The position numbers were made by a program, and so were the translations under genes. Below the pieces are notes generated by a model. That model made no database searches. It was not told the DNA's origin and saw nothing but the letters and a program-made list of their open reading frames with translations. Shown here in pieces: positions 1 through 64,000 of a DNA stretch of 64,000 nt (position 1 is the stretch's first letter; each line of letters starts with the position of its first letter). The stretch spans positions 62,001 to 126,000 of the forward strand of contig NZ_CP104004.1 in NCBI RefSeq assembly GCF_025231485.1, written 5' to 3'. This DNA is from Salinirubellus salinus. GTDB taxonomy: Archaea > Halobacteriota > Halobacteria > Halobacteriales > Haloarculaceae.

Positions 1-1
1 C

Positions 2-1603
2 TACGCACAGTTCGAAGACCTGTATCAGGATCACAGAGACTCCTATAACAAGGGGGGTCCTTTCCTCGAGGACCTCTCCGAACAGCTTGAGCAGTCGAAT
101 GACGACCGCGAAGAGGTAATCAAACTGTACACGGAGGGGCGCGTTGGGACACAAGACGAACTCGGAGAGGTCCATGGCCGCCTCGCTGACCACATCGATG
201 CTGAAGTTGAGACGGTAGATCTCGCGCTCGATGGCGGAACAAGCTCCGAAGACGAACGCAGTCAATCAGCGGATGACGCCGCGGGAACCGATGAGTCAGC
301 AGGGGACGGTGATCCCGACATGGCTGATGCGCCACAGGATCGTATCACGCTGTCACTCAGGGGGTACGACGAGTCGACGGTGAGTACACTGTCTCAGATG
401 ACCGATTTCGACGCGACGGTGTCGAACGATACGCTGACCACAACCCCAGACGCTTTCCAGCGGTACGCCCAGCAGGTCTTCGACGTGCCGACGATGCACC
501 TGAACGAAGATAGGGATCAGCTCAAGTTCCACTACGACGGCACGGTCTACCGCGTCACGCAACCACCGAAGAGTCCGGAGAAGGTAGACGAGGCGCTTGA
601 AGAGATTGAGAACTACTTCGCGACCGTCGACGACTACGGGAATTCCAATAATTCTACGGCGGTCAAGGCGCACATGTACGAAGCGCTCCTCTGGTTCTTC
701 TGGGCCCCCTTCGCGAACCGACAAGCAGTCTTCTACCGACAGCACGGCATCAACCTCGACAAAGCGCTCCCCTACCTCTACATCTTCGGAGAATCGAACG
801 GTGGGAAAGGCACCTTCTGCCGCTTCGCCCTGTCACTAATCAGTGGAAACCGCGTGGAGGCTCCGGTCGACGCTGACGAGATTGGCAAACGGAAAGTCCG
901 GAATCTCAGATCGGCACACACGTCGTTCCCCGTCGTAGTCGACGACATCACCAAGCAGAAAGTGAACTCGTTAGATACGCTCCGGAACTACTGGAGCGGG
1001 TGGACCGGGGAAACGTCCTTCCCGATGTTCGCGTTCATATCCAACGACAAGCGGCCAGGAGAGTGGTTCCGGAACCGAGCCAAGATACTCCGATTCGACG
1101 TCAACTTCATGACCTCCCATCAGGGTGAGGCAGAAGTGAATCGCCTCATCGACACGGAGAATCCAATCTTCCAGTGGTTCGGACATAAATACCTGAACCG
1201 TGACCTCGTACTGGGAGAAGACTCAGATGCACTCCGTGAAGTCAGAGCCGCGATGCTGGATCTCTACGAATTTGCTGACCGCCCCGTACCGGACTACTTC
1301 CCGACCGAACCGGCCGAGCAAGCGTACGATACCGGTCGGGAGCGCTGGCGTAACCTCATCGACCGCGAGGATGTCGAGATTAGCAAAGACGGGGATACAC
1401 TTCAGGTGACGTTTCCGGAGTCGATGAGCTTCGAGCTACATGAGTACAAACGCGACCCACCGATGACGGTTCGAATTGAGAAGCGAGGCCTCGATTTGAT
1501 CATCAAGACGCCGGACGAGTTCTTCGACTGGCTTGGTGAGACGACTGCCGACGATCCCAGGGAAGGATTCCTATCTCGAGCCCGAAACCTATTGAAGAGA
1601 TAA
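2..1603 (+). CDS. P-loop ATPase, SF3-helicase-like, 5' end outside window
   Basis: The reading frame is open from the first full codon, so the gene begins before the window; 533 residues are visible. The N-terminal third is acidic and shows no domain I recognise. A Walker A motif (GESNGGKGT, visible residues about 261-269) is followed about 45 residues later by a Walker B-like strand ending VVVDDI, then a sensor-like SNDKRP and a conserved arginine stretch. This order and spacing resemble superfamily 3 helicases and related phage or plasmid primase ATPases, but the assignment is weak. It lies upstream of the Ubl operon in the same orientation with a 234-bp gap, so it may belong to the same island. 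The missing N-terminus could hold the domain that defines its role. Confidence 0.6.
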   Translation, partial: YAQFEDLYQDHRDSYNKGGPFLEDLSEQLEQSNDDREEVIKLYTEGRVGTQDELGEVHGRLADHIDAEVETVDLALDGGTSSEDERSQSADDAAGTDESAGDGDPDMADAPQDRITLSLRGYDESTVSTLSQMTDFDATVSNDTLTTTPDAFQRYAQQVFDVPTMHLNEDRDQLKFHYDGTVYRVTQPPKSPEKVDEALEEIENYFATVDDYGNSNNSTAVKAHMYEALLWFFWAPFANRQAVFYRQHGINLDKALPYLYIFGESNGGKGTFCRFALSLISGNRVEAPVDADEIGKRKVRNLRSAHTSFPVVVDDITKQKVNSLDTLRNYWSGWTGETSFPMFAFISNDKRPGEWFRNRAKILRFDVNFMTSHQGEAEVNRLIDTENPIFQWFGHKYLNRDLVLGEDSDALREVRAAMLDLYEFADRPVPDYFPTEPAEQAYDTGRERWRNLIDREDVEISKDGDTLQVTFPESMSFELHEYKRDPPMTVRIEKRGLDLIIKTPDEFFDWLGETTADDPREGFLSRARNLLKR

Positions 1604-1805
1604 CAAGAAATTCGCATAGATTAGCGCACTGTACATGAGGCGCTCCTGTAGCTCAGTGCTGTTGGGTACTTGGATTAATTGTCATTCGGCTATGTAGCCG
1701 GAGATTCTCGTCCAAGGGGGGAATACGATAGCCACGATCGAAATGTGATTTCAATAGAGGGGGCCAATTTCTATTTTAGCGTGTTCGGAATGGCTCTAGT
1801 CCAAA

Positions 1806-1814
1806 TTCTTAAAC
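1806..1814 (+). promoter_or_regulatory. TATA-like box for the Ubl operon
   Basis: TTCTTAAAC ends 23 bases before the ATG at 1838, the spacing expected for a leaderless haloarchaeal transcript. It decides the choice of start for the Ubl gene over the upstream in-frame TTG (1679) and ATG (1790). Confidence 0.5.
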
Positions 1815-1837
1815 CCTTCCAGAACAGACGTTATCGC

Positions 1838-2110
1838 ATGGGAACTGAAGACCAAGAGGAGGAGAACCGGACGTACCCGATCCACATAGGGAATACGACG
1901 ATTCGGTTCGACGACCCCGTTCAGACCGCAGAGACGATCATGATTGAAGCAGGAACGGACGAGGATAAAACCGACCAGAAGTGGCTCTACGCTCTGGAAG
2001 GAAAAAACATGCCCAAGGACACTCAGTTCGAGGGTTCCGACACCGTTGACCTCAGTAACGAGAATCGGAAGTTCTTCCGAATTGTCCCGAAGGGGAGCGG
2101 TCGGTCGTGA
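1838..2110 (+). CDS. Ubiquitin-like modifier, multiubiquitin-domain type
   Basis: A 90-residue acidic protein with one beta-grasp-like domain: strands around YPIHIG and IRFDD, a helix ending IMIEAG, and a closing strand KFFRIVPKG. This resembles the prokaryotic multiubiquitin domain, here in one copy. The C-terminus reads KGSGRS rather than a free di-glycine, so a protease would have to trim two residues to expose glycine; the JAB domain encoded two genes downstream is the obvious candidate. The downstream GTG start overlaps the stop codon, giving translational coupling. The ATG at 1838 was chosen because of the TATA-like box in front of it. Role by family knowledge: modifier in a prokaryotic ubiquitin-like conjugation system; the targets are unknown. 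Confidence 0.7.
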   Translation: MGTEDQEEENRTYPIHIGNTTIRFDDPVQTAETIMIEAGTDEDKTDQKWLYALEGKNMPKDTQFEGSDTVDLSNENRKFFRIVPKGSGRS

Positions 2111-2598
2111 GTGAAGGTGAAACGCCCACCGGCGAGATGGATGGATCTTCTCCCCCAGCCAGGCTCGCAGAAGAGAATCTGAAACCTTCGTTTCAGGAGG
2201 CGCTTTCGGCTCTCCGGGAAAGACACACACCGGCAATCCCGGTCGGAAGACACGAGGGGGAAATCGCAGTCTGGCTTGGGGAGTTCGACTTCACTGTATA
2301 TCAATACCCCTACACGCCAGAGCAAGCGGAGGTGTACATTTTTCTCCCTGAGAATTTCGTCAACAGCGATCCTCACTGGGTTATGACTGTTCCGCCAGTC
2401 GAACGTGCTGATCGGGAGGGATGGGAAGACAACAATCCTGATCGTCGTGACCAAGACAAGTATCTTCAGAACGACTTGGGAGTCGATCAGGGAATCACCT
2501 TCAGCCTACGGTGGTCACACTTGAATTTCAAGCCAGAAAAACCGGAGCACGCTGTGCGTGCGATCGAAGTGATTGACGCAGGCTTCGAAACGGGATAG
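2107..2598 (+). CDS. E2/UBC-fold-like protein lacking any cysteine
   Basis: 163 residues starting at a GTG that overlaps the Ubl stop. The central part (AEVYIFLPENF and HWVMTVPP) has the strand-loop-strand pattern of the E2/UBC fold, and a histidine-containing WSHLNF segment precedes the final helix, as in prokaryotic E2 family E proteins. The sequence contains no cysteine at all, so it cannot form the thioester of a classical E2. It may be an RWD-like scaffold or adaptor that presents the Ubl or the target to the JAB-E1 protein encoded immediately downstream. The assignment rests on gene order plus a weak fold pattern. Confidence 0.6.
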   Translation: MSEGETPTGEMDGSSPPARLAEENLKPSFQEALSALRERHTPAIPVGRHEGEIAVWLGEFDFTVYQYPYTPEQAEVYIFLPENFVNSDPHWVMTVPPVERADREGWEDNNPDRRDQDKYLQNDLGVDQGITFSLRWSHLNFKPEKPEHAVRAIEVIDAGFETG

Positions 2599-2599
2599 C

Positions 2600-4363
2600 A
2601 TGACAGGAGCGTACCGTGCCCGTGCAGTCGGTGAGAAGTCGCCACCTAGTCAGGCGGCAGAATTCCAGTTTGCGCTCAGTGAAGGGACATGGGAGACACT
2701 TGACCGATTCCTGAAGCCGCCCGAAGGCCACCATCTGCATGGTTTACCCGAGCGAGGAGCAATCGGAATCATCACCCCGAGCACGGGAGACAGAAGGACG
2801 ACGTACCTGTTACAGAAGGTCGCCGAACCGGGTCCGGGAGACGTCTACTTTGACGGTCAGCTAAAGTTCCACCCAGACTATACGCTACGGGCAATCAACG
2901 AGGCTGCAGAAGTGCCAGGAGCAGGCCTGATATTCATCCACACCCACCCGGGAAGTGGTGCGACTCCGTCAGCCCCCGACAAAATAGCTGATAAAGAAGA
3001 GCTGTACGACATCGGTTTGAATCTCGGCTCAGAAGTCCCGCTCGCAGCGGGTATCGTGACAGATCGTCCTAACCCCGAGACTGGCCAACGCGAATGGTCA
3101 GTTAGAGCCTATGAGTTCGTCTATCCAAACTCATCAACAGCTAAAGGGGCAAGCCGTACTGGAGAGGAAACAGGTGAATTCACGCACGCAACAGCGGTCC
3201 GCGTTGTAGGCGAACGAATCAGAAAGCTCCCAACGATCAGAAACGCTACGGGGCCGGCTGGTACGGGCGGAGCGATTGACTCAGAGGCTCAGGGTTCGAC
3301 GGTAGAGCTCTGGGGTGAACGCGGCCAACAGACGCTTGCAGGGTTCCGCGTTGGAGTCGTAGGCCTCGGCGGCGTCGGTTCGCTCCTCGCCGAACAATTA
3401 GCGCGTCTCGGCGTAGAAGAAACGGTCTTCGTCGACTTTGACTACCTCGAACGTGCGAACCTCAATCGATCTTACGGCGCTACATCTGATGATGTCGGTA
3501 AGCCGAAAGTCGAGGTGGCAAAGGAGATCGCAGAGCGGTCGGCAACGAACCCACAATTCACCGCACAGGCAGAATACGGAAGTGTAGTGGAGGAAGACGA
3601 GGAGCACGCCTGCCTTCCGCAACTGCTCGACTGCGATATCATCATCAACGCCGCCGACACGCATTGGGTTCGGTATCTTCTCGATGAGGTTTCGCATGCT
3701 CATCTTATCCCCGTTCTTGACGGAGGTACCGAGCTCATTCCGAATGATGATAAAGATGAACTCGACATCGGGTCTAGATCGCTCATCTCTGCTACTGGAC
3801 CAGGGCATCCATGTCTTGAGTGCACTGGCCACTGGTTCCACGGAGATCAGGAAGAGGGCGTGATTCACGATAGAGAGCCAGATGCCGCCCGTGGAGCTGG
3901 ATACGTTCAAGGCATGGATGACGGTGAAGAACTGGCAGATGATGGCGAAGGTGATGAGCGGGCGCCCTCCGTAGCCACGAACAACGGGCTCGTGGCATCA
4001 CTCTTGGCCCTCCGTTTCCAAGCGCTTGCAGTCGGCATCACCTCACGAGCACTTGTTGGCAGTCAGGAGTATGATGCTCTCTTTGGTACGGTTGACTGGC
4101 AAGAAGATAGCAATAATGAAAAACGGATCTCATGCAAGGAGGACTGCAATCGGAAAGAAGCACTCGCACGGGGAGACCACTATGAGTTGCCGACTGAGCC
4201 CGATCCGACGTTCCACAAGATTCTTGAAGAACACAGGGAGGACAATCAGCAACAAAAGACCACCCCAGATGCTAAGGAGCAAGCCGAGAGAAGCGTATTT
4301 CAGCGCATTACCGCATATATCGCTCGTCTTGTGAACCGAGGTCTGAAGGGTCGGACTCAGTAA
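2600..4363 (+). CDS. JAB deubiquitinase-like / E1 (ThiF) adenylyltransferase fusion
   Basis: 587 residues. The N-terminal JAB/JAMM metalloprotease domain carries HTHPGSGATPSAPD at residues 114-127, supplying the two zinc histidines, serine and aspartate. The C-terminal ThiF/E1 domain has the nucleotide loop GLGGVG (about residues 255-260), the FVDFDYLERANLNR segment, DIIINAADTHWVRYLLDE, and two cysteine pairs (PCLEC and CKEDC) that may bind zinc or include a reactive cysteine. By family knowledge the JAB domain trims or removes the Ubl and the E1 domain adenylates its C-terminus. The ATG at 2600 lies 1 base after the preceding stop and was preferred to the upstream in-frame TTG. The three genes form one operon resembling bacterial E1-E2-JAB-Ubl defence modules. 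Confidence 0.85.
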   Translation: MTGAYRARAVGEKSPPSQAAEFQFALSEGTWETLDRFLKPPEGHHLHGLPERGAIGIITPSTGDRRTTYLLQKVAEPGPGDVYFDGQLKFHPDYTLRAINEAAEVPGAGLIFIHTHPGSGATPSAPDKIADKEELYDIGLNLGSEVPLAAGIVTDRPNPETGQREWSVRAYEFVYPNSSTAKGASRTGEETGEFTHATAVRVVGERIRKLPTIRNATGPAGTGGAIDSEAQGSTVELWGERGQQTLAGFRVGVVGLGGVGSLLAEQLARLGVEETVFVDFDYLERANLNRSYGATSDDVGKPKVEVAKEIAERSATNPQFTAQAEYGSVVEEDEEHACLPQLLDCDIIINAADTHWVRYLLDEVSHAHLIPVLDGGTELIPNDDKDELDIGSRSLISATGPGHPCLECTGHWFHGDQEEGVIHDREPDAARGAGYVQGMDDGEELADDGEGDERAPSVATNNGLVASLLALRFQALAVGITSRALVGSQEYDALFGTVDWQEDSNNEKRISCKEDCNRKEALARGDHYELPTEPDPTFHKILEEHREDNQQQKTTPDAKEQAERSVFQRITAYIARLVNRGLKGRTQ

Positions 4364-4424
4364 ATCTTCCTTTGAGTTCGTCTAAGTCGGAGATAAGAAC
4401 ATCGCAGAGTAACTAGTCAGAAAG

Positions 4425-4430
4425 TATAAG
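4425..4430 (+). promoter_or_regulatory. TATA-like box before the repair operon
   Basis: TATAAG lies 25-30 bases before the ATG of the leader ORF at 4455, consistent with a leaderless transcript starting there and reading into the MrfB-like gene. Confidence 0.5.
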
Positions 4431-4454
4431 CCAGAGGGTTCCAATACTGAGTGT

Positions 4455-4523
4455 ATGACCAGCACGCGAGACGAGGGAAACCCTATCTATAGCCAACCCG
4501 GACAGGGAACAATCACCCACTGA
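4455..4523 (+). CDS. 22-codon leader ORF
   Basis: ATG at 4455 opens a 22-residue frame beginning MTSTRDEGNP and ending in TGA three bases before the ATG of the exonuclease gene. It sits exactly one promoter spacing downstream of a TATA-like box, so it would be the first translated ORF of a leaderless mRNA. There is no obvious Shine-Dalgarno for the following gene, so the short ORF may serve to deliver ribosomes to it by coupling. It is too short for any homology argument. Confidence 0.35.
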   Translation: MTSTRDEGNPIYSQPGQGTITH

Positions 4524-4526
4524 GAC

Positions 4527-5984
4527 ATGGCGGGCGACCTTGGAGTACGTCTGCTTGCTCTCCGGTGTGATGCGTTAGTCGACGCTACGACGACCGCCAT
4601 CGAAGACCTCGTCGATCATTTTGATGCGGATCTCATCTACATCGTCGAAGAAAAGCTGGACATGAGAACGGTGAGCACTGTCGAGCGGACGGCCTCATGT
4701 CCGGTAATTCACACTCGGCGTAGCGCTGTTCACACAGAGACGGTTGACGAGATCACCGTGTCCATCGTCAGTTCGCTCGACTTCATCGGTGGGGCCTCGA
4801 CCGCTCGCGGGCAAGGAATCCCAGACGACGTCGACTACATCATCTGTGACGAGGTCCAGACGAGCGCCGACTCAGTCACAATGGATGTCTCGCTCGATGG
4901 CCTCGAACACCTCGCTCGCTTCCAGCATCGAATCGACAGAGAAGTGACGTTCCTCACCGGAGCCATGGAGGCCAGTTACGATTTCGTGTGGCAAGCTGAC
5001 GTCGACGGTGAGGGCGTTCGCCTGCCCGTCCGCGGGATTTCACCAACCCGACGACAGGGGGCTCCAGAACTCGCCTGCATCTCGCTTGATTCGGGTGGCC
5101 GCATCGCCGTATCCACGACACCCGCCGATAAATTCGGCCTCCGGGCGCTTTCGGGTGTGGGCAAGGGAACCGCCCCGAAACTCGCTCGAAATGGATACGA
5201 GACGCGTGACGACGTCGCAGCTGCGACAGAACGGGAGCTTCGCGAGGTTCATGGGATCGGTGAGTCGAAAGCTCAGAGCATCCGGCAGAGCGCCCACGCA
5301 CTGTCCGAAGGATGCGTCATCCGTCTCACGGACGAAGCTGTCCCCGCAGCAGAGTATAGTCCGTTGTTCATCGATATCGAGACCGACGGCCTCAACCCAA
5401 GCATCATCTGGCTCATCGGCGTCTACGACCCTGAAACAGACGAGTACGTAGACTTCATCGATACGGAGCCGTCACGAGACAACCCAGGAAAAGCCACTCG
5501 AGAGTTCGTTACGTGGCTGGCCAGCGAGTACGATCGCACATCACTCATCGCGTGGAACGGCCACAACTTCGACTTTAAACACCTCAGCCGGTTCATTCGA
5601 GGATACGCACCGGAGTACGCAGACTACTGGTCGGACTCCGTGTTCGAGTACGACTTGTTCGATTGGGCTGTGCGAAAAGACAACGCCATCCTCCCCGGTC
5701 GGACGAACCGGGTCGAAGACGTCGCTGAGGCTCTCGGACATGGGCGCGACTCAGCTGCTGCCGCCGTGGATGGGAGATCACTGGCGAAGACCATCCAGCG
5801 GCTTCTCGTGTCTCCAGAGCGCGCTCGTGACGTAGACTGGGACACTGCGCGGGCATACTGTGAGGCAGACGTCCGTGAGCTGGCTGCAGTCTACGAATCG
5901 ATTGCTGAGGCGACACCCGGCCACAAGCGTGCCAACGTTCCTGCTGATGGAAACACCACACAGACCGGACTCATGGACTTCTAA
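4527..5984 (+). CDS. MrfB/YprB-like RNase H-fold exonuclease
   Basis: 485 residues. The N-terminal about 200 residues are not recognised. Residues about 205-255 form two helix-hairpin-helix motifs (GVGKGTAPKLA and GIGESKAQSI) for DNA backbone binding. The C-terminal DnaQ-like nuclease domain shows DIETDG near residue 282, NGHNFDF near 344 and YCEADV near 446, giving a DEDD-type active site with Y-x3-D spacing. Bacillus MrfB (YprB) is an exonuclease that works with the MrfA helicase in mitomycin C repair; the MrfA-like gene follows here after 2 bases. The extreme C-terminus QTGLMDF fits a PCNA-interacting peptide (Q-x-x-L-x-x-F). The role in interstrand crosslink or adduct repair, or in defence, is inferred. 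Confidence 0.8.
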   Translation: MAGDLGVRLLALRCDALVDATTTAIEDLVDHFDADLIYIVEEKLDMRTVSTVERTASCPVIHTRRSAVHTETVDEITVSIVSSLDFIGGASTARGQGIPDDVDYIICDEVQTSADSVTMDVSLDGLEHLARFQHRIDREVTFLTGAMEASYDFVWQADVDGEGVRLPVRGISPTRRQGAPELACISLDSGGRIAVSTTPADKFGLRALSGVGKGTAPKLARNGYETRDDVAAATERELREVHGIGESKAQSIRQSAHALSEGCVIRLTDEAVPAAEYSPLFIDIETDGLNPSIIWLIGVYDPETDEYVDFIDTEPSRDNPGKATREFVTWLASEYDRTSLIAWNGHNFDFKHLSRFIRGYAPEYADYWSDSVFEYDLFDWAVRKDNAILPGRTNRVEDVAEALGHGRDSAAAAVDGRSLAKTIQRLLVSPERARDVDWDTARAYCEADVRELAAVYESIAEATPGHKRANVPADGNTTQTGLMDF

Positions 5985-5986
5985 CA

Positions 5987-8554
5987 ATGCAAGACGATCA
6001 CGACACAGACCACAGCCAGACAGACCTCACGACCAACCCGAAGAACAAGAGCGAAGACGGTGATGTCGAGATTGAGACGGACATCCTCCAACTCACCGGC
6101 GAGGAGCTCAAGAGTACCTATCCAAATAACCGCTACTTCGGCCAAGTTCACGAGAACTTCGAGATTCCCGCTCGTGAGGAACAGACTGTTCCAGCAGGGG
6201 ACGTGCTTCCGTCCAAGATAGCTCGAAGCCTTGAATTCGACCCGTGGAGCCACCAAGCAGATGCTCTCCAGGCGCTCGACCGCGGAGACAACGTGTGCGT
6301 GGCGACTAGTACATCCTCGGGGAAAACGCTGGTCTATGGGCTTCATATCGCTAGTCAGTACCTTGAGAATCCGGAGACACGGTCACTTATCGTATATCCG
6401 ACGAAGGCTCTCAGTCGCGACCAAGAGAAAGAACTCAACGACTTCCTTCGAAACACGCTTTCACTGGATATCAGTGTCGGCGTCTACGATGGTGACACGA
6501 AGAGCGAGGAAAAGTCTCGCATCCGCGAGGAGTGTAACGTCGTAATCACGAACTTCGTTGGCCTGAACCAGTATCTGGAGAGTCACCACCTGTGGGCAGA
6601 CTTCCATTCGAACTGCTCGCTAGTCGTTATTGACGAAGCTCATATGTGGACCGGCCTCGGCGGAATGCACGTCGCGTGGATACTCCGACGCGCCCAACGA
6701 ATCATCGACTACTACGGCGGCGATCCGCAGTACGTCCTCACGACGGCGACTATCGGCAACCCCGCAGAACACGCTCTCGCACTCACGGGTGAGCCCGCAG
6801 CGGTTGTTGACGAGGATGGATCACCGAGAGGTGTCCGTCACCTCGTCTTTTGGGACCCGCCGATGAGTGGTGACGACGGTCTGACTGACGACATCGAGTC
6901 CCCGGCGCTGTCGAAGCGACCGGCGACAGTCGAGGCTCCGGAAGTATGGGCTCATATGTGCCAAAGCAACGTCCAGTCGCTCTTGTTCTGTGATTCGCGG
7001 AAGCTCACCGAACTGTCTGTCAACCGTGCGAAGCGGTTCATCAGTGACCGAGAGAATCGATATCAAGCTAGGCCGGACCTCGCGTCGTACCACGCCGGAC
7101 ACGGAAAACAGTCGCGTCGGGGGACGGAGTATCAACTCAAAGAAGGTCACCTCGACGGCGTCTCGACAACAAGCGCCTTGGAGGTCGGTATCAATATTGG
7201 CGGCGTCGATGGGACCGTCCTTATGGGATATCCGGGGTCGCGGCAGTCGTTCTGGCAACGAATCGGTAGATCGGGCAGAGGAACGCGAGATGCGCTTTCT
7301 GTGTTCGTCCCGAGCCACTCCACGCTCGACCAGTACATTCTCCAGCACCCAGAGTACGTCCTCGAAGAGGACCACGAGAGCGCCGTCGTCGACCTCGACA
7401 ACAACCCCGTGTACCTCCAGCAACTCAACTGCGCCGCGCAGGAACTCCCCCTCACACGCGATGACGCGGAGGATTTCGGAGGTGAGGAACGACTGGAACG
7501 TGCCGTCGAGTACGGCCGACGTAAGGGCGACCTCGAAGGATCACTCGACAGCGGCGTGATGTACGCCCATCGCGACCGCCCGCAGGACGCGATCAGCCTG
7601 TACTCCTCCGGCGGAAACACCTTCGACGTCCGATTAGCTGGCGATGGATCGATTGATCACCAACCGATCGGCCGTGACCGGGCCTACAGAGACTACCACG
7701 AAGGTGCAACTGTTCTCCACCAGGGCGAGCAGTACCAGGTCGTCGAACTCCGAGAGGACATCCCACAGCCGTACATCTCGCTCGAAAAAGCCAATGTGAG
7801 CTATTACACTCAGTCTCAAGGCCAGGTCAACATCTACGACACGGTCGTCGAGGATTCGCGCGAGGTCGGGCCGTTCACGCTCAACTGGGGGTATGGAACG
7901 GTATCTGTCCACTATAGCACGTACCTCAAGCGAGAAATTGGAAGTGGAGATGTACTAGAAATTGGTAATGAAACCGGTGTCCCGCCTCTAGAGATGCGAA
8001 CTCAGCTGTGTTGGGCTGAAACTCCCAACGATATTGAACGCGCGATGCTGAACAAACACTCTGAGTACCACAACCCGGAGTGTATTAATCTCCCACCTAG
8101 GCTTCATGGGTACCTCGGTGGCATCCACGCCGTCGAGCACGCTATGATCGCCGTCGCACCACTTGAGCTGAAAGTTGATGGCGGCGATATCGGGGGTTTA
8201 GCGACGAATCGGCTCCCGGGCAATCCAGAAAAGAGTGGCTGGTTCATCTACGACGGAATCGAAGGTGGTCTCGGGTTCTCGAGATCGATTTACGAACACT
8301 TTGAAAACGTCGCCCAGCGTGCGCACGATCTTATCGTCGACTGCTCATGTGGCCGCGACGAAGGATGCCCGGCCTGCACGATGGACGACCGCTGCGGGAA
8401 CGATAACCGCCCGCTGTACTCTCCTGCAGCTACAGACATCCTCGAACATCTGCTCGGGGATCAGGAAGAGAACGATCTCAACGAACATCTACCGGAGACG
8501 GATAGCGACGTGACTCTCGTCGACGAACAGCGGCCACCTGCCTCAATCTCGTGA
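5987..8554 (+). CDS. MrfA/YprA-like DEAH helicase with DUF1998-type zinc domain
   Basis: 855 residues, SF2 helicase. Motif I is STSSGKT (near residue 110), motif II DEAH (near 214), and the C-terminal RecA domain ends with QRIGRSGR. The last about 100 residues contain GIEGGLGFS and a cysteine cluster (CSCGRDEGCPAC with a later C) typical of the MrfA/DUF1998 C-terminal domain, which holds a structural zinc. MrfA is a 3'-5' helicase paired with the MrfB nuclease. The ATG at 5987 lies 2 bases after the exonuclease stop, so the two are co-translated. DrmA/DrmB of DISARM also carry DUF1998 domains, but no DISARM methylase is present here. Confidence 0.85.
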   Translation: MQDDHDTDHSQTDLTTNPKNKSEDGDVEIETDILQLTGEELKSTYPNNRYFGQVHENFEIPAREEQTVPAGDVLPSKIARSLEFDPWSHQADALQALDRGDNVCVATSTSSGKTLVYGLHIASQYLENPETRSLIVYPTKALSRDQEKELNDFLRNTLSLDISVGVYDGDTKSEEKSRIREECNVVITNFVGLNQYLESHHLWADFHSNCSLVVIDEAHMWTGLGGMHVAWILRRAQRIIDYYGGDPQYVLTTATIGNPAEHALALTGEPAAVVDEDGSPRGVRHLVFWDPPMSGDDGLTDDIESPALSKRPATVEAPEVWAHMCQSNVQSLLFCDSRKLTELSVNRAKRFISDRENRYQARPDLASYHAGHGKQSRRGTEYQLKEGHLDGVSTTSALEVGINIGGVDGTVLMGYPGSRQSFWQRIGRSGRGTRDALSVFVPSHSTLDQYILQHPEYVLEEDHESAVVDLDNNPVYLQQLNCAAQELPLTRDDAEDFGGEERLERAVEYGRRKGDLEGSLDSGVMYAHRDRPQDAISLYSSGGNTFDVRLAGDGSIDHQPIGRDRAYRDYHEGATVLHQGEQYQVVELREDIPQPYISLEKANVSYYTQSQGQVNIYDTVVEDSREVGPFTLNWGYGTVSVHYSTYLKREIGSGDVLEIGNETGVPPLEMRTQLCWAETPNDIERAMLNKHSEYHNPECINLPPRLHGYLGGIHAVEHAMIAVAPLELKVDGGDIGGLATNRLPGNPEKSGWFIYDGIEGGLGFSRSIYEHFENVAQRAHDLIVDCSCGRDEGCPACTMDDRCGNDNRPLYSPAATDILEHLLGDQEENDLNEHLPETDSDVTLVDEQRPPASIS

Positions 8555-8585
8555 TTACCGTTACTTCACCCTAAAGAACACCATC

Positions 8586-11500
8586 ATGTCCAGCTACGAC
8601 CCCGACAACTCCACGCCGCCACGAATCGACAGCCAAAGTACGGGTCAGCCGTCAAGAGCCGAACAACATCGTCGGATCATCACCCCTGCCCGAATTGGGG
8701 AGTATATCGGGTTTGAGCAGTGCCCACGATATTTCAAGCATACTGTTCAAGACATCAAATCCTCTCTCCATCATGATGGTGACGAGTTCAAAGAGGCCTT
8801 CCAACCGCTGAATATACTGCTAACAAAGGCTGGAGAGGAGTTTGAAGAGCGGGTTCGCGATGAGATATTGTCTTCAGAGGATGCTTTGACTGACTTATCT
8901 AGAGATGCTGAGCACTTTGCCCCAGATGATGATGCAATCATCGAAGCTCTCAAATCTGCTTGCGATAGCCCTGCGGCACCAACCGAACCAACGATATTGT
9001 ACCAAGCCAGCTTCGTTAACCGTATCGGAGGATGGCAAGTAGCTGGTGATGCCGACCTCATTCTCATCTGGTCAACTGACCACGGGGCAAAAGCCCGAGT
9101 TATTGACGTTAAGAGCGCACAGGAAGAGAAATCGTATCATCAAATCCAGGCGGCCACCTATGTTGATCTACTAAGACGTTTAGTTGAGAGTTCTGGCATG
9201 CTTGAGAGCGATCGAATCGAATGTAGTGGAGGAATTATCACCCGCGAATCCGCGTATAAACCACCTTCCCCAGAAGTTGTCCCGAGTTTTGATGTAGATC
9301 CTCGAATCACTGACGTCAGACGGTTATTGGCCTCGGATGGAGACCTTGCCTCCATCGCAGAAGAACCATTTGAGGATGTACCTTACCAGCTGAATGATAA
9401 GTGTGCCAATTGTGCGTACAACGAGAGCTGTCTGACCGACGCTTATGAAGACGGTCACCTTAGACTGCTGGGGTTATCGCCTGCACAGCAGGCTACCCTC
9501 CGGGAAGATTACGGGATCGAGACGGTCGACGAACTCGCCAATCTTGCTAAACCCCCGGAGCCAGAGGATTGGTATCCGACGGAGTACAGCGGTGTTTCCT
9601 GGGAAAAGGAGACCTATCACCAATTGAAGAGTACGCCTGGAATCGGGGAGCAATTACCCACACTACTGTATCGGGCGAAGGCGATGGCGGATTATCTGGA
9701 CCCTGACGGAGGCGAGATAATTGACCGCCCCGTTCCATGGGTTCCGGGTACGGGGCGCTGCCCAATACCTGAGGACGAACCTCCAGAGGGTACGAATATC
9801 TCCCACGACTGGCTTCACGGATCGATGGTTCGGGTCTACCTGAACGTTCAGGTGGATCACCTCCGGGACCGTTTGCTTCAATTGAGCGCACGAGTCTCTG
9901 CGACAGCTAGTGAGGCGGAGTCTCAGCGTATCTCTGTTGTCTCAGAGGGTGCCCCGGATGCGACACAGGAAGCCCACTCTGTTGAACGGAATCTGCTTGA
10001 GACTTTCATAACCCGTCTTTACAAGGCGATTAGGAAGGTCGGGGGAGAGATTGAGTTCTCAGGAGTTGAACAGACTGACCCTCCTCTTCACTTTTACCTC
10101 TATACTGGAATGGAACGGACCGCGTTAGATGACGCATTCGACCGCCATACAACCCCCGTCGTCAATTCGTTTCAGTCCGTAGTTGAAGGACCCCCCGGCC
10201 ACGACCGGCCGATGGTGTCGCGCCTTCGTCCTACCGTAGCAACTCATACTGCAGTTCCGACTCCCTCTCCTGGGCTCCTCCCTGCGTACGACCATCTGTT
10301 CCCTGTTCGGGATGATGTTTACCGAAAGTCGAAAAGCAGCGAGGAATGGTCATACACACCGGCGGGCGCAGATGAAGACGGCCCCATACACCTGCGATCT
10401 GTATTCAGTTATCGGCTATTTGATTATCGAGTAACCGGTGACGCGCGATCGAGTTCAGGAATCGCACTCAATCCACGGGAGCGTGACTTCATCGACGGTA
10501 TCCCCACCAGGGTTCGGTACGGGGCAGAGATTCCGCTCGGATACCTCTGGTCTGCTGTAGGCCGTATCGATGATGAATGGGTGGAGGAAGTAAAATCTCG
10601 ATATGACGCTCCCGAGCAAGAACTGAATCGGTTCCGGTATCACGATGTTAATACCAAGACGAGGGAAATCGATACGGGGGATATCCTAGCTCTTGGGCGA
10701 CACTTCTGCGATGTGCTTGAACACGTTGAGCGCTCTCTGAACAGCCGAGATGCCGTGCTCAATAAGGAACCGTATTCGATGGACCGATTACCCACAGATG
10801 CATATTCTGCTCCGTCCCTTGCGACAGCTTGCAGACGGTATTTGTGGATTGAGCATACGGCCCAGCGGAAAGAGGAATACGACCACTACCGGAAGCTCCC
10901 GACTCAGCGAATGCTCTCTGGGAAGTCGATTCCTGTTACGATCAACAATGTAGAGGAGAAAAACAGCCGCACTCTCCACGTTGAGGGAGTGATTCGGTTT
11001 GACCAGCCCTTCCGCCTGAACGAGGAAGAAATCCGCCGAGCTTGTCGTCAAAAGGGGAGCGATGGGTCATCCAGTGGGTCATGGATGGTTGCAAACCCCT
11101 ATGACTTCGGTCGACTAGGGACCGAGACAATACAGCCATACGAGATTGAGTCTGGTGTCCAAGTCACTCTCGACACTCTGGATTTGGATAGCAGATCTAT
11201 CTCTTTCGACGCACACAACTTCTATGGTGTTTCCGACGAGTTCGGACGAAGCCATGATAAATGGACTACTGAGGAACGTTATGACACTCCAGATAGCACC
11301 TCTACCCACCTTGAGAGTGGCGAGCAGGTCATCTTAGACCCTCAGACGGATGACATCACAGCTGGGCGGGCAAAGACGGCCTTAGACTATGCTGACACAA
11401 ACGAACTCCACAGGGTGCTTGAACAAATTCGGTTCGGTGACAAGGTATCTCCGAAAGCCAGTAGCATTTCTCAATCTGGAATTGATGAGTTTGTGAATTG

Positions 11501-13217
11501 GCTTTCTGATTCCTTTGGCCCAGATTCACTTCCAAGCGATGAACAACGGGCGTTCATCACGGAAGCAGAATCACAAATTGTTGGCTTACAGGGCCCCCCC
11601 GGCACAGGAAAGACTGCCGGTGCGTTCGCACCAGGGCTGTGCGCTCGAATGTATGCTGCGGCAACCGATGACGCTTATTTCGCTGGGCTGGTCACGGCTC
11701 CTTCAAACACGGCGATTGATGAGTTGCTGGAGGATGTGGCAGAGACGCTCGCGGCAGCAAGCGGTGATTCTAGTGAAACGCCTTCTAAAATATCGACTAA
11801 TCTGGAGAACGCTCACTTGATTCGCATCGCTGATGATGCACCTGAAGATGCCCCAGACAACGTCACCTACATAGACTACAATGACTCAGATGACGACCAC
11901 CAGTTGGAGCAGCTTCGAACGTGGATCACGGCTGGGGGGAGCACCTCTAGCGAAACTGGTTCTGGAGGTCAGGCAACTTTGGGCAGCTTTGGAGCTTCCA
12001 TTGAGGACAGTGGTGACACCGACAACCCCGTACAAACGCTTGTATTCGCTACACCGGCGCGTGCATGGCGTCTGGTGAGTAAGCTGTGTCCTGGTTCTGA
12101 GGATGAAGATACTGCCGATCAAGAGTATTGGGACGTGATCGCCGCTGATGAGGCATCCATGTTGACACTTCCTAACTTCCTCTTAGCGGGGAGTGCGCTT
12201 GCACCGGGAGGACAGGTGTTGGTCGGGGGTGATCATCGTCAACTCCCGCCTGTACAGAAACACGATTGGCCTGAAGAGGCCAGAAGAGATATTCGAGCAA
12301 CTGTCCCATACCTCTCTGCTCTTGATTATGTCCGTCTCCTACGTGGCGAGGACGATGTATTAGAACAAGAGCGACAAGATGAGTGGGTACACGAACACAA
12401 CGCCACACCAGATTCGACTGATATCCCGTTCTACCGATTATCCCGAACCTATCGGTTTGGGACAGTGACAGCCGATCTGGCCCACCAGACAGTATACCGT
12501 GCTGATGGTATAGACTACCAATCTGGACGTGAGTCAGCACCCAGTGCTGTCGTTGATGGTGATTTACCGGCTCCAGTGAGTGCTGTTTTATCGGATGCAG
12601 CGGTGACACTGGTCACGTACAATAGCGACGAGGATTACCAACAGTGGAATCCGATTGAGGCTTCACTGGCATCACGACTCGTCAAAGCTCGGAACATGAA
12701 CTCTTCGGCCGGTGTTGTGACGCCCCACAACGCACAGCGAAGTAGGGTGACGGCACTTCTTGAAACTGAATTTTCTGAAGGTGAAGACCCATCGGGGGTT
12801 ACAGTAGAGACAGTCAACCGTTTCCAAGGAGGGGAGCAGGATTTGATGGTGGTGAGTGCTACTGTTTCTGATTCTCAGTATATCTCTAAAGAGAGCGACT
12901 TTTTATTGAGTGAAAACCGGGTCAATGTCTCGTTGACTCGCCATCGGGAAAAGCTGGTCATCATCGCTCCTGAATCTCTCCTCGGGTACATCCCAGCTGA
13001 TCCAAGCCTGTATGACGAGACGTTGATTTGGAAAGAAATCGCCCGAGGGAGTGGTGAAGCACCCACCGACTTTACGAAACCTCCTGTATGGGAGGGGGAC
13101 CTCAGTGAGATACTCGATGGCGAACTCCCAGCCTCTATCGGTGATGATCCTGTTGTCAGAGTTTTCAACTATGAACCTGCAGAGCATCCGGTTCAGAGCG
13201 GAAACTCCAATTCATGA
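8586..13217 (+). CDS. RecB-like Fe-S nuclease fused to SF1 helicase (Dna2/Upf1-like)
   Basis: 1543 residues. The N-terminal PD-(D/E)XK nuclease has GDADLIL followed by VIDVKSAQ (residues about 155-178), with one cysteine near residue 45 (FEQCPRYF) and a CANCAYNESC cluster near 275, the arrangement that binds a 4Fe-4S cluster in Dna2/AddB/Cas4-like nucleases. A helix-hairpin-helix-like stretch follows. The C-terminal SF1B helicase shows GPPGTGKT (about 1004), DEAS (about 1188), GGDHRQLPP, TYRFG, NRFQGGEQD and VSLTRHREK. It would unwind and cut single strands or flaps. The same-strand position 31 bases after the helicase suggests one operon of three repair-type genes. Its codon choice is visibly more AT-rich than its neighbours, a sign of separate acquisition. 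Confidence 0.85.
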   Translation: MSSYDPDNSTPPRIDSQSTGQPSRAEQHRRIITPARIGEYIGFEQCPRYFKHTVQDIKSSLHHDGDEFKEAFQPLNILLTKAGEEFEERVRDEILSSEDALTDLSRDAEHFAPDDDAIIEALKSACDSPAAPTEPTILYQASFVNRIGGWQVAGDADLILIWSTDHGAKARVIDVKSAQEEKSYHQIQAATYVDLLRRLVESSGMLESDRIECSGGIITRESAYKPPSPEVVPSFDVDPRITDVRRLLASDGDLASIAEEPFEDVPYQLNDKCANCAYNESCLTDAYEDGHLRLLGLSPAQQATLREDYGIETVDELANLAKPPEPEDWYPTEYSGVSWEKETYHQLKSTPGIGEQLPTLLYRAKAMADYLDPDGGEIIDRPVPWVPGTGRCPIPEDEPPEGTNISHDWLHGSMVRVYLNVQVDHLRDRLLQLSARVSATASEAESQRISVVSEGAPDATQEAHSVERNLLETFITRLYKAIRKVGGEIEFSGVEQTDPPLHFYLYTGMERTALDDAFDRHTTPVVNSFQSVVEGPPGHDRPMVSRLRPTVATHTAVPTPSPGLLPAYDHLFPVRDDVYRKSKSSEEWSYTPAGADEDGPIHLRSVFSYRLFDYRVTGDARSSSGIALNPRERDFIDGIPTRVRYGAEIPLGYLWSAVGRIDDEWVEEVKSRYDAPEQELNRFRYHDVNTKTREIDTGDILALGRHFCDVLEHVERSLNSRDAVLNKEPYSMDRLPTDAYSAPSLATACRRYLWIEHTAQRKEEYDHYRKLPTQRMLSGKSIPVTINNVEEKNSRTLHVEGVIRFDQPFRLNEEEIRRACRQKGSDGSSSGSWMVANPYDFGRLGTETIQPYEIESGVQVTLDTLDLDSRSISFDAHNFYGVSDEFGRSHDKWTTEERYDTPDSTSTHLESGEQVILDPQTDDITAGRAKTALDYADTNELHRVLEQIRFGDKVSPKASSISQSGIDEFVNWLSDSFGPDSLPSDEQRAFITEAESQIVGLQGPPGTGKTAGAFAPGLCARMYAAATDDAYFAGLVTAPSNTAIDELLEDVAETLAAASGDSSETPSKISTNLENAHLIRIADDAPEDAPDNVTYIDYNDSDDDHQLEQLRTWITAGGSTSSETGSGGQATLGSFGASIEDSGDTDNPVQTLVFATPARAWRLVSKLCPGSEDEDTADQEYWDVIAADEASMLTLPNFLLAGSALAPGGQVLVGGDHRQLPPVQKHDWPEEARRDIRATVPYLSALDYVRLLRGEDDVLEQERQDEWVHEHNATPDSTDIPFYRLSRTYRFGTVTADLAHQTVYRADGIDYQSGRESAPSAVVDGDLPAPVSAVLSDAAVTLVTYNSDEDYQQWNPIEASLASRLVKARNMNSSAGVVTPHNAQRSRVTALLETEFSEGEDPSGVTVETVNRFQGGEQDLMVVSATVSDSQYISKESDFLLSENRVNVSLTRHREKLVIIAPESLLGYIPADPSLYDETLIWKEIARGSGEAPTDFTKPPVWEGDLSEILDGELPASIGDDPVVRVFNYEPAEHPVQSGNSNS

Positions 13218-13303
13218 ATGTGGATTTTCGCCATTTAGCGGGCGAAATAAGATGAGACTGCTTCTCTCAATGCATGAGTGCTGGCCCGACTCGTTTGGTC
13301 GAC

Positions 13304-13753
13304 TCAGTTTTTGTAGACCTCGTCGATCGCGGTGACGAACTCCTCGACGTGTTGTGACCCGACGAGAACCGAGTGCCCGTTGGCCCGCTCAAGCCAGACG
13401 CCTTGATCCCCACGAACGTTGTAGGCAATCTTCCCCGGTGCCCAGCGAATCCCCCAGCCACCAAAATCGCGAAGGGGTCTGTACGTTCCTGACTCGTATC
13501 GTGCGATTTCCGACCACGAGATCCGACGGTACGACCGGTGTATTGGCCACATCTTGAGATAGATGCCGTCAGCTCTGACTTCCGTCTCGAGACGGAGACT
13601 GTAGAGGAACGCTGCGACGACTCCGATGATGACGAGTCCGAGCCACGAGATGGGCCCTAACACGAGCATGAGCAACGCAATACCCCCGAGAAGTATCCAG
13701 AGCCACCGCTGGCGAAATCGTTGCATCTCACGATACGCCGGCTCTTGATCCAT
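13304..13753 (-). CDS. Small membrane protein with two helices
   Basis: 149 residues from the ATG at 13753 (MDQEPAY). Two hydrophobic helices at about residues 13-35 and 38-55 are separated by a short turn and followed by a soluble domain rich in aromatic and charged residues (GIYLKMWPIHRSYRRISW), reminiscent of PH-like domains in small haloarchaeal membrane proteins. An AT-rich stretch (TATATAATTT on the minus strand, about 13807-13818) lies upstream and would give a leader of about 30 nt. An in-frame ATG at 13852 is possible, but the extra residues are not protein-like. No function can be given. It lies convergent to the nuclease-helicase gene and divergent from the integrase. Confidence 0.6.
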   Translation of the reverse strand: MDQEPAYREMQRFRQRWLWILLGGIALLMLVLGPISWLGLVIIGVVAAFLYSLRLETEVRADGIYLKMWPIHRSYRRISWSEIARYESGTYRPLRDFGGWGIRWAPGKIAYNVRGDQGVWLERANGHSVLVGSQHVEEFVTAIDEVYKN

Positions 13754-13913
13754 CGTGATTGATCTAGTCGTAGCGCTGCTCACCGATGGGCCTATCGGCG
13801 ACAGCCAGAAATTATATAGCGATATACGATTTATGTGATTTCGAATATCCATAAACCGGGTGATTTAGGGCTTCTACCTGTCGAATTGGGTTGTCTGGTG
13901 GCCTCGTGCGACC

Positions 13914-13941
13914 GCTTACGTTTAGCGCGATAAACGTAAAC
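13914..13941. repeat. dif-like palindrome upstream of integrase
   Basis: Perfect 9-bp arms TTACGTTTA (13916-13924) and TAAACGTAA (13931-13939) are separated by six bases; extended to 11-bp arms, 10 of 11 positions pair. An arm-6-arm layout is that of Xer recombination core sites. It ends about 40 bp before the ATG of a Xer-like recombinase, so it could be the recombination site or an autoregulatory operator. Confidence 0.5.
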
Positions 13942-13981
13942 AGATTCAAGGAGGTGGCCGCCGTCTGCCACAGCGACCACG

Positions 13982-15274
13982 ATGACACCGCCGAACACCC
14001 GGGATACAGCCCCACAAGACACCACTCCAGAGTCACGGGGGGACGCGGTGGCCGTCCTCGACGTCCTCGAGGACTACCTCACTGACAAAGGGAAAGGACG
14101 AGATGGCGAGAGCGGACAGTATCGACGACACGCCGACCGCGAAGTGAACCGTTTCGTCGAGTTCCTCGCCGGCGACCGATCGACGTCGTCGGTGACCTTC
14201 GAGGAGCTGACCGTCGAATCCCTCCGGGAGTACGCTCGCTACCTCTCTCGACAGGGCTGGACTGAGGGCACAGTCCGGAACTACTACGCCCACGTCTCCG
14301 GGTTCTGTGGGTGGGCGGCACGCGAAGGCTATCTGTCTGGGAATCCCGCCCAGCGCCGTCGTGCGAAAGAGCCACTGCCCGAAGATACCGGGCGAAAGAG
14401 CGGGGAACAGCAGGCGTGGACGGCCGAGCAGCGCGAGCAACTCCTCTCGTACGTCGACGAACAAGCGCACAAGGCAATCGACGACGTCGCGAGCGACCGT
14501 CAGGCCGCGATCAAAGCGTGTCGCGACCGGGCTCTCGTCTACGTCCTCTGCTTTACGGGAGTCCGAGGCGCGGAGATACTGGCCGACGACGGCGATGATC
14601 GACGCGGTCGGGATGGTCTGCGTTGGGCAGATGTCGCCCTCGAGGACAACAGTATCCAGGTCCTTGGAAAGAGCGGGAAGTGGGACGACAGACCACTTCC
14701 TGAGCCAGCAGTGCCCTCGATTGAGCGCGTTCGGAGTGTGCTCGCTCCCTCGAGTGAGGACTGGCCGGTGTTTCCGACGCTCGATTACCCGACGCTCATA
14801 CAGACGTTCACTCAGGCGATGACTAGTCGGGGATACGATATCGGAGAGGTCGAAACCCTCCGCCGAGAGCAGGTGAATGACGGTGAGGCATCCGTTATCG
14901 AACTCCTCGCGGACTATGATATCGCACCACCGGCGTTGACGACCCACGGCGCTCGGACCGTTCTGAAGCGTCTCACGGACGAGGCGGGCATCGAATTGGA
15001 CGACAAGCACGGTTATCTCGCGCCGCATGGAGCCCGACGCGGTGTCGGCGAGGTCCTCGTCAGGGCGTATGGCCACGCTGAGGCGGCTCGCTACCTCGAC
15101 AATTCCGAGGAAATCGTTCGCGAACACTACTCACATATCGAGGCCGGAGAGCTGGCCCACCGCGCTGAAGCTGCCTTCGCCAAACACCGTGAGAAGCAAC
15201 GACGCCCAGCTAAGGGGGGAGATGAGGAACACACAGAGGACAGTGGGGTGGATACAGAGTCGGAGACGGGGTAG
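13982..15274 (+). CDS. Xer-like tyrosine recombinase / integrase
   Basis: 430 residues. An N-terminal SAM-like arm-binding domain (about residues 20-110, with REYARYLSRQGW) precedes the catalytic domain. Catalytic signatures: the first arginine in FTGVRGAEI, the beta-hairpin lysine around GKSGKW, H-x-x-R in HGARRG, and the tyrosine in REHYSHIEAGE. It cuts and rejoins DNA through a 3'-phosphotyrosine. The acidic C-terminal tail of about 30 residues after the tyrosine region is probably disordered. The dif-like palindrome just upstream fits a self-site. It may resolve plasmid multimers, which would suit its position next to parA, or integrate the element. Confidence 0.85.
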   Translation: MTPPNTRDTAPQDTTPESRGDAVAVLDVLEDYLTDKGKGRDGESGQYRRHADREVNRFVEFLAGDRSTSSVTFEELTVESLREYARYLSRQGWTEGTVRNYYAHVSGFCGWAAREGYLSGNPAQRRRAKEPLPEDTGRKSGEQQAWTAEQREQLLSYVDEQAHKAIDDVASDRQAAIKACRDRALVYVLCFTGVRGAEILADDGDDRRGRDGLRWADVALEDNSIQVLGKSGKWDDRPLPEPAVPSIERVRSVLAPSSEDWPVFPTLDYPTLIQTFTQAMTSRGYDIGEVETLRREQVNDGEASVIELLADYDIAPPALTTHGARTVLKRLTDEAGIELDDKHGYLAPHGARRGVGEVLVRAYGHAEAARYLDNSEEIVREHYSHIEAGELAHRAEAAFAKHREKQRRPAKGGDEEHTEDSGVDTESETG

Positions 15275-15362
15275 GATATCTCAAAATCCCCGTTTTCAAC
15301 CGTGTGCAACAGTCGGTAGCCGTTTCCCCGCGTGTTCAATCAGACTTCCGTGCCTGTCCGTC

Positions 15363-15848
15363 TCAGTAGCGCTCGAGCAGTTCTTCGATGTACGCGTCGA
15401 GGTCGTCGTGGTTGAGTCCGGCTCTCATGACCGCTTCGAGGAAGTGCTTGTGTTTCTCGATCTCCCCCTTGTCTTCCATGACTCGTTGGGCATTCGCTTT
15501 CGTGTATGCCTGGTTAAGTTCCTCTTGGAACTCTTCAGTGAGGTACACAGCGTACTTCGTCCGGGTTCTACGGGTGCTGTTCGGGTCGGGGTCAGGGCCG
15601 CGAGTCTTCTCTGTAGAACTTGTCTCACCCTTGGAACTTGTCGAATTCGCAGAACTCGTAGAACCCGTATCACCCGTGTTACTTGGCTCTCCTCGTTCTG
15701 CTTCATCACCGGCTTCATCATCGGTCTCCTGGGGGCGCTTACCGACTCGACCACTGAGAGCGTTGCCGAGAGCGTCATCAAAATCTCCGCCGGACTGCTG
15801 ATCAGCGTCTTCGGATTCGGTTTCGTCTTCGGGTTCTCCGTCAGTCAT
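15363..15848 (-). CDS. ParA partner, probable centromere-binding protein
   Basis: 161 residues. Residues 1-95 are acidic and rich in S, T, G and E, probably disordered. The C-terminal 65 residues (YAVYLTEEFQEELNQAY and HFLEAVMRAGL) look like a small helical or ribbon-helix-helix DNA-binding module. The ATG overlaps the parA stop by four bases (ATGA), so the two are co-translated, the usual order for small ParB-type partners of ParA. The linker DNA itself contains copies of the GTAGAACC motif found upstream of parA. The function rests on operon position. Confidence 0.6.
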   Translation of the reverse strand: MTDGEPEDETESEDADQQSGGDFDDALGNALSGRVGKRPQETDDEAGDEAERGEPSNTGDTGSTSSANSTSSKGETSSTEKTRGPDPDPNSTRRTRTKYAVYLTEEFQEELNQAYTKANAQRVMEDKGEIEKHKHFLEAVMRAGLNHDDLDAYIEELLERY

Positions 15849-16651
15849 GCGAAGTAGTCCTCCACGGCATGTGCGAGGCCATCGTAGGTCTCACGGACTT
15901 CCTTGGCCTTCTGTTCACGATGGCGATTCTCCGGTTCATAGGTGTAGATACTGTGGTTTTGAGCAAACGCGCCTTCGATGGCGACTGTCTCTGGGATGGT
16001 GAACGTGTGTTCTTCGCCGATGTTCTTGTGGAACCACTCGAGGCGGTCCTCGCTGATGTTGTTCCGAGTTACAGCATTGACCACCGCTCCTATGATCCCG
16101 ATATCTGTTTGGAACTCGCGTTCGAGCTGGTTGATTTCCTGCGTAAGGAGATTCATCGAGAACGTCGCGATTGGATCTGCACGTGAGACGAACAAGACGT
16201 TGCGTGCGGCCAACAGCGCGCCGTCTGCGAGGGGTCCCATATTGGGCGGTGAATCAATGAGCACGTAGTCGTAGTCGTGCTCAATCCGGTCGAGTACCAT
16301 TCCCAGGCGCTCCTGAGTCCGGCTGAGTGACCAGAGCTCACGTTCGAGCTGGAAATTGCTCCCGTGAGCTGGTAGGACGTCGAACTCGCTGTGTGAGACG
16401 ATGAGGTCATTTACCTCGTCGAATCGGTCAATATCCGTCATGATGTCGTAGAGGGACCGATCCTCACTCACGTAGTATTCGCGCAGACCCAGCGTGATGG
16501 TGATGAACCCCTGGGGGTCTGCATCGACGACGAGCACGTCGCTATCCTCCTCAAGTCCCTCAGAGACGGCGAGCGCCCCTGCGAGATTGATCGTCGTCGT
16601 ACTCTTTCCGACACCGCCTTTCTGCATCGAGATCGAGAGCCGATGTGTCAT
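15845..16651 (-). CDS. parA: ParA/Soj-type partition ATPase
   Basis: 268 residues starting MTHRLSISMQKGGVGKST. The deviant Walker A (KGGVGKST) is at residues 11-18, the A' motif VVDADPQG at about 42-49, and a Walker B-like DSPPNMG further on, as in Soj/ParA. ATP-driven dimerisation on DNA moves plasmid copies apart, together with the downstream partner. The 230 bp upstream are full of GTAGAACC-type inverted and direct repeats that could be the centromere and operator. This is the main evidence that the window is an extrachromosomal or formerly extrachromosomal replicon. Confidence 0.9.
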   Translation of the reverse strand: MTHRLSISMQKGGVGKSTTTINLAGALAVSEGLEEDSDVLVVDADPQGFITITLGLREYYVSEDRSLYDIMTDIDRFDEVNDLIVSHSEFDVLPAHGSNFQLERELWSLSRTQERLGMVLDRIEHDYDYVLIDSPPNMGPLADGALLAARNVLFVSRADPIATFSMNLLTQEINQLEREFQTDIGIIGAVVNAVTRNNISEDRLEWFHKNIGEEHTFTIPETVAIEGAFAQNHSIYTYEPENRHREQKAKEVRETYDGLAHAVEDYFA

Positions 16652-16669
16652 GGGTATCCCGTGTCCTCT

Positions 16670-16884
16670 GTAGAACCTGTGTGATACGGGTACTGCCAGT
16701 TCTACAGGTTATGTCGCGAAGTACTCGTAGAACGCGTATAAATCTACGTCAGACACGTTCTTTGGGTTATACACGATATACAAGTAACACGGGTTCTACA
16801 GGTTACACGCGAAGATTCGTGCTCCTCCTTGGCCTTACTACGTAGTACAAAGGTTCCACACAGAACCCGTGTTCTACGGGTTCT
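16670..16884. repeat. parS-like repeat cluster upstream of parA
   Basis: At least five copies of a motif related to GTAGAACCYGTG, in both orientations: 16670-16681, 16700-16710, 16727-16737, 16785-16809 and 16862-16884. The last is a palindrome of AGAACCCGT and ACGGGTTCT separated by five bases. Position directly upstream of parA suggests a centromere and/or ParA-operon operator. Confidence 0.6.
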
Positions 16885-17329
16885 CCGAATAGATGCGTTT
16901 CTGGCGACTCATGGGCCGAGGGGCTAAACAAATGTAGCGCAGTCCGCCGATTTACCTCATCACCGAAAGGATATACGGTGTGAGTCCTTATTTTGAGTTG
17001 GCCAAGACTACGACACCCGGATAGGAGCGTCTGTGCGGACAGGTGACGAGGCAGAGATTGCCCCAACATACGGGGTGACCTCCCGCTGTCACGCTGACAT
17101 CTTTAGGAGGGTGTTCCAGTGGGATCTCGCGGGTGGTGCCGTGGGAAGCCACTCCGTTGCAGACGCCCCGGTAAGTGCCGTAGTCTGGTCTTCCCCCAGT
17201 CACGACTCGCCGTGAATACGCGGTTTTGTGGGGGGAGAGAACTCGAGGGCGCGAATCCCTTTTTGTCGTCTCGTCGCGTAAAGTATCTGAGCAACACGAG
17301 CTCGCCCCCACCCTCCGAAAACCTCCACC
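16885..17329. other. Gene-poor interval between parA repeats and CoiA-like gene
   Basis: No frame here looks coding: the short ORFs are cysteine- or arginine-rich and lack the acidic haloarchaeal composition. An AT-rich CGTAAAGTAT at about 17276-17285 may belong to the promoter of the gene at 17330. I see no tRNA, CRISPR or clear hairpin terminator. Confidence 0.4.
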
Positions 17330-18562
17330 ATGCCATACCTCGCGATGCGTCCGAACGGCGACCGGGTTCTCCCCCTGGACGTCGGAGACGATGACACGAT
17401 TCTGTGCCCACTCTGCCAAGAGTCACTCGGCGTTCGCCGATCACACTACAACCGGGGACGCTTTGTCTCGAAGCATTTCGTCCATCCGCGAGGCTCGGAG
17501 TGTCCGGGCGAGTCGAATCTCCACGCCAAACTCAAGACCATCGCGGCGATGAAACTCCGCGAGGTATTCGAGACAGCGTCTGTGGATCACGAGCGGCAAA
17601 TCCCCGGGACGAATCGAATTGCGGATGTCGTCGCGACGTTCTCCACCGAGCTGTATCCCTTTGGGAAGGGGCTCATTGTCGAGATTCAGCACAAGCACGA
17701 CGAGAAAGAGATCGGCCCGATCACCGGGGAGTATCTGAACGCGGGCTACTCGGTGTTCTGGGCGTACCAGTCCGATTTCGAGGGTCACGACATGACGTTC
17801 GCCGAACACCGCGTCAAGCGGCCGTGGCCCCACGCGGTCCCACTCGTCGAGGGAGTCGACGGCTATCCTGACCCCGTGCAACGATTGTTGGACCCCGAAC
17901 CGGCCGAGGAAGTGCGCCTGGAGGTGCCGTTTCCGACGGAGTATCTGCGGGCCCACGCGCTCGAGGTCATCCCGCCGCTGCGCGGCTACTACGATGCAGG
18001 GCGGTCTCCGGAGGGCTGGGAGCGAATCGACACGGTCTCGCTCCACGGCAAGGGCCGCGAGCGAGCGTGGGTGAACGTCCTACGCTCGCCGTCGAACCAC
18101 ATCTTCCTCGAGTTCTGGAAGAAGAACACTGAGGACGGCGAATCGGAGTATCTCATCACTCACATCGGGAGTGAGTTCCCCGAGCGATTCGAGGCGTTCA
18201 TGGAGGATACTCGGACGTGGTTTTCTTCAGAGGACGTCGACCAGCAGGTTGCACACTGGGTGGGTGGCGCGTCGTTGAGTTTCCGAGGGACGACGCTGTG
18301 CGAGTCGTGGTTGTCGCTGGTGAAGGTCCCGTTCGGCCCGGTGAAGTTCGTGGTCGCCCGCCGAGACATGAAGGGAAACACGCGGACGTGGGCGGTGAAC
18401 TACCGGAGCGGCGATCTCGGCCGGTTGGCGGTGTTGCGACACCCGATTCGGCGCTTGTTCGGGGACGTCACGGACACGGCCGCTGCTGTGACGGAGACGG
18501 GGGCCTCGACGGCGGCTCGCGAACGGATGGCGGGCAATTCGGCGGACGTAGTTCGCGACTAG
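17330..18562 (+). CDS. CoiA-like zinc-finger nuclease
   Basis: 410 residues. An N-terminal zinc-finger-like segment (CPLCQESLG with HYNRGRFVSKHFVH) precedes a restriction-like PD-(D/E)XK core: E..LH..LK helix, RIADVV (aspartate), and GLIVEIQHK (the E-x-Q/K half site). This is the layout of the competence protein CoiA family. In bacteria CoiA acts on DNA during natural transformation; in haloarchaeal plasmids the role is unknown and could be DNA processing during transfer or defence. The C-terminal 200 residues are not recognised. It converges on the minus-strand gene ending at 18559, with 4 bases of overlap. Confidence 0.7.
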   Translation: MPYLAMRPNGDRVLPLDVGDDDTILCPLCQESLGVRRSHYNRGRFVSKHFVHPRGSECPGESNLHAKLKTIAAMKLREVFETASVDHERQIPGTNRIADVVATFSTELYPFGKGLIVEIQHKHDEKEIGPITGEYLNAGYSVFWAYQSDFEGHDMTFAEHRVKRPWPHAVPLVEGVDGYPDPVQRLLDPEPAEEVRLEVPFPTEYLRAHALEVIPPLRGYYDAGRSPEGWERIDTVSLHGKGRERAWVNVLRSPSNHIFLEFWKKNTEDGESEYLITHIGSEFPERFEAFMEDTRTWFSSEDVDQQVAHWVGGASLSFRGTTLCESWLSLVKVPFGPVKFVVARRDMKGNTRTWAVNYRSGDLGRLAVLRHPIRRLFGDVTDTAAAVTETGASTAARERMAGNSADVVRD

Positions 18563-18999
18563 AGCTCGTCCCAGGCTGGTGGTTCGGGCGACCCGGCGAC
18601 ACCTGTTGGTCCGTGTTCGTGGAGGAGTGCGAGGACATCTGCCGATGGCGACGGTGAGATGCCCGACGCACGGGATTCCGACTCCGTTTCCGTTTTTGTC
18701 TGCGTCAGCGCGTCGGACTCGATGTGAATCTGAACCGGGGGTTCGTCCGGGTTCTCGGTCAGGATCTCGATATCGATTGGTAGCGTCTCCCCGCGCTCTT
18801 CGTAGATGGCGTCGCGGCGCTCGGTGAGCCGGCGGATGATGCCTCCTCGATTTCGGTGCGCTCGTTCGTACTCAAGGTACTGTTCGACGGTTTCGACTTC
18901 TCCCATCATCGTGATTGCGGGGGTGATGACGCGGTAGTTCGATGTATCGAGGAGTTTCTCCGGCGGGAGTTGTTCGAGGACGGCGGCGTCGTGGCTCAT
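18559..18999 (-). CDS. Hypothetical acidic protein
   Basis: 146 residues starting MSHDAAVLEQLPPEKLL, 4 bases after the stop of the upstream gene, so a two-gene operon. A central helical stretch (EQYLEYERAHRNRGGIIRRL) is followed by a strand-rich part and a low-complexity T/E/S tail. I do not recognise the family. The long alternative frame extending to 19479 is arginine-proline rich upstream of this start and was discarded. Confidence 0.6.
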   Translation of the reverse strand: MSHDAAVLEQLPPEKLLDTSNYRVITPAITMMGEVETVEQYLEYERAHRNRGGIIRRLTERRDAIYEERGETLPIDIEILTENPDEPPVQIHIESDALTQTKTETESESRASGISPSPSADVLALLHEHGPTGVAGSPEPPAWDEL

Positions 19000-19003
19000 C
19001 GGG

Positions 19004-19414
19004 TCACACCCGTGCTCGCTCGTGTTCGCTGGGGCTGGTCGCGTTCTCTGGGCCGAAGCGTCCCCACGCATCGAGGTGCGAGCAGGCATCGTCGACGACA
19101 TGTTCGATTGCGCGTTTGGTCGAGTCGGCTTCGGGTGGGCGTTCGACGATACGTGCGAGTTCGAGGGCGTCCTCGAGGCGGATGTGTGGGTGTGCTCGAT
19201 AAAGGGCTTCGACGACGGCCTTCGCGAGGGTTTCCGGGTCGTCTGTGTGGCGGTCTGTCTCGTCGAGGCGTGCCCTGACGACGGCACTGAGGTGTTGCAC
19301 ACGGCGGGCGCGGGCGATGCTGGCGTCGACGGAGTCCACGTCCGGAGTCGGGGTTGGCGGCGTCGGCTGGTGGTCGGTCGTGGTTCGGCTGGCGGTGGTG
19401 ATTTCGGTATCCAT
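19004..19414 (-). CDS. Hypothetical protein, first gene of operon A
   Basis: 136 residues. The N-terminal 25 residues are T/P-rich; the rest is helical (ARRVQHLSAVVRARLDE, ALELARIVERPPEAD). Its ATG is set by the conserved leader element just upstream, whose GGTGAGGG lies about 10 bases before it. The five-copy inverted repeat lies further upstream. Family not recognised. Confidence 0.6.
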   Translation of the reverse strand: MDTEITTASRTTTDHQPTPPTPTPDVDSVDASIARARRVQHLSAVVRARLDETDRHTDDPETLAKAVVEALYRAHPHIRLEDALELARIVERPPEADSTKRAIEHVVDDACSHLDAWGRFGPENATSPSEHERARV

Positions 19415-19423
19415 CGGGCAAGT

Positions 19424-19450
19424 CCCTCACCGATCCTGGGGGCGACAAAC
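19424..19450 (-). promoter_or_regulatory. T-box/GC-hairpin leader A
   Basis: Minus-strand order: TTTGTC, C-rich arm GCCCCC, short loop, G-rich arm ending GGTGAGGG, 9 bases, ATG 19414. The G arm doubles as Shine-Dalgarno. Confidence 0.65.
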
Positions 19451-19466
19451 GGGGCGCGAGTTCGAT

Positions 19467-19514
19467 TCCTACGCAACAACTATACTGACTCCCTACGTTG
19501 AGTGTTGCGTAGGA
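19467..19514. repeat. Inverted repeat, copy 1
   Basis: Perfect 12-bp arms TCCTACGCAACA (19467-19478) and TGTTGCGTAGGA (19503-19514), spacer 24. It lies between leader A and the divergent gene at 19517, whose ATG starts 2 bases after it, so it can control both directions. Confidence 0.8.
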
Positions 19515-19516
19515 AA

Positions 19517-20002
19517 ATGGCCTCGGACTCGCCCGACAGCACCGACGACGATTTGCCTGAGCCCCCGGATGAGTTGGCGAACTGGGTCGTGGACCCGCTT
19601 CAATCCCAGAGCATCCCGAAGCTCGAGCGTGTGATCGAGTACGCCGAGGAGTTGATCGCCCACAAGTCGCGACCCGTCTCTGTTGGGGGGGCGGACGAGA
19701 GCGAGGAGGCAGACGGGACTGGTGAGGTTCGGGGCGGTGAGACGGTTGATACACTGCCACAGAAGGACCAGCCTGCTCCGGAGCGCCGGCGTCGACAGAA
19801 GGAGTTCGAGGAGATGTCGAAGTCAGAGCGGATTGCGCTCTCGGATGAGCAGTTGCGGCGGTACGGGACGGTCGAGATACGGAAACTCGACTGTGGCCCT
19901 GGCTGCAAGCAGTGTCCACACGGCCCGTATCGCTATTGCGTCTTCAGAAATAGCAAGGGAACGGTGACCTCGAAGTACGCGGGGAAAGCGAGCGGCGAGT
20001 AG
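19517..20002 (+). CDS. Zinc-motif protein resembling DUF6788 C-terminus
   Basis: 161 residues from the ATG at 19517; the frame can extend to a GTG at 19502, but that lies inside the inverted repeat. Residues 1-110 are acidic and probably disordered. The C-terminal 40 residues hold a compact cysteine motif (CGPGCKQCPHGPY, then a later C) followed by TSKYAGK, resembling the end of DUF6788-type proteins that read CG..NC.C..G..HGPYWY...G..+SKYIG. It is divergent from operon A across the inverted repeat and is the only plus-strand gene in the 18.6-35.9 kb backbone block. Function unknown; nucleic-acid binding is a guess. Confidence 0.65.
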   Translation: MASDSPDSTDDDLPEPPDELANWVVDPLQSQSIPKLERVIEYAEELIAHKSRPVSVGGADESEEADGTGEVRGGETVDTLPQKDQPAPERRRRQKEFEEMSKSERIALSDEQLRRYGTVEIRKLDCGPGCKQCPHGPYRYCVFRNSKGTVTSKYAGKASGE

Positions 20003-20095
20003 GCGCCATCCCCCCTCTCCCGAGTGTACTGATCGGTAAATCCTGAGCCATTCCCCCGAGGTCGCGGCCTTGCTTACCCGCCGGATTCGTAGAAG

Positions 20096-20680
20096 TCAGT
20101 AGTGGACGTCGACGGGCGTGACGTACCACTCTTGGTCGTCGTCGGTGTCGCCGGTCGCGATGGTTTCGAGGAGATCGCGGTATTCCGAGGGAGTACGAAT
20201 GGCCGTTCCGTACTCGTCGTAGAGGTAGTACATCGGGCCGCTGTATTCCCCGACGCCGTACATCGCGTACCGGATGTCGCCGGTGTACGTGTCGATGTAG
20301 TCGTCTTCGTCGGTTGCGAGCCCGAGTGGATTCCAGGGTTCGACACTGGCTTCAACGCTCGCGCCTTCGAGGATTTCTTCATCGGAGAGTTGCTCGAAGC
20401 CGGCGCGGATGACGGCGAGTTTTCGTGAGAGTTCCTTCATCGTCGAGTGCCACGCCTCCTCGATGAGTCCGTTCCCGGTGTCGCTGTCTGCGGGGACGGA
20501 GCCGACGTCTCGGAGTACTTGGGGAAGCGAGTCGCTCCATCGACCACCGTCGGTCATGAGCGTGCCGTAGTCGAATGTGGGATACAGTGGGGCGTCGTAG
20601 CCATCGAAGAGGCCACGAGCGATTCCGGTTGCGTCCTCGGCGCAGTGGGCCTGCGAGACGACGCGGATGAGCATGTGCAT
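20096..20680 (-). CDS. Hypothetical protein, operon B
   Basis: 194 residues, tyrosine- and acid-rich. The C-terminal part (MYYLYDEYGTAI then SEYRDLLETIATG) resembles the end of the protein encoded at 24950-25699 (WFYLYDEAGVPVTSAGDFVDLLDGY), so the two may be distant paralogues sharing a roughly 60-residue module. ATG at 20680 or 20674. It lies 42 bases downstream of the first operon B gene. No function can be assigned. Confidence 0.65.
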   Translation of the reverse strand: MHMLIRVVSQAHCAEDATGIARGLFDGYDAPLYPTFDYGTLMTDGGRWSDSLPQVLRDVGSVPADSDTGNGLIEEAWHSTMKELSRKLAVIRAGFEQLSDEEILEGASVEASVEPWNPLGLATDEDDYIDTYTGDIRYAMYGVGEYSGPMYYLYDEYGTAIRTPSEYRDLLETIATGDTDDDQEWYVTPVDVHY

Positions 20681-20722
20681 AGGGAGCTGGAAGTGGAATT
20701 GGGATTGGATTTGAGAGTCGGG

Positions 20723-20956
20723 TCAGGGCGAGATGAAGAACGTTTCATCGCTAGCGCCGATACCGAACAGTGCGCCGGGGCCGTTTCCTTCAGGGTCCAT
20801 CGACGGATAGAGGATGGCCCCGGATTCGAGTTCGATGACGGGCGGCGAGTCCCCGGGTCGGGCAGTCCAGCCTTCGCGTTCGAGTTCTGTATCGCTCATC
20901 TTCCGGATGGCGACGATTCGCTGTCCTTCGATCTGGTCGTCTGTGTTGGGTTCCAT
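20723..20956 (-). CDS. Small conserved-type hypothetical protein, operon B
   Basis: 77 residues, compact and well formed: KMSDTELEREGW, PPVIELESGAILYPSMDPEGNGPG. It looks like a small beta-rich domain. The start at 20956 is supported by leader element B eight bases upstream. Family name not recalled. Confidence 0.65.
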   Translation of the reverse strand: MEPNTDDQIEGQRIVAIRKMSDTELEREGWTARPGDSPPVIELESGAILYPSMDPEGNGPGALFGIGASDETFFISP

Positions 20957-20964
20957 TTGGGGAT

Positions 20965-20992
20965 GGCCTCCGCTGCGCGGGGCCGGACAAAT
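20965..20992 (-). promoter_or_regulatory. T-box/GC-hairpin leader B
   Basis: Minus strand: TTTGTCC, nested stem GGCC...GGCC enclosing CCGC-GCA-GCGG, 8 bases, ATG 20956. An additional AT-rich palindrome CCTAATTTAGG lies 6 bases upstream of the box. Confidence 0.65.
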
Positions 20993-21049
20993 GAGCCTAA
21001 ATTAGGCGTCGCCGTCGGGGAGATACACAGTTTCGTGGGACAGGATTAG

Positions 21050-22108
21050 CTACACTCGCTCTTCGTCGACGCTGTCCCACAGTCCCTCGTAGTACTCGAC
21101 GTGGTCACGCTCGGTTTGCGAGCGATATGCGAGAGTTCGACCGTCGTCGTAGGAGACGACGATGGCCTGCTCAAGTGGGGAGGTCTCGTCGTCCTCGTAG
21201 TCGACGCGTGTCTCCCACTCGTCCGGGCCGGGGAGCGCGTCGGGTTCGTAGATGTCACCGCCCGTCGCCGCCCACACGGGGTCGTCTGGTTCTCTGACGG
21301 CGGGTCCGTAGCGGTCGCGGAGCGTAGGCGTCGTGGGCCACACGCCCCGGTCTGTCCAGTAGGCTCGCATCTCTCGGAGGCTTCGACGGACGGTGCTGCG
21401 AATGGAGAGTTGGTCGGCGCGTTGCCACCCGTCTCGCGACCAGGACTCCCCGTTGTAGGCGACTTTGTGCGGGCCGTTCCAATCGAGCCCGACGATATCA
21501 GCGGGTGGATCGCTGGTGAGCGTTGGCTGGGTGAGTTGCTGGATGACGTTCCACTGCTTGGGTGGACTAGCGCCGAGGAGATGCACACGCTGGCCGCGCC
21601 AGTCAGCGTAATCGGAGAACTCGTTCGCGAGGATATCCGAGTAGCCCATCGAGTAGCCGAGGACAAGCGGGGTTCCTGGGACCTCGGCGTCCCCGATGAT
21701 GGCGATTGCTTCGTAGCACTTCGGGACGACGATGAGCGTCGCTTCTGGGAAGTCGGCTTTGAGCTCGCGGGCGGCGTCGACGTAGCGATGAGCGGCGTCG
21801 GGCGTTGGTGCGTCGCCGATGACGCCGATTTCGGGTTCGTGGGTTCGGAAGTTTTCGAGATACCGCTCGAGGTCGGGGTTTTCGAAGTCGTTGTCGAGCA
21901 TCCCGAGTGGGATGTCGACGTTGCGGAGGTGGTCGGTCTGGAGGCGACAGTCCTCGCGGATGCCGGTGACGAAGCCGAGTTCGTGGGCGTCGGTCGCGAA
22001 GGGGTGTCGCGAGAGGAAGGCGACGTACTCAGCACGTCGAGCAGTCTCGATATCCTGGACGTGTATCGACGAGCCGGGGCTCGTGTGCTGTGGTTGGGCG
22101 TGTGCCAT
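21050..22108 (-). CDS. TGT-like TIM-barrel protein (DUF6610-like)
   Basis: 352 residues. The first 250 have a barrel-like alternation of strands and helices. EIGVIGDAPTPDAAHRYVDAA, EATLIVVPKC, TPLVLGYSMG and especially RVHLLGASPPKQWNVI recall tRNA-guanine transglycosylases (RYLMGVG-type strand). MLDNDFE is a possible place for the catalytic aspartate. I associate the sequence with the haloarchaeal family DUF6610, and the TGT relation is inference. TGT-like DpdA proteins insert 7-deazaguanine into DNA in some phages and defence systems; a similar role is a guess, but it fits the neighbouring Mom-like gene. It has its own leader element (C). Confidence 0.55.
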   Translation of the reverse strand: MAHAQPQHTSPGSSIHVQDIETARRAEYVAFLSRHPFATDAHELGFVTGIREDCRLQTDHLRNVDIPLGMLDNDFENPDLERYLENFRTHEPEIGVIGDAPTPDAAHRYVDAARELKADFPEATLIVVPKCYEAIAIIGDAEVPGTPLVLGYSMGYSDILANEFSDYADWRGQRVHLLGASPPKQWNVIQQLTQPTLTSDPPADIVGLDWNGPHKVAYNGESWSRDGWQRADQLSIRSTVRRSLREMRAYWTDRGVWPTTPTLRDRYGPAVREPDDPVWAATGGDIYEPDALPGPDEWETRVDYEDDETSPLEQAIVVSYDDGRTLAYRSQTERDHVEYYEGLWDSVDEERV

Positions 22109-22139
22109 ATCTCGAATCTGCGGTGAGAAGGTGGTGATC

Positions 22140-22172
22140 GGCTAGCGGCGCACGGCGCCGCCGCCAACAAAC
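22140..22172 (-). promoter_or_regulatory. T-box/GC-hairpin leader C
   Basis: Minus strand: TTTGTT then GGCGGC and GCGCCGCTAGCC arms; 31 bases to the ATG at 22108. The stem is GC-rich like the others, but no Shine-Dalgarno lies in its 3' arm. Confidence 0.5.
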
Positions 22173-22194
22173 GTGCTCCTGGTGGTCACGCCGA

Positions 22195-23589
22195 CTAGGA
22201 CGTTGTCGGTGACGCGATTTCGATTGGCTTGGCCGAGTCTGCCCCGGCCTCGACGAGCGTGGTGAGGCCGTTGAGGGCGTTGACTGCGATGGGATTCTCG
22301 AGGTGGGTTTCGACGGTGGCGTATCCGTGGAGGGATGCCCACTCGACGGCGTCGGCGATGAGCGCACGAAGTGTGTTCACAGGGTAGGCGAGCAGCGGCG
22401 TTTGTACGGCCACAGATGCCAGCGTGACGGCCGCCGAGTTGTTGCGAGGGTTCGGCTCTCCGGAGTGGTCACGGACGGCGAGCGCGGCTACCAGGGCGTC
22501 CTCGGGGGTTCGATACCCAAAGCAGGCGACGAGTGGGGCAGGGGTGGTGTCTCCAATGGTCTCGTCCACGCCTAGGCTATATTTCTCGAAGAGCGCCTGT
22601 GTGTCCGGTGAGAGACTGCCTCCTCGACGGCCGAGCGTGTCTTCTCGGGTTTGGATCAGGTCGCCCTGTGGGATGTCCTGCAGTGAGGTATCCGCCCCAC
22701 CGTGTGCTGTGCCCCGGTCGGTAAGGTGGGACTGTTCGGCGTCGACACGACCGGCGGGCCGCCGGGCTTCGAGTGAGTGTTTGGAGAGGCAACGTCTGTA
22801 GCGACGTCTCCGGTAGGTTCCTCCACCGACGCGCCCGCTGCGAGACTGCCACTCGCGCAGGTCTGCGGTGGTGGTATCGAGGTGTGTGAATCCGGCGGCT
22901 CGGTACATCGTCCCATCGTTATCGTTTTGGACGCCTGCGTAGGTGAGGAGACGGTCGTAGCCTTCGAGCGTGGCACACCGGCAACACCGCGAGAGGAGCC
23001 ACGACCCGGTGTTCGCGGGCCGGTCGGGATGGGCGGCAAAGCGGTACAGTTCGAGGGTCTGTCCATCGGCGTTGTGTCGTCCATTGGGACGGCCGAGGAC
23101 GGCCATTGCAACGTCTCGCCCCTCGTAGACTGCGGTGAGCGCGATTCGGAACGGCTTGGTGACGGGGTCGTGCTGGTATTGGACGGTCGGATGTTTGAGG
23201 AAGCCGTTGACCCGTTCGCGAGCCCCGCGTCCACGTTCGGCGCGGAGTTCGAGGTGGTTGGTAGTGGGTGCTCCGCCGGGCGCGACGAGTCGGGGGTCGC
23301 AATCGCGATAGGTCCGATGGGCGTGATAGGAAGCCAAGGAGTCGAAGCCGGTCGCGACGATGACGACTTCACCGGAGTCGACCATCGTTTCGATCTCGTC
23401 GACGTCGGCAGTGGTGAGAGCAGAAGGATGTCCAAGACAGAGTGGGCCTCCTGGTGGGACGTACCACTCGATAATCGGAGTGGCGTCGTCGCCGACGTAG
23501 CGACCGACGGCATCGAGGTAGGGAAAGGCGACGATATCGCCGGGGCGAAGCGGTCGTATCACTCTGGACTCGGGGTGAGGGAGATACAC
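22195..23589 (-). CDS. Mom/XF1762-like GNAT protein, probable DNA-modifying acyltransferase
   Basis: About 464 residues from a GTG at 23589; no better start exists after the upstream stop at 23636, and the start is uncertain. Residues about 135-260 match the XF1762/Mom type GNAT core: FRIALTAVYEGRDVAMAVLG, RPNGRHNADGQTLELYRFA, WLLSRCCRCATLEGYDRLLTY, MYRAAGF. Phage Mu Mom converts adenine to a carbamoylmethyl form. A second, weaker GNAT-like region lies near the C-terminus (VACFGYRTPEDALVAALAV, IADAVEWASLHGYATVETH). It is the last gene of operon D. A DNA-base-modifying role is inferred from family resemblance; XF1762 members have not, to my knowledge, all been tested. Confidence 0.65.
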   Translation of the reverse strand: MYLPHPESRVIRPLRPGDIVAFPYLDAVGRYVGDDATPIIEWYVPPGGPLCLGHPSALTTADVDEIETMVDSGEVVIVATGFDSLASYHAHRTYRDCDPRLVAPGGAPTTNHLELRAERGRGARERVNGFLKHPTVQYQHDPVTKPFRIALTAVYEGRDVAMAVLGRPNGRHNADGQTLELYRFAAHPDRPANTGSWLLSRCCRCATLEGYDRLLTYAGVQNDNDGTMYRAAGFTHLDTTTADLREWQSRSGRVGGGTYRRRRYRRCLSKHSLEARRPAGRVDAEQSHLTDRGTAHGGADTSLQDIPQGDLIQTREDTLGRRGGSLSPDTQALFEKYSLGVDETIGDTTPAPLVACFGYRTPEDALVAALAVRDHSGEPNPRNNSAAVTLASVAVQTPLLAYPVNTLRALIADAVEWASLHGYATVETHLENPIAVNALNGLTTLVEAGADSAKPIEIASPTTS

Positions 23590-23635
23590 AGTTCCAGGTC
23601 GGGTGGTGAGGTGTGTTGTTCGCGGACCGGGGGCG

Positions 23636-23932
23636 TCAGGCGCTCGCCCAGCCGAAGAAGAGGTACATGTTGTCGCTGAGGTGAATACAGCCGGCGGGTC
23701 CCCATTTGCTGTCGATACGTGGGTCCTGGTCACGGATGAGCTGGCTGGCGTATTCGTGGGGGTCGGTATCGCCGACTTCGTCGGCCGGTATCTCGGTGAA
23801 CGACGTTTTCTCTGCTATTGTGCCGGTGTAGCCGGCGTGTCCGTGGCGGTATTGCGCGTCCTCGACAGCGTTCTGGAAGGCACTTTTTGCGTCTTCTCCG
23901 CTCGAACGGGTGTAGAACGTGTGTGCTCCCAT
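23636..23932 (-). CDS. Hypothetical protein, operon D
   Basis: 98 residues starting MGAHTFYTRSSGEDAKSAFQ, ending SDNMYLFFGWASA. It looks like a small phage- or plasmid-type protein seen in haloarchaeal viruses; I cannot name it. The ATG overlaps the stop of the upstream gene by one base (TAATG), so translation is coupled. Confidence 0.65.
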   Translation of the reverse strand: MGAHTFYTRSSGEDAKSAFQNAVEDAQYRHGHAGYTGTIAEKTSFTEIPADEVGDTDPHEYASQLIRDQDPRIDSKWGPAGCIHLSDNMYLFFGWASA

Positions 23933-24396
23933 TAATGGGCCTCCTCGGTATCTTCGGGATTGGAGCCGACGAAGAGTCCGGCGGCGTCGTCGGGCGGCCA
24001 GTTGTCGCGGCGTGCTTCGCAGGTGGCCCAGAGTGCGAATTCGATGTCGGAGACGCGTTCGCTCCCGGCCATGTGATGTTCGTGGCTACGGCCTATCGTT
24101 TCGAGATCACGGCTGAGGTGGAACCAGGCGTATTCGGTGACGACTTGTTCGGGGTTGTTGAGGACCGCTGGCGGGACGGCGAACGCTTCGTGGTCCCAGA
24201 AGGCCCACATCTCGTCGCCGGAGCGAATCTCGTGGTCACCCGTTGACTGGTCGGTGAGTCTGATTTCATCGGCGGGTTCATCGACGCGGATGACGCGGAA
24301 GATGTGGCCCCCGTCTCTGGTGACGAAGACCATTCCCGGGTGGAGTTGCGCGTAAATGGGTTCCTCGTCGTCGAAGACGTGGCTGGGGCGGGTCAT
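23932..24396 (-). CDS. Hypothetical protein, operon D
   Basis: 154 residues from the ATG at 24396 (MTRPSHVFDDEE), which overlaps the stop of the upstream small zinc protein by one base (TGATG). The N-terminal half is a beta-rich domain (PGMVFVTRDGGHIFRVIRV, EIRLTD); the C-terminal half is helical. No family recognised. Confidence 0.65.
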   Translation of the reverse strand: MTRPSHVFDDEEPIYAQLHPGMVFVTRDGGHIFRVIRVDEPADEIRLTDQSTGDHEIRSGDEMWAFWDHEAFAVPPAVLNNPEQVVTEYAWFHLSRDLETIGRSHEHHMAGSERVSDIEFALWATCEARRDNWPPDDAAGLFVGSNPEDTEEAH

Positions 24397-24572
24397 CAGT
24401 GGAACTCCACGTTGTGGCTTCCACACTCGTCACACCAGCAAGCTCGCGTCTCGAGTTGTTGGTGCTCTACGCTGTCCAAGTAGCCTTCCCCGTCGTAGAT
24501 TCGGGTTTCGGTTCCTTCGACTTCGTGGTTGAATGCGACTGACTGCCCGCAGTCGAGACACTCAGGCATCAT
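24396..24572 (-). CDS. 58-residue zinc-ribbon protein
   Basis: Starts with two ATG codons (24572, 24569), overlapping the end of the upstream gene. Two CxxC pairs (CLDCGQ near residue 5 and CDECG near 50) frame a short strand-rich insert, the pattern of a rubredoxin-like zinc ribbon. It lies in the middle of a chain of overlapping genes; probably a DNA- or protein-binding adaptor. Confidence 0.65.
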   Translation of the reverse strand: MMPECLDCGQSVAFNHEVEGTETRIYDGEGYLDSVEHQQLETRACWCDECGSHNVEFH

Positions 24573-24859
24573 CGCTCCCCCGTGGTGGCGACGCGGTCCG
24601 CAAGCACAAGGTCGTCGTAGGTGCGGTCTTCGCCACACTCGACGCAGAAGACGCCGTTCTCGCCGATGTCTGACCCCGTGATGGGGCCGTCTTTGCTGGC
24701 CTCGACGTCCACGTGGCCGTTCTCGAAGCGATGCACACCGCCGAATTGGACCTGGTGGATTACCCAAGAGAAGCGCTCGCCGCCGCACTCGGGGCAGGCG
24801 AGGAAGCCACTTTCGTGTTGGTTCGTATTCGTATGTCCGATGCTGTCGCTGTGTGTCAT
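24569..24859 (-). CDS. Small zinc-ribbon protein, first gene of operon D
   Basis: 96 residues from the ATG at 24859. Two CxxC pairs (CPECGGERF and CVECGED) about 50 residues apart form a zinc ribbon. The frame could begin at a GTG (24877), but that codon lies in the 3' arm of leader D, whose GGTGGAGG serves the ATG at 24859. It overlaps the next gene by four bases. Confidence 0.65.
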   Translation of the reverse strand: MTHSDSIGHTNTNQHESGFLACPECGGERFSWVIHQVQFGGVHRFENGHVDVEASKDGPITGSDIGENGVFCVECGEDRTYDDLVLADRVATTGER

Positions 24860-24870
24860 CTCGTGGTTGT

Positions 24871-24898
24871 CCTCCACCGGCTACGGGGAGCCACAAAC
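24871..24898 (-). promoter_or_regulatory. T-box/GC-hairpin leader D
   Basis: Minus strand: TTTGTG, GGCTCC arm, loop containing AGCC, GGTGGAGG arm, 11 bases, ATG 24859. It drives a five-gene chain down to 22195. Confidence 0.65.
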
Positions 24899-24949
24899 TG
24901 GCGGTGACTTCGCGGCCGGGAACGGGCAACGTGGAATCGTAGACGTGCT

Positions 24950-25699
24950 TCAGGACGTCACGACCGGCGTGATCGTGTAGGCGAAGCCGGGTACAATCCA
25001 GAGTTCTGGTTCTGCGCTCCCGTATTGGGGTGGCGTGTACTCCTCTGGACTGTCGGGGACGTGATACCCGTCGAGGAGGTCGACAAAGTCGCCAGCCGAT
25101 GTGACTGGGACGCCAGCTTCGTCGTAGAGATAGAACCACGGTTCGGCTGGGCGGTCCCCGAGTGGGTCGTCGAGCCAGTCCGTCCGTCTCCGCGCTTTTT
25201 TCAACAGGCGAAGGCCGTCTTCGCTGGCCACAGGCACGGCATCGGGGAGCGCGCCCCATCCGACGGTGAACGGTCGGATGTCGGACTCTGGAGCTTCGTG
25301 GATGAGGATGAACGTCCGGCCGTCGAAGCCGGTCGGGAGATCGGGGATGGTCTGGCGGTCGTGGAACGCGTGAGTGGCCTTGATGATGGCCTCATAGTGC
25401 GAGCAGGCGGGGACGACGGCGAACGCAATGTTGTCGACGGTGGGTTCGTAGCCGACGGCGATCTCGTCGAAAACGGGCGCGTAGGCGTCGGGGTGGGCGT
25501 TGGCTTCCTCGAGTTCGTGTTCGCAGTCTGCACAGAGGTCGTCGCCTGCGGTTATGGGCCGGTCGCACTCGCTACATTCAATCTCGGTGTTATTCGGGTC
25601 CGAGTCGGCATCGGGAGTTCCGGGCCCGTAGTGTTCGTTCTCGTAGTAGGTGTCGCCGAAATCCTCGGGGCTGTAGTAGTCGCGGTCGTCGGTGGTCAT
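24950..25699 (-). CDS. Hypothetical protein with zinc ribbon
   Basis: 249 residues. CSECDRPITAGDDLCADC (about residues 42-59) is a short zinc ribbon. The C-terminal half holds the WFYLYDEAGVPVTSAGDF module shared loosely with the operon B protein at 20096-20680. It has its own conventional promoter (TATA-like GTATAAAGG) rather than a T-box/hairpin leader, so it is regulated differently from its neighbours. Confidence 0.65.
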   Translation of the reverse strand: MTTDDRDYYSPEDFGDTYYENEHYGPGTPDADSDPNNTEIECSECDRPITAGDDLCADCEHELEEANAHPDAYAPVFDEIAVGYEPTVDNIAFAVVPACSHYEAIIKATHAFHDRQTIPDLPTGFDGRTFILIHEAPESDIRPFTVGWGALPDAVPVASEDGLRLLKKARRRTDWLDDPLGDRPAEPWFYLYDEAGVPVTSAGDFVDLLDGYHVPDSPEEYTPPQYGSAEPELWIVPGFAYTITPVVTS

Positions 25700-25716
25700 A
25701 GGAGGGTGTATCTCAC

Positions 25717-25725
25717 CCTTTATAC
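25717..25725 (-). promoter_or_regulatory. TATA-like box, leaderless promoter
   Basis: GTATAAAGG on the minus strand, 18-26 bases before the ATG at 25699. This is a normal haloarchaeal promoter and a useful contrast with the T-box/hairpin units. Confidence 0.55.
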
Positions 25726-25755
25726 ACCGCTGTCGTACTTAAGCCAGATTGGCGG

Positions 25756-26226
25756 TCAGGCTTCGTCGTCCGGGGAGTCCTCGTGTCCGTGTTGTCGGCG
25801 CTGCCGGACCTCGAACAGAAAGCGGGCGTTGGCTTGCTCACCGTTGAGAGTTCGCTGGTCGAGTGCGGTATCGGCGAACAGCGTGCCCTGCTGACCGGGG
25901 GCGGCCTCGAGGGGGTCGGTGGTGGCTCGTCTCGAGCGGATGGCCGAGAGCGGCCGGTCGTCGATGAACTCGTCGCTCCCGCCGGTCTCGATTCGCGAGG
26001 TTCGCTGGCGGGTATCGACGTCGACGCCGTGATGGAAGAGCGTGGTCTCGAACGGTTCATCGTTGAACGCGAGCAGTCCGTGTTCGTCGACAGTCTTGGT
26101 CTTCGTATCGGCCGTGTGGTCGGTATCACCGTCGCTGTCAGCGTCGGCGCCGATGACGAAGACGGATTGGTGATGGACGGTGAACGAGCGGTTCTGCGGG
26201 CTGGAACTGGCTGTATCGGAGCTCAT
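25756..26226 (-). CDS. Hypothetical protein, operon E
   Basis: 156 residues from the ATG at 26226 (MSSDTASSS). Acidic, histidine-rich middle (FETTLFHHGVDVDTRQRTSRIETGG) and an AAPGQQGTLFADTAL segment that superficially recalls a PCNA-binding peptide but lacks its final aromatic. The frame upstream of 26226 contains leader E and is not coding. Function unknown. Confidence 0.55.
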   Translation of the reverse strand: MSSDTASSSPQNRSFTVHHQSVFVIGADADSDGDTDHTADTKTKTVDEHGLLAFNDEPFETTLFHHGVDVDTRQRTSRIETGGSDEFIDDRPLSAIRSRRATTDPLEAAPGQQGTLFADTALDQRTLNGEQANARFLFEVRQRRQHGHEDSPDDEA

Positions 26227-26305
26227 GGTATCGGTCGAGTTCGTGGGTGGTGGTCGTATCACCGGGGCGAGACAGAACGGGAGGGAATTGCCGTCGGTGA
26301 CTGAT

Positions 26306-26332
26306 CCCGCGCTTTCGACGGGGGGCACAAAC
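26306..26332 (-). promoter_or_regulatory. T-box/GC-hairpin leader E
   Basis: Minus strand: TTTGTG, CCCCCC arm, GTCGAAAGC loop, GCGGG arm; 79 bases to the ATG at 26226, a longer leader than most. Confidence 0.5.
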
Positions 26333-26338
26333 AGGGTG

Positions 26339-26360
26339 CGAGGGGCAACCGCGCCCCTCG
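26339..26360. terminator. Strong hairpin after lipoprotein gene
   Basis: Perfect 8-bp arms CGAGGGGC and GCCCCTCG with a 6-base loop, 12 bases downstream of the lipoprotein stop on the minus strand. Probable 3' end structure; no T-run follows, only the T-box of leader E. Confidence 0.4.
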
Positions 26361-26372
26361 ATGCGTGGTCGG

Positions 26373-27305
26373 CTATATGTGGAAGTGCCAGTTTGCGACG
26401 GAACGCCACGGACCGCCCCAGTCGCCACCTGATTCTTCGAGTTTGTAGTCGTGGACGCCGCTGAGGAAGGTAACGATGAGGTGGTCGGCGTCCATGCTCG
26501 GATCGAGTTTCCCGGTGATGGTGATGGGCCCGTATCGTGCGCCGAGACGTCCGGGGTGTTCAGGGGTACAGGTGGTCTCGTCGATGGTGTACGCGAGGGC
26601 GATGATGGCTTCGCCGTCGACCACATCGAGATAGTTGATACCGTAGTAGCCGCAGGCGTGGGTGTAGTGTAGCGCACCCGTGATAGTGAACGTCCCGTCG
26701 GATTCGATGACGGGCTCGTCGAGGTAGTCAAGATTGAGGCGCGCGAGTAGCGGACTGTTTTTCCGGTTGGCGTGGGGTGTATTCGTGATGGTGACGTCTT
26801 GGAGGCCGTGATTCGCGGCGGTTAGGGGCCCCACCCAGGCGCGGTAGTCGGGCTTTTGCCACTGCTCGGAGCCACTGCGTCCCTCTTCTGGTTCGACATC
26901 GGCGGGAAGGACGCCGGGGCCGACAAGCGACGTCGGTGCCTCGGGCGTCGACGTCTGGTCGGCGTCGGGTGTCGATGGTCCATCGGGGTCGTGGTAATCG
27001 TCGCCGTCACTGCCTCCCGCTCCCGGGCCAGTGCTTGGCGTGGGAGTTGCGGTTCCGGGGGTGGTCCTCGGTTGGTCTGCGGCGACGGGTTCTGCGCCGA
27101 GGAGTCCGAGACAGCCGGAGAGACTGCTTGCTGCGAGGAGGCCAACCCCGGCGAGGGCGCTTCGGCGGGTCAAGTTCCTTCTCAGCGTTCGAGGTCGCTG
27201 GTGATCTCCAGCCGGAGCTGAATCTACATCGCCTGTCGATGCGGTCGCTGGCGTCCTGGTGTGGTCGGTCGGTGGTTCGTTGCTGGTGGTGGTCGGGTCA
27301 GTCAT
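26373..27305 (-). CDS. Tat-exported lipoprotein
   Basis: 310 residues. After a T/P-rich start, residues about 42-66 form a twin-arginine signal (RRNLTRRSALAGVG) with a hydrophobic core ending in the lipobox LSGC, as in most haloarchaeal lipoproteins. A T/P/G-rich linker follows, then a beta-rich outer domain of about 190 residues (TFTITGALHYTHACGYYG, ITITGKLDPS). A TATA-like CAATAAATC lies about 16-25 bases before the ATG. It would sit on the outer membrane face; possible roles in surface exclusion or transfer are only guesses. Confidence 0.65.
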   Translation of the reverse strand: MTDPTTTSNEPPTDHTRTPATASTGDVDSAPAGDHQRPRTLRRNLTRRSALAGVGLLAASSLSGCLGLLGAEPVAADQPRTTPGTATPTPSTGPGAGGSDGDDYHDPDGPSTPDADQTSTPEAPTSLVGPGVLPADVEPEEGRSGSEQWQKPDYRAWVGPLTAANHGLQDVTITNTPHANRKNSPLLARLNLDYLDEPVIESDGTFTITGALHYTHACGYYGINYLDVVDGEAIIALAYTIDETTCTPEHPGRLGARYGPITITGKLDPSMDADHLIVTFLSGVHDYKLEESGGDWGGPWRSVANWHFHI

Positions 27306-27371
27306 GGGAGGGAATTCCTTTGATTTATTGATGCTGAGGCACGGCGGCGGGTCCTGGCAGGCAATTACTGG

Positions 27372-27731
27372 TTAGATCGCTCCGGTGCTGTCCTCGGTGT
27401 TCTCTTGGCCGGGTTGGTCTGGCCGCTCGCTTCGGTTGGTGCGGAGCTCTCGTTCTTCACATTCTGAGAGGGCCTCCTCAGGAACGCTGAGGTATTTGAG
27501 CGCCCACTCCTCGATTTCTGGGAGCGTCATCGGATGGGGAAGTTCGTGATGCCCGACGGGGCGTGCTAGAAAGGTCCCGTCAGCGTCACGGAGGTCTTCG
27601 TTGAAGTACCCGAGAAAATACCTCTCGAGCCCCTTCACACCCGGGCCATCCATGATCGTAATCATATCAAATGAGTCGACAGACACCTCAAATTCCAAGC
27701 TGAGTGTCGGGTACGTGGAGGGGATATTCAC
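27372..27731 (-). CDS. Hypothetical protein
   Basis: 119 residues from a GTG at 27731. Compact N-terminal domain (LSLEFEVSVDSFDMITIMDG) and a charged tail. The AT-rich sequence upstream (GTTATGTTTGAACTAAG on the minus strand) may hold a conventional promoter. The next in-frame ATG, internal at MITIMDG, would remove most of the first strand, so the GTG is preferred. No family recognised. Confidence 0.5.
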   Translation of the reverse strand: MNIPSTYPTLSLEFEVSVDSFDMITIMDGPGVKGLERYFLGYFNEDLRDADGTFLARPVGHHELPHPMTLPEIEEWALKYLSVPEEALSECEERELRTNRSERPDQPGQENTEDSTGAI

Positions 27732-27856
27732 ACCTATGTTAGGCTTAGTTCAAACATAACTTCGCGCAGTCCACATTTCCACATTAAATGTGGTGGTTGT
27801 GGCGTCCTCACTAGGTCAATCGGTGGCGTAGTGGGTTGTCTGGTGTCTCGGTCTCG

Positions 27857-28366
27857 TCAGGCGGGGACCTGTGCGAGGAGTTCTTCGACGGCGCTGACGG
27901 TGTCGTCTTCGCCGGCGTCTTGGAGGGCGTCGATGGCCTCTCCGAGGTGCCAGCGGGCATCGGTTCGGGCGCTGTGCATCTCTCGGCCACGCGCCTCGCC
28001 GGAGAGCTCAGCGGCGACGGCGGCCTCGAGGTGATGCCAAAGGACGCCGGCGCGGAAGGTTTCGACGAGCGTGGTGGCACAGTCGGGGAACTGGGCAGGT
28101 TCTTGGATATCCCGAAGGCCGTATTCTGCGCTGAGTACCTGAAGCGTGTGGGCAATTGCGACGAGGTCCTCACCGAAGGGATCGCGGTCGGTGTGGAGGA
28201 GGTCGTCGATAGCGTCGGCTCGGGCCTCGAACAGTTGATCGCTGTCGGCGGCTCCGAGTGAGGTTCCCTGCTCATCGAGCCGGTCGAGGGTGTCGTCGAC
28301 GAGGCTGTGAACGATGCTACGTGGGTTCAGTTCGTGAGAGGGCGGTCGCGTCATTGGCTGAGTCAT
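27857..28366 (-). CDS. Hypothetical helical protein, operon F
   Basis: 169 residues, almost entirely helical and acidic (SLVDDTLDRLDEQGTS, WHLGEAIDALQDAGEDD). The ATG overlaps the stop of the preceding gene by four bases. Last gene of a four-gene coupled operon. Function unknown. Confidence 0.65.
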   Translation of the reverse strand: MTQPMTRPPSHELNPRSIVHSLVDDTLDRLDEQGTSLGAADSDQLFEARADAIDDLLHTDRDPFGEDLVAIAHTLQVLSAEYGLRDIQEPAQFPDCATTLVETFRAGVLWHHLEAAVAAELSGEARGREMHSARTDARWHLGEAIDALQDAGEDDTVSAVEELLAQVPA

Positions 28367-28614
28367 AGCGAATCACTCCGGAGTTCCTCGAGGGCGGCCG
28401 GGACGCCGTTGCGTTCGGCAAACTCGAAACAGGAAGAGTGTGCTTCTCCACTACCGGCGGTTGCAACAAGTGCGTGCGCGGTCTCGAGCATCGTAGAGGA
28501 TGCTCCGGGTGCGGGCTCATCGAATGCGTCCCAAGAGAGTGTCTCCCGCTCATCGGCAAGCTCACCACAGAGAGGACACGTGACGGAGTGGACGTCGATC
28601 CAGCGGTCAGTCAT
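28363..28614 (-). CDS. Small zinc-motif protein, operon F
   Basis: 83 residues from the ATG at 28614 (MTDRWIDVHSVTCPLCGEL), which overlaps the upstream gene by 8 bases. CPLC near the N-terminus and a later lone cysteine (SSCFEFAERNG) could form a zinc site. The longer frame to 28665 overlaps the upstream gene more and was not used. Confidence 0.6.
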   Translation of the reverse strand: MTDRWIDVHSVTCPLCGELADERETLSWDAFDEPAPGASSTMLETAHALVATAGSGEAHSSCFEFAERNGVPAALEELRSDSL

Positions 28615-28795
28615 GCGTCTGGCTCTGTGGAGTGGGGCCGGTCGTGTCAGCGTCGTCTTCGACATCGACCACGATGACGTCGCAGGCGACGTAGGGGTCT
28701 GTCCCGAGGCGCTCGAGGAGGACTCGTTCGGCGGCTGCTTCCGTCGGCGCGTCGACCCGAAACAAGTCGTCGATGGCGAGGATATACGTCGGCAT
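28607..28795 (-). CDS. 62-residue hypothetical protein, operon F
   Basis: Begins MPTYILAIDDLFRVDAPTEAAAERVLLERLG: a small alpha-beta fold in which one strand is followed by an amphipathic helix and a second strand (CDVIVVDVED). The ATG overlaps the upstream stop by one base (TAATG). Coupled operon member of unknown role. Confidence 0.6.
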   Translation of the reverse strand: MPTYILAIDDLFRVDAPTEAAAERVLLERLGTDPYVACDVIVVDVEDDADTTGPTPQSQTHD

Positions 28796-29121
28796 TAGTA
28801 GCCACCCGCCTTTGAGTGAGCGACCGGCTCATTCCCGTACGTGACGGGGATGGATTCGATGGATTCGAGCGCTTCCCAGTCTTCGAGACGTTCATCGGGG
28901 TTGCTGTCGAGCTCGAGGTCAGTCGCGGTCTCGAAGGTGAGGCCGATACCGAGCGTGGTCGGATTGGACTCGGTGCTCTCAGCACTCTCGACGTCGCCGT
29001 ACACGTCGACGCGCCAGATGTGGGCGCCAGGGATGACGGTGAGGAGTTCTGTCGTTGCGTCTGCGATTGCGAGGTCGCGGCCGACCATGCGTGTCGTGAG
29101 GATTGCTTCGTAGTCGTTCAT
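28795..29121 (-). CDS. Hypothetical protein, first gene of operon F
   Basis: 108 residues, MNDYEAILTTRMVGRDLAIADATTELL, with an alpha-beta pattern like the operon's second gene; the two may share a fold. Leader F and inverted repeat copy 2 lie upstream. Function unknown. Confidence 0.65.
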   Translation of the reverse strand: MNDYEAILTTRMVGRDLAIADATTELLTVIPGAHIWRVDVYGDVESAESTESNPTTLGIGLTFETATDLELDSNPDERLEDWEALESIESIPVTYGNEPVAHSKAGGY

Positions 29122-29143
29122 AGGTTCGTAGCGGCTTGGGCCG

Positions 29144-29169
29144 CTCTACCGCTCGCGGAGGAGACAAAC
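29144..29169 (-). promoter_or_regulatory. T-box/GC-hairpin leader F
   Basis: Minus strand: TTTGTC, CTCCTCCGC arm pairing through CCGC-GA-GCGG, 22 bases to the ATG at 29121. A second short hairpin (GCGGC...GCCGC) follows inside the leader. Confidence 0.6.
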
Positions 29170-29185
29170 CGAGGCGTCGATTCAC

Positions 29186-29233
29186 TCCTACGCAACAACT
29201 GGAGTGTAAGCGAATCCACTCTGTTGCGTAGGA
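29186..29233. repeat. Inverted repeat, copy 2
   Basis: TCCTACGCAACA (29186-29197) and TGTTGCGTAGGA (29222-29233), perfect arms, spacer 24, starting 16 bases upstream of the operon F T-box. There is no gene on the other side, so here it serves one direction only. Confidence 0.8.
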
Positions 29234-29268
29234 AGCCGACTGGGGAGGGATACAGCCTACCGCACACA

Positions 29269-29343
29269 CCCCTATTTCGAGTTGTAACTAGCTCCTGACC
29301 CCCCTTTTTCGTGTTGTAACACACCCCTGTTTCGAGTTGTAAA
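29269..29343. repeat. Three ORB-like direct repeats
   Basis: CCCCTATTTCGAGTTGTAAC (29269-29288), CCCCTTTTTCGTGTTGTAAC (29301-29320) and CCCCTGTTTCGAGTTGTAA (29324-29342), all one orientation. The reverse complement (ACAACTCGAAACAGGGG) resembles haloarchaeal origin recognition boxes with their G-string. No orc1/cdc6 gene is adjacent. Confidence 0.45.
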
Positions 29344-29372
29344 TGTGCTGTATATGTACGCCCGAGGGTTTG

Positions 29373-29732
29373 TTACGCGGTTTCAGTGTTTTCGACGTCG
29401 TGTTTTCGGCGTCGATGCTCGCGATAGACTTGGCAGAAGCGTTGGCGTTGACTCCGAAGATTCGATTGGGCGGTGCGAGCCCGGCGTGCGCGGTCGAACG
29501 CGAACGGATCGCGATACTGTACGTGCGTCGGGATTGAGACGTGGGCGAGGTCGCCGCCGGTTGAGACGCCGAGTTCGCGAAGATAGCGCCTTAGAATCGC
29601 CTCGGTGGAGTCGATTTGCGAACGGAGCGAGCGCAGTGTTCGTTCGTGGCCGGTCGGGTTCTCATCGAGGGCGTCGTAGTCGATCTCGTTGATGTCGATG
29701 TCTTCCCAGCGGAGGGTGTCGTGGGGCGGCAC
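29373..29732 (-). CDS. Hypothetical protein, operon G
   Basis: 119 residues. Acidic first 30 residues (EDIDINEIDYDALDENP), then an arginine-rich helical region (SLRSQIDSTEAILRRYLRELG; RRARTAQSNLRSQRQRF). The basic C-terminal half is unusual for a halophile and suggests nucleic-acid binding. It starts 2 bases after the upstream stop. Confidence 0.6.
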   Translation of the reverse strand: MPPHDTLRWEDIDINEIDYDALDENPTGHERTLRSLRSQIDSTEAILRRYLRELGVSTGGDLAHVSIPTHVQYRDPFAFDRARRARTAQSNLRSQRQRFCQVYREHRRRKHDVENTETA

Positions 29733-29734
29733 AG

Positions 29735-30037
29735 TTACCTTGGTGGGTGCTCGTTTCCGGTCTCGACCTCGATCTCATCGACGAGTTCGTCGACAGTCAC
29801 GTAGAAGGGGCCTGACCAGTTCCGTGCGATATCGGGGGCGTCGTCGACGCGAGCGAGTTGGTCTGAGCCGCCCGTATCGTCGGCGACGAGCTCACCGTCG
29901 GGAGTGAGCGCGTGCTCGATGGGAACAAGATATGTTTCGGTGTCGTCGCTGGTGACGGCCCGGCCGTGGTGCCAAATTTGCGGGTGGAACGTGACGCGGA
30001 CGTGCGTGGCGTCCGGGTGGTCCTCGAGGACACCCAT
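29735..30037 (-). CDS. Hypothetical protein, operon G
   Basis: 100 residues, beta-rich (THVRVTFHPQIWHHGRAV; TYLVPIEHAL; GPFYVTVDELVDEIEVE). It starts 2 bases after the stop of the first operon gene and ends 2 bases before the third. Not recognised. Confidence 0.6.
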   Translation of the reverse strand: MGVLEDHPDATHVRVTFHPQIWHHGRAVTSDDTETYLVPIEHALTPDGELVADDTGGSDQLARVDDAPDIARNWSGPFYVTVDELVDEIEVETGNEHPPR

Positions 30038-30039
30038 CG

Positions 30040-30405
30040 TCAGGCTCCGGCCTCGGCGGTATCAGTGGTCGCGTCGGCCGACGGACGGGGAACGGTTGCG
30101 CCGACGCTCGGTGGGTCCGGGTCACAGTCCTGGTCGTGGAAGGTGTCGTCCCGAGCGTTCATCGAGGCCTGTTCTATCTCGTCGTTGGCATCGGTGTCGT
30201 CTCTGTCGTCTCTGTCGTCGTGTTCGTAGTCGTGGTAGTCGCCGGCGACGTAGAGTGCGATACGGCCGGAGATCGTGCCGTCGGCGTGGGCGGTGAACAG
30301 GACGTGTTCCGTGTCGTATCCGAAGTGGTTGACGGCGAGTTCGTGGAGCTGTTCGGCTTCGTAGCGGACACGCTCGGGCGCGTCCGTCTCGATATCGAAG
30401 GTCAT
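30040..30405 (-). CDS. Hypothetical protein, first gene of operon G
   Basis: 121 residues starting MTFDIETDAPERVRYEAEQL. A two-layer alpha-beta domain of about 65 residues (HVLFTAHADGTISGRIALYV) is followed by a histidine-aspartate rich stretch and a disordered tail. The ATG is set by leader G. Function unknown. Confidence 0.6.
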   Translation of the reverse strand: MTFDIETDAPERVRYEAEQLHELAVNHFGYDTEHVLFTAHADGTISGRIALYVAGDYHDYEHDDRDDRDDTDANDEIEQASMNARDDTFHDQDCDPDPPSVGATVPRPSADATTDTAEAGA

Positions 30406-30414
30406 GTTTCGAGT

Positions 30415-30440
30415 CCCTCACCGACTCGGGGGAGACAAAC
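30415..30440 (-). promoter_or_regulatory. T-box/GC-hairpin leader G
   Basis: Minus strand: TTTGTC, CCCCC arm, inner CCGA-G-TCGG, GGTGAGGG arm, 9 bases, ATG 30405. It is the cleanest copy of the element. Confidence 0.7.
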
Positions 30441-30457
30441 AGACGCGGGAATGCGTG

Positions 30458-30506
30458 TCCTACGCAACAAAGTGAACTCATCCGACGGCCCAATCGTTGC
30501 GTAGGA
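30458..30506. repeat. Inverted repeat, copy 3
   Basis: TCCTACGCAACA (30458-30469) and CGTTGCGTAGGA (30495-30506), one mismatch, spacer 25, 17 bases upstream of the operon G T-box. It ends in the region between operons G and H. Confidence 0.8.
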
Positions 30507-30526
30507 CGAGCCGAACTGTCTGCTGG

Positions 30527-30892
30527 TCACAGTTCCCCGAACGTGAGCTGGCTGGTCGAGTCTGCAGTCTTGCCTTCACGCTCGTTCTCACTTTGGCTCT
30601 CACACCCGGCTTCGAGCGTGGTGTTGCTGCTCTTCGAGCCCCTGGTTGCCCCTTTGCTGGGCATTTGCGCGAGCGATTCGGCGCAGATTCCCAGCGGGCA
30701 GTCGCCGTAGTGTCCGTCAGCGACGGCGAGCCGGTCGCGAGCGGCGTGTGGGTGGACGAAGTTCCCGCCGTGTCCGGAGGGGCGCTTGCACTTCGTCCCT
30801 ATGTCGGCTCCACACGTGGGACACCGGATTTCGAGGACGGGATCGCGAGGCCAGGTTCGGTCGCACTTCTTCCGATTACAGGAGACGGTCAT
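30527..30892 (-). CDS. Phage-type zinc-finger protein, operon H
   Basis: 121 residues from the ATG at 30892. Residues about 18-50 read CPTCGADIGTKC followed by a HxHAARDR segment, the C-x2-C-x-A-x2-G-x2-C...HAAR pattern of zinc fingers common in phage and plasmid proteins. Further cysteines occur at the start (SCNRKKC). The C-terminal half is low-complexity and ends TSQLTFGEL. It lies 7 bases after the methylase-like gene, so the two are co-transcribed. Confidence 0.65.
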   Translation of the reverse strand: MTVSCNRKKCDRTWPRDPVLEIRCPTCGADIGTKCKRPSGHGGNFVHPHAARDRLAVADGHYGDCPLGICAESLAQMPSKGATRGSKSSNTTLEAGCESQSENEREGKTADSTSQLTFGEL

Positions 30893-30899
30893 CGGGGTG

Positions 30900-31835
30900 T
30901 CACGCGAACTCGTCGAAGCCGACCTGCGCGGTGTTCTCATCGTCGAGGGCGACATCGAGGGCAGACTCAACTCCTGTCGTGTGTGCCGTGGGCGGTTCGG
31001 TGACGCGCTCGCCGTCTTCACCTCCGTGTTCAGCGTCGGCCTCGTTATCGACGTCGTCCATGGCGTCGTCTACCGACGGTTTGGTCGCGCCGTCGTCGAG
31101 TGGCACACCGAAGAAGCGAGCCAACACACGATCACGCCCGTCGGCATCGAGGGCTTTCACTGGGTGGTCGCCACGGGCGAGTTGGGCGACGCTGACGAAC
31201 CAGACGCGGTGAGCCTCGAGTTTCAAGGCATCACCGAGCAAGACGTACCCGGTGAGGTCGTTGAGGACGAAGTTCAGAACCGCCATTTTCGCGCAGATCG
31301 AGTCTTTGTCGTAGCCCAGGAAGACGGCGAGGGCCTCCGGAGCGATTTCGCGGAGGTGGTTCGCGGTATCGACGATGAGTCGGCCACTTCCACAGCCGGA
31401 GACGTCTCCGATGACGAGCGGGTCTTCGGGGGTGGCGTCGCGGAGGTCCTCACCATCGGGGAGGTTCATCGCTGCCATCGCGCGGCTCACCGCCCCCGGC
31501 GTGAAGTACTGGGCGAAGTGACTGCTCGTCAGGCCGTAGTGTTCGTACACGCCGCCGAGAACGTCTTCGTTGGTCTGTTCCATCGCGAGGACGAGTCCCC
31601 CGAGGGCGTTTGCGTGCTGAGTTGCGAGCTCTCGGACGGTGTCTTCATCGCGACCGTCGTTCGCATACCGGGCGAGCGGTTTTTGATACGTGTCTTCGTC
31701 GCCGCTGAAACTGGCGAGGGCGAGGTCGATCCAATCCGAGAACACCTGATACGGCGAATCGCCGGTCTGCTGGCTGATGGCGTCGAGTGGGTCGGTGACG
31801 AGTTTCCGATGTTCGCGTTCGAGCAGCGTCGTCAT
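30900..31835 (-). CDS. N-6 DNA methylase-like protein lacking NPPY
   Basis: 311 residues from the ATG at 31835. The HsdM-type region starts FAQYFTPGAVSRAM (about residue 105); the SAM-binding loop is DVSGCGSGRL and an acidic strand reads FLGYDKDSICAKMAVLN, then GDALKLE. The NPPY/F catalytic motif expected 20-30 residues later is not found; the text continues AHRVWFVSVAQLARG. Either a diverged active site is used or the protein binds SAM or DNA without methylating. The C-terminal 80 residues are disordered. It overlaps the SWIM gene by four bases (ATGA). Confidence 0.65.
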   Translation of the reverse strand: MTTLLEREHRKLVTDPLDAISQQTGDSPYQVFSDWIDLALASFSGDEDTYQKPLARYANDGRDEDTVRELATQHANALGGLVLAMEQTNEDVLGGVYEHYGLTSSHFAQYFTPGAVSRAMAAMNLPDGEDLRDATPEDPLVIGDVSGCGSGRLIVDTANHLREIAPEALAVFLGYDKDSICAKMAVLNFVLNDLTGYVLLGDALKLEAHRVWFVSVAQLARGDHPVKALDADGRDRVLARFFGVPLDDGATKPSVDDAMDDVDNEADAEHGGEDGERVTEPPTAHTTGVESALDVALDDENTAQVGFDEFA

Positions 31836-32842
31836 CGGTGATAGCCCTCCGCTCGGGATTGGTGTGAGACCGCGATTTCGGGGCTGACGAAGCGCCGCGC
31901 TCGGTGCGGGACGTCGATGCCCCGGGAAACGGGGAGGAAGATCGAGTCGCGGCCACCGCAGACGACGCTCGCGAGCAGTTCGTGTTTGCACATCACGCGC
32001 CACGGTGCGGACTGCTTGTACGGACACGCACAGGTCAGGGCATCTCCCCACGGGATGAGCGGGTACTGACTGCCGCTCTGGTATTCGCCGACCAGGAGAG
32101 GGGCGGGGAGGTCGATGCCGTAGTCAGCGAGTCGGACGGGGTCATCGGTCTGGGTATGCGAGAGCGCGGATTCTCGAAGGACGTACGTGGAATCGAGGGT
32201 GCGGTCTCGAGCGAAGGTGTCGGGGTCGGTGTCGTCGTCGACGAGGACTATCCCGACGAAGGCGTTAGGTTCGAGGAGGCGGTCGGCGTCGGGTGTGGAC
32301 CCGATACACGTCTCGATGAGTGAGCCGTACGACGAGTCCTTGAGGACCTGACTGAGGTTGGGCCCGGGGATGAGTTCGCGATACCATTTTTCCCGGCGCT
32401 GGCGTTCCTCCTCGAGAGCCTGTTCTGGGTTGGGTTGTTCGCGAGCGATTCGGAGTCGTGCTGCGAGGAACGCCGGTGCATCCGCGAGGGTGGCGTCATC
32501 GTCGACGTGGTCGTAGAATCGTTTCTCCTCGTGGATGCGAGCGGCACAGGAGGTTTCGGCATAGGCGAGGCCGAGTGGTTTCTGCTTGACGCCCTGCCAG
32601 GGGAGGGTGGCGGGATCTGTCGGGTCGTACTTCCACGGGTTGTAGCTGCCGAGAAGTTGGTCGCGGCGGACGGGGCCACCGCGGATGAAGTCGAGGCGGA
32701 TTTGGTGTTCGATTGGTTCGACGTTGGCCGGGTCGCGTTCGACGTCGTACTCGTATTCTCGGTCGGTGTGGGCGAGCGCCCCCGGCGGGAGGACGAGACT
32801 GGGCACGTTGCCGTCGGCTGTATAGAGTGTTCGACAGGACAT
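31832..32842 (-). CDS. SWIM zinc-finger protein, first gene of operon H
   Basis: 336 residues. A C-terminal SWIM motif CACPYKQSAPWRVMCKHELLA (about residues 272-292; C-x-C...C-x-H) is preceded by about 270 residues that I do not recognise, with a basic-acidic helix (PEQALEEERQRREKWYREL). SWIM domains bind DNA or proteins. It is coupled to a methylase-like gene and a zinc-finger gene, so the operon may act on DNA together. Its leader (H) is longer than most. Confidence 0.65.
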   Translation of the reverse strand: MSCRTLYTADGNVPSLVLPPGALAHTDREYEYDVERDPANVEPIEHQIRLDFIRGGPVRRDQLLGSYNPWKYDPTDPATLPWQGVKQKPLGLAYAETSCAARIHEEKRFYDHVDDDATLADAPAFLAARLRIAREQPNPEQALEEERQRREKWYRELIPGPNLSQVLKDSSYGSLIETCIGSTPDADRLLEPNAFVGIVLVDDDTDPDTFARDRTLDSTYVLRESALSHTQTDDPVRLADYGIDLPAPLLVGEYQSGSQYPLIPWGDALTCACPYKQSAPWRVMCKHELLASVVCGGRDSIFLPVSRGIDVPHRARRFVSPEIAVSHQSRAEGYHR

Positions 32843-32874
32843 AATTCGGTGACTGGTGCGGGCGTCGGAGGGAC

Positions 32875-32903
32875 GCCCCGCTACCGTTTCGGGGGCGACA
32901 AAT
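32875..32903 (-). promoter_or_regulatory. T-box/GC-hairpin leader H
   Basis: Minus strand: TTTGTC, then a 5-bp stem GCCCC...GGGGC enclosing CGAAACGGTAGC, 32 bases to the ATG at 32842. Confidence 0.6.
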
Positions 32904-32919
32904 TGGCTAGGAGTGACTC

Positions 32920-35844
32920 TCAGAGACCGGCGAGGAGACTGGCGAACTGGTCGAGTCTGTCGTCGAGACGCTCAGGCGAATAGACTGTTTCCTGGCGCTC
33001 GTAGTAGGCCGCGAGTTCTGAGGCCGAACCTGAGAGCGTGCCGGGGTCGGTGTCAGTCGCGATGGTGAGCGAACAAACGGGAGCGTACGCCCGGCGGATG
33101 ACGTCTTTCACGGCGTCAGCTGAGGTCTGATCGTCACCGACGCTGATAATGAGCGGTTCATCCTGCTGGGATTCGACGAGGTCGTTCGCGAGGGCAATCG
33201 CATCGGCGAGTGGCGTTCCTCCACCACAAGAGGTATCGAGAAGGGATGACTGGACGTGTCGCGTCTCGATGCTGAACGGCTTGACGAGGCGGGCGTTGCC
33301 GTGGATGAAGTCGATAATCGCGACACGAATACCGAGAGTCTCAGCGGCGAGGGCAAACCGAGTGAGAGCCTGGGTTGCCACCTCTATCTTCGCGGGTGAC
33401 CCGCCTCGCATCGACCCCGAGCGGTCGAGGATGAGGACGAGGGCATACTGTTTCTCGTTGCCTATCGTCCGGCTCTTGCAGACCCGGGAGTCACCGATGG
33501 CGAGGCGGTGGCCGGCGCGAGTGTCGTAGGCTCCGGCAGAGAGTCCGCGTCGCGTGCTCTTGCGGCGATCGAGTCGGAGATACATTTCGAGCGTGTCCGC
33601 AACGCGGCCAGCGCCGTCTTCGATGGCAGCCCACGCATGGGGTGGGACAAGATCGTCAGCCACAGGCAGGATTTCGAGGTCGGTGAGGCTCTCCGGAGAG
33701 TATCCTACCCCTCCACGCTGTCCGCTGTTCTCCTCACGTTCGGTATCCGGTGTCTGCTGGCGGCGTTGACGGTCGAGGTGGTCAGCGAGCGCGTCGAGTT
33801 CGTCTTCGAGTGCCCGTTCGTCGACTTGTTCGCGGTCGGCTTCGGTGCGGGCTGCACGCTCGTCGCCGGCGAGGGCGTCTTCGTACGCTGCCTGCTCGTC
33901 GCGCTGTGACCGTGAAGAACTCTGTGCGTGGGCTGGCCCGGCGGGGAGGTCCTGCGTCTGGTCGGCCACGCTACCCGTAGAACTCGTAGAACCTGTGTTC
34001 TCTGTACCACCCGTGTCTCCAGTCTCCTCACCGCCCTCGACATCGACGCCGGGGGAGCCACTCTCGCTTTCACCCTCACCACCACTCGCACTCTCACGCT
34101 CGCTGGACGACGGCGACTCTTCGATGTCGTCCTCGGTACGAGGTTGATGTTCGTCCTCGAAGTTGCCGAGCGTGAGCTGGTTACGCTGTTCTCGAGAACG
34201 GTCGCTCCACGCCGAGTCATCTGCTCCAGATGAGTCAGCGGGATTCGGTTGCACTCTTGGCTCGTCTCCAGCACGGGGGTCTGTTTCTGTTTTCGTTTCG
34301 TTAGCGGCTCCCGCTTTCTCGCGTTCTCGAGCCCGCCTGGTGGCTTGAGCAATCACCTGTGCCCGAGTCGGAGATTCAGGTGTAGAATCGATGCTTGAGG
34401 GATCGCTGGTGTCACTGTCAAGTCTCTGGTCGCCATCACCGCTGGCGTCGCTCCCACTGTCACTGGTTCCGGGAGAGGGTGCTCCAGCCGCACCGCCAGC
34501 GTCGGTGGCGCTATTGGTGCCATCCACGTTGTCGGGGGTCGTCTTAGAGGGCTCGGCGTCGACGTCGTCGGGATGGGGGTCAGCCGTGACTTGCGGTTGC
34601 TCGAAGATGTTCTGATGGGGGTCGTCAGTCGCCTCTCGTGAGAGCGTGACCTCGTTTGGATCGAAGTTTTCGGGCAGAGATGGCTCGGCGTTCTCACCGG
34701 GCGTGGCTGAGGCGTCCGGTGTGGCGTTCTGAGGCTGTCCGTTTCCACTGGAGATCTCCCCGCCACCGTCAGGATTGGACGCCGACTCGGAGCGGCCTGT
34801 GGCGTCTCCGCCAGGTTCCTGCTGTTGTCTCTGTTCGTCGCCGTCGTGCTCCTGAGATTGCCCTTGGCCGTCTCCCCCCGCTTGCTCGTTGTCTCGGGCC
34901 TGCTGGCGGTTTCGAGTGTCGGCCTCGAGGACGGGCTGGATATGGTCGGTCCAGGTCTGAATGACGCGACGGGCGCGACGGACGGAGGCGGTCTTGTCGT
35001 GGGTGTGGGTCGTGTCGTCGCTGTCGGCACTCCGAATCGCGAGTGCGTCACGCGAGAGGGCGCTCAGTTCGGTGTGGATGGCCTCGAACGCGTCGCGGTC
35101 GGCCTCGCCTTTGAAGCGGACTCTGTCGTCGGCCTCGTTGAGGAGGACAGCCGTGATACCGGTTGGATAGATGGCTTCGTCGTAGAGACACGAGGTGACG
35201 GCGTCCCAGAACGAGTAGCGAACCTCCTGTCCGTCGGGGATGTCGTCGGGCGTCTGTGAGTGGAGTCGGCGGGTGAGTTCGAGGCGGATGCCAGCGTTGT
35301 CGCTGAAGTTCTCGCCGTGGATGGCCTCGCTCTCGATTGCGCCGTCTTCGATGATGTTGATGAGGTCGTGGACCTGCTCGTGATACTGCGCGTCGATTTC
35401 GGTGTCGAGCAGCTCACCGATGGCAGTGATCGCCGTCTTGAGGATGTGTAGCAGTTCGTGGAAAGCGAGGCCGAACTGGTGAGCGTGGTCAGCAGTGAGC
35501 TGATCGTTGAGCGGGATTCGCGTGAGGTCGGCTTCGTTTCCCGTGACGAGCACGAGATAGTCAGCATCGACGCCGGCGAGGAACTGCTCGGCCTGGGCAC
35601 GTTCGATGGCGGTGGCGTCTGAGGAGACGATGGCGTCGACGTCGGCGGGCAGGACGGCGGCGGTCTGGACGCCAGCGGTGATGACGACGTCGACGGTCAC
35701 ATCATCGGGGAGATGACCGAGGATGAACTCGCGGAGGCGGTCAGCCCGCTGGGTAGAGATTCGGGCTCGTGTCGCGGCCTGTGGCGTGAGGTCGTCGACG
35801 ACCTGTTGGTGATTTCGGTCTCGGTGACGATGGCTGAGTGACAT
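32920..35844 (-). CDS. vWA-domain protein with HELLH motif (CobT/CbbO-like partner)
   Basis: 974 residues from the ATG at 35844 (MSLSHRHRDR), not the earlier ATGs, which lie in or beyond the leader. The N-terminal domain contains AFHELLHILK near residue 128, an HExxH-like zinc motif. A roughly 350-residue acidic, Q/S/G/T-rich linker follows. The C-terminal vWA domain has the MIDAS DRSGS near residue 804, GTPLAD for the later ligands, and ends near the C-terminus. Large vWA proteins of this kind pair with MoxR/CobS-type AAA+ ATPases to remodel or activate targets; the AAA+ gene at 40144-41757 is the probable partner, now separated by a cargo island. Confidence 0.75.
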   Translation of the reverse strand: MSLSHRHRDRNHQQVVDDLTPQAATRARISTQRADRLREFILGHLPDDVTVDVVITAGVQTAAVLPADVDAIVSSDATAIERAQAEQFLAGVDADYLVLVTGNEADLTRIPLNDQLTADHAHQFGLAFHELLHILKTAITAIGELLDTEIDAQYHEQVHDLINIIEDGAIESEAIHGENFSDNAGIRLELTRRLHSQTPDDIPDGQEVRYSFWDAVTSCLYDEAIYPTGITAVLLNEADDRVRFKGEADRDAFEAIHTELSALSRDALAIRSADSDDTTHTHDKTASVRRARRVIQTWTDHIQPVLEADTRNRQQARDNEQAGGDGQGQSQEHDGDEQRQQQEPGGDATGRSESASNPDGGGEISSGNGQPQNATPDASATPGENAEPSLPENFDPNEVTLSREATDDPHQNIFEQPQVTADPHPDDVDAEPSKTTPDNVDGTNSATDAGGAAGAPSPGTSDSGSDASGDGDQRLDSDTSDPSSIDSTPESPTRAQVIAQATRRAREREKAGAANETKTETDPRAGDEPRVQPNPADSSGADDSAWSDRSREQRNQLTLGNFEDEHQPRTEDDIEESPSSSERESASGGEGESESGSPGVDVEGGEETGDTGGTENTGSTSSTGSVADQTQDLPAGPAHAQSSSRSQRDEQAAYEDALAGDERAARTEADREQVDERALEDELDALADHLDRQRRQQTPDTEREENSGQRGGVGYSPESLTDLEILPVADDLVPPHAWAAIEDGAGRVADTLEMYLRLDRRKSTRRGLSAGAYDTRAGHRLAIGDSRVCKSRTIGNEKQYALVLILDRSGSMRGGSPAKIEVATQALTRFALAAETLGIRVAIIDFIHGNARLVKPFSIETRHVQSSLLDTSCGGGTPLADAIALANDLVESQQDEPLIISVGDDQTSADAVKDVIRRAYAPVCSLTIATDTDPGTLSGSASELAAYYERQETVYSPERLDDRLDQFASLLAGL
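33973..34014. repeat. GTAGAACC-type motif array inside coding linker
   Basis: Two GTAGAAC copies and related CCCGTG words occur in the stretch encoding TGSTSSTGS of the vWA protein linker. They are the same words as the cluster upstream of parA. This may be codon-level coincidence of GST-rich linkers. Confidence 0.35.
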
Positions 35845-35863
35845 GGGATGGTAGGGGACGAAC

Positions 35864-35890
35864 GCCCTCGCTGACGCGGGGCACACAAAC
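35864..35890 (-). promoter_or_regulatory. T-box/GC-hairpin leader I
   Basis: Minus strand: TTTGTGT, stem GCCC...GGGC with inner CGC-GTCA-GCG, 19 bases to the ATG at 35844. It ends 10 bases from the left inverted repeat of the cargo island. Confidence 0.6.
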
Positions 35891-35900
35891 CGACGTGGCT

Positions 35901-35926
35901 CTGTTGAAATCCTCAGTAACTGATAG
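35901..35926. repeat. Left end of cargo island (inverted repeat)
   Basis: TGTTGAAATCCTC followed by GTAACTGATAG; the reverse complement recurs at 40096-40122 with about 21 of 25 matches. Together they bracket all cargo genes between the AAA+ and vWA genes. Confidence 0.55.
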
Positions 35927-35947
35927 GACACGCTTGCGAGATACAGA

Positions 35948-35964
35948 GGGTGTATTCAGCAAGG
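35948..35964. repeat. TATTCAGCA intergenic repeat, copy 1
   Basis: GGGTGTATTCAGCAAGG, a member of the short repeat family seen at each gene boundary in the cargo island. Confidence 0.45.
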
Positions 35965-36059
35965 GGTTTTGAGTGTGGTTTCCTCGCCCGAGGTCGATAA
36001 CGCTCGTCTCAACGCCAGTAAGCCGTGAACCGCTACATCTCAACCCACTCTCTGCCGGC

Positions 36060-36887
36060 TCAGGCCATCTCGACGTTCGCGAACTCGAAGCGTGCTCCAC
36101 CGTCTGTGGCCTCCAGCAACTCGACACGCCAGCCGTGTGCCTCCGCGATACGCTCAACGATGGCTAACCCCTGCCCCGTCCCGACACCGCCCGAGTACCC
36201 CGTCTCGAATACCGCCTCACGCTCGGATTCCGAGATACCAACGCCGTCGTCTTCGACGTAGAACCCACCGTCCGTGGAGCCGACCCTGACCGTAATACCG
36301 GAGCCAGCGTGCTCGACCACGTTACAAAACAGGTTCTCGAACAGTTCTTGGAGCCGGGTCTTATCCGCCATGAGTGTCCGTGTTGATGTGACCTCCAGCG
36401 TCACGTCGCCGGTTGGGACGGCACGCCACGCCGCTCTCGCCAGTACTGCTATGTCGGCGGGTTCTGGGTCGGCGACCATTCGCCCCTCTCTTGACAGTTC
36501 CTGAATATGGGCGAGCAATTGGTTGGCTCGGTTGAGGGCTTCGGTAGCGCTGTGGAGATGCGATAGGTCCCCCGTCTCGCGAGCCAGTTCGATGTAGCCA
36601 CCAGCCACCGAGAGTGGCCCCCGAAGGTCGTGTGCGATATCCGCATCGAACGTCTGGCTTTGCTCGCTCTGTTGGGATGGTTCGTCAGCGTCACCTCCGA
36701 GAGAGATACCGGAGCCGTTGGCCGACAGAACGAGTCCACCCGTTCCGTCATCTTCCGGCTCCGAAAACGGGTCGTCAACGACAGATATCGTCTCGATAGT
36801 GACCGCCTCGGGGGTATCCCGTATGAACTCGCGGATGCGTGCTTCGAGTGTCTCGTCCGTGACGCGGATGATAGTAACGTCGGGCAT
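36060..36887 (-). CDS. Sensor histidine kinase, soluble
   Basis: 275 residues from the ATG at 36887. The N-terminal 90 residues are a short unrecognised input region. The dimerisation H-box is ADIAHDLRGPLSV (near residue 107) and the ATPase domain has the N-box ENLFCNVVEHAG, G1 DDGVGIS and G2 GTGQGLAIVERI. It autophosphorylates on histidine and passes phosphate to a response regulator, none of which is encoded nearby. No membrane segment is visible. It belongs to the cargo island rather than the backbone: no T-box/hairpin leader precedes it. Confidence 0.85.
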   Translation of the reverse strand: MPDVTIIRVTDETLEARIREFIRDTPEAVTIETISVVDDPFSEPEDDGTGGLVLSANGSGISLGGDADEPSQQSEQSQTFDADIAHDLRGPLSVAGGYIELARETGDLSHLHSATEALNRANQLLAHIQELSREGRMVADPEPADIAVLARAAWRAVPTGDVTLEVTSTRTLMADKTRLQELFENLFCNVVEHAGSGITVRVGSTDGGFYVEDDGVGISESEREAVFETGYSGGVGTGQGLAIVERIAEAHGWRVELLEATDGGARFEFANVEMA

Positions 36888-37213
36888 GGGATGCGTGGGC
36901 TGACTGGGGTGTGTTCCCGCATGGCGCCACGCGAAGAGAAACGAGGACCAACATCGCCTGCTGGTGCCCCGGTAAGCGGTCCCTGTGCGACCGGGACCGA
37001 ACTCACTTGTCGTCAAATTGATAAGGTTGCCACCATGTATAAAACCGTCGCCTGTAGGACTGGCTGAGACACTCCTGCGTAGGATACACTCGCGCCCTCT
37101 ATTCAGCACGTGCTGACCCAGCGACTCATCTTCTGACAGTAGCGGTGTGACCGATACATCCTCTGTATCGGTCAACCACACTCCTATGAGACGGCAGTCC
37201 AGAGAATGACGAA
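36888..37213. other. Intergenic interval in cargo island
   Basis: No convincing gene. It holds a TATTCAGCACG-family repeat at 37092-37110 and a related CATCCTCTGTATCGG word near 37157, plus the promoter regions of the kinase (minus) and lipoprotein (plus). Confidence 0.5.
37092..37110. repeat. TATTCAGCACG intergenic repeat, copy 2
   Basis: GCGCCCTCTATTCAGCACG, followed by CTGACCC and, 20 bases on, CTTCTGACAG, the reverse of a word found in the longer copies 3 and 4. Confidence 0.45.
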
Positions 37214-37666
37214 ATGGAGCGTACAGAGGTAGTCGGGGTACTCGCGGTCTGTGTAGTAGTGAGTCTCACAGGCTGTGCCGGTCTAACCGATTCCCCACCC
37301 GCTGAGCCGACCCTCAGTGTGGAAAATGGAACGCTCGCACCGGGCGAGAGTATTATCCTCACGATACAAGCCACGAACGTCGGGGAACTCACCTACAGTC
37401 TGGAGAACGATACCGCACTCACCGTCACCGAGTTCGACGCTGACCCTCCGCCGACTTCCGGCGCGGACTCGTATCCGCCACACTGGTTCTGGGAATCCCC
37501 TTCTGAATCGATGACTGCAACCATCACACTCACCGCGTCTGAAACAGCCCGTCCCGGCTCGTATGCTGGGACGTTGACTGTCTGGAATGTGCCCAACAGC
37601 GCCGATTCATCAACAGCAAGAACGCAGGCACTGGAGCGGTTCGTTATCGAGATTGGCGATGGCTGA
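37214..37666 (+). CDS. Small secreted lipoprotein
   Basis: 150 residues. A short N-terminal signal with hydrophobic core VVGVLAVCVVVSLTGC ends in a lipobox (LTGC); no twin arginine is present, so Sec export is likely. The mature part is a single immunoglobulin-like beta domain (SIILTIQATNVGELTYSL; SMTATITLTASETARPGSYAGTLTVWN) of the kind used in haloarchaeal surface proteins. No partner gene identifies its role. Confidence 0.75.
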   Translation: MERTEVVGVLAVCVVVSLTGCAGLTDSPPAEPTLSVENGTLAPGESIILTIQATNVGELTYSLENDTALTVTEFDADPPPTSGADSYPPHWFWESPSESMTATITLTASETARPGSYAGTLTVWNVPNSADSSTARTQALERFVIEIGDG

Positions 37667-37695
37667 GCAAGAGATAGCCCCGTACAAGCTCTGGC

Positions 37696-37788
37696 CGACT
37701 CGCGCTGTGTATTCAGCACGGTCGCAGAAAGCTACCCGGCTGCTGTCAGAAGTCGCGTGCAACACTCAGAGGCTGAGTTCAGCACGTG
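37696..37788. repeat. TATTCAGCACG intergenic repeat, long copy 3
   Basis: About 93 bp: GACTCGCGCTGTGTATTCAG at one end, then CTGTCAGA and CGTGCAACA words, and GAGTTCAGCACG at the other. Copy 4 has the same order of words. Confidence 0.5.
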
Positions 37789-37903
37789 GATCAGTGAGTC
37801 GAGCAAGGCTCTGTGGACGCGGAGTTCGGGTCGAAGGTGTGAGGGCCGTGGAAAAGAACGGGCACGAGCCGTCGAGCGCAGATGCGGGCACCCCGACCGA
37901 ACC

Positions 37904-37909
37904 CTTATC
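37904..37909 (+). promoter_or_regulatory. TATA-like box for hicBA
   Basis: CTTATC 25-30 bases before the hicB ATG at 37934; leaderless transcript expected. Confidence 0.4.
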
Positions 37910-37933
37910 AGAGATACCGCGCTATCTCGTCGT

Positions 37934-38140
37934 ATGAGTACTGGGCGCGAAATACGTCTCGTCGAAGAGGACGACGGCTGGTGGTCGGCCATCGACCGGG
38001 AGACCGGTGTGGCGAGTCAGGGCGAGACCCGCGAAGAAGCCCTTCAGAACCTCGACGAGGCGATCGAGGTGACCGAGGAGGCCCGGGCCGACGACAACGA
38101 TGCCCCCGAACCGGACGCGCCGTGGTTCGAGGATTCGTAG
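37934..38140 (+). CDS. hicB: HicB-type antitoxin
   Basis: 68 residues: REIRLVEEDDGWWSAIDRET, GVASQGETREEALQNLDEAI. This is the partial RNase H fold of HicB (strand, G.W.....G..S.G.T..EA..NL.EA). There is no added C-terminal DNA-binding domain, so repression of its own operon would need the HicA complex. Its stop is directly followed by the hicA start. It neutralises the HicA mRNA interferase. Confidence 0.85.
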   Translation: MSTGREIRLVEEDDGWWSAIDRETGVASQGETREEALQNLDEAIEVTEEARADDNDAPEPDAPWFEDS

Positions 38141-38386
38141 GTGGTGACACGCGACTTCTCCGGACGGGAGATCGTCAAGGTCCTCCAGAAGTTCGGCTAT
38201 CGCCACGACAGAACCCGCGGCGACCACGTCGTGCTGAAGTACACCCATCCCGTCACAGGGGAGAAGCGGACGGTCACCGTCCCACTCCACGACCGCGTTC
38301 GCATCGGCACTCTCCAGAGCATCGCTGAGCAGTGTGGTGCGAACAACTTCCGGGAGTGGTGCCGGTGGATAGACGAACACCGGTAG
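38141..38386 (+). CDS. hicA: HicA-type mRNA interferase toxin
   Basis: 81 residues from a GTG at 38141 (or 38144): SGREIVKVLQKFGYRHDRTRGDHVVLKY, then TVPLHDRVRIGTLQSIAEQCG. This is a double-stranded RNA-binding-like fold with the catalytic histidine in GDHVVL. Cleaves mRNA when not held by HicB. Antitoxin-first order is common in archaea. The pair stabilises the cargo island or acts against phage. Confidence 0.88.
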   Translation: MVTRDFSGREIVKVLQKFGYRHDRTRGDHVVLKYTHPVTGEKRTVTVPLHDRVRIGTLQSIAEQCGANNFREWCRWIDEHR

Positions 38387-38430
38387 GTGGGTAGCACGCG
38401 ACCGCTCTCCCCCTGTATGGGGTTCCATAG

Positions 38431-38438
38431 ATTCTTAC
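38431..38438 (+). promoter_or_regulatory. TATA-like box for M48-like gene
   Basis: ATTCTTAC 22-29 bases before the ATG at 38461. Confidence 0.4.
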
Positions 38439-38460
38439 GGTAGTTCTGACATCTCGGCGT

Positions 38461-39609
38461 ATGGCGCTGCCAGCGACGGCTGCGGCGGTCGGGCTCGTGG
38501 CGGGCGTTTCGTTCGTCGGTAATTGGCTCATCGGGCGTCGCATCGCTCGCCGAGACCGCCCGGACACCGCGTTTCACCGAGCGAGACGAATCAGTAACCG
38601 AGTCTCGCTAGGCGGGCTAATCGTCGCCCTCTGGCTCGTCGATGCACGACTCACTGAGCGACTTCTCGCCGTCCTCGCGCCGGGGCTCGACGGCACTGAC
38701 ATCGGCAGTATGGTCTGGATCGCTGTCTACGGCACGGTTGCCATCGTCGTGCTCTCGGCGGGATACTTGGGGTTGTTCCCCCACGTTCGGCGGGCGCGGG
38801 GTACCGAGGCAACCGCCACTACCCATCTCCTCCGCATCCTCCGAAATTGGGGTAGCGTGTTGGTCATCACCGTGGTTGCAGTCGGGGTCCTTCACGTCGG
38901 GCTTGCGGTCATCCAGTTCGAACTCGGAACCGGTGGCGGTGTCGGATACGTGCTCCTGATGTTCAGCATCGTGCTTCCGGTGCTCTACGCTACAGCCCCA
39001 CTGATTCTGCGACTCGGGAGTCCTGTCCGTGAGCCAACGAGCGACGAGCGCGAGCGAATCGAGCGCCTCTGTAACCGCGTCAACCTCACGGTGTCGAAAG
39101 TGTGGCTGCTGAAAACGACCGAGCAAGAACGTATCTCTTCGACAGTCTACGGCGTCCCGTCGAGACGGGTCCTGTTCCTGAGCGACTACGCGCTCGACTC
39201 ACTCGATGACTCCGAGTTGTCGGCGATTATGGCAGCTGAGGTGCAATCCCGCCGGACATACACGCTCGTCTACGAGATGGTCGCCACGTCGTTCGTTGCA
39301 GTTGGTATCGTCGCGTGTCTCGAACTGATTGCACTCGGGACACCGCCTGTGGTCTGGGTCATCGCCATCAGCAGTCTGCCCCTCCTATGGGTCGGACTTG
39401 CGTGGGGTGGGCGGCGACTCGTCTACCGGGCTGACGCAGCAGCAGCCGAGCAAGTCGGGACACGCCAGCTCGTCGAGGCGTACACGCGACGAGCAGACCT
39501 CCACGATGCCGACCTCGACGACGGGGGCCTCCGAACGCTCTGGTCGATGGCCCCCCCGATGGGTCGGCGAGTAAATCGACTTACATCTGGTGGCACTGAA
39601 TCCAAGTGA
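38461..39609 (+). CDS. M48-like membrane protein with degenerate zinc site
   Basis: 382 residues. About four hydrophobic segments fill the first 185 residues, then a soluble M48/HtpX-like region: VWLLKTTEQERISSTVYGVPSRR, VLFLSDYALDSLDDSEL, SAIMAAEVQSRRTY, then two more membrane segments and YRADAAAAEQVG. In active M48 peptidases the segment reads HExxH; here it is AEVQS, so both zinc histidines are missing. The outline of the family is kept but proteolysis is unlikely; a binding or regulatory role is inferred. Cargo gene with its own TATA box. Confidence 0.7.
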   Translation: MALPATAAAVGLVAGVSFVGNWLIGRRIARRDRPDTAFHRARRISNRVSLGGLIVALWLVDARLTERLLAVLAPGLDGTDIGSMVWIAVYGTVAIVVLSAGYLGLFPHVRRARGTEATATTHLLRILRNWGSVLVITVVAVGVLHVGLAVIQFELGTGGGVGYVLLMFSIVLPVLYATAPLILRLGSPVREPTSDERERIERLCNRVNLTVSKVWLLKTTEQERISSTVYGVPSRRVLFLSDYALDSLDDSELSAIMAAEVQSRRTYTLVYEMVATSFVAVGIVACLELIALGTPPVVWVIAISSLPLLWVGLAWGGRRLVYRADAAAAEQVGTRQLVEAYTRRADLHDADLDDGGLRTLWSMAPPMGRRVNRLTSGGTESK

Positions 39610-39670
39610 TATCGACTTCAGTGGTGGGTCGATTCTGACGCATCGGATGATTCGACAACGGATTCGTACT

Positions 39671-39778
39671 GACCGACTCGCGCTCTGTATTCAGACGAGC
39701 GAGTTACCGCTCCGAGGCGTATTCTACCGAACATCTGTCAGATGCGGCCTGCAACATGCAGAGGGCGTGTGCAGTAGA
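39671..39778. repeat. TATTCAG intergenic repeat, long copy 4
   Basis: GACTCGCGCTCTGTATTCAG, CTGTCAGA and CTGCAACATGCAGAGG in the same order as copy 3, about 108 bp. It lies in the 196-bp gap after the M48-like gene. Confidence 0.5.
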
Positions 39779-39805
39779 TGTACTCGCGAGAAAGAGCGTG
39801 TTACC

Positions 39806-39973
39806 TTACGTAGTAACCGCATCCCGAACGAGACGAGGGAGTATACCTCCACCGACGATAATTACGAGAACTCTCAACCACACCGGTGAATCGGTAAACA
39901 GATGAATTGCGATGAGTACCCCAAGTGTGAGCACTCCAAACAGAATGAATATTTGAAGTTCGCGGGAGACCAT
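39806..39973 (-). CDS. 55-residue two-helix membrane protein
   Basis: From the ATG at 39973: MVSRELQIFILFGVLTLG, second helix PVWLRVLVIIVGGGILP. Two hydrophobic helices with a short charged loop. A GTATTAG word lies about 30 bases upstream. It could be a small toxin or accessory membrane peptide; there is no further evidence. Short, so moderate confidence. Confidence 0.45.
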   Translation of the reverse strand: MVSRELQIFILFGVLTLGVLIAIHLFTDSPVWLRVLVIIVGGGILPRLVRDAVTT

Positions 39974-40066
39974 TCGTTCGAAAATTACCGATGAGTCACT
40001 AATACGTGATGGTCGTCGAGGTGATTTTTCCGATGCGGACACGATCTTTTGATACTGATACGTATG

Positions 40067-40085
40067 CGCTGTGTATTCAGCACGG
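40067..40085. repeat. TATTCAGCACG intergenic repeat, copy 5
   Basis: GCGCTGTGTATTCAGCACG, 11 bases before the right-end inverted repeat of the cargo island. Confidence 0.45.
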
Positions 40086-40095
40086 CTCCGACAAA

Positions 40096-40122
40096 CTATC
40101 AACAACCGAGGATTTCAACAAG
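40096..40122. repeat. Right end of cargo island (inverted repeat)
   Basis: CTATCA followed by GAGGATTTCAACAAG: reverse complement of the left end at 35901-35926 with a few mismatches. It ends 21 bases before the AAA+ gene stop. Confidence 0.55.
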
Positions 40123-40143
40123 GCCACCGACGTGCAGATTCCT

Positions 40144-41757
40144 TCAGAGGAAATCGTTGAGCGTTTCGTAGGCGTCTTCGGGATACTGATTTGGTTCGGC
40201 AACCGCCCAGAGTTCGTTCTTCGTCGCGGCCTTCGGCGACGCGCCATCCTCAATGTGCTCACAGAGGATGGTGAGATTCCGGGTCGACAGCGTCGGCCAG
40301 GATTCGTTCTGCCGCGTCTGGTGAGCGAACTGGACGATCTTCCGGAGCGTCGGGCGGTCCACCACGACGTCCGTACTGTTGACCTGGCGGTCGAGCGTCT
40401 CGACTTCCTCCTCAACGTCCTGGATGTAGGGTTGCTCGAAGGCTCGGAACCGACCACGGGTGGCGGAGTTCATCGGCTCGGAGTCACGGTACTCTCTGGT
40501 GGGCGGGTTCATCGTGATGACGAGGCGGGCCGAAGGGTGCGGCTCGACGAGTTCGCCGTGGGATTTGACGAGGAGCGTCCCCTCGTTCAGGAGCCGGTGG
40601 AGTGCGATGGCCGCGCCAGCCTGCATGACGGGGAACTCGTTGATGACGATGGTATCACCGTTCAGCAGTCCTTGTTTCACGGCGCCGTTGCGGGGCACGA
40701 TGACGTCGCCGTCGGGGACGAGCGGCCCGAAGAGGTCCTCGGGTTCGGTCGCCCGATCGACGTCGATGGACTGGTAGCCACGGTTCGTCTTGTGGCAGAG
40801 GTACTTGAGCAGGTAGTTCTTCCCCGATCCTCGGGGGCCAACGACCCTAACGGGGACGAGTCCGCGGGCGAGTTTCTTCGCGATAAGTTCATCCAGGGGG
40901 AGCTGGAGTCGTGGGTCGATTGGGACCGCGGGTGGGATGACCTCACCGTGTTCGTCGACGGGGAGAGCATCATAGCTCGCATCGGGATGGGTCGCAGCCT
41001 TAGGCACGCTCTGATGGTCGGGATTGTCGAGGATGTGGAGACCCGTGGGGACGGGAGTCCCGGCGTTGCGGCCGATGTTGGAGACGTACATCCCGCGTTC
41101 GTCGTCGGGGTCCCAGCCTTCGGCTAAGAAGCGCGGTTCGCCGACGGATTCGGTGACGAGCGAGAGGTCGGTGACGCGGGCTTCACCGAGGCCGGTGTCT
41201 GGATTGCTCCGTTGGCTGTAGTAGGCGGCGGCTCGCTGTGCGAGGCGGTGCCCGACGGGGACGTGTCGCTGGGCTTCTTTGAGGAGGTTCTCGGCGCGGC
41301 TCTCGGTGAGGGTTCCGGTGAGGCCGGCGATGTCGTCGGTGCTGGCGTTCGCGAGTGCGGTGAAATCATCGTAGCCGGCGTCGTGGAGAGCGTCGTTGAT
41401 CGAGTCGGTGACGACGCTGATGACGCGGAAGTCTGCGCCGGTGTCGTGTTGGAGTTCGCCGAAGGCGTCGGTGATGACCTGAGGTTCGGGCCCCTGTGGT
41501 GAGACGCCGGCGATGGTGGCGCTTCCGCTCTGTGACCGATTCAGCGTGTAGATGCCTGCGTCTGCGCCGTCGTCGATGAGGTCGGCAGCCTCCTGGTCGG
41601 AGAGGTCGGCGTAGTCGGAGACGCGGAGGGTGACGCGTTCGACGGGGATGTTTCCGCCTTCGCGCTGTAGGAGTCGATTCACGAGGTGCGAGAGAATGAC
41701 CTGCTCATCGGGGCTGTCTGGACTGTCGGGACTACCGGATGTCGTGGTTGAGGACAT
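40144..41757 (-). CDS. MoxR/CobS-like AAA+ ATPase
   Basis: 537 residues from the ATG at 41757. The N-terminal 280 residues include a helix-hairpin-helix-like stretch (GYDDFTALANASTDDIAGLTG). The AAA+ domain has Walker A GPRGSGKN (near residue 306), a Walker B-like TIVINEFPVM, sensor-1 LVITMNPPTREY and a RGRFRAFEQPY arginine region, with the LFGPLVPDGD insert typical of the MoxR/CobS/NorQ group. Two deviations stand out: asparagine in place of the Walker A Ser/Thr, and NE instead of DE in Walker B. Hydrolysis may be weak or altered. The vWA protein at 32920-35844 is the expected partner. Confidence 0.78.
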   Translation of the reverse strand: MSSTTTSGSPDSPDSPDEQVILSHLVNRLLQREGGNIPVERVTLRVSDYADLSDQEAADLIDDGADAGIYTLNRSQSGSATIAGVSPQGPEPQVITDAFGELQHDTGADFRVISVVTDSINDALHDAGYDDFTALANASTDDIAGLTGTLTESRAENLLKEAQRHVPVGHRLAQRAAAYYSQRSNPDTGLGEARVTDLSLVTESVGEPRFLAEGWDPDDERGMYVSNIGRNAGTPVPTGLHILDNPDHQSVPKAATHPDASYDALPVDEHGEVIPPAVPIDPRLQLPLDELIAKKLARGLVPVRVVGPRGSGKNYLLKYLCHKTNRGYQSIDVDRATEPEDLFGPLVPDGDVIVPRNGAVKQGLLNGDTIVINEFPVMQAGAAIALHRLLNEGTLLVKSHGELVEPHPSARLVITMNPPTREYRDSEPMNSATRGRFRAFEQPYIQDVEEEVETLDRQVNSTDVVVDRPTLRKIVQFAHQTRQNESWPTLSTRNLTILCEHIEDGASPKAATKNELWAVAEPNQYPEDAYETLNDFL

Positions 41758-41790
41758 GGGGTTAAGTTGGCGAGGCCGAGTCTGTTCGGC

Positions 41791-41817
41791 TCCTCCACGC
41801 TTCCGGGAGTGACAAAC
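41791..41817 (-). promoter_or_regulatory. T-box/GC-hairpin leader J
   Basis: Minus strand: TTTGTCA, stem CTCC...GGAG around CGGAAGCGT, 33 bases to the ATG at 41757. Confidence 0.6.
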
Positions 41818-41935
41818 GATACTCAAATTCGCCTCCGGCCACGTGCAACGGTCGGTGGCTGGAGGCGGCCTCCGGTGACTCAAGAGAGACCATCTGCGGT
41901 GCGTTCGAGACGCTTTCGAGCCGTCGCTGAGTGGG

Positions 41936-43501
41936 CTAGGCGTCGCCAAGCCGTTGCTGGAGTCGGTCTTGGACGCGCTGGGCCTGCTGATTGGTGAGGT
42001 CGGCTTCGGTATCGACGCTGATGCCGGGAATATCGACGATATCCTCGAGAGCGTCTGAGAGCGTCTGTTGACTCTCAGGGAGGACTCGTTCGGCATCCGT
42101 ATCGGCTCGCCGATCGTGTTCCTGCATCGCGAGCTGAATCATCATCGCGGGCTTCCTGAACAGTTCTCCGGCGACTTCGAGATACTCCTGGTAGGAGTTC
42201 GAGGCCATCGAGCCGTCGTATTCCTCGAGAAGTGCGATGAGCAACGAGAGCTGGATATTGAAGACGGTGGGGCGGTGTGCGGGCTTGGCGATTGAGGTTG
42301 CACGCTCGGCGGCGCGCTCGGCGTATTTGAACGCGACTCCCCAGTACGTGTAGCAGTCTTCGAGCGAGAAGGGAAGGTCGTCGAAGTCGTAGGCGATGGC
42401 GCGGGTCCGTCGGATGGCGGTATCGATTTCGATCATCCGCGTGTCGATGTCGTCGTAGATGTTCCGCCACCACTCACTGATGGGAACGCGGCCCTGTTTG
42501 CGCTCGTGGGCGGCGTTCGTCGCCTGCCCGTAGTGGCGTCGCGTGTAGCGCTCACCCATATCGGGGAGGACTGTCCCCGAGTCGGGGAAGAACAGGATGG
42601 GCCGCGCCCAGAGTGTTTGCGTGCCTCGGAAGTCGTACCCTGTTTGAAACCCGCCGTAAACAACTGTCTCGGGGGCGTCGGAGTCGGATTGGGAGTCGGT
42701 CTCTGTATCACTCGTGTTACTGTCGGTCTGAGCGGCGCTGACGACGCTCGTGATACCGTCTTCGTCGACGGCGTCCTCGAGGTCTGCTTCCCCACCGGAG
42801 ACGACGTGGCGGAGGCTGGGACAGATGACGACCATTTTGAGCAGGCCGCCCCAGTCGCGGTAGGACACCCATCCGAAGGTGTCGGTTTCGCCCCGTTGCT
42901 GGAGCGCACTGATGATGGGGAGATACGCGTCCTGTGGGTTGATGATGCTATAGGAGTCGCTGGCGATCTGCCAGCGGAATTTGACGTCGTAGCCCAGGGC
43001 GTTCAATGCTTTCCGGCGGTCGTCGACGATATCCTTGTGGTCACGGACGCGAACGACGGCGTCGGCGCTACTTCCAGCGGCGAGGTCCTCGAGTGAGCGA
43101 CCAGTGGCGGCTTCGAGGGCGTCGATATCGAGTCCATACACATCGCGGATGGCGGTGGTATCGACGCGGCCGCTCGTCTCGACGAAGTCGTTGGTCGCCC
43201 AGAGTTCACCTGGACTGGCCTTCGGCAGGACGCGAATCGCCTCTTTGAACGAGCGAGGTGAATCGGCGAGACACCGGGTTTCCGGTGGGATTTCGTCGGG
43301 ATACGACCCGATGTCGGTCTCAGTGAGGCCGGCGAAGTTGATGTCGGTCTCTCGGGTGAGGAGATCGGCTAGGGCGACGGCTGGGCGGTCGGTCACCCCG
43401 GACGCGTCCCCGCTGTTCGCGTGCTGGGTTTCGTTTTTGTTCTCGGCCTCGGTCGAGGCGGGCGATTCGGTATCGGACGTGGTGGTGGGTTCTGTGGACA
43501 T
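41936..43501 (-). CDS. Large hypothetical protein, operon K
   Basis: 521 residues from the ATG at 43501 (MSTEPTTTSD). The first 55 residues are disordered and acidic. A following region has helix-hairpin-like repeats (VYGLDIDALEAATGRSLEDLA). The middle (FGWVSYRDWGGLLKMVVIC; QTGYDFRGTQTLWARPILFFPDSG) looks like a beta-rich phage-type domain. The C-terminal 200 residues are helical (AFKYAERAAERATSIAKPAHRP). Family not recognised. It is a single-gene operon with the longest leader in the window and inverted repeat copy 4 upstream, so it is under the shared control. Confidence 0.7.
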   Translation of the reverse strand: MSTEPTTTSDTESPASTEAENKNETQHANSGDASGVTDRPAVALADLLTRETDINFAGLTETDIGSYPDEIPPETRCLADSPRSFKEAIRVLPKASPGELWATNDFVETSGRVDTTAIRDVYGLDIDALEAATGRSLEDLAAGSSADAVVRVRDHKDIVDDRRKALNALGYDVKFRWQIASDSYSIINPQDAYLPIISALQQRGETDTFGWVSYRDWGGLLKMVVICPSLRHVVSGGEADLEDAVDEDGITSVVSAAQTDSNTSDTETDSQSDSDAPETVVYGGFQTGYDFRGTQTLWARPILFFPDSGTVLPDMGERYTRRHYGQATNAAHERKQGRVPISEWWRNIYDDIDTRMIEIDTAIRRTRAIAYDFDDLPFSLEDCYTYWGVAFKYAERAAERATSIAKPAHRPTVFNIQLSLLIALLEEYDGSMASNSYQEYLEVAGELFRKPAMMIQLAMQEHDRRADTDAERVLPESQQTLSDALEDIVDIPGISVDTEADLTNQQAQRVQDRLQQRLGDA

Positions 43502-43859
43502 TGGAGTGGAGTGTTTCCTCGTACGAAAAGTGGCAACCGCCAATGGGTGGGACAGCGGTTGTTGAGAGAGACCGGAGAACGGAGGTGGAAGCGCGGTCGG
43601 GGGCGGTGCAATAGTTCGAGAAGAGACGGACGAAGAGAGGTCAGGACAGGAGCCTCAGCGGAGAGGGGAGAGGAGATCGCCTTGAACAGGAAAGTGGTGA
43701 CTCTGACGAATGGCGTGCCGGTGCGTCCTCTGTAGGGGAGAAAGAACGGAGGGTGTTCCGTTCTGAGGACGGAGGGCGAGTTGTGGTACACCCACGCGGA
43801 ACCGCACTGGGCCGTTTGTGTCGGCACAACGCGCTAGGAGCGCTCCGTGTGGACGTCCG
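43502..43859 (-). other. About 358-nt untranslated leader of operon K
   Basis: No frame is convincingly coding; the candidate ORFs are proline-arginine rich. On the minus strand it contains self-complementary words such as CCGTCCTCAGAACGG (about 43757-43771). It separates leader element K from the ATG at 43501, unlike every other copy, so either a small unrecognised ORF or a long structured leader is present. Confidence 0.4.
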
Positions 43860-43888
43860 CCCTCCACCGCATCCGGGGGAGACAAAAC
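43860..43888 (-). promoter_or_regulatory. T-box/GC-hairpin leader K
   Basis: Minus strand: TTTTGTC, CTCCCCC arm, GGATGC loop, GGTGGAGGG arm. The nearest good start is 358 bases away at 43501. Confidence 0.6.
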
Positions 43889-43891
43889 GAG

Positions 43892-43940
43892 TCCTACGCA
43901 ACGGCTAGACCGACCGGCGAGTGTAGTCTGTTGTGTAGGA
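43892..43940. repeat. Inverted repeat, copy 4 (diverged)
   Basis: TCCTACGCAACG (43892-43903) and TGTTGTGTAGGA (43929-43940), spacer 25. Only 3 bases lie between this copy and the T-box, against 15-17 in the others. Confidence 0.7.
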
Positions 43941-44010
43941 ACGAGCAGACTGTAGGTCGCGACTCCCAGCTCGACGGACGGGGAGGAGAGGAAGAACTCA
44001 AGAGAACGTG

Positions 44011-44033
44011 TAGAACCCATGTTCTACGGGTAC
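44011..44033. repeat. Second copy of the parA-type palindrome
   Basis: AGAACCCAT and ATGTTCTACGGGT arrangement, nearly the same as the palindrome at 16862-16884, in non-coding DNA 28 bases after the DUF6166-like gene. A candidate distal partition or regulatory site. Confidence 0.5.
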
Positions 44034-44060
44034 TGTGGAGGGCGGGAGCGAGCTGTGGCG

Positions 44061-44936
44061 TCAGGCATCATCACCGTCTGCGAGGGCGCTCCGGAACGTC
44101 TGTTGGGCGCTTTCCCCGCCCGTGGCTTCCGAAAGCGTCATCTCCCGGCCTTCGTGTTCGGGGATGTACTCTTCGCCGCCGAAGTACTGGACGAGGCCGG
44201 GGCGAGCGGCGGTGAGTTTCTTCGCGGTCGCTTTGCTGATGCCGTTTAATCGGTCGTGGTGACGACCGAAGCAGATCCAGCCGGCGAGGTCGCCCATCGT
44301 GTCGAACTCGCGGACGAGCGTACTGCGGGCGTTCGAGGGAATGGAGAGGCCCGGAACCCGATACAGGGTACTCGAGGAGACGGAGGCGGTACTCGGGTCT
44401 TCCTCACCGTTCCAGATGGCGAGGAGACGACGGAGGTTGTCGCGCCGGTTGCCGCTGGGCCAGAGGACGTCGTCGAATTTCTCTGCGAGTGCGATCTCCT
44501 CAGCGTACGTGATGGTGTCGAGGTCGACGTCCTCGAGAGCGGGCATAGCCTCTGGACTGGGGGCGGTATTCGCTGGATAGTCGCGACCGTCGATGGCACG
44601 GACGTAGTCTGGACTGCGGAAGTCGCTCCGCTTGATTTCCCAGGTGTCTTCGGTGAGTTCGCGCCGGACGAAGTTCTCGGCGAACAGGTGGTGGTGTTCG
44701 ACGGCGTAGTCCACGCCTTTGTACGGGGCGAGGAGCGCGATGGCGAGTTGGCAGGCTTTCTCGTCGGAGGCGTTGGGGCCCCAATCGAAGCCGCCGGGGG
44801 AAACGCGATGGACGAACAGATGCTTATCCAAGAGGTTCTCCCCGGAGTAGACGACGTTGCCTCCGATGGAGCGTTCGCCTCGGTACGGTTCGGTCTTCCA
44901 CTTGATCTTTCTGGAGTAGTCGGTTTTGGCTGGCAT
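44061..44936 (-). CDS. DUF6166-like protein with HhH-like C-terminus
   Basis: 291 residues. The N-terminal 80 residues (NVVYSGENLLDKHLFVHRVS, GFDWGPNASDEKACQLAIALL, HHHLFAENFVRREL) match the DUF6166 pattern of small phage and plasmid proteins (WG..G....QLALALL). Residues about 245-270 (RLNGISKATAKKLTAARPGLVQYFGG) form a helix-hairpin-helix DNA-binding motif. It is the last gene of the PCNA operon, 17 bases after the upstream stop, which supports a role near replicating DNA. Biochemical function unknown. Confidence 0.68.
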   Translation of the reverse strand: MPAKTDYSRKIKWKTEPYRGERSIGGNVVYSGENLLDKHLFVHRVSPGGFDWGPNASDEKACQLAIALLAPYKGVDYAVEHHHLFAENFVRRELTEDTWEIKRSDFRSPDYVRAIDGRDYPANTAPSPEAMPALEDVDLDTITYAEEIALAEKFDDVLWPSGNRRDNLRRLLAIWNGEEDPSTASVSSSTLYRVPGLSIPSNARSTLVREFDTMGDLAGWICFGRHHDRLNGISKATAKKLTAARPGLVQYFGGEEYIPEHEGREMTLSEATGGESAQQTFRSALADGDDA

Positions 44937-44953
44937 GGTGTGGGGTGAGGTGG

Positions 44954-45202
44954 TTAGCCGGTGGCGTGCTCAGATGTAGGCGGGCCGGTCGGTGCGGCGC
45001 CGTGGTCGCGGTGGTGATAGATGAGGTACTCGTCGCTGCGGAGGAACTCGAGGACACAGTAAGCACATCCGGCGTGGTTGGCGGGCCAGCTGTCGAGTCG
45101 GTACAGCGTGTGCGAGTTCCACCGACAATACGGACATTTACGTTGGTCGTCGGATTCGGATTCAACGAGCGAGAGTGGCGCTGCGTAACGGTCGAGAGCC
45201 AT
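44954..45202 (-). CDS. Small zinc-ribbon protein, PCNA operon
   Basis: 82 residues from the ATG at 45202 (MALDRYAAPLS). CPYCRWNSHTLYRL and CAYCVLEFL form two CxxC pairs about 24 residues apart. It starts one base after the previous stop. Probably a structural zinc adaptor. Confidence 0.6.
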   Translation of the reverse strand: MALDRYAAPLSLVESESDDQRKCPYCRWNSHTLYRLDSWPANHAGCAYCVLEFLRSDEYLIYHHRDHGAAPTGPPTSEHATG

Positions 45203-45203
45203 C

Positions 45204-45452
45204 TCAGCCGAGTGCCCCGGTGGGATTGGTGTTGTTCTGGGTGGATTCGCTCGGCGTCCCAAGGCACGAATCGTCGTCGAGGGTGAGGTTGAGGTGGTGT
45301 TCGCCGACAGGGGTCTCGGGCGTGTCCGGATGAAAGACGCGGATGGTGATGGCGTCCTTGCGGGCGGTGCGGTCGATGGTGACGATGAAGTTGTCGCCGA
45401 AGCGAACGTCGGCGTAGGTTTCGCCGTCGCTGAGGGTGGTGAGGGAGTTCAT
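45204..45452 (-). CDS. Small beta-rich hypothetical protein, PCNA operon
   Basis: 82 residues from the ATG at 45452 (MNSLTTLSDGETYADVRFGDNFIVTI). Strand-rich N-terminal 55 residues with an unstructured tail. It lies 63 bases after the PCNA stop and is coupled to the next gene. Function unknown. Confidence 0.6.
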   Translation of the reverse strand: MNSLTTLSDGETYADVRFGDNFIVTIDRTARKDAITIRVFHPDTPETPVGEHHLNLTLDDDSCLGTPSESTQNNTNPTGALG

Positions 45453-45515
45453 GAGAATCGGGGGGTGCACGGAGTGCGGTGGTGGGTATGCGATACGACG
45501 TGGTGGGCGCGTCGA

Positions 45516-46535
45516 CTAGTCGCTCTGGATACGCGGAGCGAGCATGGCGAGGACGTCGCATTCGCCGTCGCTGAACTCGTACTCGAACATCATCGGGAAG
45601 TCGCTCCCGAAGGTGAGCGTTATCTCCGTGCCCTTGGGGAACTGTTTGGAGATGTCGTTGACGTAGTCGAGGCTGTAGAGTGCGTTGCCGTCAGCGGCCG
45701 AGAGCGCGACGAGGTCGTCATCTGCGAGTTCGAGACTGACGTTGTCGGTGTCACCTTCAGCTTCGATGTAAACGCTGGCCTCGGCCTCGTCACAGCGGAA
45801 GCGGATGTGGTCAGAGACCATATCGGCGGCCTTGACGCCACGCGAGATTTGTGCTTCCTCGAGCGTGAGGGAGATGGGCAGGTCCATCTCGGGGATTTCG
45901 GGCTCTTTGCGGATGCTGTCGGGGTCGATGAGCGCCATCGTGAAATCGACGCCGTCGATGTGAATGACGAGCTTGAACGACGTGGTGTTGAACGAGAGTT
46001 GGACGAGGTCGTTTTTCTTGGCGAGTTTGAGGACTTCCTCGAAGCGTTCGAGGTTGACACCGAGGACGCCCTCGGTAGCGTCGTAGGACTCGAAAGCGCC
46101 GGCTGCGAGAGAGACGTCGTACATCGCGACGTTGGCGGGGTCGACGGCTCGGGTGTGGATACCGTCTAGGCCGACGCGAATTTTTGCTTCGTCGACGATG
46201 GCGCGAAGCGTGCTGACGAACTCCTTGATCGCCCCACCCTTGATGGCGGCGGTGAACTGCTGGGGCGGGCTCGTGACGACCTCTGCTGCGTCGTCGGCCT
46301 CACCTTCGCTTTCTGATTCGGTCTCCGTCTCCCCCTCGGTGTCGTTCTCGGCGGCTCCGTCTCCGCCGGTGTCAGTGTCGGTGTCGACGCTGGGGTCGGA
46401 TACCAGTTTGGCTTCTGTTTTGACCTCGGGTTCCGGTTGGGTGTCGATCTCGGAATCGGATTCGGTTTCAGATTCGACGTCGGGAGTGGTGGCGGGCTGT
46501 GCGTCGGCGGTGTCGGATTCGGTGTTGGTACTCAT
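45516..46535 (-). CDS. pcn: Sliding clamp PCNA with N-terminal acidic extension
   Basis: 339 residues. Residues about 92-339 are a full archaeal PCNA: FTAAIKGGAIKEFVSTLRAIVDEA, GIHTRAVDPANVAMYDVSL, LGVNLERFEEVLKLAKKND and the C-terminal MFEYEFSDGECDVLAMLAPR. Chromosomal archaeal PCNA is about 247 residues, so the first about 90 residues (alternating D, E, T and S) are an extra disordered acidic extension. The clamp trimer encircles DNA and holds polymerase, FEN1, ligase and other PIP-box proteins. A plasmid copy suggests the replicon partly supplies its own replication machinery. The next gene upstream overlaps its ATG by four bases. Confidence 0.92.
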   Translation of the reverse strand: MSTNTESDTADAQPATTPDVESETESDSEIDTQPEPEVKTEAKLVSDPSVDTDTDTGGDGAAENDTEGETETESESEGEADDAAEVVTSPPQQFTAAIKGGAIKEFVSTLRAIVDEAKIRVGLDGIHTRAVDPANVAMYDVSLAAGAFESYDATEGVLGVNLERFEEVLKLAKKNDLVQLSFNTTSFKLVIHIDGVDFTMALIDPDSIRKEPEIPEMDLPISLTLEEAQISRGVKAADMVSDHIRFRCDEAEASVYIEAEGDTDNVSLELADDDLVALSAADGNALYSLDYVNDISKQFPKGTEITLTFGSDFPMMFEYEFSDGECDVLAMLAPRIQSD

Positions 46536-46681
46536 CGGTTTCGAGCGTGTTCGGGGGGTCGGTCTGCGTCGGTGCGGTTCTGGGTGTTCGACCGTGCGTC
46601 GGTGGTCGAACTCGGCTGCTCGTCGAGTCGGGCGAGGAGTTTGCGAGCGAGCAACCCAGTCACGGTGTGGATGATGCTCAT
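46532..46681 (-). CDS. 49-residue leader-proximal protein of PCNA operon
   Basis: From the ATG at 46681: MSIIHTVTGLLARKLLARLDEQ, an amphipathic helix, then a polar tail. The longer frame reaching 46849 runs through leader L, so it is not used. Six bases separate the leader's GGTGAGGGG from the start region. It overlaps PCNA by four bases (ATGA), so it may mainly couple translation. Confidence 0.5.
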   Translation of the reverse strand: MSIIHTVTGLLARKLLARLDEQPSSTTDARSNTQNRTDADRPPEHARNR

Positions 46682-46687
46682 CTCTGT

Positions 46688-46713
46688 CCCCTCACCGTCC
46701 TCGGGGGCCAAAA
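46688..46713 (-). promoter_or_regulatory. T-box/GC-hairpin leader L
   Basis: Minus strand: TTTTGG, CCCC...GGGG stem with inner CCG-AGGA-CGG, Shine-Dalgarno in the 3' arm, 6 bases to the ATG at 46681. Drives the PCNA operon. Confidence 0.65.
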
Positions 46714-46845
46714 CTGAGCATCGGTATCGTACGGGGACGAACCGGCGTTGGTGAGAGTGGTCGAGCAGGACGATACTGAGGCGATGGTCTGGGGTGCTGG
46801 CTGTGAGCTGTCGGCTCTCGGTGTCGGGAGATGTCGACGTAGTCG

Positions 46846-47100
46846 TCATGGTTGAGACTCGGAGGTGGAGTTCGAGTGTGACTGTGCGTTCGTCTCAGGG
46901 AAGTCGATGGCGTGGGGGTCGGTAGCGAGGGCGCGGGCGGTCCGGTCGAGTTCGATTTCGTCGATGGCGATGCTGATGAGCGCCTCGAGTGCGTCGTCGT
47001 AGGCTTGCTGGGCCGCGTTTGGGTCGGACGCGGCCTCGAGACGCTGTTGGAGTGCGGTCTGGAAGCGATTCGCTGCACGGTGGTGGCTGCGTGTGCCCAA
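46846..47100 (-). CDS. Small helical hypothetical protein, operon M
   Basis: 84 residues. The TTG at 47100 is chosen as start because leader M places GGTGGAGG 9 bases before it, the same spacing as in copies A and G. Helical core (FQTALQQRLEAASDPNAAQQAYDDALEALI), C-terminal polar tail. A monocistronic unit under inverted repeat copy 5. Function unknown. Confidence 0.55.
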   Translation of the reverse strand: MGTRSHHRAANRFQTALQQRLEAASDPNAAQQAYDDALEALISIAIDEIELDRTARALATDPHAIDFPETNAQSHSNSTSESQP

Positions 47101-47109
47101 TCTGGGTGT

Positions 47110-47136
47110 CCTCCACCGATTTCGAGGGAGACAAAC
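47110..47136 (-). promoter_or_regulatory. T-box/GC-hairpin leader M
   Basis: Minus strand: TTTGTC, CCTC...GAGG stem with inner CGA-AA-TCG, 9 bases to the TTG start at 47100. Confidence 0.65.
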
Positions 47137-47151
47137 GAGGCAGTGGGTTAC

Positions 47152-47200
47152 TCCTACGCAACAGAGTGGAGTGGGTGGTCGGTCCAGTTGTTGCGTAGGA
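47152..47200. repeat. Inverted repeat, copy 5
   Basis: TCCTACGCAACA (47152-47163) and TGTTGCGTAGGA (47189-47200), perfect arms, spacer 25, 15 bases upstream of the operon M T-box. The TFB gene stop is 42 bases further on. Confidence 0.8.
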
Positions 47201-47241
47201 TGAGGAACTTGCGCGGAGCGATGCCGCGCCGACCGACCGGG

Positions 47242-48339
47242 CTACCCGAGGTAGTCGTCGAGATTGCCGTCTGGATCGGGGAGATCACCGGCATCGTCGA
47301 GCGAGAGAAGTTCCCGGCGGATGTTCCGGATGGTCGTTGGAGTGGAGAAGCCTGCGTCGGCGAGTCGCTGCTGTGTAAGTTTGAGGTTGGTGAGCTCGCT
47401 TTCATCGTGAGCGTGATAGAGGCACGCGGCGGCGACCCCGGCGGGCTGTCGGCCGTTGGCGAGGACACCGACAGCGGGGGCGGTGACGAGTTGGTGGGCT
47501 CGTCGTTCGACCCGGGGGTGGGCGTCGACGGCGTTGGCGAGTCGAGGGAGGAAGTCCTGCGGGAGCGGCGGTGGCGTTGCGAGTTCGAACTCGCGATTCA
47601 GCAGTCGATAGGCGCTTTTGATATCGGATTCGCCGACGCGGGCAACGGCGGTGAGTTCCTCGAGGAACCGTGGCAGGCGCTCGAGGCGACAGGCGGCGAA
47701 GATGCTGGCGGTCGCGATGGCTTCGATGGAGCGCCCACGGAGGAGATTGTTCTCCCAGGCGTCGCGAAAGAGTCTCGCAGCGCGGTCGTGGATCGGTGTG
47801 GGGAGCTCGGCCGCACTCACGAGACGGGCGATTTCTCCAAGGCCGGTACGGAGCGACTGGTCGTGAGTGGTACTCGCTTTCGCTCGGTCGTCCCATTTAC
47901 GAAGGCGTTTGAACTGGCGCTGTGTCTTCGATGAGAGTTCGTTCCCGTAGCCGTCGCGGTAGGAGCCAATCTCGGTCGGGAGTCCCTTGTCGTGGCGTCG
48001 GATGGTCGTGGGAGCGCCGCCCCGAGCGGGTTGCCGTTCGCCATCGGCGGTTGTCTCCCACTGGAGTTCCCGATCAAGGATGTCTCGGGTGACCACGAGG
48101 CCGCACGCCTGACAGAAGGTTTCAGTCTCGTCGACGACGAGGTGTTCGTCGGTCGCACACTCGGGGCAAATTGGGTCACCGACCGGTTGGGTGCGTTCGG
48201 GCGCCAATTTCTGGGCAGACGACGGCTCGGAGTCGATAGCTGGGGCGAGTCCCCGCTGGTGGGTACCGAGGGGGCTGCCGGACGGATGGGGCCCGGGACG
48301 GGCGTTGCTGTTCGCGGCCTCGAGATAGCGTTGGGACAT
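47242..48339 (-). CDS. tfb: Transcription initiation factor TFB
   Basis: 365 residues. After about 55 variable residues comes a zinc ribbon (CPECATDEHLVVDETETFCQAC), a B-finger/linker segment (DRELQWETTADGERQ), then two cyclin folds: GLGEIARLVSAAELP, FRDAWENNLLRGRSIEAIATASIFAACR and FLPRLANAVDAHPRVERRAHQL, GRQPAGVAAACLYHAHDE. TFB bridges TBP-bound promoters and RNA polymerase and reads the BRE. Haloarchaea carry several TFBs, and plasmid-borne ones are divergent; this copy could serve the unusual promoters of its own replicon (inference). Confidence 0.92.
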   Translation of the reverse strand: MSQRYLEAANSNARPGPHPSGSPLGTHQRGLAPAIDSEPSSAQKLAPERTQPVGDPICPECATDEHLVVDETETFCQACGLVVTRDILDRELQWETTADGERQPARGGAPTTIRRHDKGLPTEIGSYRDGYGNELSSKTQRQFKRLRKWDDRAKASTTHDQSLRTGLGEIARLVSAAELPTPIHDRAARLFRDAWENNLLRGRSIEAIATASIFAACRLERLPRFLEELTAVARVGESDIKSAYRLLNREFELATPPPLPQDFLPRLANAVDAHPRVERRAHQLVTAPAVGVLANGRQPAGVAAACLYHAHDESELTNLKLTQQRLADAGFSTPTTIRNIRRELLSLDDAGDLPDPDGNLDDYLG

Positions 48340-48709
48340 GGAGAGTGGTGAGGAAGGGGACGGAAGAGACCAGGAAAGGGCAGTTCGACCCCTCTAGCGA
48401 AGCGGGGACAATAAACTGAGCGCGATCAATAGTCAGCGCAAACCCAATATCACGCCGTTTTGATGCCTCGATCAGTGATCGGTGTCAGCAGTCCTGCTGA
48501 AATGAGGGTGCGTGTGCCATGTCTTGATATATAGGGTTGCGAATTACATTATATTTATTACATTTCATCATCTTCATAGAGATGCTGGTCAGAGGTGCTC
48601 CCCTTCCCACCCCCCGTTGACGCCTCTATTGCCGCCGAAATAGAGACCAACAACGTGTTAAATACACCCTCTGTCTCTCGCAGACTGGTGCTGAGGGACG
48701 ATTGAGGGG
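48340..48709. other. Intergenic interval, backbone-cargo junction
   Basis: Holds leader N, then an AT-rich tract around 48520-48570 (TTGATATATAGG and ATTATATTTATTACATTT), unusual for this window. No gene is visible. It marks the border between TFB and the second cargo island, next to a tyrosine recombinase, so an attachment site may lie here. Confidence 0.45.
48389..48415 (-). promoter_or_regulatory. T-box/GC-hairpin leader N
   Basis: Minus strand: TTTATTGT, CCCC...GGGG stem around GCTTCGCTAGA, 49 bases to the TFB ATG at 48339. TTTATT here looks like a real TATA box, a hint that the T-box is the TATA element. Confidence 0.6.
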
Positions 48710-49414
48710 CTATCGGTGGTGTACTCGACGCAGGGCATCCGCTGTCGCTGTCCCCGAGATGCGGATATACTTCTGGGCAGTCGCCAGATCGCTCCATCCC
48801 ATGAGCGCTTGGAGTGGCACCGGCGCGACACCCTTGTACGCATGGTAACTGGCGGCGGTTGCCCGCAGGCAGTGTGGATAGACACGACCTGGTAGGTCGG
48901 CCTCGGTTGCGGCAGCCTGTATTCGCCTGTTGATTGTTGAGCGTGAGCGCGGAAACGCATCGTACCGATTGGCGAAGCGTTCGAGACACAGCTCCAGCCG
49001 CAGTGTGAGGTCGAACGGGATGAGCCGAGCCGAAGCCACCGTTTTCGGATGCCACCGTGACTCGATAGCCCCCTCGACAGACAGCCCACTGTTGTGGGTC
49101 GCTTCCTGTCGAGCTTGTCGTTGGCAGTACCCACATTGACACGGTTCGTGCTGTGGAATGCGAATCGTTCGACGGTTCCAGTTCACCCACGTAGTCTGAA
49201 AGTGCGCAATCTCGCCAGCGCGAAGCCCGAGTCGACCCGCGAGGAGACAGATGAATCGTGCTTCGAAATCGTGCGGTGCTGGAAGGACTGAGCAGGCCTC
49301 AAGCAGGAGTTCGAACTGGCGGTCAGTTAGGACATCCTCGTGGGTGTGCCGGGTCGTGAGCGCCCGCCGATGACGATCCGCCCATTCAGTTGTGGGTTGG
49401 TTGTGGTGGGACAC
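48710..49414 (-). CDS. Tyrosine recombinase, compact archaeal type
   Basis: 234 residues. Catalytic residues: arginine in GRLGLRAGEIAH, H-x-x-R in YPHCLRATAASYHA, then GWSDLATAQKYIR with the tyrosine nucleophile. The arm-binding N-terminal domain is short (about 30 residues), so the protein is close to a bare catalytic domain. An inserted CQCGYC element near residue 91 may bind zinc. It sits at the edge of the second cargo island and could have mobilised it. Confidence 0.8.
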   Translation of the reverse strand: MSHHNQPTTEWADRHRRALTTRHTHEDVLTDRQFELLLEACSVLPAPHDFEARFICLLAGRLGLRAGEIAHFQTTWVNWNRRTIRIPQHEPCQCGYCQRQARQEATHNSGLSVEGAIESRWHPKTVASARLIPFDLTLRLELCLERFANRYDAFPRSRSTINRRIQAAATEADLPGRVYPHCLRATAASYHAYKGVAPVPLQALMGWSDLATAQKYIRISGTATADALRRVHHR

Positions 49415-49458
49415 TCGTGGCTATCCTCATGCTGGCGGATTGGGAGTTCCGTCAAGTC

Positions 49459-49477
49459 GTGCTGAATAGAGCGCGCG
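49459..49477. repeat. TATTCAGCACG intergenic repeat, copy 6
   Basis: CGTGCTGAATAGAGCGCGC: the reverse orientation of the family seen in the first cargo island, between the recombinase and the amphi-Trp gene. Confidence 0.45.
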
Positions 49478-49575
49478 TATGTCTCACCGTACGTTCCCTC
49501 TACGCTGATAGATTTTGTGAGCAGGAATCCAAAAATAGACAACACTTTTTCATTGTCCCGACTACTTATACGTGT

Positions 49576-49851
49576 ATGCCTGAAGAAGTGCTATTCAAAT
49601 CGGAAAACGTACAGAATCGTAGCGAAATCGCCACGTACCTCCGACAGGTAGCCGACAGTCTGGATGCGGGCGGCGACATCACACTCCGCGCTGGCGATCA
49701 GTCCGTGACGATGGATCCGCCCCCGAGCCTCACCTTCGAGGTCAAGGCCGAACGAGAAGGCCCGACCGGCAAGCCCGGCGAACTGAGTATCGAGTTCGAA
49801 CTCGAATGGGATGAAGACGGCGGAGGGGGCGGCCAGCTCGAAATCGAATAA
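49576..49851 (+). CDS. Amphi-Trp domain protein
   Basis: 91 residues from the ATG at 49576. VLFKSENVQNRSEIATYLRQVADSL and GDITLRAGDQSVTMDPP, then EFELEWDED: the pattern of the small amphi-Trp domain found in halophiles, with the characteristic tryptophan in ELEW. It ends in a glycine run and LEIE. Role unknown; amphi-Trp proteins are often encoded beside stress or membrane proteins. Cargo gene. Confidence 0.72.
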   Translation: MPEEVLFKSENVQNRSEIATYLRQVADSLDAGGDITLRAGDQSVTMDPPPSLTFEVKAEREGPTGKPGELSIEFELEWDEDGGGGGQLEIE

Positions 49852-49869
49852 TCGCTACACACCCTCACC

Positions 49870-50148
49870 GTGCGCTACTCCACTATCACACTGGACGTTG
49901 ACAAAGAGACTGCCCGTGCACGTATCGCTGAGCGTGTGCGGAACGTGCGAACCAAGACCGAAAGAGGACGAGTCGAATACACGACGAACGCCGGTCTGGT
50001 ACTAGCCGTGCTAACAGACGTGAAACTCCCCTCCGGCGACCAAGGCTCGAAACTCCGCTACCGGACAGCGACTATCAGTGCCCACCACAGCCACGCGAAA
50101 ACGACGGCTCGAAAGATCCGCGACGCCGTGGAACCCTACCGAGTGTGA
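49870..50148 (+). CDS. Small hypothetical protein
   Basis: 92 residues from a GTG at 49870: RYSTITLDVDKETARARIAERV, GRVEYTTNAGLVLAVLTD, then a basic C-terminus (HHSHAKTTARKIRDAVEPYRV). An alpha-beta domain with a net basic tail. It follows the amphi-Trp gene by 18 bases and is probably co-transcribed. Not recognised. Confidence 0.55.
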   Translation: MRYSTITLDVDKETARARIAERVRNVRTKTERGRVEYTTNAGLVLAVLTDVKLPSGDQGSKLRYRTATISAHHSHAKTTARKIRDAVEPYRV

Positions 50149-50287
50149 GTGTCTTCGAACCGTCCCACATCCATACTGAGAGGCGCCGGCACTCACCCGT
50201 TACGAGGAACGGACGTCTCGGTGAGTGTCCGTGCCCACACCATCCGACGCCAACAATCAAGCCACTCCTCACAGAACGACCAATCAT

Positions 50288-51007
50288 ATGCCACTCACCG
50301 GTGATTCGACGGTTCTCGTTCCCGTCGATGTTTCCGTGTCGGGCCCTCCCGACCCGGGACTCCTCGACCTGTTGGAGCCCGTCAACGTCGTCGTCCTCGG
50401 TTATTACCCCGTTCCCAAACAAACCGCACCTGCCCACCTACGGGACGACCACGAGTCCGAAGCAGCGGCGCGCCTGGAGGAGGCCGTGAGCGAATTCGCC
50501 CGTGCTGATCACGAGGTCGAGGGCGTTCTCGTGTTCACCAAAGACAGAGAGGATTCGATCGACCGCGTCGCGATTCAACACGACTGCGATGCCGTGCTGC
50601 TCCCCGACGACATCGGTACCGTCGAGCGTATTCTCGTCCCCTTGCGCGGTGACGTGAATCTCGAACGAATCGTCTCACTCGTCGCTGATCTGGCCGGCGC
50701 GAGTGACGCCGTGGTCACACTGTTCCACTCGGTGGCTGAGGGGACTGATCCGAGTCAGGGGGAGTTCATGCTTCGGGGGGCCGCCGATCGTCTCGCCGAG
50801 GAAGGGGTTGATGCCGACCGTATCGACTGGAAGCTCTCCGAACGCGGTTCACCGAGGCGAGAGATCGTCGAACTGGCCGCGGAGTACGACCTCCTCGTCC
50901 TCGGTGAGACCGAGCCGTCACTCAGAGACCGGATCCTCGGTACGGTGCTAACACCGATACTCGACGAAGTAGAGACGACGACTATCGTCGTGAGAGACAT
51001 TGAGTGA
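50288..51007 (+). CDS. UspA-like universal stress protein, tandem domain
   Basis: 239 residues from the ATG at 50288. The first part (STVLVPVDVSVSGPPDPGLLDLL) resembles a diverged Usp fold; the second carries RILVPLRGDVNLERIVSLVADLAG, VVTLFHSV and EYDLLVLGETEPSLRDRILGTV with a final TTTIVVRD strand. The usual ATP-binding GxxG-x9-G-S/T is degenerate. It precedes an APC transporter that itself ends in Usp domains, so regulation of transport is likely (inference). Confidence 0.8.
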   Translation: MPLTGDSTVLVPVDVSVSGPPDPGLLDLLEPVNVVVLGYYPVPKQTAPAHLRDDHESEAAARLEEAVSEFARADHEVEGVLVFTKDREDSIDRVAIQHDCDAVLLPDDIGTVERILVPLRGDVNLERIVSLVADLAGASDAVVTLFHSVAEGTDPSQGEFMLRGAADRLAEEGVDADRIDWKLSERGSPRREIVELAAEYDLLVLGETEPSLRDRILGTVLTPILDEVETTTIVVRDIE

Positions 51008-51142
51008 CCAGCAACGAGTGACGTATACAGAACATTCCGAATCAACACATCCGACTCGGATGGCGAAGCGTCACCCGACGACTGAACAGACGGGACTGTG
51101 GTGTCCCACCCGTGGAGTCCCGACCTCCGCATCGGTGCGACC

Positions 51143-53332
51143 GTGAGTGAACATACCGGACAGCTAGAGCGGAACATCGGGTTCCTCGAAGCGATGACAC
51201 TGGGTGGCGGGACGATGATCGGGGCAGGCATCTTCATCCTCCCCGGCATCGCCGCCGAGGGCGCTGGCCCGGCCAGCTCGATCTCGTTCGTAATCGCGGG
51301 ATTCGTCGCCCTGCTGGCAGCACTCTCACTCTCCGAGCTGGCGACTGGGATGCCCGTCGCCGGGGGGAGCTACCACTACGTGAATCGTGCGCTCGGCGGG
51401 TTCTTCGGGAGCATCGTCGGCTGGGGGATGTGGACGGGGTTGATGTTCGCCAGCGCGTTCTACATGATCGGGTTCGGGCAGTACCTCGTCCAGCCGATCC
51501 CGTTCCTCGATGGCCGGGCGCTCGTCGTCCTCCTCGGACTCGTCGGACTGGCACTCATCGTGGGCGTCAACTACTACGGTACCGAGGAGTCGAGCAAGCT
51601 CCAGAACGTCATGATCGGTACCGAGACCGCGATTGTGCTGGTCTACGTCGCCCTCGGCCTGTTCTTCATCGACCCGGCGAACCTCGAACCGTTCGCGCCG
51701 ACGGGGCCCAGTGGGATCATCGCGACGACCGGTATCGTGTTCGTCTCGTTTCTCGGCTTCGAGATCATCGCCACCGTCGCGGGCGAGGTCAAAGACCCCA
51801 GCCGGAACATCCCGCTGACGATGGTTCTCTCAGTCGTGCTGGTCACGATTCTCTACGCGCTGGTAATGCTCGTCACGACCGGGGTGGTTCGGTATCAGGA
51901 GATCGGCGACTCCCTCGTCCCAGTCTCCGACGTTGCGGTCGTCTTCATGGGCTCGATCGGTGTGGTGGCGATCGTCGCCGCCGCTGCAATCGCGGCGATT
52001 TCGAGTTCGAACTCCTCGGTGCTCGCGGCGGCCCGGGTCAATTTCGCGATGGGTCGAGACGAACTGATGAGCGACTGGCTGAACGTCACGCACGACCGAT
52101 TCGGGACACCCCACCGGGCGATCATCGCAACTGGTGCGGTCACGGCCCTGTTGATCGCAGTGGGACTCGAAGTCGAGACGATCGTCTCTCTACTGGCCGA
52201 GGTCGCGAGTTTCAGCTTCCTCGTCTCGTACTCGCTCGTCCACGTCGCACTCGTCGTGTTCCGCCGAGCCGATCCCGAGGACTACGATCCGTCGTTCAGG
52301 ATTCCAGACGCGCTCTATCCCGCCGTCCCGGTTCTCGGCGTCCTCCTCACAGTCGTCGTCATCTCGCAGATGGCGACGATCATCATCGGGCTCGGGTTGG
52401 GTATCGTCGGCCTCGGCGTGGGCTGGTACTTCCTCTACGTCAGAGACCACGCTATCGACCGGGGACTCATCGGTGAAGCCATCACGCAAGGGTCGGTCGG
52501 ATACCGGGTCGTCGTGCCGGTCTCGAATCCCGAGACTCAGGAGCGGTTGATTCGCCTCGCGGCGGCGACTGCCCACGCACACACGGAGGAAGGAACGCCG
52601 GAACTCGTCGCTGTCAACGTCCTGCAAGTCGCAGACCCATCACCGCAGCAGAACATCGCGGCTGAGCGGCTCGAACACCAACGCGATCTGCTCGAATCGG
52701 CGCGGGAGATCGCCTCTGAGATGGACGTGAAACTGCGGACGGTCGCGATGAGCGGTGATCGGGTCGACGAGACGCTGCTAGAAGCCATCTCTCACGAAGC
52801 GCCCGACCAAGTCGTCCTCGGCTGGCGAGGGACGCTCTCGAACGGTGGGTACGTGTTCGGCCCGAACCTCGACGCCGTCGTCGAAGACGCCCCGTGCGAG
52901 GTTACGCTGGTGACGTTCCACGGGAACCCGATCGGGGGGACAGTCGCCCTCGCGGGCCCGGGCCCACACGCACCGTTCGCTGCGCGACGGGCTGCCGAGT
53001 TCGCGACCGTCGATGGAACGACGCCGACGCTGCTGAACGTGCAGCAGATGCGAGACGGGGACGAGGATGCGGCGGTGGAGCGCGGCGAGGCAGTGATCGA
53101 CGAGGTCGCCGGTCGGGCAGGCCTCGAATCCGGGGCGTATCAGCGCGAGGTGGTCGTCGCTGCTGATACCGAGGTGGCGATTCTCGATGCGGTCAGCCAG
53201 TACGATACGGTCTGTGTGGGGCTGTCCGAACGGAGCGCGGCCTCGCGAGTGATGTTCGGGACGATCGCGAGCCGTATCAGTCAGGAAGCGACGGGCAACG
53301 TTGGTATCGTTCGGGGGGCACCAGAGTCCTGA
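51143..53332 (+). CDS. APC-superfamily transporter with C-terminal Usp domains
   Basis: 729 residues from a GTG at 51143; a GTG at 51098 is possible. GFLEAMTLGGGTMIGAGIF is the substrate-binding first helix of amino acid-polyamine-organocation transporters, and about 12 membrane segments extend to residue 430. The C-terminal 290 residues are two Usp-type domains (YRVVVPVSNPETQERLIRLA; DQVVLGWRG; VALAGPGPHAPFAARRAAEF). This fused design is common in haloarchaeal cationic amino acid or K+ related transporters. Substrate not determinable. Its GC-rich, regular codon use differs from the 8.6-13.2 kb gene. Confidence 0.85.
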   Translation: MSEHTGQLERNIGFLEAMTLGGGTMIGAGIFILPGIAAEGAGPASSISFVIAGFVALLAALSLSELATGMPVAGGSYHYVNRALGGFFGSIVGWGMWTGLMFASAFYMIGFGQYLVQPIPFLDGRALVVLLGLVGLALIVGVNYYGTEESSKLQNVMIGTETAIVLVYVALGLFFIDPANLEPFAPTGPSGIIATTGIVFVSFLGFEIIATVAGEVKDPSRNIPLTMVLSVVLVTILYALVMLVTTGVVRYQEIGDSLVPVSDVAVVFMGSIGVVAIVAAAAIAAISSSNSSVLAAARVNFAMGRDELMSDWLNVTHDRFGTPHRAIIATGAVTALLIAVGLEVETIVSLLAEVASFSFLVSYSLVHVALVVFRRADPEDYDPSFRIPDALYPAVPVLGVLLTVVVISQMATIIIGLGLGIVGLGVGWYFLYVRDHAIDRGLIGEAITQGSVGYRVVVPVSNPETQERLIRLAAATAHAHTEEGTPELVAVNVLQVADPSPQQNIAAERLEHQRDLLESAREIASEMDVKLRTVAMSGDRVDETLLEAISHEAPDQVVLGWRGTLSNGGYVFGPNLDAVVEDAPCEVTLVTFHGNPIGGTVALAGPGPHAPFAARRAAEFATVDGTTPTLLNVQQMRDGDEDAAVERGEAVIDEVAGRAGLESGAYQREVVVAADTEVAILDAVSQYDTVCVGLSERSAASRVMFGTIASRISQEATGNVGIVRGAPES

Positions 53333-53456
53333 CTACACCCTCTACATCTCGCACGCTGGTTCCGCCAGACTTCGAGTAGGTTCCGGCGACCGTGCCAAAT
53401 AGAGGGTCCAAGTCGGTCAGACTTCTGCACGGACGGACAGACGCTCAGACTCAATC

Positions 53457-53464
53457 CTTTTTAC
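53457..53464 (+). promoter_or_regulatory. T-rich promoter box for K+ channel gene
   Basis: TTTTTACC about 31-38 bases before the ATG at 53495; short leader expected. Confidence 0.35.
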
Positions 53465-53494
53465 CAGGCAACTGAAAACGGGTAGCGAATCCCG

Positions 53495-55177
53495 ATGCGT
53501 CCACTTTCCGAGCGGGTATCGAACCTCTCCCGCCGTGACCGACTTATCGCCATCTACCTCCTCGGACTCGCGGTACTCGTGGCGTTCTACATGATCACCT
53601 ATAACATCATAATGGCGCGCCTGGAAGGGGTGAACCAGTCGATATTCGCCTCTTTCGAATTCGTCGTCCAGACGATGACGACGACGGGGTATGGCCAGGA
53701 CTCCGGGTTCTGGAGTCATCCAGCGACCTACCTCTTCGTCGCTCTCACGCAGATCTCTGGCATCGCTATCGGCTTTTTCACCCTACGGCTCATCATCATA
53801 CCTCTATTCACTGGTGCCGAGGTGAACCTCGACAACCGGCTCACCCCGAAGCAGGATCACGTCATCATCTGCGAGTACCGTCGTGACTCCGCTGTCCTCC
53901 TCGACGAACTCCAGGAACTCGGTATCGATTACGTGCTCATCTCGTCCGACGAGGAAAACGCGCAGGAACTCTCTAACGAGGGGTACTCCGCCATCCATGG
54001 CTCTCCACAGGACGCCTCGGCGTTCGACCGGGCCAGCATCGACAGCGCTCGGATGGTCATTACGGATGCTGGGGACGCGAACGTCAACACCATCCTGACA
54101 GTCCGGTCGATTCGTTCGGATATCGAGATTCTCACGCTCACCGATGACAGTGAGATGCGCGATATCCTGCTCGATACAGGTGCGGACACTGTCCTCTCGC
54201 CACACGGAGCGCTCGGCCAGCGGCTCGCAGAGAAGGCGATCTCATCGATCAGCCTCGATCTGACAGACACGATCAACCTCGGCGGTGACTTGGAGGTGAT
54301 GGAGATTCCGGTCCACCACGGGAGCCACCTGATCGGCTCTCGGATCCGTGAGTCGAATATCAGGGAGGAGACAGGTGCGAATATTATCGGGGCATGGATC
54401 GATGGGGAGCTCCAGTTGCCCCCCAACCCTGACGCTATCATCCGCCAGAATACTGTACTCCTCGTCACCGGGGGGAGCGAGGCGCTGGAGTCGTTCAGCG
54501 ACTTCACGCGTCCGGCACGCACGCTCCACAGGCACGAGGACATCGTTATTGCCGGCTATGGTGAGGTCGGACAGGCGGCTGAGGACGTCCTCACCGATGC
54601 CGATATCGAGACGACGACCATCGACGTTGAGGACCGCAAGGGCGTCGATATCGTTGCGGAAGCAGGGGCAAAAGAGACCCTCGTGGCGGCAGGTATCGAG
54701 AACGCCGGGGCGATCATCGTCGGCCTCCCCGACGACTCTGCATCGCTGCTAACGACGGTGTTGGCACGGTCCCTGAACGAGGATATCGAGATTCTGGCAC
54801 GGGTCAGCGAAACCGATGCCACGCGGAAGGCACTGAGCGCGGGGGCCGACTACGTCCTTTCAGTCCCCCGAGTGAGCGCGCGGATGGTCGCTAAGGAACT
54901 CCGGGGGGAGGAGATCCTCGCGCCGGCGAGCCAGATTCGGCTGATTCAGGTGCCCGCAGGCCCGTTTGCTGGCTCGACGCTTGCCAAGTCAGAGATTTAT
55001 GAACGAACTGGCTGTCGCGTAATCGCCGTTGAAGATGATGCGGGACTCACCAGTACGGTCGATCCCCAGCGGCAGTTCACTGGCGACGAGCGACTTACCA
55101 TCGTTGGCACGGATGAAGCGGTCCAGCGGTTCCTCAAGCAGTTCGATGTCTCACCGATGCAGGAGACCGAGACGTAG
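53495..55177 (+). CDS. Potassium channel with two RCK/TrkA modules
   Basis: 560 residues. Two membrane helices (LIAIYLLGLAVLVAFYMITY and PATYLFVALTQISGIAIGFF) flank the selectivity filter TTTGYGQD near residue 68. Then come two RCK repeats: the first starts DHVIICEYRRDSAVLLDEL, with a diverged nucleotide loop (CEYRRDS), the second EDIVIAGYGEVGQAAEDVL, with an intact GYGEVG. TrkA-C like domains lie after each (GDLEVMEIPVHHGSHLIGSRI; SQIRLIQVPAGPFAGSTL). It gates K+ flow in response to nucleotides, ions or redox state. Placed after the Usp-APC pair, it makes the island an ion/osmotic stress cassette. Confidence 0.9.
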   Translation: MRPLSERVSNLSRRDRLIAIYLLGLAVLVAFYMITYNIIMARLEGVNQSIFASFEFVVQTMTTTGYGQDSGFWSHPATYLFVALTQISGIAIGFFTLRLIIIPLFTGAEVNLDNRLTPKQDHVIICEYRRDSAVLLDELQELGIDYVLISSDEENAQELSNEGYSAIHGSPQDASAFDRASIDSARMVITDAGDANVNTILTVRSIRSDIEILTLTDDSEMRDILLDTGADTVLSPHGALGQRLAEKAISSISLDLTDTINLGGDLEVMEIPVHHGSHLIGSRIRESNIREETGANIIGAWIDGELQLPPNPDAIIRQNTVLLVTGGSEALESFSDFTRPARTLHRHEDIVIAGYGEVGQAAEDVLTDADIETTTIDVEDRKGVDIVAEAGAKETLVAAGIENAGAIIVGLPDDSASLLTTVLARSLNEDIEILARVSETDATRKALSAGADYVLSVPRVSARMVAKELRGEEILAPASQIRLIQVPAGPFAGSTLAKSEIYERTGCRVIAVEDDAGLTSTVDPQRQFTGDERLTIVGTDEAVQRFLKQFDVSPMQETET

Positions 55178-55253
55178 TACCGTCTGCCGAATGCGTCCTC
55201 TATATCGGTCACGCCGGTTCTGTCTGTTCCTGGGCAGATTAGCATAACCGACA

Positions 55254-56084
55254 TCACCGACTCGTCCAAGGGAATTCGTGGAGGTTGGTGAAGAGGCGGA
55301 GGGCGTCATCAAGGACATCATCCCCGGAGTCCTGTGCAGCGGCGTGGACTTTCGCCGCGTCCAGGAGTGTCTCGAACGCCGGGCGGCGTTCATCATTGAT
55401 GACGAAGTCGTCGTAGTCGAGGAAGACGCGCTTGCAGAACTGGAGGTCCTCGTAGCGCCAGTCCGACCAGAGGTCGGCGAGTTCGACCTCGTATTCCTGG
55501 CCGTTGTATTCGTCGCGGAGACGAACGAGTCCCCGGTCGGTATCGCAGGAGACGATACGCCGGACGTGGCCCGTCCCGTCGGTGATGAATACTTTGGAGT
55601 ACGGAGCTACCTCGGCGATTCCGAGGTCCTCCGCCATCGTCTGGAAATCGAGTTCGCCATCTTCGGTGTGTGGGTAGCTGGCGCGACAATCCAATCGGTA
55701 ATCGCTCGTTCCTTCCACGTCGACATCGATAGTTGCCTGGATGCCGTCGGAAGGCGTCGGTTCGTCGTAGGCGTAGTACTCGAGGTCGGATTCGAGGAGA
55801 ACGTGGTGGGTATCCGAGTCGTGGACGCGGAGCTGTCGTTCGTAGCCGTCGTCGACGTTGGGGCCGCCGAGGGCGAGGACGAACCACCCGGAGTCGGGGG
55901 AGCCACGCGTGGCTTCGAGGACGCGATAGACGCAGCCGGTCTCTTCGTCGAGGAAGAAGACTGTCGGAGGGGTTTCGGAGTCGGTTTCGCGGGCTTTCGA
56001 AAGGGCGTGGAGAACGCATTCCTCGTCGAATCGCTCACAAAGGTCGGAGAACGTGTCTGGCGTATCGGTTGGATTTGAGTTCAT
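55254..56084 (-). CDS. Hypothetical protein, operon O
   Basis: 276 residues starting MNSNPTDTPDTFSDLCERFDEECVLHAL. A beta-rich middle with short repeats (TVFFLDEETGCVYRVLEA; KVFITDGTGHVRRIVSCD; LVRLRDEYNGQEYEVELADLW) suggests two or three copies of an SH3- or PRC-like barrel. The helical end is ETLLDAAKVHAAAQ. It starts 58 bases after the upstream gene, the last member of operon O. Not recognised. Confidence 0.65.
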   Translation of the reverse strand: MNSNPTDTPDTFSDLCERFDEECVLHALSKARETDSETPPTVFFLDEETGCVYRVLEATRGSPDSGWFVLALGGPNVDDGYERQLRVHDSDTHHVLLESDLEYYAYDEPTPSDGIQATIDVDVEGTSDYRLDCRASYPHTEDGELDFQTMAEDLGIAEVAPYSKVFITDGTGHVRRIVSCDTDRGLVRLRDEYNGQEYEVELADLWSDWRYEDLQFCKRVFLDYDDFVINDERRPAFETLLDAAKVHAAAQDSGDDVLDDALRLFTNLHEFPWTSR

Positions 56085-56142
56085 GAGTGGCTGGATGACT
56101 GGCTGGCTGGTCGTGGAGATGCACAGTTACCGGCTTGGGGTG

Positions 56143-56670
56143 TCACTCGGGCGGGGCGGAGGGGGATTCGAGGATTTCGTGGACGTCGGGGTCGTACCGG
56201 GCGTGGAACGCGTCGAGTACGTCGCGCTGCCACCGTTCGTGGCCCGGATCGCCGAGCCTCTTGATGCCGAGGCCGTTCGAGAGCGCAACCTGTTCGAGGT
56301 CGATGCACTGAATCGAGGAGACGTCGCCGCCGTCGCCGGCGGGGATGTCAGCAGCGTCCAGGAGTGGGGTCTCGACCCAGGCGTCGAAGCAGTTGTCGCT
56401 CGAGGACGTGACGGCGAGGCCGTCGGTGGCGCCGGCGAACAGTTCGGTGGTGATTCGACCGAGATTTTGGTAGACGCCCGGCGGGATGACGAGGATGTTT
56501 CGTTCGTGGTCGATGGTGGATTCAGCGCGGACCTGCCGGGGGTGGCCTTTGAGGAGCCACTGTTCGTCGGTGTTGAGCCAGGCGCCACGGATGAGGCGCT
56601 GGATCGCAGCGTCGAGGTGGTCATGCGTGCGGTACGTGAGGTAGCCGGAGAGTCGAGCGTAGAACGTCAT
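56143..56670 (-). CDS. Hypothetical protein, operon O
   Basis: 175 residues from the ATG at 56670 (MTFYARLSGYLTYRTHDHLDAAIQRL). Middle part YQNLGRITTELFAGATDGLAVTSSSDNCFDAWVE and a helical C-terminus ending SAPPE. It resembles small phage/plasmid proteins with an alpha-beta core. No name. The longer upstream frame overlaps the preceding gene and is not needed. Confidence 0.65.
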   Translation of the reverse strand: MTFYARLSGYLTYRTHDHLDAAIQRLIRGAWLNTDEQWLLKGHPRQVRAESTIDHERNILVIPPGVYQNLGRITTELFAGATDGLAVTSSSDNCFDAWVETPLLDAADIPAGDGGDVSSIQCIDLEQVALSNGLGIKRLGDPGHERWQRDVLDAFHARYDPDVHEILESPSAPPE

Positions 56671-56759
56671 GAGAGAGTCTGGTAGTGGTGTGAGTCGTGT
56701 GTGAGTGGGACTCGAGAGCGTCCTCGAAGTCCGAGTTGCGGGCCGGGAGCGACGAGCAC

Positions 56760-57299
56760 TCAAGCCAGTGAGACGTGGGTGATTTCGCCGTCGGGGTCGA
56801 CCGTGTACTGGTAGCCGACGAGCGGAAAGCGGCATTTCTCGTAGCCGGCGGTCTGGACGATGAACGGTTCAGTGAGGTATGCTGCGAGTTCGCGCAGGAA
56901 GTCCTCGGTGTGCTCGTGCTGGTAGTCGTACACGAGGTCCTCGGTTTCGGCGTCGATGAAGGCGTCGCGGTCGTCGTCGCTGAGGCCCTCGAGCTCGCCG
57001 TCGGCGTCGAGGTGGTCGCGGGCAGCGTCACGGACGGTCGGGCGGTGTGCTGGCCCGAAGGAGGCGTAGCCGTACAGGACGAGATACGGCGACGGCGTGT
57101 CGCCGGTCTCGGTATCGCTATCCGTCTCCACGTCGGTGTCGGCGTCTTGCCCGGGTTCGGGTTCGATGACGTCGGCGGTGAGGTCATCGAATGGGCCGGT
57201 TCCGAGGAGCCACTCGGTGAGGAAGGAGCGGAGTTCGTCGACGCGTTCGTGGTCGACGGTCGGTGCGTTCGAGGCGGTGCTGACTTGGAGTGTTGCCAT
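56760..57299 (-). CDS. Hypothetical protein, first gene of operon O
   Basis: 179 residues from the ATG at 57299, set by leader O. It has a helix (HERVDELRSFLTEWLLGTGPFD), an acidic low-complexity insert, then YLVLYGYASFGPAHRPTVRDAA, and a beta-strand end (FPLVGYQYTVDPDGEITHVSL). The layout recalls small plasmid regulators, but no DNA-binding motif is clear. Confidence 0.6.
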   Translation of the reverse strand: MATLQVSTASNAPTVDHERVDELRSFLTEWLLGTGPFDDLTADVIEPEPGQDADTDVETDSDTETGDTPSPYLVLYGYASFGPAHRPTVRDAARDHLDADGELEGLSDDDRDAFIDAETEDLVYDYQHEHTEDFLRELAAYLTEPFIVQTAGYEKCRFPLVGYQYTVDPDGEITHVSLA

Positions 57300-57317
57300 T
57301 GGTGATTCGGACGAGTG

Positions 57318-57343
57318 CCCTCCACCGATTCGAGGGAGACAAA
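57318..57343 (-). promoter_or_regulatory. T-box/GC-hairpin leader O
   Basis: Minus strand: TTTGTC, CCTC...GAGG stem with inner CGA...TCG, 18 bases to the ATG at 57299. Confidence 0.65.
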
Positions 57344-57540
57344 GTGGGCGTGCTGGTGGAGCGGGGCGACTCAGATTAAGGAGCATCGCTGTACGGAAAA
57401 TCGGGCGTCGCGTGTGGAGGGTCACTCGCGTTCAAGTAACCGAATCGAACGCGGATGAGACGTGGGTGGGATGCTTGCGTATCCCCCTGAGAGAGAACGA
57501 CCGTGTTGGAGTGCTGTTGTGGAAGGCCTCTTGCGACGAA

Positions 57541-58404
57541 TCACTCCTCAAGGCCGGCGTTGGCGACGGCCGAGGCGAGGGCCGCTTCGTCGATGGCCTC
57601 CTCTTCCGTCTCCCCCTCGGGTTCGGACTCGACGTTGCTGTCGGTGTCGTGGTCGCCGTCATCGCTCTGGTCGGCGTCGTCGGCGTCGTACACGCGGGTG
57701 GAGCCGTCCTTTGTGTCGGCCTCGGCTTCGACCTCAACCTCGCCATCGGCGTCGTCGTAGCGGACGGCGTCCATCCCAACGTCTTCGCGAGCGTCGTTGA
57801 GGCCGTCGCGGTAGACTTCGAGCGAGAGGTTGTCCCCGTACTGTTCGCGGCACATCGCGACGTAGGGGGTCGAGTCGGTACCGTCCTTGTCTCCGTCCTC
57901 GAAGGCATCGAGGCGAGCGGCCGTCCGGTCGATGGTTTCGCGCACCCACTGGTTTCGGGTGGCTTCATCGACGCGGGTGATGGTCTCGGGCCGAAGGGAG
58001 ACGTTCACGTTGCCGTCGTCGGTTTCGTACGTGCTGGGCTTGGCGGTGATAGCGACGTACGCGGGGGGTTCGAGGCCGGAGAGGAACGCGGCGGCGTCGG
58101 GCTGGTACTGACCGGCGTAGACGAACACCGTCCCCGTGGGATCGACGATTCGGGCCTGCCAATATTCGCTGTCCTTGCCAACGTCGTTGACTTCGGTGAC
58201 GGTCCCGACCAGGAAGTAGCGGTTCGCGGTCTCGCCGCTGGGGAGCAGCGCGAAGTTCGGGGCGCGCTCCTCGTCACTCTGTTTGAAGACGTGGGTTGCG
58301 TCGTTGAGTTCGGCGGCGAAGGCGCGCTTTGCGACCTGTCTGCCCTGTCGCTGGGTGCTGTTGCTATCGGTACTGCTGTCGGCTGTAGATGTTGAGTTAC
58401 TCAT
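57541..58404 (-). CDS. RPA-associated protein (COG3390-like)
   Basis: 287 residues. Residues about 20-150 are an OB-fold: RQVAKRAFAAELNDATHVFK, RYFLVGTVTEVNDVGKDSEYWQARIVD, TVFVYAGQYQPDAAAFLSGLEP, VAITAKPSTYETDDGNVNVSLRPE. This matches the haloarchaeal RPA-associated proteins (Rpap) encoded beside rpa genes in Haloferax. The C-terminal 110 residues are acidic and disordered. The 38-base gap to the upstream RPA-like gene supports co-expression. It probably stabilises or loads the RPA-like subunit on single-stranded DNA. Confidence 0.8.
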   Translation of the reverse strand: MSNSTSTADSSTDSNSTQRQGRQVAKRAFAAELNDATHVFKQSDEERAPNFALLPSGETANRYFLVGTVTEVNDVGKDSEYWQARIVDPTGTVFVYAGQYQPDAAAFLSGLEPPAYVAITAKPSTYETDDGNVNVSLRPETITRVDEATRNQWVRETIDRTAARLDAFEDGDKDGTDSTPYVAMCREQYGDNLSLEVYRDGLNDAREDVGMDAVRYDDADGEVEVEAEADTKDGSTRVYDADDADQSDDGDHDTDSNVESEPEGETEEEAIDEAALASAVANAGLEE

Positions 58405-58442
58405 TAATGTGAATTGGAGAGGGTAGTGGGCGGAGCGTGGGC

Positions 58443-59396
58443 CTACGCGAGTGGGTCGGCCTCATCGACGAGGAGATATTTCCCGATGACGCGGCCGCTG
58501 ACTCGGTAGTAGCGACCGACGAGGGCGTCGGGGAGGTCGTTCGCGACGACGCTCGTATCGAGAGCGTCCATCGCTTGCTGTTTGGCCTCCTCGATGGTGA
58601 TGTCGGCGAGGGCTTCGGTCGCCTCCTTGTCGAAGATGGCGTGCTGGACGCGCACGCCGTCGTCGAAGACGGCCTTGATGCGGAGGTCGAACTCGCCTTC
58701 GACCTTTCCGTGTTCGGCACACCGGCCGTCCTGGAGGACGCGCGTACAGCCGTCGTGGGGACAGCGCTTGATGAGCCCGCTTCCGGACTGGATCGCGACC
58801 ATCGGGGCCTCGATGGTCAACTCCTCGGCGTTGTCGCCGACTTCGATATCGTCATCGACGGGATCGATGACCGTCCGGGAGTTGAGGTTGATGGAGTAGC
58901 AGCCTTCGTACTCGCTGGTGACGACGTTGTCGAGTCGGTACACGCCGTCCGCGTCGAGTTCGGGAAGCTCGGCTTTGGCCCACTTGGTGAACTTGAGTCG
59001 GCCGCTCTCGTCGCCGATGAGCCCGACCTGGGCGATGCTGTCGCTGGTCGGCTCCCATAGGTCGACGACTTTGACGGTGACGCTGACCCACTGGCCGTCG
59101 GTGTTGATTTCGTCGAGCGTCGTGTCGCTGGCACTCTGCGAGGGGAGTGCGAGGTCGTCGTATTCGATGCCGAGCACCTCGAGGTAGTGGTTGCGCGTGG
59201 CGCGAGTAGCCTCCTCGAGCGGCACGTTGTAGCCGTTAACCATCTGGTCGAGCCGGGTGACGATATCGTCGACACTCGGGAGGGCTTCATCGCCGGCGTC
59301 GTCGGGGAACTGTTCGATGAGGGTGGTCGCGGTCGTCGCGAGGTCGTCGCTGGAGGCGTTGACCGCCGAATCTGCGGGTGTTGCGTTGGTGGACAT
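58443..59396 (-). CDS. RPA-like single-stranded DNA-binding protein
   Basis: 317 residues. An OB-fold (WVSVTVKVVDLWEPTSDSIAQVGLIGDESGRLKFTKWAK..., about residues 100-150) and an Rpa-type zinc segment CPHDGCTRVLQDGRCAEHG (about 215-233) followed by a second OB-like domain (FDLRIKAVFDDGVRVQHAI). The order OB, zinc finger, OB and the adjacent RPA-associated gene match Haloferax rpa3-rpap3. It binds single-stranded DNA in replication and repair. A plasmid copy beside PCNA suggests the replicon carries its own replication accessory factors. Confidence 0.82.
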   Translation of the reverse strand: MSTNATPADSAVNASSDDLATTATTLIEQFPDDAGDEALPSVDDIVTRLDQMVNGYNVPLEEATRATRNHYLEVLGIEYDDLALPSQSASDTTLDEINTDGQWVSVTVKVVDLWEPTSDSIAQVGLIGDESGRLKFTKWAKAELPELDADGVYRLDNVVTSEYEGCYSINLNSRTVIDPVDDDIEVGDNAEELTIEAPMVAIQSGSGLIKRCPHDGCTRVLQDGRCAEHGKVEGEFDLRIKAVFDDGVRVQHAIFDKEATEALADITIEEAKQQAMDALDTSVVANDLPDALVGRYYRVSGRVIGKYLLVDEADPLA

Positions 59397-59539
59397 TGGT
59401 TCGAGTTTGGTTCTGGTTCGATGGCTGTTTGAGGTGTCTTCTGGGGGAGTTTCTCCACGAGGGAGACGGGCCGAGAAGCGTCGGAACGAGGCACACGAGA
59501 GCCGTGAGAGACACGGTATCTCTCGTCTCTGTTCCGATT
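59397..59539 (-). other. 143-nt leader of the RPA-like operon
   Basis: It lies between leader element P and the ATG at 59396. A hairpin ACCGTGTCTCTCACGG occurs near 59500-59516. A small frame starting GTG at about 59509 overlaps the gene start and is not convincing. Confidence 0.35.
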
Positions 59540-59567
59540 CCCCTCACCCCCTCTTGGGGAGCAAAAA
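59540..59567 (-). promoter_or_regulatory. T-box/GC-hairpin leader P
   Basis: Minus strand: TTTTTGCT, stem CCCC-AAGA-GGGG, then GGTGAGGGG; 143 bases to the ATG at 59396. Confidence 0.6.
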
Positions 59568-59617
59568 CTCTGGGAGGGTTGCTGGTCGCGACGGCCTGCG
59601 AGTCCTGGCCTGCTCGG

Positions 59618-59896
59618 TCAGCGAGCGTCTTCGAGGCTGATGGTTTCGTCGGCACTAATCCATCCGCCGAGGGCGGCACGCTCGATGATGGCGAACGACC
59701 CGTCTTGGAGCGTGGCGAAGCGCGTCCCGACGGTCGGGCCTGGCCCCGGCGGGTCAGGCCGGTATCGGTCGTCGGGATTGACCGCTCGCGAGGGATCTTC
59801 GCCGTCGACGATATCGAGGGCAAACAGCTCCTCGTCGGTTTCGGTATCGGTGTCGCTGTCGCTGCTATCGGGATTGGAGTTGGTATGTGAGCACAT
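59618..59896 (-). CDS. Small acidic protein after OB-TFIIS gene (DUF7331-like)
   Basis: 92 residues from the ATG at 59896. Acidic start (MCSHTNSNPDSSDSDTDT), then RFATLQDGSFAIIERAALGGWISADETISL, a short beta-hairpin domain resembling the haloarchaeal DUF7331 pattern (a strand with D/G turn, then WI). It follows the upstream gene by 10 bases. Role unknown. Confidence 0.5.
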   Translation of the reverse strand: MCSHTNSNPDSSDSDTDTETDEELFALDIVDGEDPSRAVNPDDRYRPDPPGPGPTVGTRFATLQDGSFAIIERAALGGWISADETISLEDAR

Positions 59897-59906
59897 GAGT
59901 GTGAAG

Positions 59907-61643
59907 TTAGCTGTCGTCGCGCCAGCGCTGGCCGCAACTGGCACACGAGAGGAGTCTGGTTGGTGGCTCGTCGATGGAGCGGAGTTGGACGAGTCGGTAG
60001 TGCGCCCGGTCGTGGGAACACTCTGGACACCGGCAGGTCGTCGTGGGCAGGCCGAGGCTCGGTTCTGTCGTCGCCGTCGTCTCGGAGGTGTCGGGAGTCG
60101 CGACGCCGGTGAGCGCGTTCGTGCTGGGGTCCTCGGTGGTCGCTGCGGTATCGCCGGTGGCGTCGGAGTCGTCGTTCTCGAGTGCGGTTCCGAAGTGGTC
60201 GAGGTTGCGCACGAGCGCCCAGAGACGGCGCTTGCCCTGTGGGACGGGATGGTCTGGGACGGGCATCGAGTCGGGCTGTGAGGTGGCAATGACGTCGTGG
60301 ACGGCGGCGTGAATCGCGTCTCGGTCGGCGTCGGAGTCGACGAGGACGGAGACGACGTTGGCCTGTTCGCGCCACCAGGTCGGGAGTGGGATGCCGCCGT
60401 CTTCGTCGAATATTTCGGTAGCTTTGAGCCATTCGTGGGCGTCCATCTGCCCGCTCTCTTCGGCGTCGAGGCGGTCGACCGGCGTGTGGACGGGACGAGA
60501 GACTTCCTGCACACCGGGTGTGCCGAGCGCGGGTATCGAGCGGCCGCCGTGCCGCTGGAAGGGCTGTTCGATGCCGCGCTCACGATTTGCTTTGGCGTAT
60601 TTCGCCCAGTCGACGTTGGGGATGTCGCCGCGTGGCGCTGGCCCGTCGCCAGCCTCGATGACCGTGATGCGAGTCTCGGAGTCGGCGGCGAGCGTCGCTT
60701 GGCCCTGATATTTCCCGACTTTCCCGGCGACAACGCGCACGAGGTCGCCTTCGTGGAGGATGGTTCCCTGATTGGATTTCGTCCAGACGGTGAATTTGAT
60801 GGTCCCGGTGTCGTCTTCGATGAGGCCGACCTGCTGTTGGGTGCGGGATTTGGGTTGCCAGAGTCGCGTGACGGTCCCCTGGATGTCGGCTTCGACGTTA
60901 TACTTCGAGGGGATGATCGGCACGGAAGAGATGGGCTGGATGACGCCCGCTTCCTGGTAGAGTTCGTCGAGGACGTTCGATTGGGCGGTGAAGAGGTCCT
61001 GTCCTCGGGCGACCTTGCTGGCGAGGCGGTGTTCGAGGATGGGCTTGTTCGGGGGTGTGACGAGGCGGTCGGTGATTCGGTCGGCAGCGTCGTGCACGCG
61101 CTGGGTGGTTTCCTCGTCGAGCTGCTCGAACGGGTCGTAGGAGTGGATGTTGTCGCCGATGACGCGGTCGTTGTAGTCGGCCCGGCGCTCGCGGTACTCG
61201 GTGAGGAGTTCCCCCCTGCGCCGTGTTTCCCGGTCGATGCCCGCGACGTGGGCGGCGAGGGCTTTCTCTCGCTGGCGTTTACGCTCTTCGCGAAGTCCGT
61301 GGAGGCGCTCTTGAGCTTCGAGTGGGAGTCCACTGAGGTCCTCGTCGGTGAGGTCCATCGGGTCGATGTCTCGGGCTTGCGTGGTGCGGAGGCTTGCACC
61401 CACCCAGTAGGCGTCGAGTTCCTGTCCGCCGGTGCCTTCGATTTCGAGGCCGAACTCGTCGTATTCGGGCTGGGTCCGGGCGGCCATCATGAGCTCGCCT
61501 GCGTTCTCGAGGCGGACGCCGAGACAGTCGCTCTCGAGGTGGGGGCTCTCGTAGAGGCCGCGAAGTCGGAGTTCGTCGAAGCGGTCATCTTGTTCGACAT
61601 CGCTGTTCGAGAGGCGGTGCTGTCCGTCGTGGTAGTATGTCAT
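59907..61643 (-). CDS. RPA-type OB-fold protein fused to TFIIS/TFS zinc ribbon
   Basis: 578 residues from the ATG at 61643. Helical N-terminus (residues 1-240), including a basic-acidic stretch LEAQERLHGLREERKRQREK. The OB-fold lies at about 265-335 (VEADIQGTVTRLWQPKSRTQ, QVGLIEDDTGTIKFTVWTK, LVRVVAGKVGKYQGQATLA). After a roughly 180-residue linker, the C-terminus is a zinc ribbon: CPECSHDRAHYRLVQLRS then IDEPPTRLLSCASCGQRW. This matches the TFS/TFIIS ribbon, including the DE dipeptide that reaches into the RNA polymerase active site. I know of no described fusion of this kind. A link between single-stranded DNA binding and transcription is inferred. Confidence 0.75.
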   Translation of the reverse strand: MTYYHDGQHRLSNSDVEQDDRFDELRLRGLYESPHLESDCLGVRLENAGELMMAARTQPEYDEFGLEIEGTGGQELDAYWVGASLRTTQARDIDPMDLTDEDLSGLPLEAQERLHGLREERKRQREKALAAHVAGIDRETRRRGELLTEYRERRADYNDRVIGDNIHSYDPFEQLDEETTQRVHDAADRITDRLVTPPNKPILEHRLASKVARGQDLFTAQSNVLDELYQEAGVIQPISSVPIIPSKYNVEADIQGTVTRLWQPKSRTQQQVGLIEDDTGTIKFTVWTKSNQGTILHEGDLVRVVAGKVGKYQGQATLAADSETRITVIEAGDGPAPRGDIPNVDWAKYAKANRERGIEQPFQRHGGRSIPALGTPGVQEVSRPVHTPVDRLDAEESGQMDAHEWLKATEIFDEDGGIPLPTWWREQANVVSVLVDSDADRDAIHAAVHDVIATSQPDSMPVPDHPVPQGKRRLWALVRNLDHFGTALENDDSDATGDTAATTEDPSTNALTGVATPDTSETTATTEPSLGLPTTTCRCPECSHDRAHYRLVQLRSIDEPPTRLLSCASCGQRWRDDS

Positions 61644-61707
61644 CGGTAGGTCACTCCGTGGTGGTTGATTCGAGAGGCGGGCGGCTGTCGGCCACCCACC
61701 TCTCGAA

Positions 61708-61735
61708 CCCCCTCGACCCCCTTGGGGGGCCAATA
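61708..61735 (-). promoter_or_regulatory. T-box/GC-hairpin leader Q
   Basis: Minus strand: TATTGG, stem CCCCC-AA-GGGGG, then CGAGGGGG; 64 bases to the ATG at 61643. This is the last copy toward the right end. Confidence 0.55.
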
Positions 61736-61907
61736 CTGAGCGAGGGCTAGCCGAGCCCGGTCTGTGGAGGCGGAGCTCGATTAGCAGCGACACAACCTGG
61801 TGCAGTCCTCACAGGGCGTCTCGAACAGCGTATGTGACGTTGAGCCCAGAACAATCTGGAGTGGGCGACAGGATGTGGGGAGCGAGTAACATAGTCCCGT
61901 GGCAAAA

Positions 61908-61917
61908 TACTATATTC
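61908..61917 (+). promoter_or_regulatory. TATA-like box for wHTH-TumE pair
   Basis: TACTATATTC ends 21 bases before the ATG at 61939; leaderless transcript expected. Confidence 0.5.
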
Positions 61918-61938
61918 CCGCACCGCAAAGGGACCAGT

Positions 61939-62526
61939 ATGACTGATCAAGCGCCAGCCGAGTTCGCGGATATCAACGAGGAGGTCCGAGAGGATTGGAA
62001 GGAGGAGACGACACCTTACGAGCGTGTTCGCCACGTTATCGCCCACACGTATTCACCCGTGTCGGCAGACACCGTCGCCGAGGACGCTCTCACCTCGCCG
62101 AAGACGGCTCGAAAGCACCTCAATGCACTCGCCGACGAGGGGTTTGTCGTGACGGCTACCGGCGAGCACGGTGGGACAACTTACCGCCGGTCCCCCGAAT
62201 CGCTCGTCGTTGAGCAGGCGGCAGATATCCTCGAGCACGTCTCGACGGATGAACTCGTCACGCGTATCGGCGAGATGCGCGATCAGCTCAACGAGTATCG
62301 CTCTGAATACGGCGTTGATTCGCCTGAAGAGCTAGCCGTCGAGCAGACGAACCAGACACTCGAGGATAGAGCATCGGACCAGCCGGAAATTGATTCGGAG
62401 ACGATTCAAGAGTGGCAGACGCTCCGGCGCAACCTCGCGTTCGCAAACGCAGCCCTCTCGATCGCGAATGCCGAACGATTTGTCGATGGTGATCGTCGCT
62501 CGACCGACCGCAGTATTTCGGCCTAG
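61939..62526 (+). CDS. Winged-HTH protein (DUF7342-like), probable antitoxin
   Basis: 195 residues from the ATG at 61939. Winged helix at residues about 18-75: ETTPYERVRHVIAHTYSPVS, AEDALTSPKTARKHLNALADEGFV, TATGEHGGTTYRRS. The C-terminal half is helical with a coiled-coil flavour (ELVTRIGEMRDQLNEYRSEYG). Such wHTH proteins in haloarchaea are regularly followed by a small TumE-like gene, as here after 3 bases, forming a likely type II toxin-antitoxin or regulator pair. It would bind its own promoter. Confidence 0.75.
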   Translation: MTDQAPAEFADINEEVREDWKEETTPYERVRHVIAHTYSPVSADTVAEDALTSPKTARKHLNALADEGFVVTATGEHGGTTYRRSPESLVVEQAADILEHVSTDELVTRIGEMRDQLNEYRSEYGVDSPEELAVEQTNQTLEDRASDQPEIDSETIQEWQTLRRNLAFANAALSIANAERFVDGDRRSTDRSISA

Positions 62527-62529
62527 TCG

Positions 62530-63012
62530 ATGTCGAATCCAGCTGGAACGGAGGAGAGCCACTCACTCCGTGGGCCGATTGACCGGTCAGCCCTGATCAC
62601 AATCCGCGATATTATCGACGAGACAGAGCCCCTCGCGACACCTTCACTCGACGACTATCTCAACCCGTCTGTACTTGAGATCAGCCTCAAGGATGGCCTT
62701 TGTGGGGCCGATAATGGGCGAATTGACGTCCAGTGGACAGTCCGTGGAGACTACAAGTTTCACTATACCGACTCCAAGGGCGTGAACTTTCGGTGGGGAA
62801 AGCATCCACACGATGGGGACTATATCCACGTGCCCGGTCTCGAGCATTATCACCCACCACCTAATGCGAGTTCAGACCCGGACGAGGTAGAGGAATCCTG
62901 CATCAAGCAGTCACCGGAGGCACTGGTTACTCGTGCTGTGCTCAAACTCTGGCGTGTCGCCTACCACAGCCAGTCATATGACCCGCTGAACGCTGGAAGC
63001 AATCCTCCGTGA
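62530..63012 (+). CDS. TumE-like protein, probable toxin partner
   Basis: 160 residues. N-terminal LITIRDIIDETEPLATPSLD, then the compact domain VQWTVRGDYKFHYTDSKGVNFRWGKHPHDG followed by VPGLEHYHPPP. The strand pattern ending in a histidine-rich HYHPP resembles TumE/DUF6516-type toxins (YHW..., R.DN.PH, H.H). It starts 3 bases after the wHTH stop. Toxicity is not shown by sequence alone. Confidence 0.6.
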   Translation: MSNPAGTEESHSLRGPIDRSALITIRDIIDETEPLATPSLDDYLNPSVLEISLKDGLCGADNGRIDVQWTVRGDYKFHYTDSKGVNFRWGKHPHDGDYIHVPGLEHYHPPPNASSDPDEVEESCIKQSPEALVTRAVLKLWRVAYHSQSYDPLNAGSNPP

Positions 63013-63120
63013 GACTCGACTACCAGCAGAGCTAGCGATGGATAGTTCCGTCTTCGAGGTCCCTCGACGATATCGTTATATCCAAGCGTGGAGTAGCTAT
63101 AGTGAGCCTTGAACGGCTCA
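63013..63120. other. Short spacer with hairpin
   Basis: No gene. It contains GAGCC-TTGAAC-GGCTC at about 63104-63119, just before the left arm of the 277-bp element. Confidence 0.35.
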
Positions 63121-63397
63121 TCATATCAAAGTAGGAAGGGCCACTCGCCTTTCCATTCCACTAACGATGAGCTGTAGCGCCGTTACGTGAGCGAGTTTCT
63201 GTACTGACTGCTTCTGTTCGACGTGGTCGTTCGCGGTCTGTCGTCAAGGGCGCGCTGGAGCCACGTTGAATGTACGCGGGATTGTGGGAGGTTCCAACGA
63301 GAAACCGACAGACAGCGCAGGGATACCACGATACAGTTATCATCGCTGTCAGCCTCTCTGCGAGTGGAAAGCACGGCGCTTTCTTACTTTGATATGA
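63121..63397. repeat. 277-bp inverted-repeat element (MITE-like)
   Basis: 19-bp arms TCATATCAAAGTAGGAAGG (63121-63139) and CTTTCTTACTTTGATATGA (63379-63397) match with two mismatches, and similarity continues imperfectly inward to about 33 bp (both reach CTTTCCA). No transposase or clear coding frame lies inside. The right arm contains the ATG of the last gene. Confidence 0.5.
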
Positions 63398-64000
63398 GTG
63401 GATACACCGACAGGTCCGACCTCACTGAGGACGGACAACAGAACGGCAGTACCGAAATCGAACACAACACCGAACATGAGCACCCCACCCACACTGTTCG
63501 CCTGTTCTCACAGGCGGCAGACCACGGATTCCCGGCGACGGTTCGCCTCTCCACCGAGGAGATCCGCCGTCTCGACGATGGAGTGGAATCCCCGACGATT
63601 CGTCGGTGGCTCAACCTCGATGCAGACACGAACGCAGACGCGAGTTCCCACTCGCCGTCCGCACTCTCGACAGAGCGTGAGTTCCGTGGCACTGTGGATG
63701 GACAACACTCGACCACCGAATCTGACTCCGAATTCGACACCGATGTCGACGTCCTCGCCGATGTCGATGCCGGTGTCGACTTCGACCGTGAGTCCGAGCG
63801 TACTGGTGCGCACGAGTCCGGTTCTGAACTCGAACTCGAACGTGAATCCGAGGGCGTCTACGGCTGGTACGATGACCAACCGATGGTCGCGTCTCGGAGT
63901 GATGAGCGGAGGACTGAGATGAACGCTTGCGGACGACCCGCTGATGCGCTCTCTGAGTCCGATGTTCTCGCACGTGGGCAGTACATCTACATGGGCCACG
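63394..64000 (+). CDS. Hypothetical acidic protein, 3' end outside window
   Basis: 202 residues are visible from the ATG at 63394 and the frame is open at the window end. N-terminal domain TVRLFSQAADHGFPATVRLSTEEIRRLDD, then IRRWLNLDAD, followed by a long low-complexity D/E/S region (DTDVDVLADVDAGVDFD) and WYDDQPMV. The start codon lies inside the right arm of the 277-bp element, so the element may supply the promoter or may have replaced the original 5' end. No family recognised. Confidence 0.6.
   Translation, partial: MSGYTDRSDLTEDGQQNGSTEIEHNTEHEHPTHTVRLFSQAADHGFPATVRLSTEEIRRLDDGVESPTIRRWLNLDADTNADASSHSPSALSTEREFRGTVDGQHSTTESDSEFDTDVDVLADVDAGVDFDRESERTGAHESGSELELERESEGVYGWYDDQPMVASRSDERRTEMNACGRPADALSESDVLARGQYIYMGH

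Follow-up and report, generated by a model that had tools for sequence, protein, structure and literature searches.

A recurrent element of about 31 nt lies ahead of plasmid backbone genes in the window (the whole 64-kb stretch of Salinirubellus salinus DNA analysed here), and it raises the question of whether such an element is a promoter or part of the messenger RNA. The module consists of YYNG-TTTGTC, a C-rich arm, a short loop and a GGTG(R)RGGG arm. The initial annotation described 17 minus-strand copies of a T-rich box with a GC-rich hairpin. We located all of them, every one on the minus strand, and the observation is confirmed. The copies are the following (T-box sequence and position of its first base in brackets).

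61708-61739, minus strand: module 1 (TATTGG, 61735), before an OB-fold/TFIIS-type Zn-ribbon gene (61640-59907)
59540-59571, minus strand: module 2 (TTTTTG, 59567), before a gene (59396-58443) whose orthologues are annotated as replication factor A
57316-57347, minus strand: module 3 (TTTGTC, 57343), T-box to ATG 44 nt
48388-48419, minus strand: module 4 (TTTATT, 48415), before the TFB gene
47108-47139, minus strand: module 5 (TTTGTC, 47135)
46686-46717, minus strand: module 6 (TTTTGG, 46713), with a short frame and the PCNA gene downstream
43859-43890, minus strand: module 7 (TTTGTC, 43886)
41789-41820, minus strand: module 8 (TTTGTC, 41816), before an AAA ATPase gene (41757-40144)
35862-35893, minus strand: module 9 (TTTGTG, 35889), before a VWA gene (35844-32920)
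32875-32906, minus strand: module 10 (TTTGTC, 32902), before 32842-31832
30412-30443, minus strand: module 11 (TTTGTC, 30439), T-box to ATG 34 nt
29141-29172, minus strand: module 12 (TTTGTC, 29168), T-box to ATG 47 nt
26304-26335, minus strand: module 13 (TTTGTG, 26331)
24870-24901, minus strand: module 14 (TTTGTG, 24897), T-box to ATG 38 nt
22144-22175, minus strand: module 15 (TTTGTT, 22171), before a DUF6610 gene; arm polarity reversed, GGCGGCG/CGCCGC
20964-20995, minus strand: module 16 (TTTGTC, 20991), arms GGCC/GGCC; T-box to ATG 35 nt
19422-19453, minus strand: module 17 (TTTGTC, 19449), T-box to ATG 35 nt

The hexamer TTTGTC by itself is not enriched in the window (21 observed, 20.5 expected). 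The complete module is specific. When a sequence-only model was derived from the copies, which match it by construction, a single other place in the 64 kb scored above the weakest seed (43432, plus strand, 9.0 versus 8.7 bits). Judged by eye, without a classification of every gene, no copy precedes a cargo gene, as had been claimed. A search of the organism's own genome at E ≤ 0.1 returned nine matches, all on the plasmid contig; about half of the known copies fall short of this cut-off, which would also miss weak chromosomal ones. The consensus pattern with up to three mismatches occurred at four places in the plasmid contig and three in the chromosome.

The module recurs in a family of large haloarchaeal plasmids with four subfamilies (A to D). 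Subfamily A, to which the window belongs, has 195 module sites in 23 pieces; B, C and D are more distant. The T-box comes in dialects: TTTGTC (A), TTTATC (B), TTTGTA (C) and TTTTTC (D). The site sets of B, C and D contain false positives (128/45, 71/23 and 86/32 forward/reverse matches, respectively). In subfamily A, modules were found 197 times on the backbone strand versus 19 times on the other. In four annotated relatives, 46 of the 49 matches were wholly intergenic, versus 13-17% expected. The element is therefore not placed at random within genes, an outcome that the initial annotation had named as fatal to its proposal. Both the strand bias and the intergenic placement support a promoter.

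We propose, with a probability of only slightly more than one half, that each copy of the module serves as a plasmid-specific core promoter, so that the backbone genes come under common control. The T-box and the preceding YYNG would stand in for BRE and TATA, and transcription would begin about 26-30 nt downstream of the T-box, at or just behind the 3' arm. In between would lie the initiation region, which is conserved, rich in GC and self-complementary, its two arms tending to match. Some transcripts of subfamilies C and D would be leaderless, and many subfamily-A genes would have short leaders. A promoter with the T-box as TATA was one of two readings offered initially. We favour it because the module marks the 5' limit of conservation, because two of the T-box dialects fit the haloarchaeal TTWT, because start codons in C and D sit where a leaderless transcript would begin, and because a quarter of the copies have an inverted repeat directly upstream.

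Conservation among 46 representatives is limited to positions -4 to +26 around the T-box. In 13 groups of diverged orthologues, compared without gaps, mean identity was 0.25-0.34 at -100 to -5, 0.79 at -4 to +5, 0.61 at +6 to +15 and 0.52 at +16 to +27. Some groups reach 0.50 at -30 to -5, which counts against a promoter. A separate upstream TATA driving a leader is rare: an exact TTTWWW occurs 45 to 20 nt upstream of the T-box in 2% of 98 sites. With up to one mismatch it occurs in 16%, about twice the 8% of random places; this excess also speaks against the module being the promoter, and a minority of modules may have another promoter upstream.

The canonical haloarchaeal promoter has a BRE (CGAAA), a TATA box (TTWT) and a -10 WW, according to the accessible part of its description (PMC4983044). 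The module has the AT-rich box expected of such promoters (AT content 0.75 in the T-box versus 0.35-0.49 upstream), and TTWT fits TTTATC and TTTTTC. The W position is a G in 99 of 129 unique subfamily-A blocks and in most of C, and this G in TTTGTC counts against a promoter. The BRE is not recognisable: subfamily A carries YYNG, an A-rich flank is absent from C and D, and the purine-rich flank of B (A or G at -2 in 90 of 99, A at -1 in 57 of 99) only approaches CGAA. The -10 region placed from the predicted start is GC-rich, which is a further point against; it shows no clear AT peak (highest 0.54 at T+15). As a weak control, 261 cargo-strand genes showed TTWWWW with up to one mismatch in 47% of cases and a shallow AT peak.

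Among sites with an ATG frame within 130 nt, 9 of the 27 C sites and 9 of the 35 D sites have their start codon 24-29 nt away from the T-box. A start at 25-30 nt is secured in 9 of the 33 listed C and D sites by an in-frame stop no more than four codons upstream. Subfamily A does not have this leaderless spacing: its start codons cluster at 34-39 nt (26/41), not 26-31, and a promoter would thus produce leaders of roughly 8-13 nt. This counts against the promoter, since in Haloferax leaders with at least six additional nucleotides, up to 20, are described as rare in the part of the source available (PMC4983044). A further point against is that 9 of 156 sites have their first ATG frame less than 24 nt from the T-box, before the expected start; here either the sites may be false or the starts wrong.

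The 3' arm contains GGTGA or GGAGG, which we take to resemble the Shine-Dalgarno (SD) consensus. The initial annotation placed GGTGAGGG or GGTGGAGGG as the 3' arm close to the start codon in about nine copies; this arrangement is confined to some of the copies. In proximal genes the arm mostly ends 9-12 nt before the ATG. SD matches of at least five bases had a mean fraction of 0.72 in seven proximal groups versus 0.46 in 12 distal ones (p = 0.31, tested by orthologue group with the first long frame as start). GGTG was present in 0.92 of 13 proximal versus 0.45 of 56 distal representatives, a difference that is not significant by orthologue group. Some distal groups, with starts about 53-157 nt away, retain a full SD-like arm that such starts could hardly use. 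The arm keeps a fixed spacing to the T-box and not to the start codon. In several distal copies a second hairpin is visible by eye between module and start.

That pairing is kept while the paired bases vary, as first noticed by inspection, is borne out by the window copies, which exceed shuffled and slid-register controls. In a 4-bp helix, 79.4% of the cells of the 17 copies were paired versus 67.8 ± 3.0 after shuffling (0/500), and the covariation score was 0.351 versus 0.156 ± 0.041 (0/500). Two-sided changes occurred in all four pairs, and every slid register scored below the true one. The top three of 192 column pairs were all in the stem register, as were the top three of 271 tested in subfamily A (3.68, 3.31 and 3.22; next 2.68). 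Swapping 3' arms between copies and refolding gave p = 0.006 for the window. Pairing is kept in subfamily A, weaker in D, and not significant in B (z 0.55) and C (z 1.31). In 189 pooled sites, off-register pairs scored as high (4.05, 4.02) as in-register ones (4.15), which we attribute to differences between subfamilies. When sites were greedily clustered at 20/30 identity, 171 of the 195 fell into one cluster; with one representative from each of 15 clusters, pairing exceeded permutation in six draws (p 0.004-0.04). The per-plasmid pairing test did not fall below 0.05 for Halorarius, G313 and G360. Arm-swap refolding gave p = 0.001 for Halorarius (its reversed-polarity copy included), 0.055-0.08 for Haloglomus, GDY1 and Halorientalis, and about 0.7 for Salinigranum and H. 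rubicundus.

A loop of about 12-14 nt separates the arms of a short stem (about 3-5 bp), in which simple C-G pairs make up most of the paired cells. Nine of the 17 window copies lack the outermost pair. The free hairpins have no more than moderate stability (MFE -8.9 to -23.4 kcal/mol for pieces of 43 nt), and RNAfold favours other pairings in several window copies. The reversed polarity of module 15 is also found in several orthologues of the DUF6610 gene. G·U was no commoner than A·C in subfamily A (G·T z -1.65, A·C z -1.09; counts small). Covariation of paired bases counts against a plain promoter, which would not be expected to show it, and we know of no explanation in archaeal transcription for matching arms between TATA and start; they might serve as a regulator-binding dyad or as a DNA hairpin.

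The main rival to the promoter is a structured RNA leader. Polycistronic mRNAs would then carry the T-box and hairpin, SD-like 3' arm included, at their 5' end or internally, where these would influence translation or processing, perhaps with a plasmid-encoded protein bound. We regard such a leader as possible but doubtful. It would account for arms that covary like paired strands, even with reversed polarity, and the spacing of the arm to the ATG in most proximal genes, the commoner GGTG there and the second hairpins also fit it. Such a leader has no evident promoter of its own, as identity upstream is near chance and TATA boxes are rare there; moreover, some C and D genes have their start codon immediately next to the 3' arm, and the module has no match to Rfam models at gathering score. 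The SD-masking 5'-UTR structure suggested initially is not supported: SD-likeness shows no significant link to start proximity, some distal groups keep the arm, G·U has no preference over A·C, and promoters are rarely seen upstream of the T-box. The first and third of these points speak against a leader in general as well. A mere artefact of composition, C-rich then G-rich sequence, is extremely unlikely: it would explain the prevalence of plain C-G pairs and the high off-register scores of the pooled sites, but is largely contradicted by the permutation and slid-register controls in subfamily A and the window, by conservation across orthologues and by the intergenic position.

Other readings keep a promoter and differ on the arms. 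Within an ordinary promoter, the dyad could be the operator of a plasmid repressor or activator. Its centre lies roughly 10 bp before the expected start, and archaeal repressor sites usually lie at about that distance. However, the half-sites differ between copies in one plasmid yet tend to match each other, and a protein with a fixed preference needs no such match, which makes an operator improbable. A DNA-hairpin promoter of the phage N4 type, with arms extruding in supercoiled or single-stranded DNA and recognised as structure with the aid of plasmid RPA-like proteins and TFB, appears very unlikely. As in N4 early promoters, stem bases vary and pairing tends to persist; G·U is not preferred, and the backbone encodes an OB-fold protein, with replication factor A annotated in relatives. 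Against it stand the few base pairs of the stem, the size of its loop and the lack of significant pairing in B and C. In addition, none of the 20 minus-strand proteins scanned with Pfam was named as an RNA polymerase; 4 of 10 proteins in one set and 6 of 10 in the other had no match at all. We know of no precedent for a hairpin promoter with archaeal RNA polymerase. It is a long shot that the plasmids run a private archaeal promoter class, in which a TATA-like box linked to a DNA hairpin is recognised by their own TFB and RPA-like proteins. If true, promoter identity would be carried partly by structure and not by sequence, in an archaeal counterpart of phage N4 hairpin promoters.

For the core promoter that we favour, the plasmid itself encodes a candidate reader:

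47242-48339, minus strand: plasmid TFB with TFIIB repeats and Zn ribbon (PF00382, 1.8e-27; PF08271, 1.3e-8), with its own module ahead

A TFB match was present in 32 of the 53 pieces, in subfamilies A, B and D and in one piece of C. No relatives of the TFB or of the ATPase were found in viral contigs. A regulator probably binds an inverted repeat (consensus GTWRYGTAGG) located 5-44 nt upstream of about a quarter of the subfamily-A copies: a repeat arm lies within 120 nt upstream of 49 of the 195 modules, versus 1% of random places. Five copies in the window have it (no strand assigned):

47153-47199: inverted repeat CCTACGCAAC..GTTGCGTAGG, before module 5
43893-43939: inverted repeat before module 7, one change in the left arm
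30459-30506: inverted repeat before module 11
29187-29232: inverted repeat before module 12
19468-19513: inverted repeat before module 17

The 20 non-redundant distances are mainly 5-6, 16-19 and 37-39 nt (others 23, 30, 33 and 43). Helical phasing is only suggestive, as it depends on the period (Rayleigh p from 0.30 to 0.003 over six periods, 0.05 at 10.5 bp).

If the module is a promoter, its code would be private to one haloarchaeal plasmid lineage, in many copies and four dialects, with a plasmid TFB nearby. It makes the question of whether TFBs of mobile elements read their own promoters directly testable. Our literature search, largely outside subscription journals, returned no description of the module among the matches listed. 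The module resembles the haloarchaeal promoter, as described in the accessible part of PMC4983044, in the T-rich box near the right distance from some C and D starts and in the TTTATC with purine-rich flank of B. It differs by the TTTGTC of A, the GC-rich -10 region, the extra conserved 3' block and the pairing arms. The three N4 early (vRNAP) promoters share conserved bases and inverted repeats around -11 with variable stem bases, a likeness to the module; there, non-conserved stem bases are irrelevant provided that the hairpin is preserved, and SSB acts as an activator (PMC4496689, available in part). N4 uses its own virion RNA polymerase, whereas the module is expected to use the host archaeal one. 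The class I and II intergenic repeats of halovirus HF2 were identified as promoters by reporter test, with TATA beginning at -26, a start at a conserved G and conservation from -7 to +1, in the available portion of PMC8707807. The motifs quoted there are unlike those of the module, that portion reports no covarying arms, and the starts of the module are predicted ones. The HF2 repeats share with the module an AT-rich TATA motif and, in class I, a block of conservation that surrounds the start, and in one class I repeat a 9-bp inverted repeat replaces the gamma motif (PMC8707807, same portion).

The 17 copies of a T-box followed by a hairpin reported in the initial annotation were all found, on the minus strand between 18.5 and 61.7 kb of the window. 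This module spans about 31 nt and consists of YYNG, the T-box (mostly TTTGTC), a C-rich arm, a loop, and a GGTG(R)RGGG arm. Bare TTTGTC occurs in the window at chance frequency, and a model built on sequence alone from the 17 copies scored one additional window position higher than the weakest of its seeds. All nine matches with E ≤ 0.1 in the organism's own genome (two contigs, 4.38 Mb) were on the plasmid contig; the consensus pattern with up to three mismatches matched four places on this contig and three on the chromosome. Rfam returned no match at the gathering score.

The AAA ATPase of the backbone (41757-40144) matched 34 plasmid records by tblastn, nine with at least 85% identity and 12 near 72%. 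The backbone encodes TFB, PCNA, DUF6166, the AAA ATPase, VWA, an N6 methylase, DUF6610, and an OB-fold/TFIIS-ribbon protein, and replication factor A is annotated on the backbone of relatives. One backbone protein (22195-23559, minus strand) matched the Mom family slightly below the cut-off (24.8 vs 27.1 bits). An open frame (48710-49414, minus strand), close to the TFB gene and at the edge of a cargo block, resembles a tyrosine recombinase by eye. We took in 11 annotated plasmid loci, 40 genome regions, and 34 genome loci; 20 of the latter were used in later scans, 13 were apparent repeats of pieces in the set, and L138 was omitted. Subfamilies were ranked by ATPase identity to that of the window: A (74-99%), B (~70-72%), C (~44-61%), and D (~36-47%).

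Across the window and the 11 plasmid loci, the sequence-only model found 99 matches, which in the plasmid loci were always on the backbone strand. It had none in the Halosimplex locus L035; read directly, the upstream regions of L035 and of the Natronomonas marina plasmid L036 keep the module layout with different T-boxes. Later scans used iterated two-block matrices, one set per subfamily, and counted sites with a start-codon frame. Subfamily A had 195 sites in 23 pieces (129 unique blocks; 197 forward and 19 reverse matches). There was more background in B (119 sites; 128/45), C (62; 71/23), and D (78; 86/32). The T-box consensus differs between subfamilies: TTTGTC (A), TTTATC (B), TTTGTA (C), and TTTTTC (D). 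Modules are not scattered within genes: 46 of 49 matches in four annotated subfamily-A plasmids were wholly intergenic, against 13-17% expected. At loci L081-L082, on a 2.9 Mb chromosome-sized contig, an ATPase relative has one internal stop codon and there is one module match in 40 kb; this is perhaps a decaying integrated plasmid copy.

Counting from the first T of the T-box, conservation spans positions -4 to +26. Among diverged orthologues (13 groups), mean identity was high inside the module and near chance upstream (0.25-0.34, with individual groups up to 0.50 at -20 to -13), which places the 5' boundary of conservation at the module. Beyond this boundary, the arm GTWRYGTAGG lies 5-44 nt 5' of the T-box in 49 of 195 subfamily-A copies (1% of random places), and an inverted partner accompanies it in 44 of the 49 (right arms counted within 120 nt of the module). 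The arms are separated by 15-16 or 23-27 nt, and the repeat is probably the site of a candidate plasmid regulator. Window copies of this upstream inverted repeat, CCTACGYWAC-N15..27-GTWRCGTAGG, are:

19468-19513, upstream inverted repeat
29187-29232, upstream inverted repeat
30459-30506, upstream inverted repeat
43893-43939, upstream inverted repeat
47153-47199, upstream inverted repeat

We favour, with a probability of about 0.5, a plasmid-specific core promoter in which the T-box is the TATA element. An ATG frame begins 27-59 nt from the T-box in 41 of 84 unique sites (26 at 34-39, one at 31, and 14 at 44-59), and the nearest start codons lie at 24-29 nt in 9/27 C and 9/35 D sites; an in-frame stop fixes the start in nine of the 33 C/D sites listed. 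Our confidence is slightly reduced by TATA-like sequences 5' of the T-box, which occur at roughly double the random rate, and by a few start frames that lie too close. In absolute terms an upstream TATA is rare: at -45 to -20, exact TTTWWW occurs in 2% of 98 sites (0.6% of random places) and TTTWWW with at most one mismatch in 16% (8%). The first ATG frame is closer than 24 nt in 9/156 sites across all subfamilies. By eye, a second inverted repeat tends to lie between the module and a distant start codon (61708-61640, 41789-41757, 32875-32842, and 29141-29120). A TFB match was present in 32 of the 53 pieces, spread over subfamilies A, B, and D and a single C piece, some of the other 21 being short or partial; this presence suggests that the plasmid TFB may read these putative promoters. 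L036, of subfamily D, has an annotated TATA-box-binding protein (32062-32622) besides a TFB-type protein.

What the core promoter does not explain is the matching of the two arms on either side of the expected -10 region. The claim that pairing is kept despite base differences held in the 17 window copies: the 4-bp helix is 79.4% paired (67.8±3.0 in shuffles, 0/500), and each of the four pairs shows two-sided changes. A test that assumed no structure compared columns of one block with those of the other (192 column pairs, 98 non-redundant sites); its three top pairs were consecutive and antiparallel (z 6.6, 5.0, and 3.3; best off-register 3.0). Among 70 subfamily-A representatives, the five-pair register had 227/350 Watson-Crick cells (199.5±5.5 expected, 0/5000), and registers slid by 1-2 gave z of 0.35-0.78. 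Pairing was weaker in D (z 2.29) and non-significant in B and C (0.55 and 1.31), and certain off-register pairs equalled in-register scores in the pooled 189 sites. Several DUF6610 orthologues (window, Halorarius, GDY1) have the stem arms in reversed polarity.

A structured leader containing the module would account most simply for this covariation, but it would lack an evident promoter and upstream conservation, and we consider it the less likely reading. G·T cells are not favoured (z -1.65, vs -1.09 for A·C; small counts), unlike what is expected of an RNA stem, and the proposal that the 3' arm serves to mask the Shine-Dalgarno was not borne out. A promoter formed by a DNA hairpin, as PMC4496689 describes for bacteriophage N4, would be the boldest reading and is very improbable. 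Among the known systems closest to the module are the repeats of halovirus HF2 (PMC8707807), which are proven promoters; their TATA box starts at -26, and a further conserved block surrounds the transcription start.

Follow-up and report, generated by a model that had tools for sequence, protein, structure and literature searches.

A haloarchaeal plasmid protein joining an OB fold to a TFS-type zinc ribbon: a candidate transcript-cleavage factor tethered to single-stranded DNA

The window analysed in this work, by which we mean the whole stretch of 64,000 nucleotides, runs from base 62001 to base 126000 of the second contig (C2, 249,332 bases) of Salinirubellus salinus, the chromosome (C1) of the same genome being 4.13 Mb in length. 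Towards its end lies a minus-strand gene whose product joins an RPA/SSB-type OB fold to a zinc ribbon of the kind found at the C-terminus of TFIIS and of archaeal TFS. The strand agrees with that of the neighbouring genes and of annotated relatives, the alignments of orthologues begin at the same methionine or close by, and the 578-residue reading frame is confirmed as a real protein gene. In all ten of the full-length plasmid records it is called a 'hypothetical protein'. An earlier note, made from the letters of the window, had described the factor as replicon-encoded, and the gene does lie on a second replicon of 249 kb. The features of the locus are as follows.

59907..61643, minus strand: the whole fusion gene, 578 amino acids from the ATG (intact open reading frame and aligned orthologues)
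61335..61643, minus strand: residues 1-103, a strongly conserved N-terminal segment (dN/dS 0.02-0.23 in pairs with the window copy), AF2 pLDDT mostly below 50
60897..61334, minus strand: residues 104-249, a helical segment common to ribbon-less plasmid SSB-like proteins (sequence comparison and AF2)
60609..60896, minus strand: residues 250-345, RPA/SSB-type OB fold (profiles, AF2, Foldseek; dN/dS 0.06-0.16)
60210..60608, minus strand: residues 346-478, a middle stretch, for which a small alpha/beta part is predicted at about 410-477 (AF2, moderate confidence)
60054..60209, minus strand: residues 479-530 (to about 535), a disordered, fast-evolving linker (pLDDT about 26; dN/dS mostly 0.3-0.65)
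59910..60053, minus strand: residues 531-578, TFIIS/TFS C-terminal zinc ribbon with an LPTT lead-in and Cys 539/542/567/570 (profile, structure, alignment)
59967..59972, minus strand: the catalytic Asp-Glu pair of the ribbon tip, D558-E559, invariant in both alignments
59618..59896, minus strand: 92-residue protein with no known domain, directly downstream of the fusion gene and conserved at most orthologous loci
58443..59396, minus strand: replication factor A, RPA (NF005553, 380 bits against a cut-off of 353)
57541..58404, minus strand: RPA-associated-protein (RPAP)-like gene (by its position after RPA; PGAP 'DNA-binding protein' in relatives; no Pfam match above cut-off)
47242..48339, minus strand: plasmid TFB, of the TFIIB family, in the same core block (PF00382, 95.6 bits; synteny)
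45516..46535, minus strand: plasmid PCNA-like sliding clamp (PF00705, 43.8 bits)
63223..64000 and on to C2:127622, plus strand: start of a divergent gene of 800 codons, a helical and OB-fold paralogue (sequence comparison)

The ribbon, which has the pattern CPEC-x24-CASC and contains the sequence QLRSIDEPPT, is matched by the Pfam profile PF01096 over residues 538-575 with 49.5 bits (E 3.6e-13) against a cut-off of 21; its score with the archaeal TFS profile, TIGR01384 (TFS_arch), is 31.4 bits and lies below the cut-off of 64.75. The closest solved chain is PDB 1qyp (T. celer RPB9/TFS, E 6.8e-8), followed by RPC10, RPA12 and TFIIS. An AF2 model of the ribbon, built from an alignment with the TFS C-ribbons of the host, has a mean pLDDT of 83.9, the rows from the plasmid collection having been left out of the alignment for structure prediction. 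The predicted structure has the three-stranded TFIIS/RPB9-like fold, and when it was compared with the PDB using Foldseek the top 48-49 matches were all ribbons of TFIIS, RPA12, RPC10 or RPB9; the matches include 3po3, a reactivation intermediate, and 3gtm, the backtracked Pol II-TFIIS complex. The earlier note had proposed a TFIIS/TFS ribbon that keeps its DE pair, and this is upheld by the profile score and by retention of the pair in the orthologues, while Foldseek gave a TFIIS-family fold and no sign of an unrelated ribbon. Chance resemblance is excluded by the PF01096 score, by conservation and purifying selection among the orthologues (see below) and by the Foldseek matches.

The archaeal TFS proteins (TIGR01384), of which the host has paralogues on chromosome C1, share with the fusion ribbon the four cysteines, the RSxDE tip, the W-R ending and the (L)PTT lead-in. 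Since the host TFS C-ribbons can be aligned with it through this lead-in, ahead of the first cysteine pair, what was fused appears to be the complete C-terminal module of a TFS. Archaeal TFS, however, is a protein of about 100 amino acids made of two ribbons (N-ZR and C-ZR), whereas in the plasmid-borne fusion the N-terminal ribbon is missing, no second cysteine pair being found toward the N-terminus of the 578-residue sequence, and the ribbon stands behind some 530 residues belonging to other domains. Eukaryotic TFIIS and the polymerase subunits RPA12 and RPC10 have the ribbon fold and the acidic tip in common with the fusion, which has none of their other domains; the match to TIGR01385 is confined to the ribbon, and domain II of TFIIS, the helical domain by which it docks on RNA polymerase, is absent. 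Because it has neither the N-terminal ribbon of TFS nor domains I and II of TFIIS, the protein belongs to neither family, and it is a new architecture that nevertheless carries their catalytic module. Immediately before the DE pair, where Ala is usual, the fusion has Ile, with Thr or Ala in isolated instances. Full-text searches of open-licence papers gave no description of an SSB-TFIIS fusion. As candidates for other TFIIS fusions in haloarchaea we inspected additional PF01096 matches in seven genomes that have three such matches; these proved to be TFS genes standing alone, probable antisense echoes or fragments.

Full-length or near full-length relatives occur in 9 of the 391 genomes of a class-level draw, and genome contigs and plasmids taken together yield about 20 full-length orthologues, 54-95% identical, from Salinigranum, Haloplanus, Halarchaeum, Haloglomus, Halorientalis, Halobellus, Halorarius, Halonotius, Halorubrum, Haloarcula/Halomicroarcula, Halosimplex and Haloquadratum. 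They are mostly carried by plasmids, of 130-560 kb. The four cysteines, Q-L-R, D-E, P-T-R and W-R are kept in 19 of the 19 orthologues with a readable ribbon, a set that leaves aside L034, which has a frameshift within the ribbon, and L042, a MAG with a gap of N. Simple Nei-Gojobori/Jukes-Cantor estimates by region, from which saturated pairs were left out, give the ribbon a dN/dS of 0.05-0.08 in most pairs with unsaturated dS (0.20 against L041), to be compared with the values listed above for the OB fold and the linker. On these estimates purifying selection on the ribbon is strong while the adjoining linker drifts, which argues that it is the ribbon itself that is being maintained and that it is no passenger. 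Between L041 and L043 residues 1-103 have a pS of 0.04, against 0.4-0.8 elsewhere in the gene, which suggests a recent patch of gene conversion between these two Halosimplex copies.

The residues that selection holds also bear on what the ribbon might do. One reading would make it a nucleic-acid-binding or purely structural zinc ribbon without any link to RNA polymerase, as zinc ribbons are widely reused and the docking domains of TFS and TFIIS are missing here; we think this highly improbable, for the conserved positions go beyond the cysteine frame and spell out the signature of the cleavage tip, Q-x-R-x-x-D-E-x-x-T-R. Alternatively, the protein could be an inhibitor of RNA polymerase directed against the host or rival elements. 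The model here is Sulfolobus TFS4, the one inhibitory paralogue to have been characterised, which like the fusion has a C-ribbon of the TFS type without being the housekeeping cleavage factor and which exemplifies how TFS paralogues can become inhibitors acting through the secondary channel (PMC5715097), and mobile elements could conceivably profit from a shutdown of host transcription. In TFS4, however, the DE pair has been replaced by three lysines, KKK (PMC5715097), whereas the fusion protein retains DE in every readable orthologue and has no lysine cluster at the tip. We therefore judge inhibition improbable, and the 'anti-transcription factor' that the earlier note offered as an alternative loses ground.

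The evidence for the other half of the fusion comes from the region of residues 250-345 or thereabouts, where PF01336 matches under its cut-off and the replication factor A profile NF005553 gives 48 bits over residues 252-330, below its full-length cut-off. AF2 models this region with a pLDDT of about 80, and the best Foldseek matches are OB domains of archaeal RPA together with SSB, so that profile and structure comparison agree on an RPA/SSB-type OB fold, as had been supposed from the sequence. Helices are predicted by AF2 for residues 105-230 or so, which bears out the helical N-terminal part that had likewise been supposed. The full-length model has a pTM of only 0.34 and we make no claim as to the arrangement of the domains. 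Judging from its fold, the helical and OB part may bind single-stranded DNA.

Relatives of about 290 amino acids that consist of the helical segment and the OB fold are widespread on other haloarchaeal plasmids, where they appear as 'DNA-binding / SOSS B family' proteins, 34-40% identical to the fusion protein over about 230 residues, and the OB fold is also held in common with haloarchaeal RPA and RPAP. In those that we inspected the chain ends after the OB fold or bears no ribbon, unlike that of the fusion. The chromosome itself holds the relic of a ribbon-less relative (C1:2048272-2049144), 32% identical and interrupted by one internal TAG. The product of the divergent 800-codon gene is 23-24% identical to the fusion protein over 275-338 amino acids (pairwise E 1e-5 to 2e-10) and is, on this comparison, its distant helical and OB-fold paralogue; it ends in a different cysteine motif, CWVC...HPLC, and is kept both in the plasmids with the fusion and in their sisters. 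The likely history, as we infer it, is that a plasmid SSB-like protein was duplicated and one copy then gained a TFS C-ribbon on a single occasion. A tree of the ribbons groups those of the fusion proteins with a support of 0.96, although a single stand-alone TFS (L088) falls within the group; with about 47 sites the tree does not name the ribbon donor. L088 (G143 C1:108448-108561) is a third, divergent stand-alone TFS of another haloarchaeon, with the ribbon sequence QIRSVDEPVTR, and might be a pointer to the donor. A phage origin of the fusion protein was rejected on these results: it had no match in 50,697 phage records, in which the ribbon alone gave partial matches at chance level only, none in viral contigs searched with both the protein and the alignment, and none in PHROGs.

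The ten plasmids that encode the full-length protein are also the ten best matches for the NrS-1-like prim-pol and for the 800-codon neighbour, and the fusion gene thus marks, judged by these matches, one coherent plasmid lineage. PCNA, TFB, DUF555 and DUF6166 belong to the core of this lineage, and most of its members carry the 92-residue protein and the RPA/RPAP pair directly downstream of the fusion gene. The prim-pol, at C2:132365-134623 (minus strand) beyond the window, is possibly the replication protein of the lineage; it scores 90 bits with PF22763 and 255 bits with a PHROG for DNA primase/helicase, and is annotated only as 'hypothetical' in relatives. In four sister plasmids (L101-L104) the RPA/RPAP genes, TFB and the 800-codon gene are all retained, as is PCNA where that region was read, and no fusion gene was found in the stretches read; a 525-residue gene at the equivalent site in L103 has no such domains and looks unrelated. 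A TrkA-type gene on the plus strand (53495-55177), with an N-terminal segment resembling an ion channel, interrupts the core block, whose other genes are on the minus strand, at a point between TFB and the small genes; the position is occupied in the S. rubrum relative by an IS110 transposase, and the TrkA-type gene looks like cargo inserted into the core. The plus-strand interval 61939-63012, between the fusion gene and its paralogue, contains a DUF7342/HTH gene and a 160-residue gene; other small genes take this site in the nearest relatives examined, and the Haloquadratum MAG locus L042 matches at 89%.

That TFB lies in the same core block at most loci might suggest that the two proteins form a transcription kit, by which the plasmid steers or supports the host RNA polymerase on its own genes, with the OB fold serving in promoter opening and the ribbon in proofreading and escape, and TFIIS-type ribbons are indeed found in RNA polymerase subunits too. 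TFB, however, is equally present in the sister plasmids that lack the fusion and near a ribbon-less relative, so TFB and the fusion are not coupled, and we regard this reading as rather improbable. The tie to RPA is likewise looser than the earlier note had suggested: the RPA and RPAP-like genes do lie just downstream in the window, as it had stated, but no RPA pair was seen within the flank examined in L038, L041, L043, L050 and L051.

Contacts between single-strand-binding proteins and RNA polymerase have precedents in archaea. The RPA of P. abyssi interacts with the polymerase and has a stimulatory effect on transcription (PMC3820547), and S. solfataricus SSB binds the polymerase (PMC3820547, citing Richard 2004); in both of these the link is one of protein-protein contact, whereas in the fusion protein it appears to have been built in by gene fusion. 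These interactions, the OB fold and the neighbouring RPA/RPAP, PCNA and prim-pol genes would suit a ribbon that is mainly a docking arm, holding an ssDNA-binding or RPA complex on RNA polymerase and thereby allowing replication proteins to be loaded at transcription bubbles or R-loops, as for example in transcription-coupled priming of plasmid replication, with cleavage of secondary importance. Retention of the catalytic DE would not be required of a simple dock, yet the pair D558-E559 is invariant, and we consider this reading unlikely.

The favoured reading of an OB fold joined through a long flexible linker to an intact-looking cleavage tip is that of a tethered anti-arrest factor, and we give roughly even chances to the proposal that the protein is a plasmid-encoded transcript-cleavage factor for the host RNA polymerase, held on single-stranded DNA. 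Cleavage factors restart backtracked complexes, which otherwise form roadblocks for replication forks, by reaching through the secondary channel of the polymerase with an Asp-Glu pair (PMC7289017, PMC5715097), and the enzymes that clear RNA polymerase from archaeal replication forks are stated not to be known (PMC3820547). In the proposed mechanism the helical and OB part, possibly joined by the neighbouring RPA/RPAP, would bind exposed single strands, such as the strand displaced in an R-loop or a transcription bubble, or ssDNA at a stalled plasmid fork; the flexible linker of about 50 residues would let the TFS-type ribbon reach the secondary channel of the host enzyme; D558-E559 would trigger cleavage of the backtracked RNA; and the roadblock would be cleared for the plasmid's own replication machinery of prim-pol, PCNA and RPA. 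The domains, the conservation of the ribbon and the selection on it, the gene neighbourhood and the plasmid lineage are observed; binding of ssDNA and of RNA polymerase, cleavage, and the resolution of conflicts as the purpose are all presumptive here. Against the proposal, the protein lacks both the N-terminal zinc ribbon of TFS and domain II of TFIIS, and would need a different mode of docking on RNA polymerase; two chromosomal TFS genes are present in the same genome, so the need for a plasmid factor is not obvious; and the unusual Ile before the DE pair and the absence of a nearby RPA pair from some of the fusion plasmids also count against it.

The wider proposal, which we advance somewhat more tentatively, is that one gene fusion gave a mobile replicon a rescue factor for RNA polymerase that is guided by ssDNA, namely an SSB able to remove backtracked polymerase from R-loops or from the path of the replicon's own fork. 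The fusion adds an elongation-type factor to the information-processing genes of these plasmids (prim-pol, PCNA, RPA and TFB), and as a natural fusion held by selection on one plasmid lineage it offers a Rosetta-stone hint that single-stranded DNA and the rescue of RNA polymerase belong together. If the tethered reading is true, these plasmids bring their own tool to clear stalled RNA polymerase from exposed single-stranded DNA.
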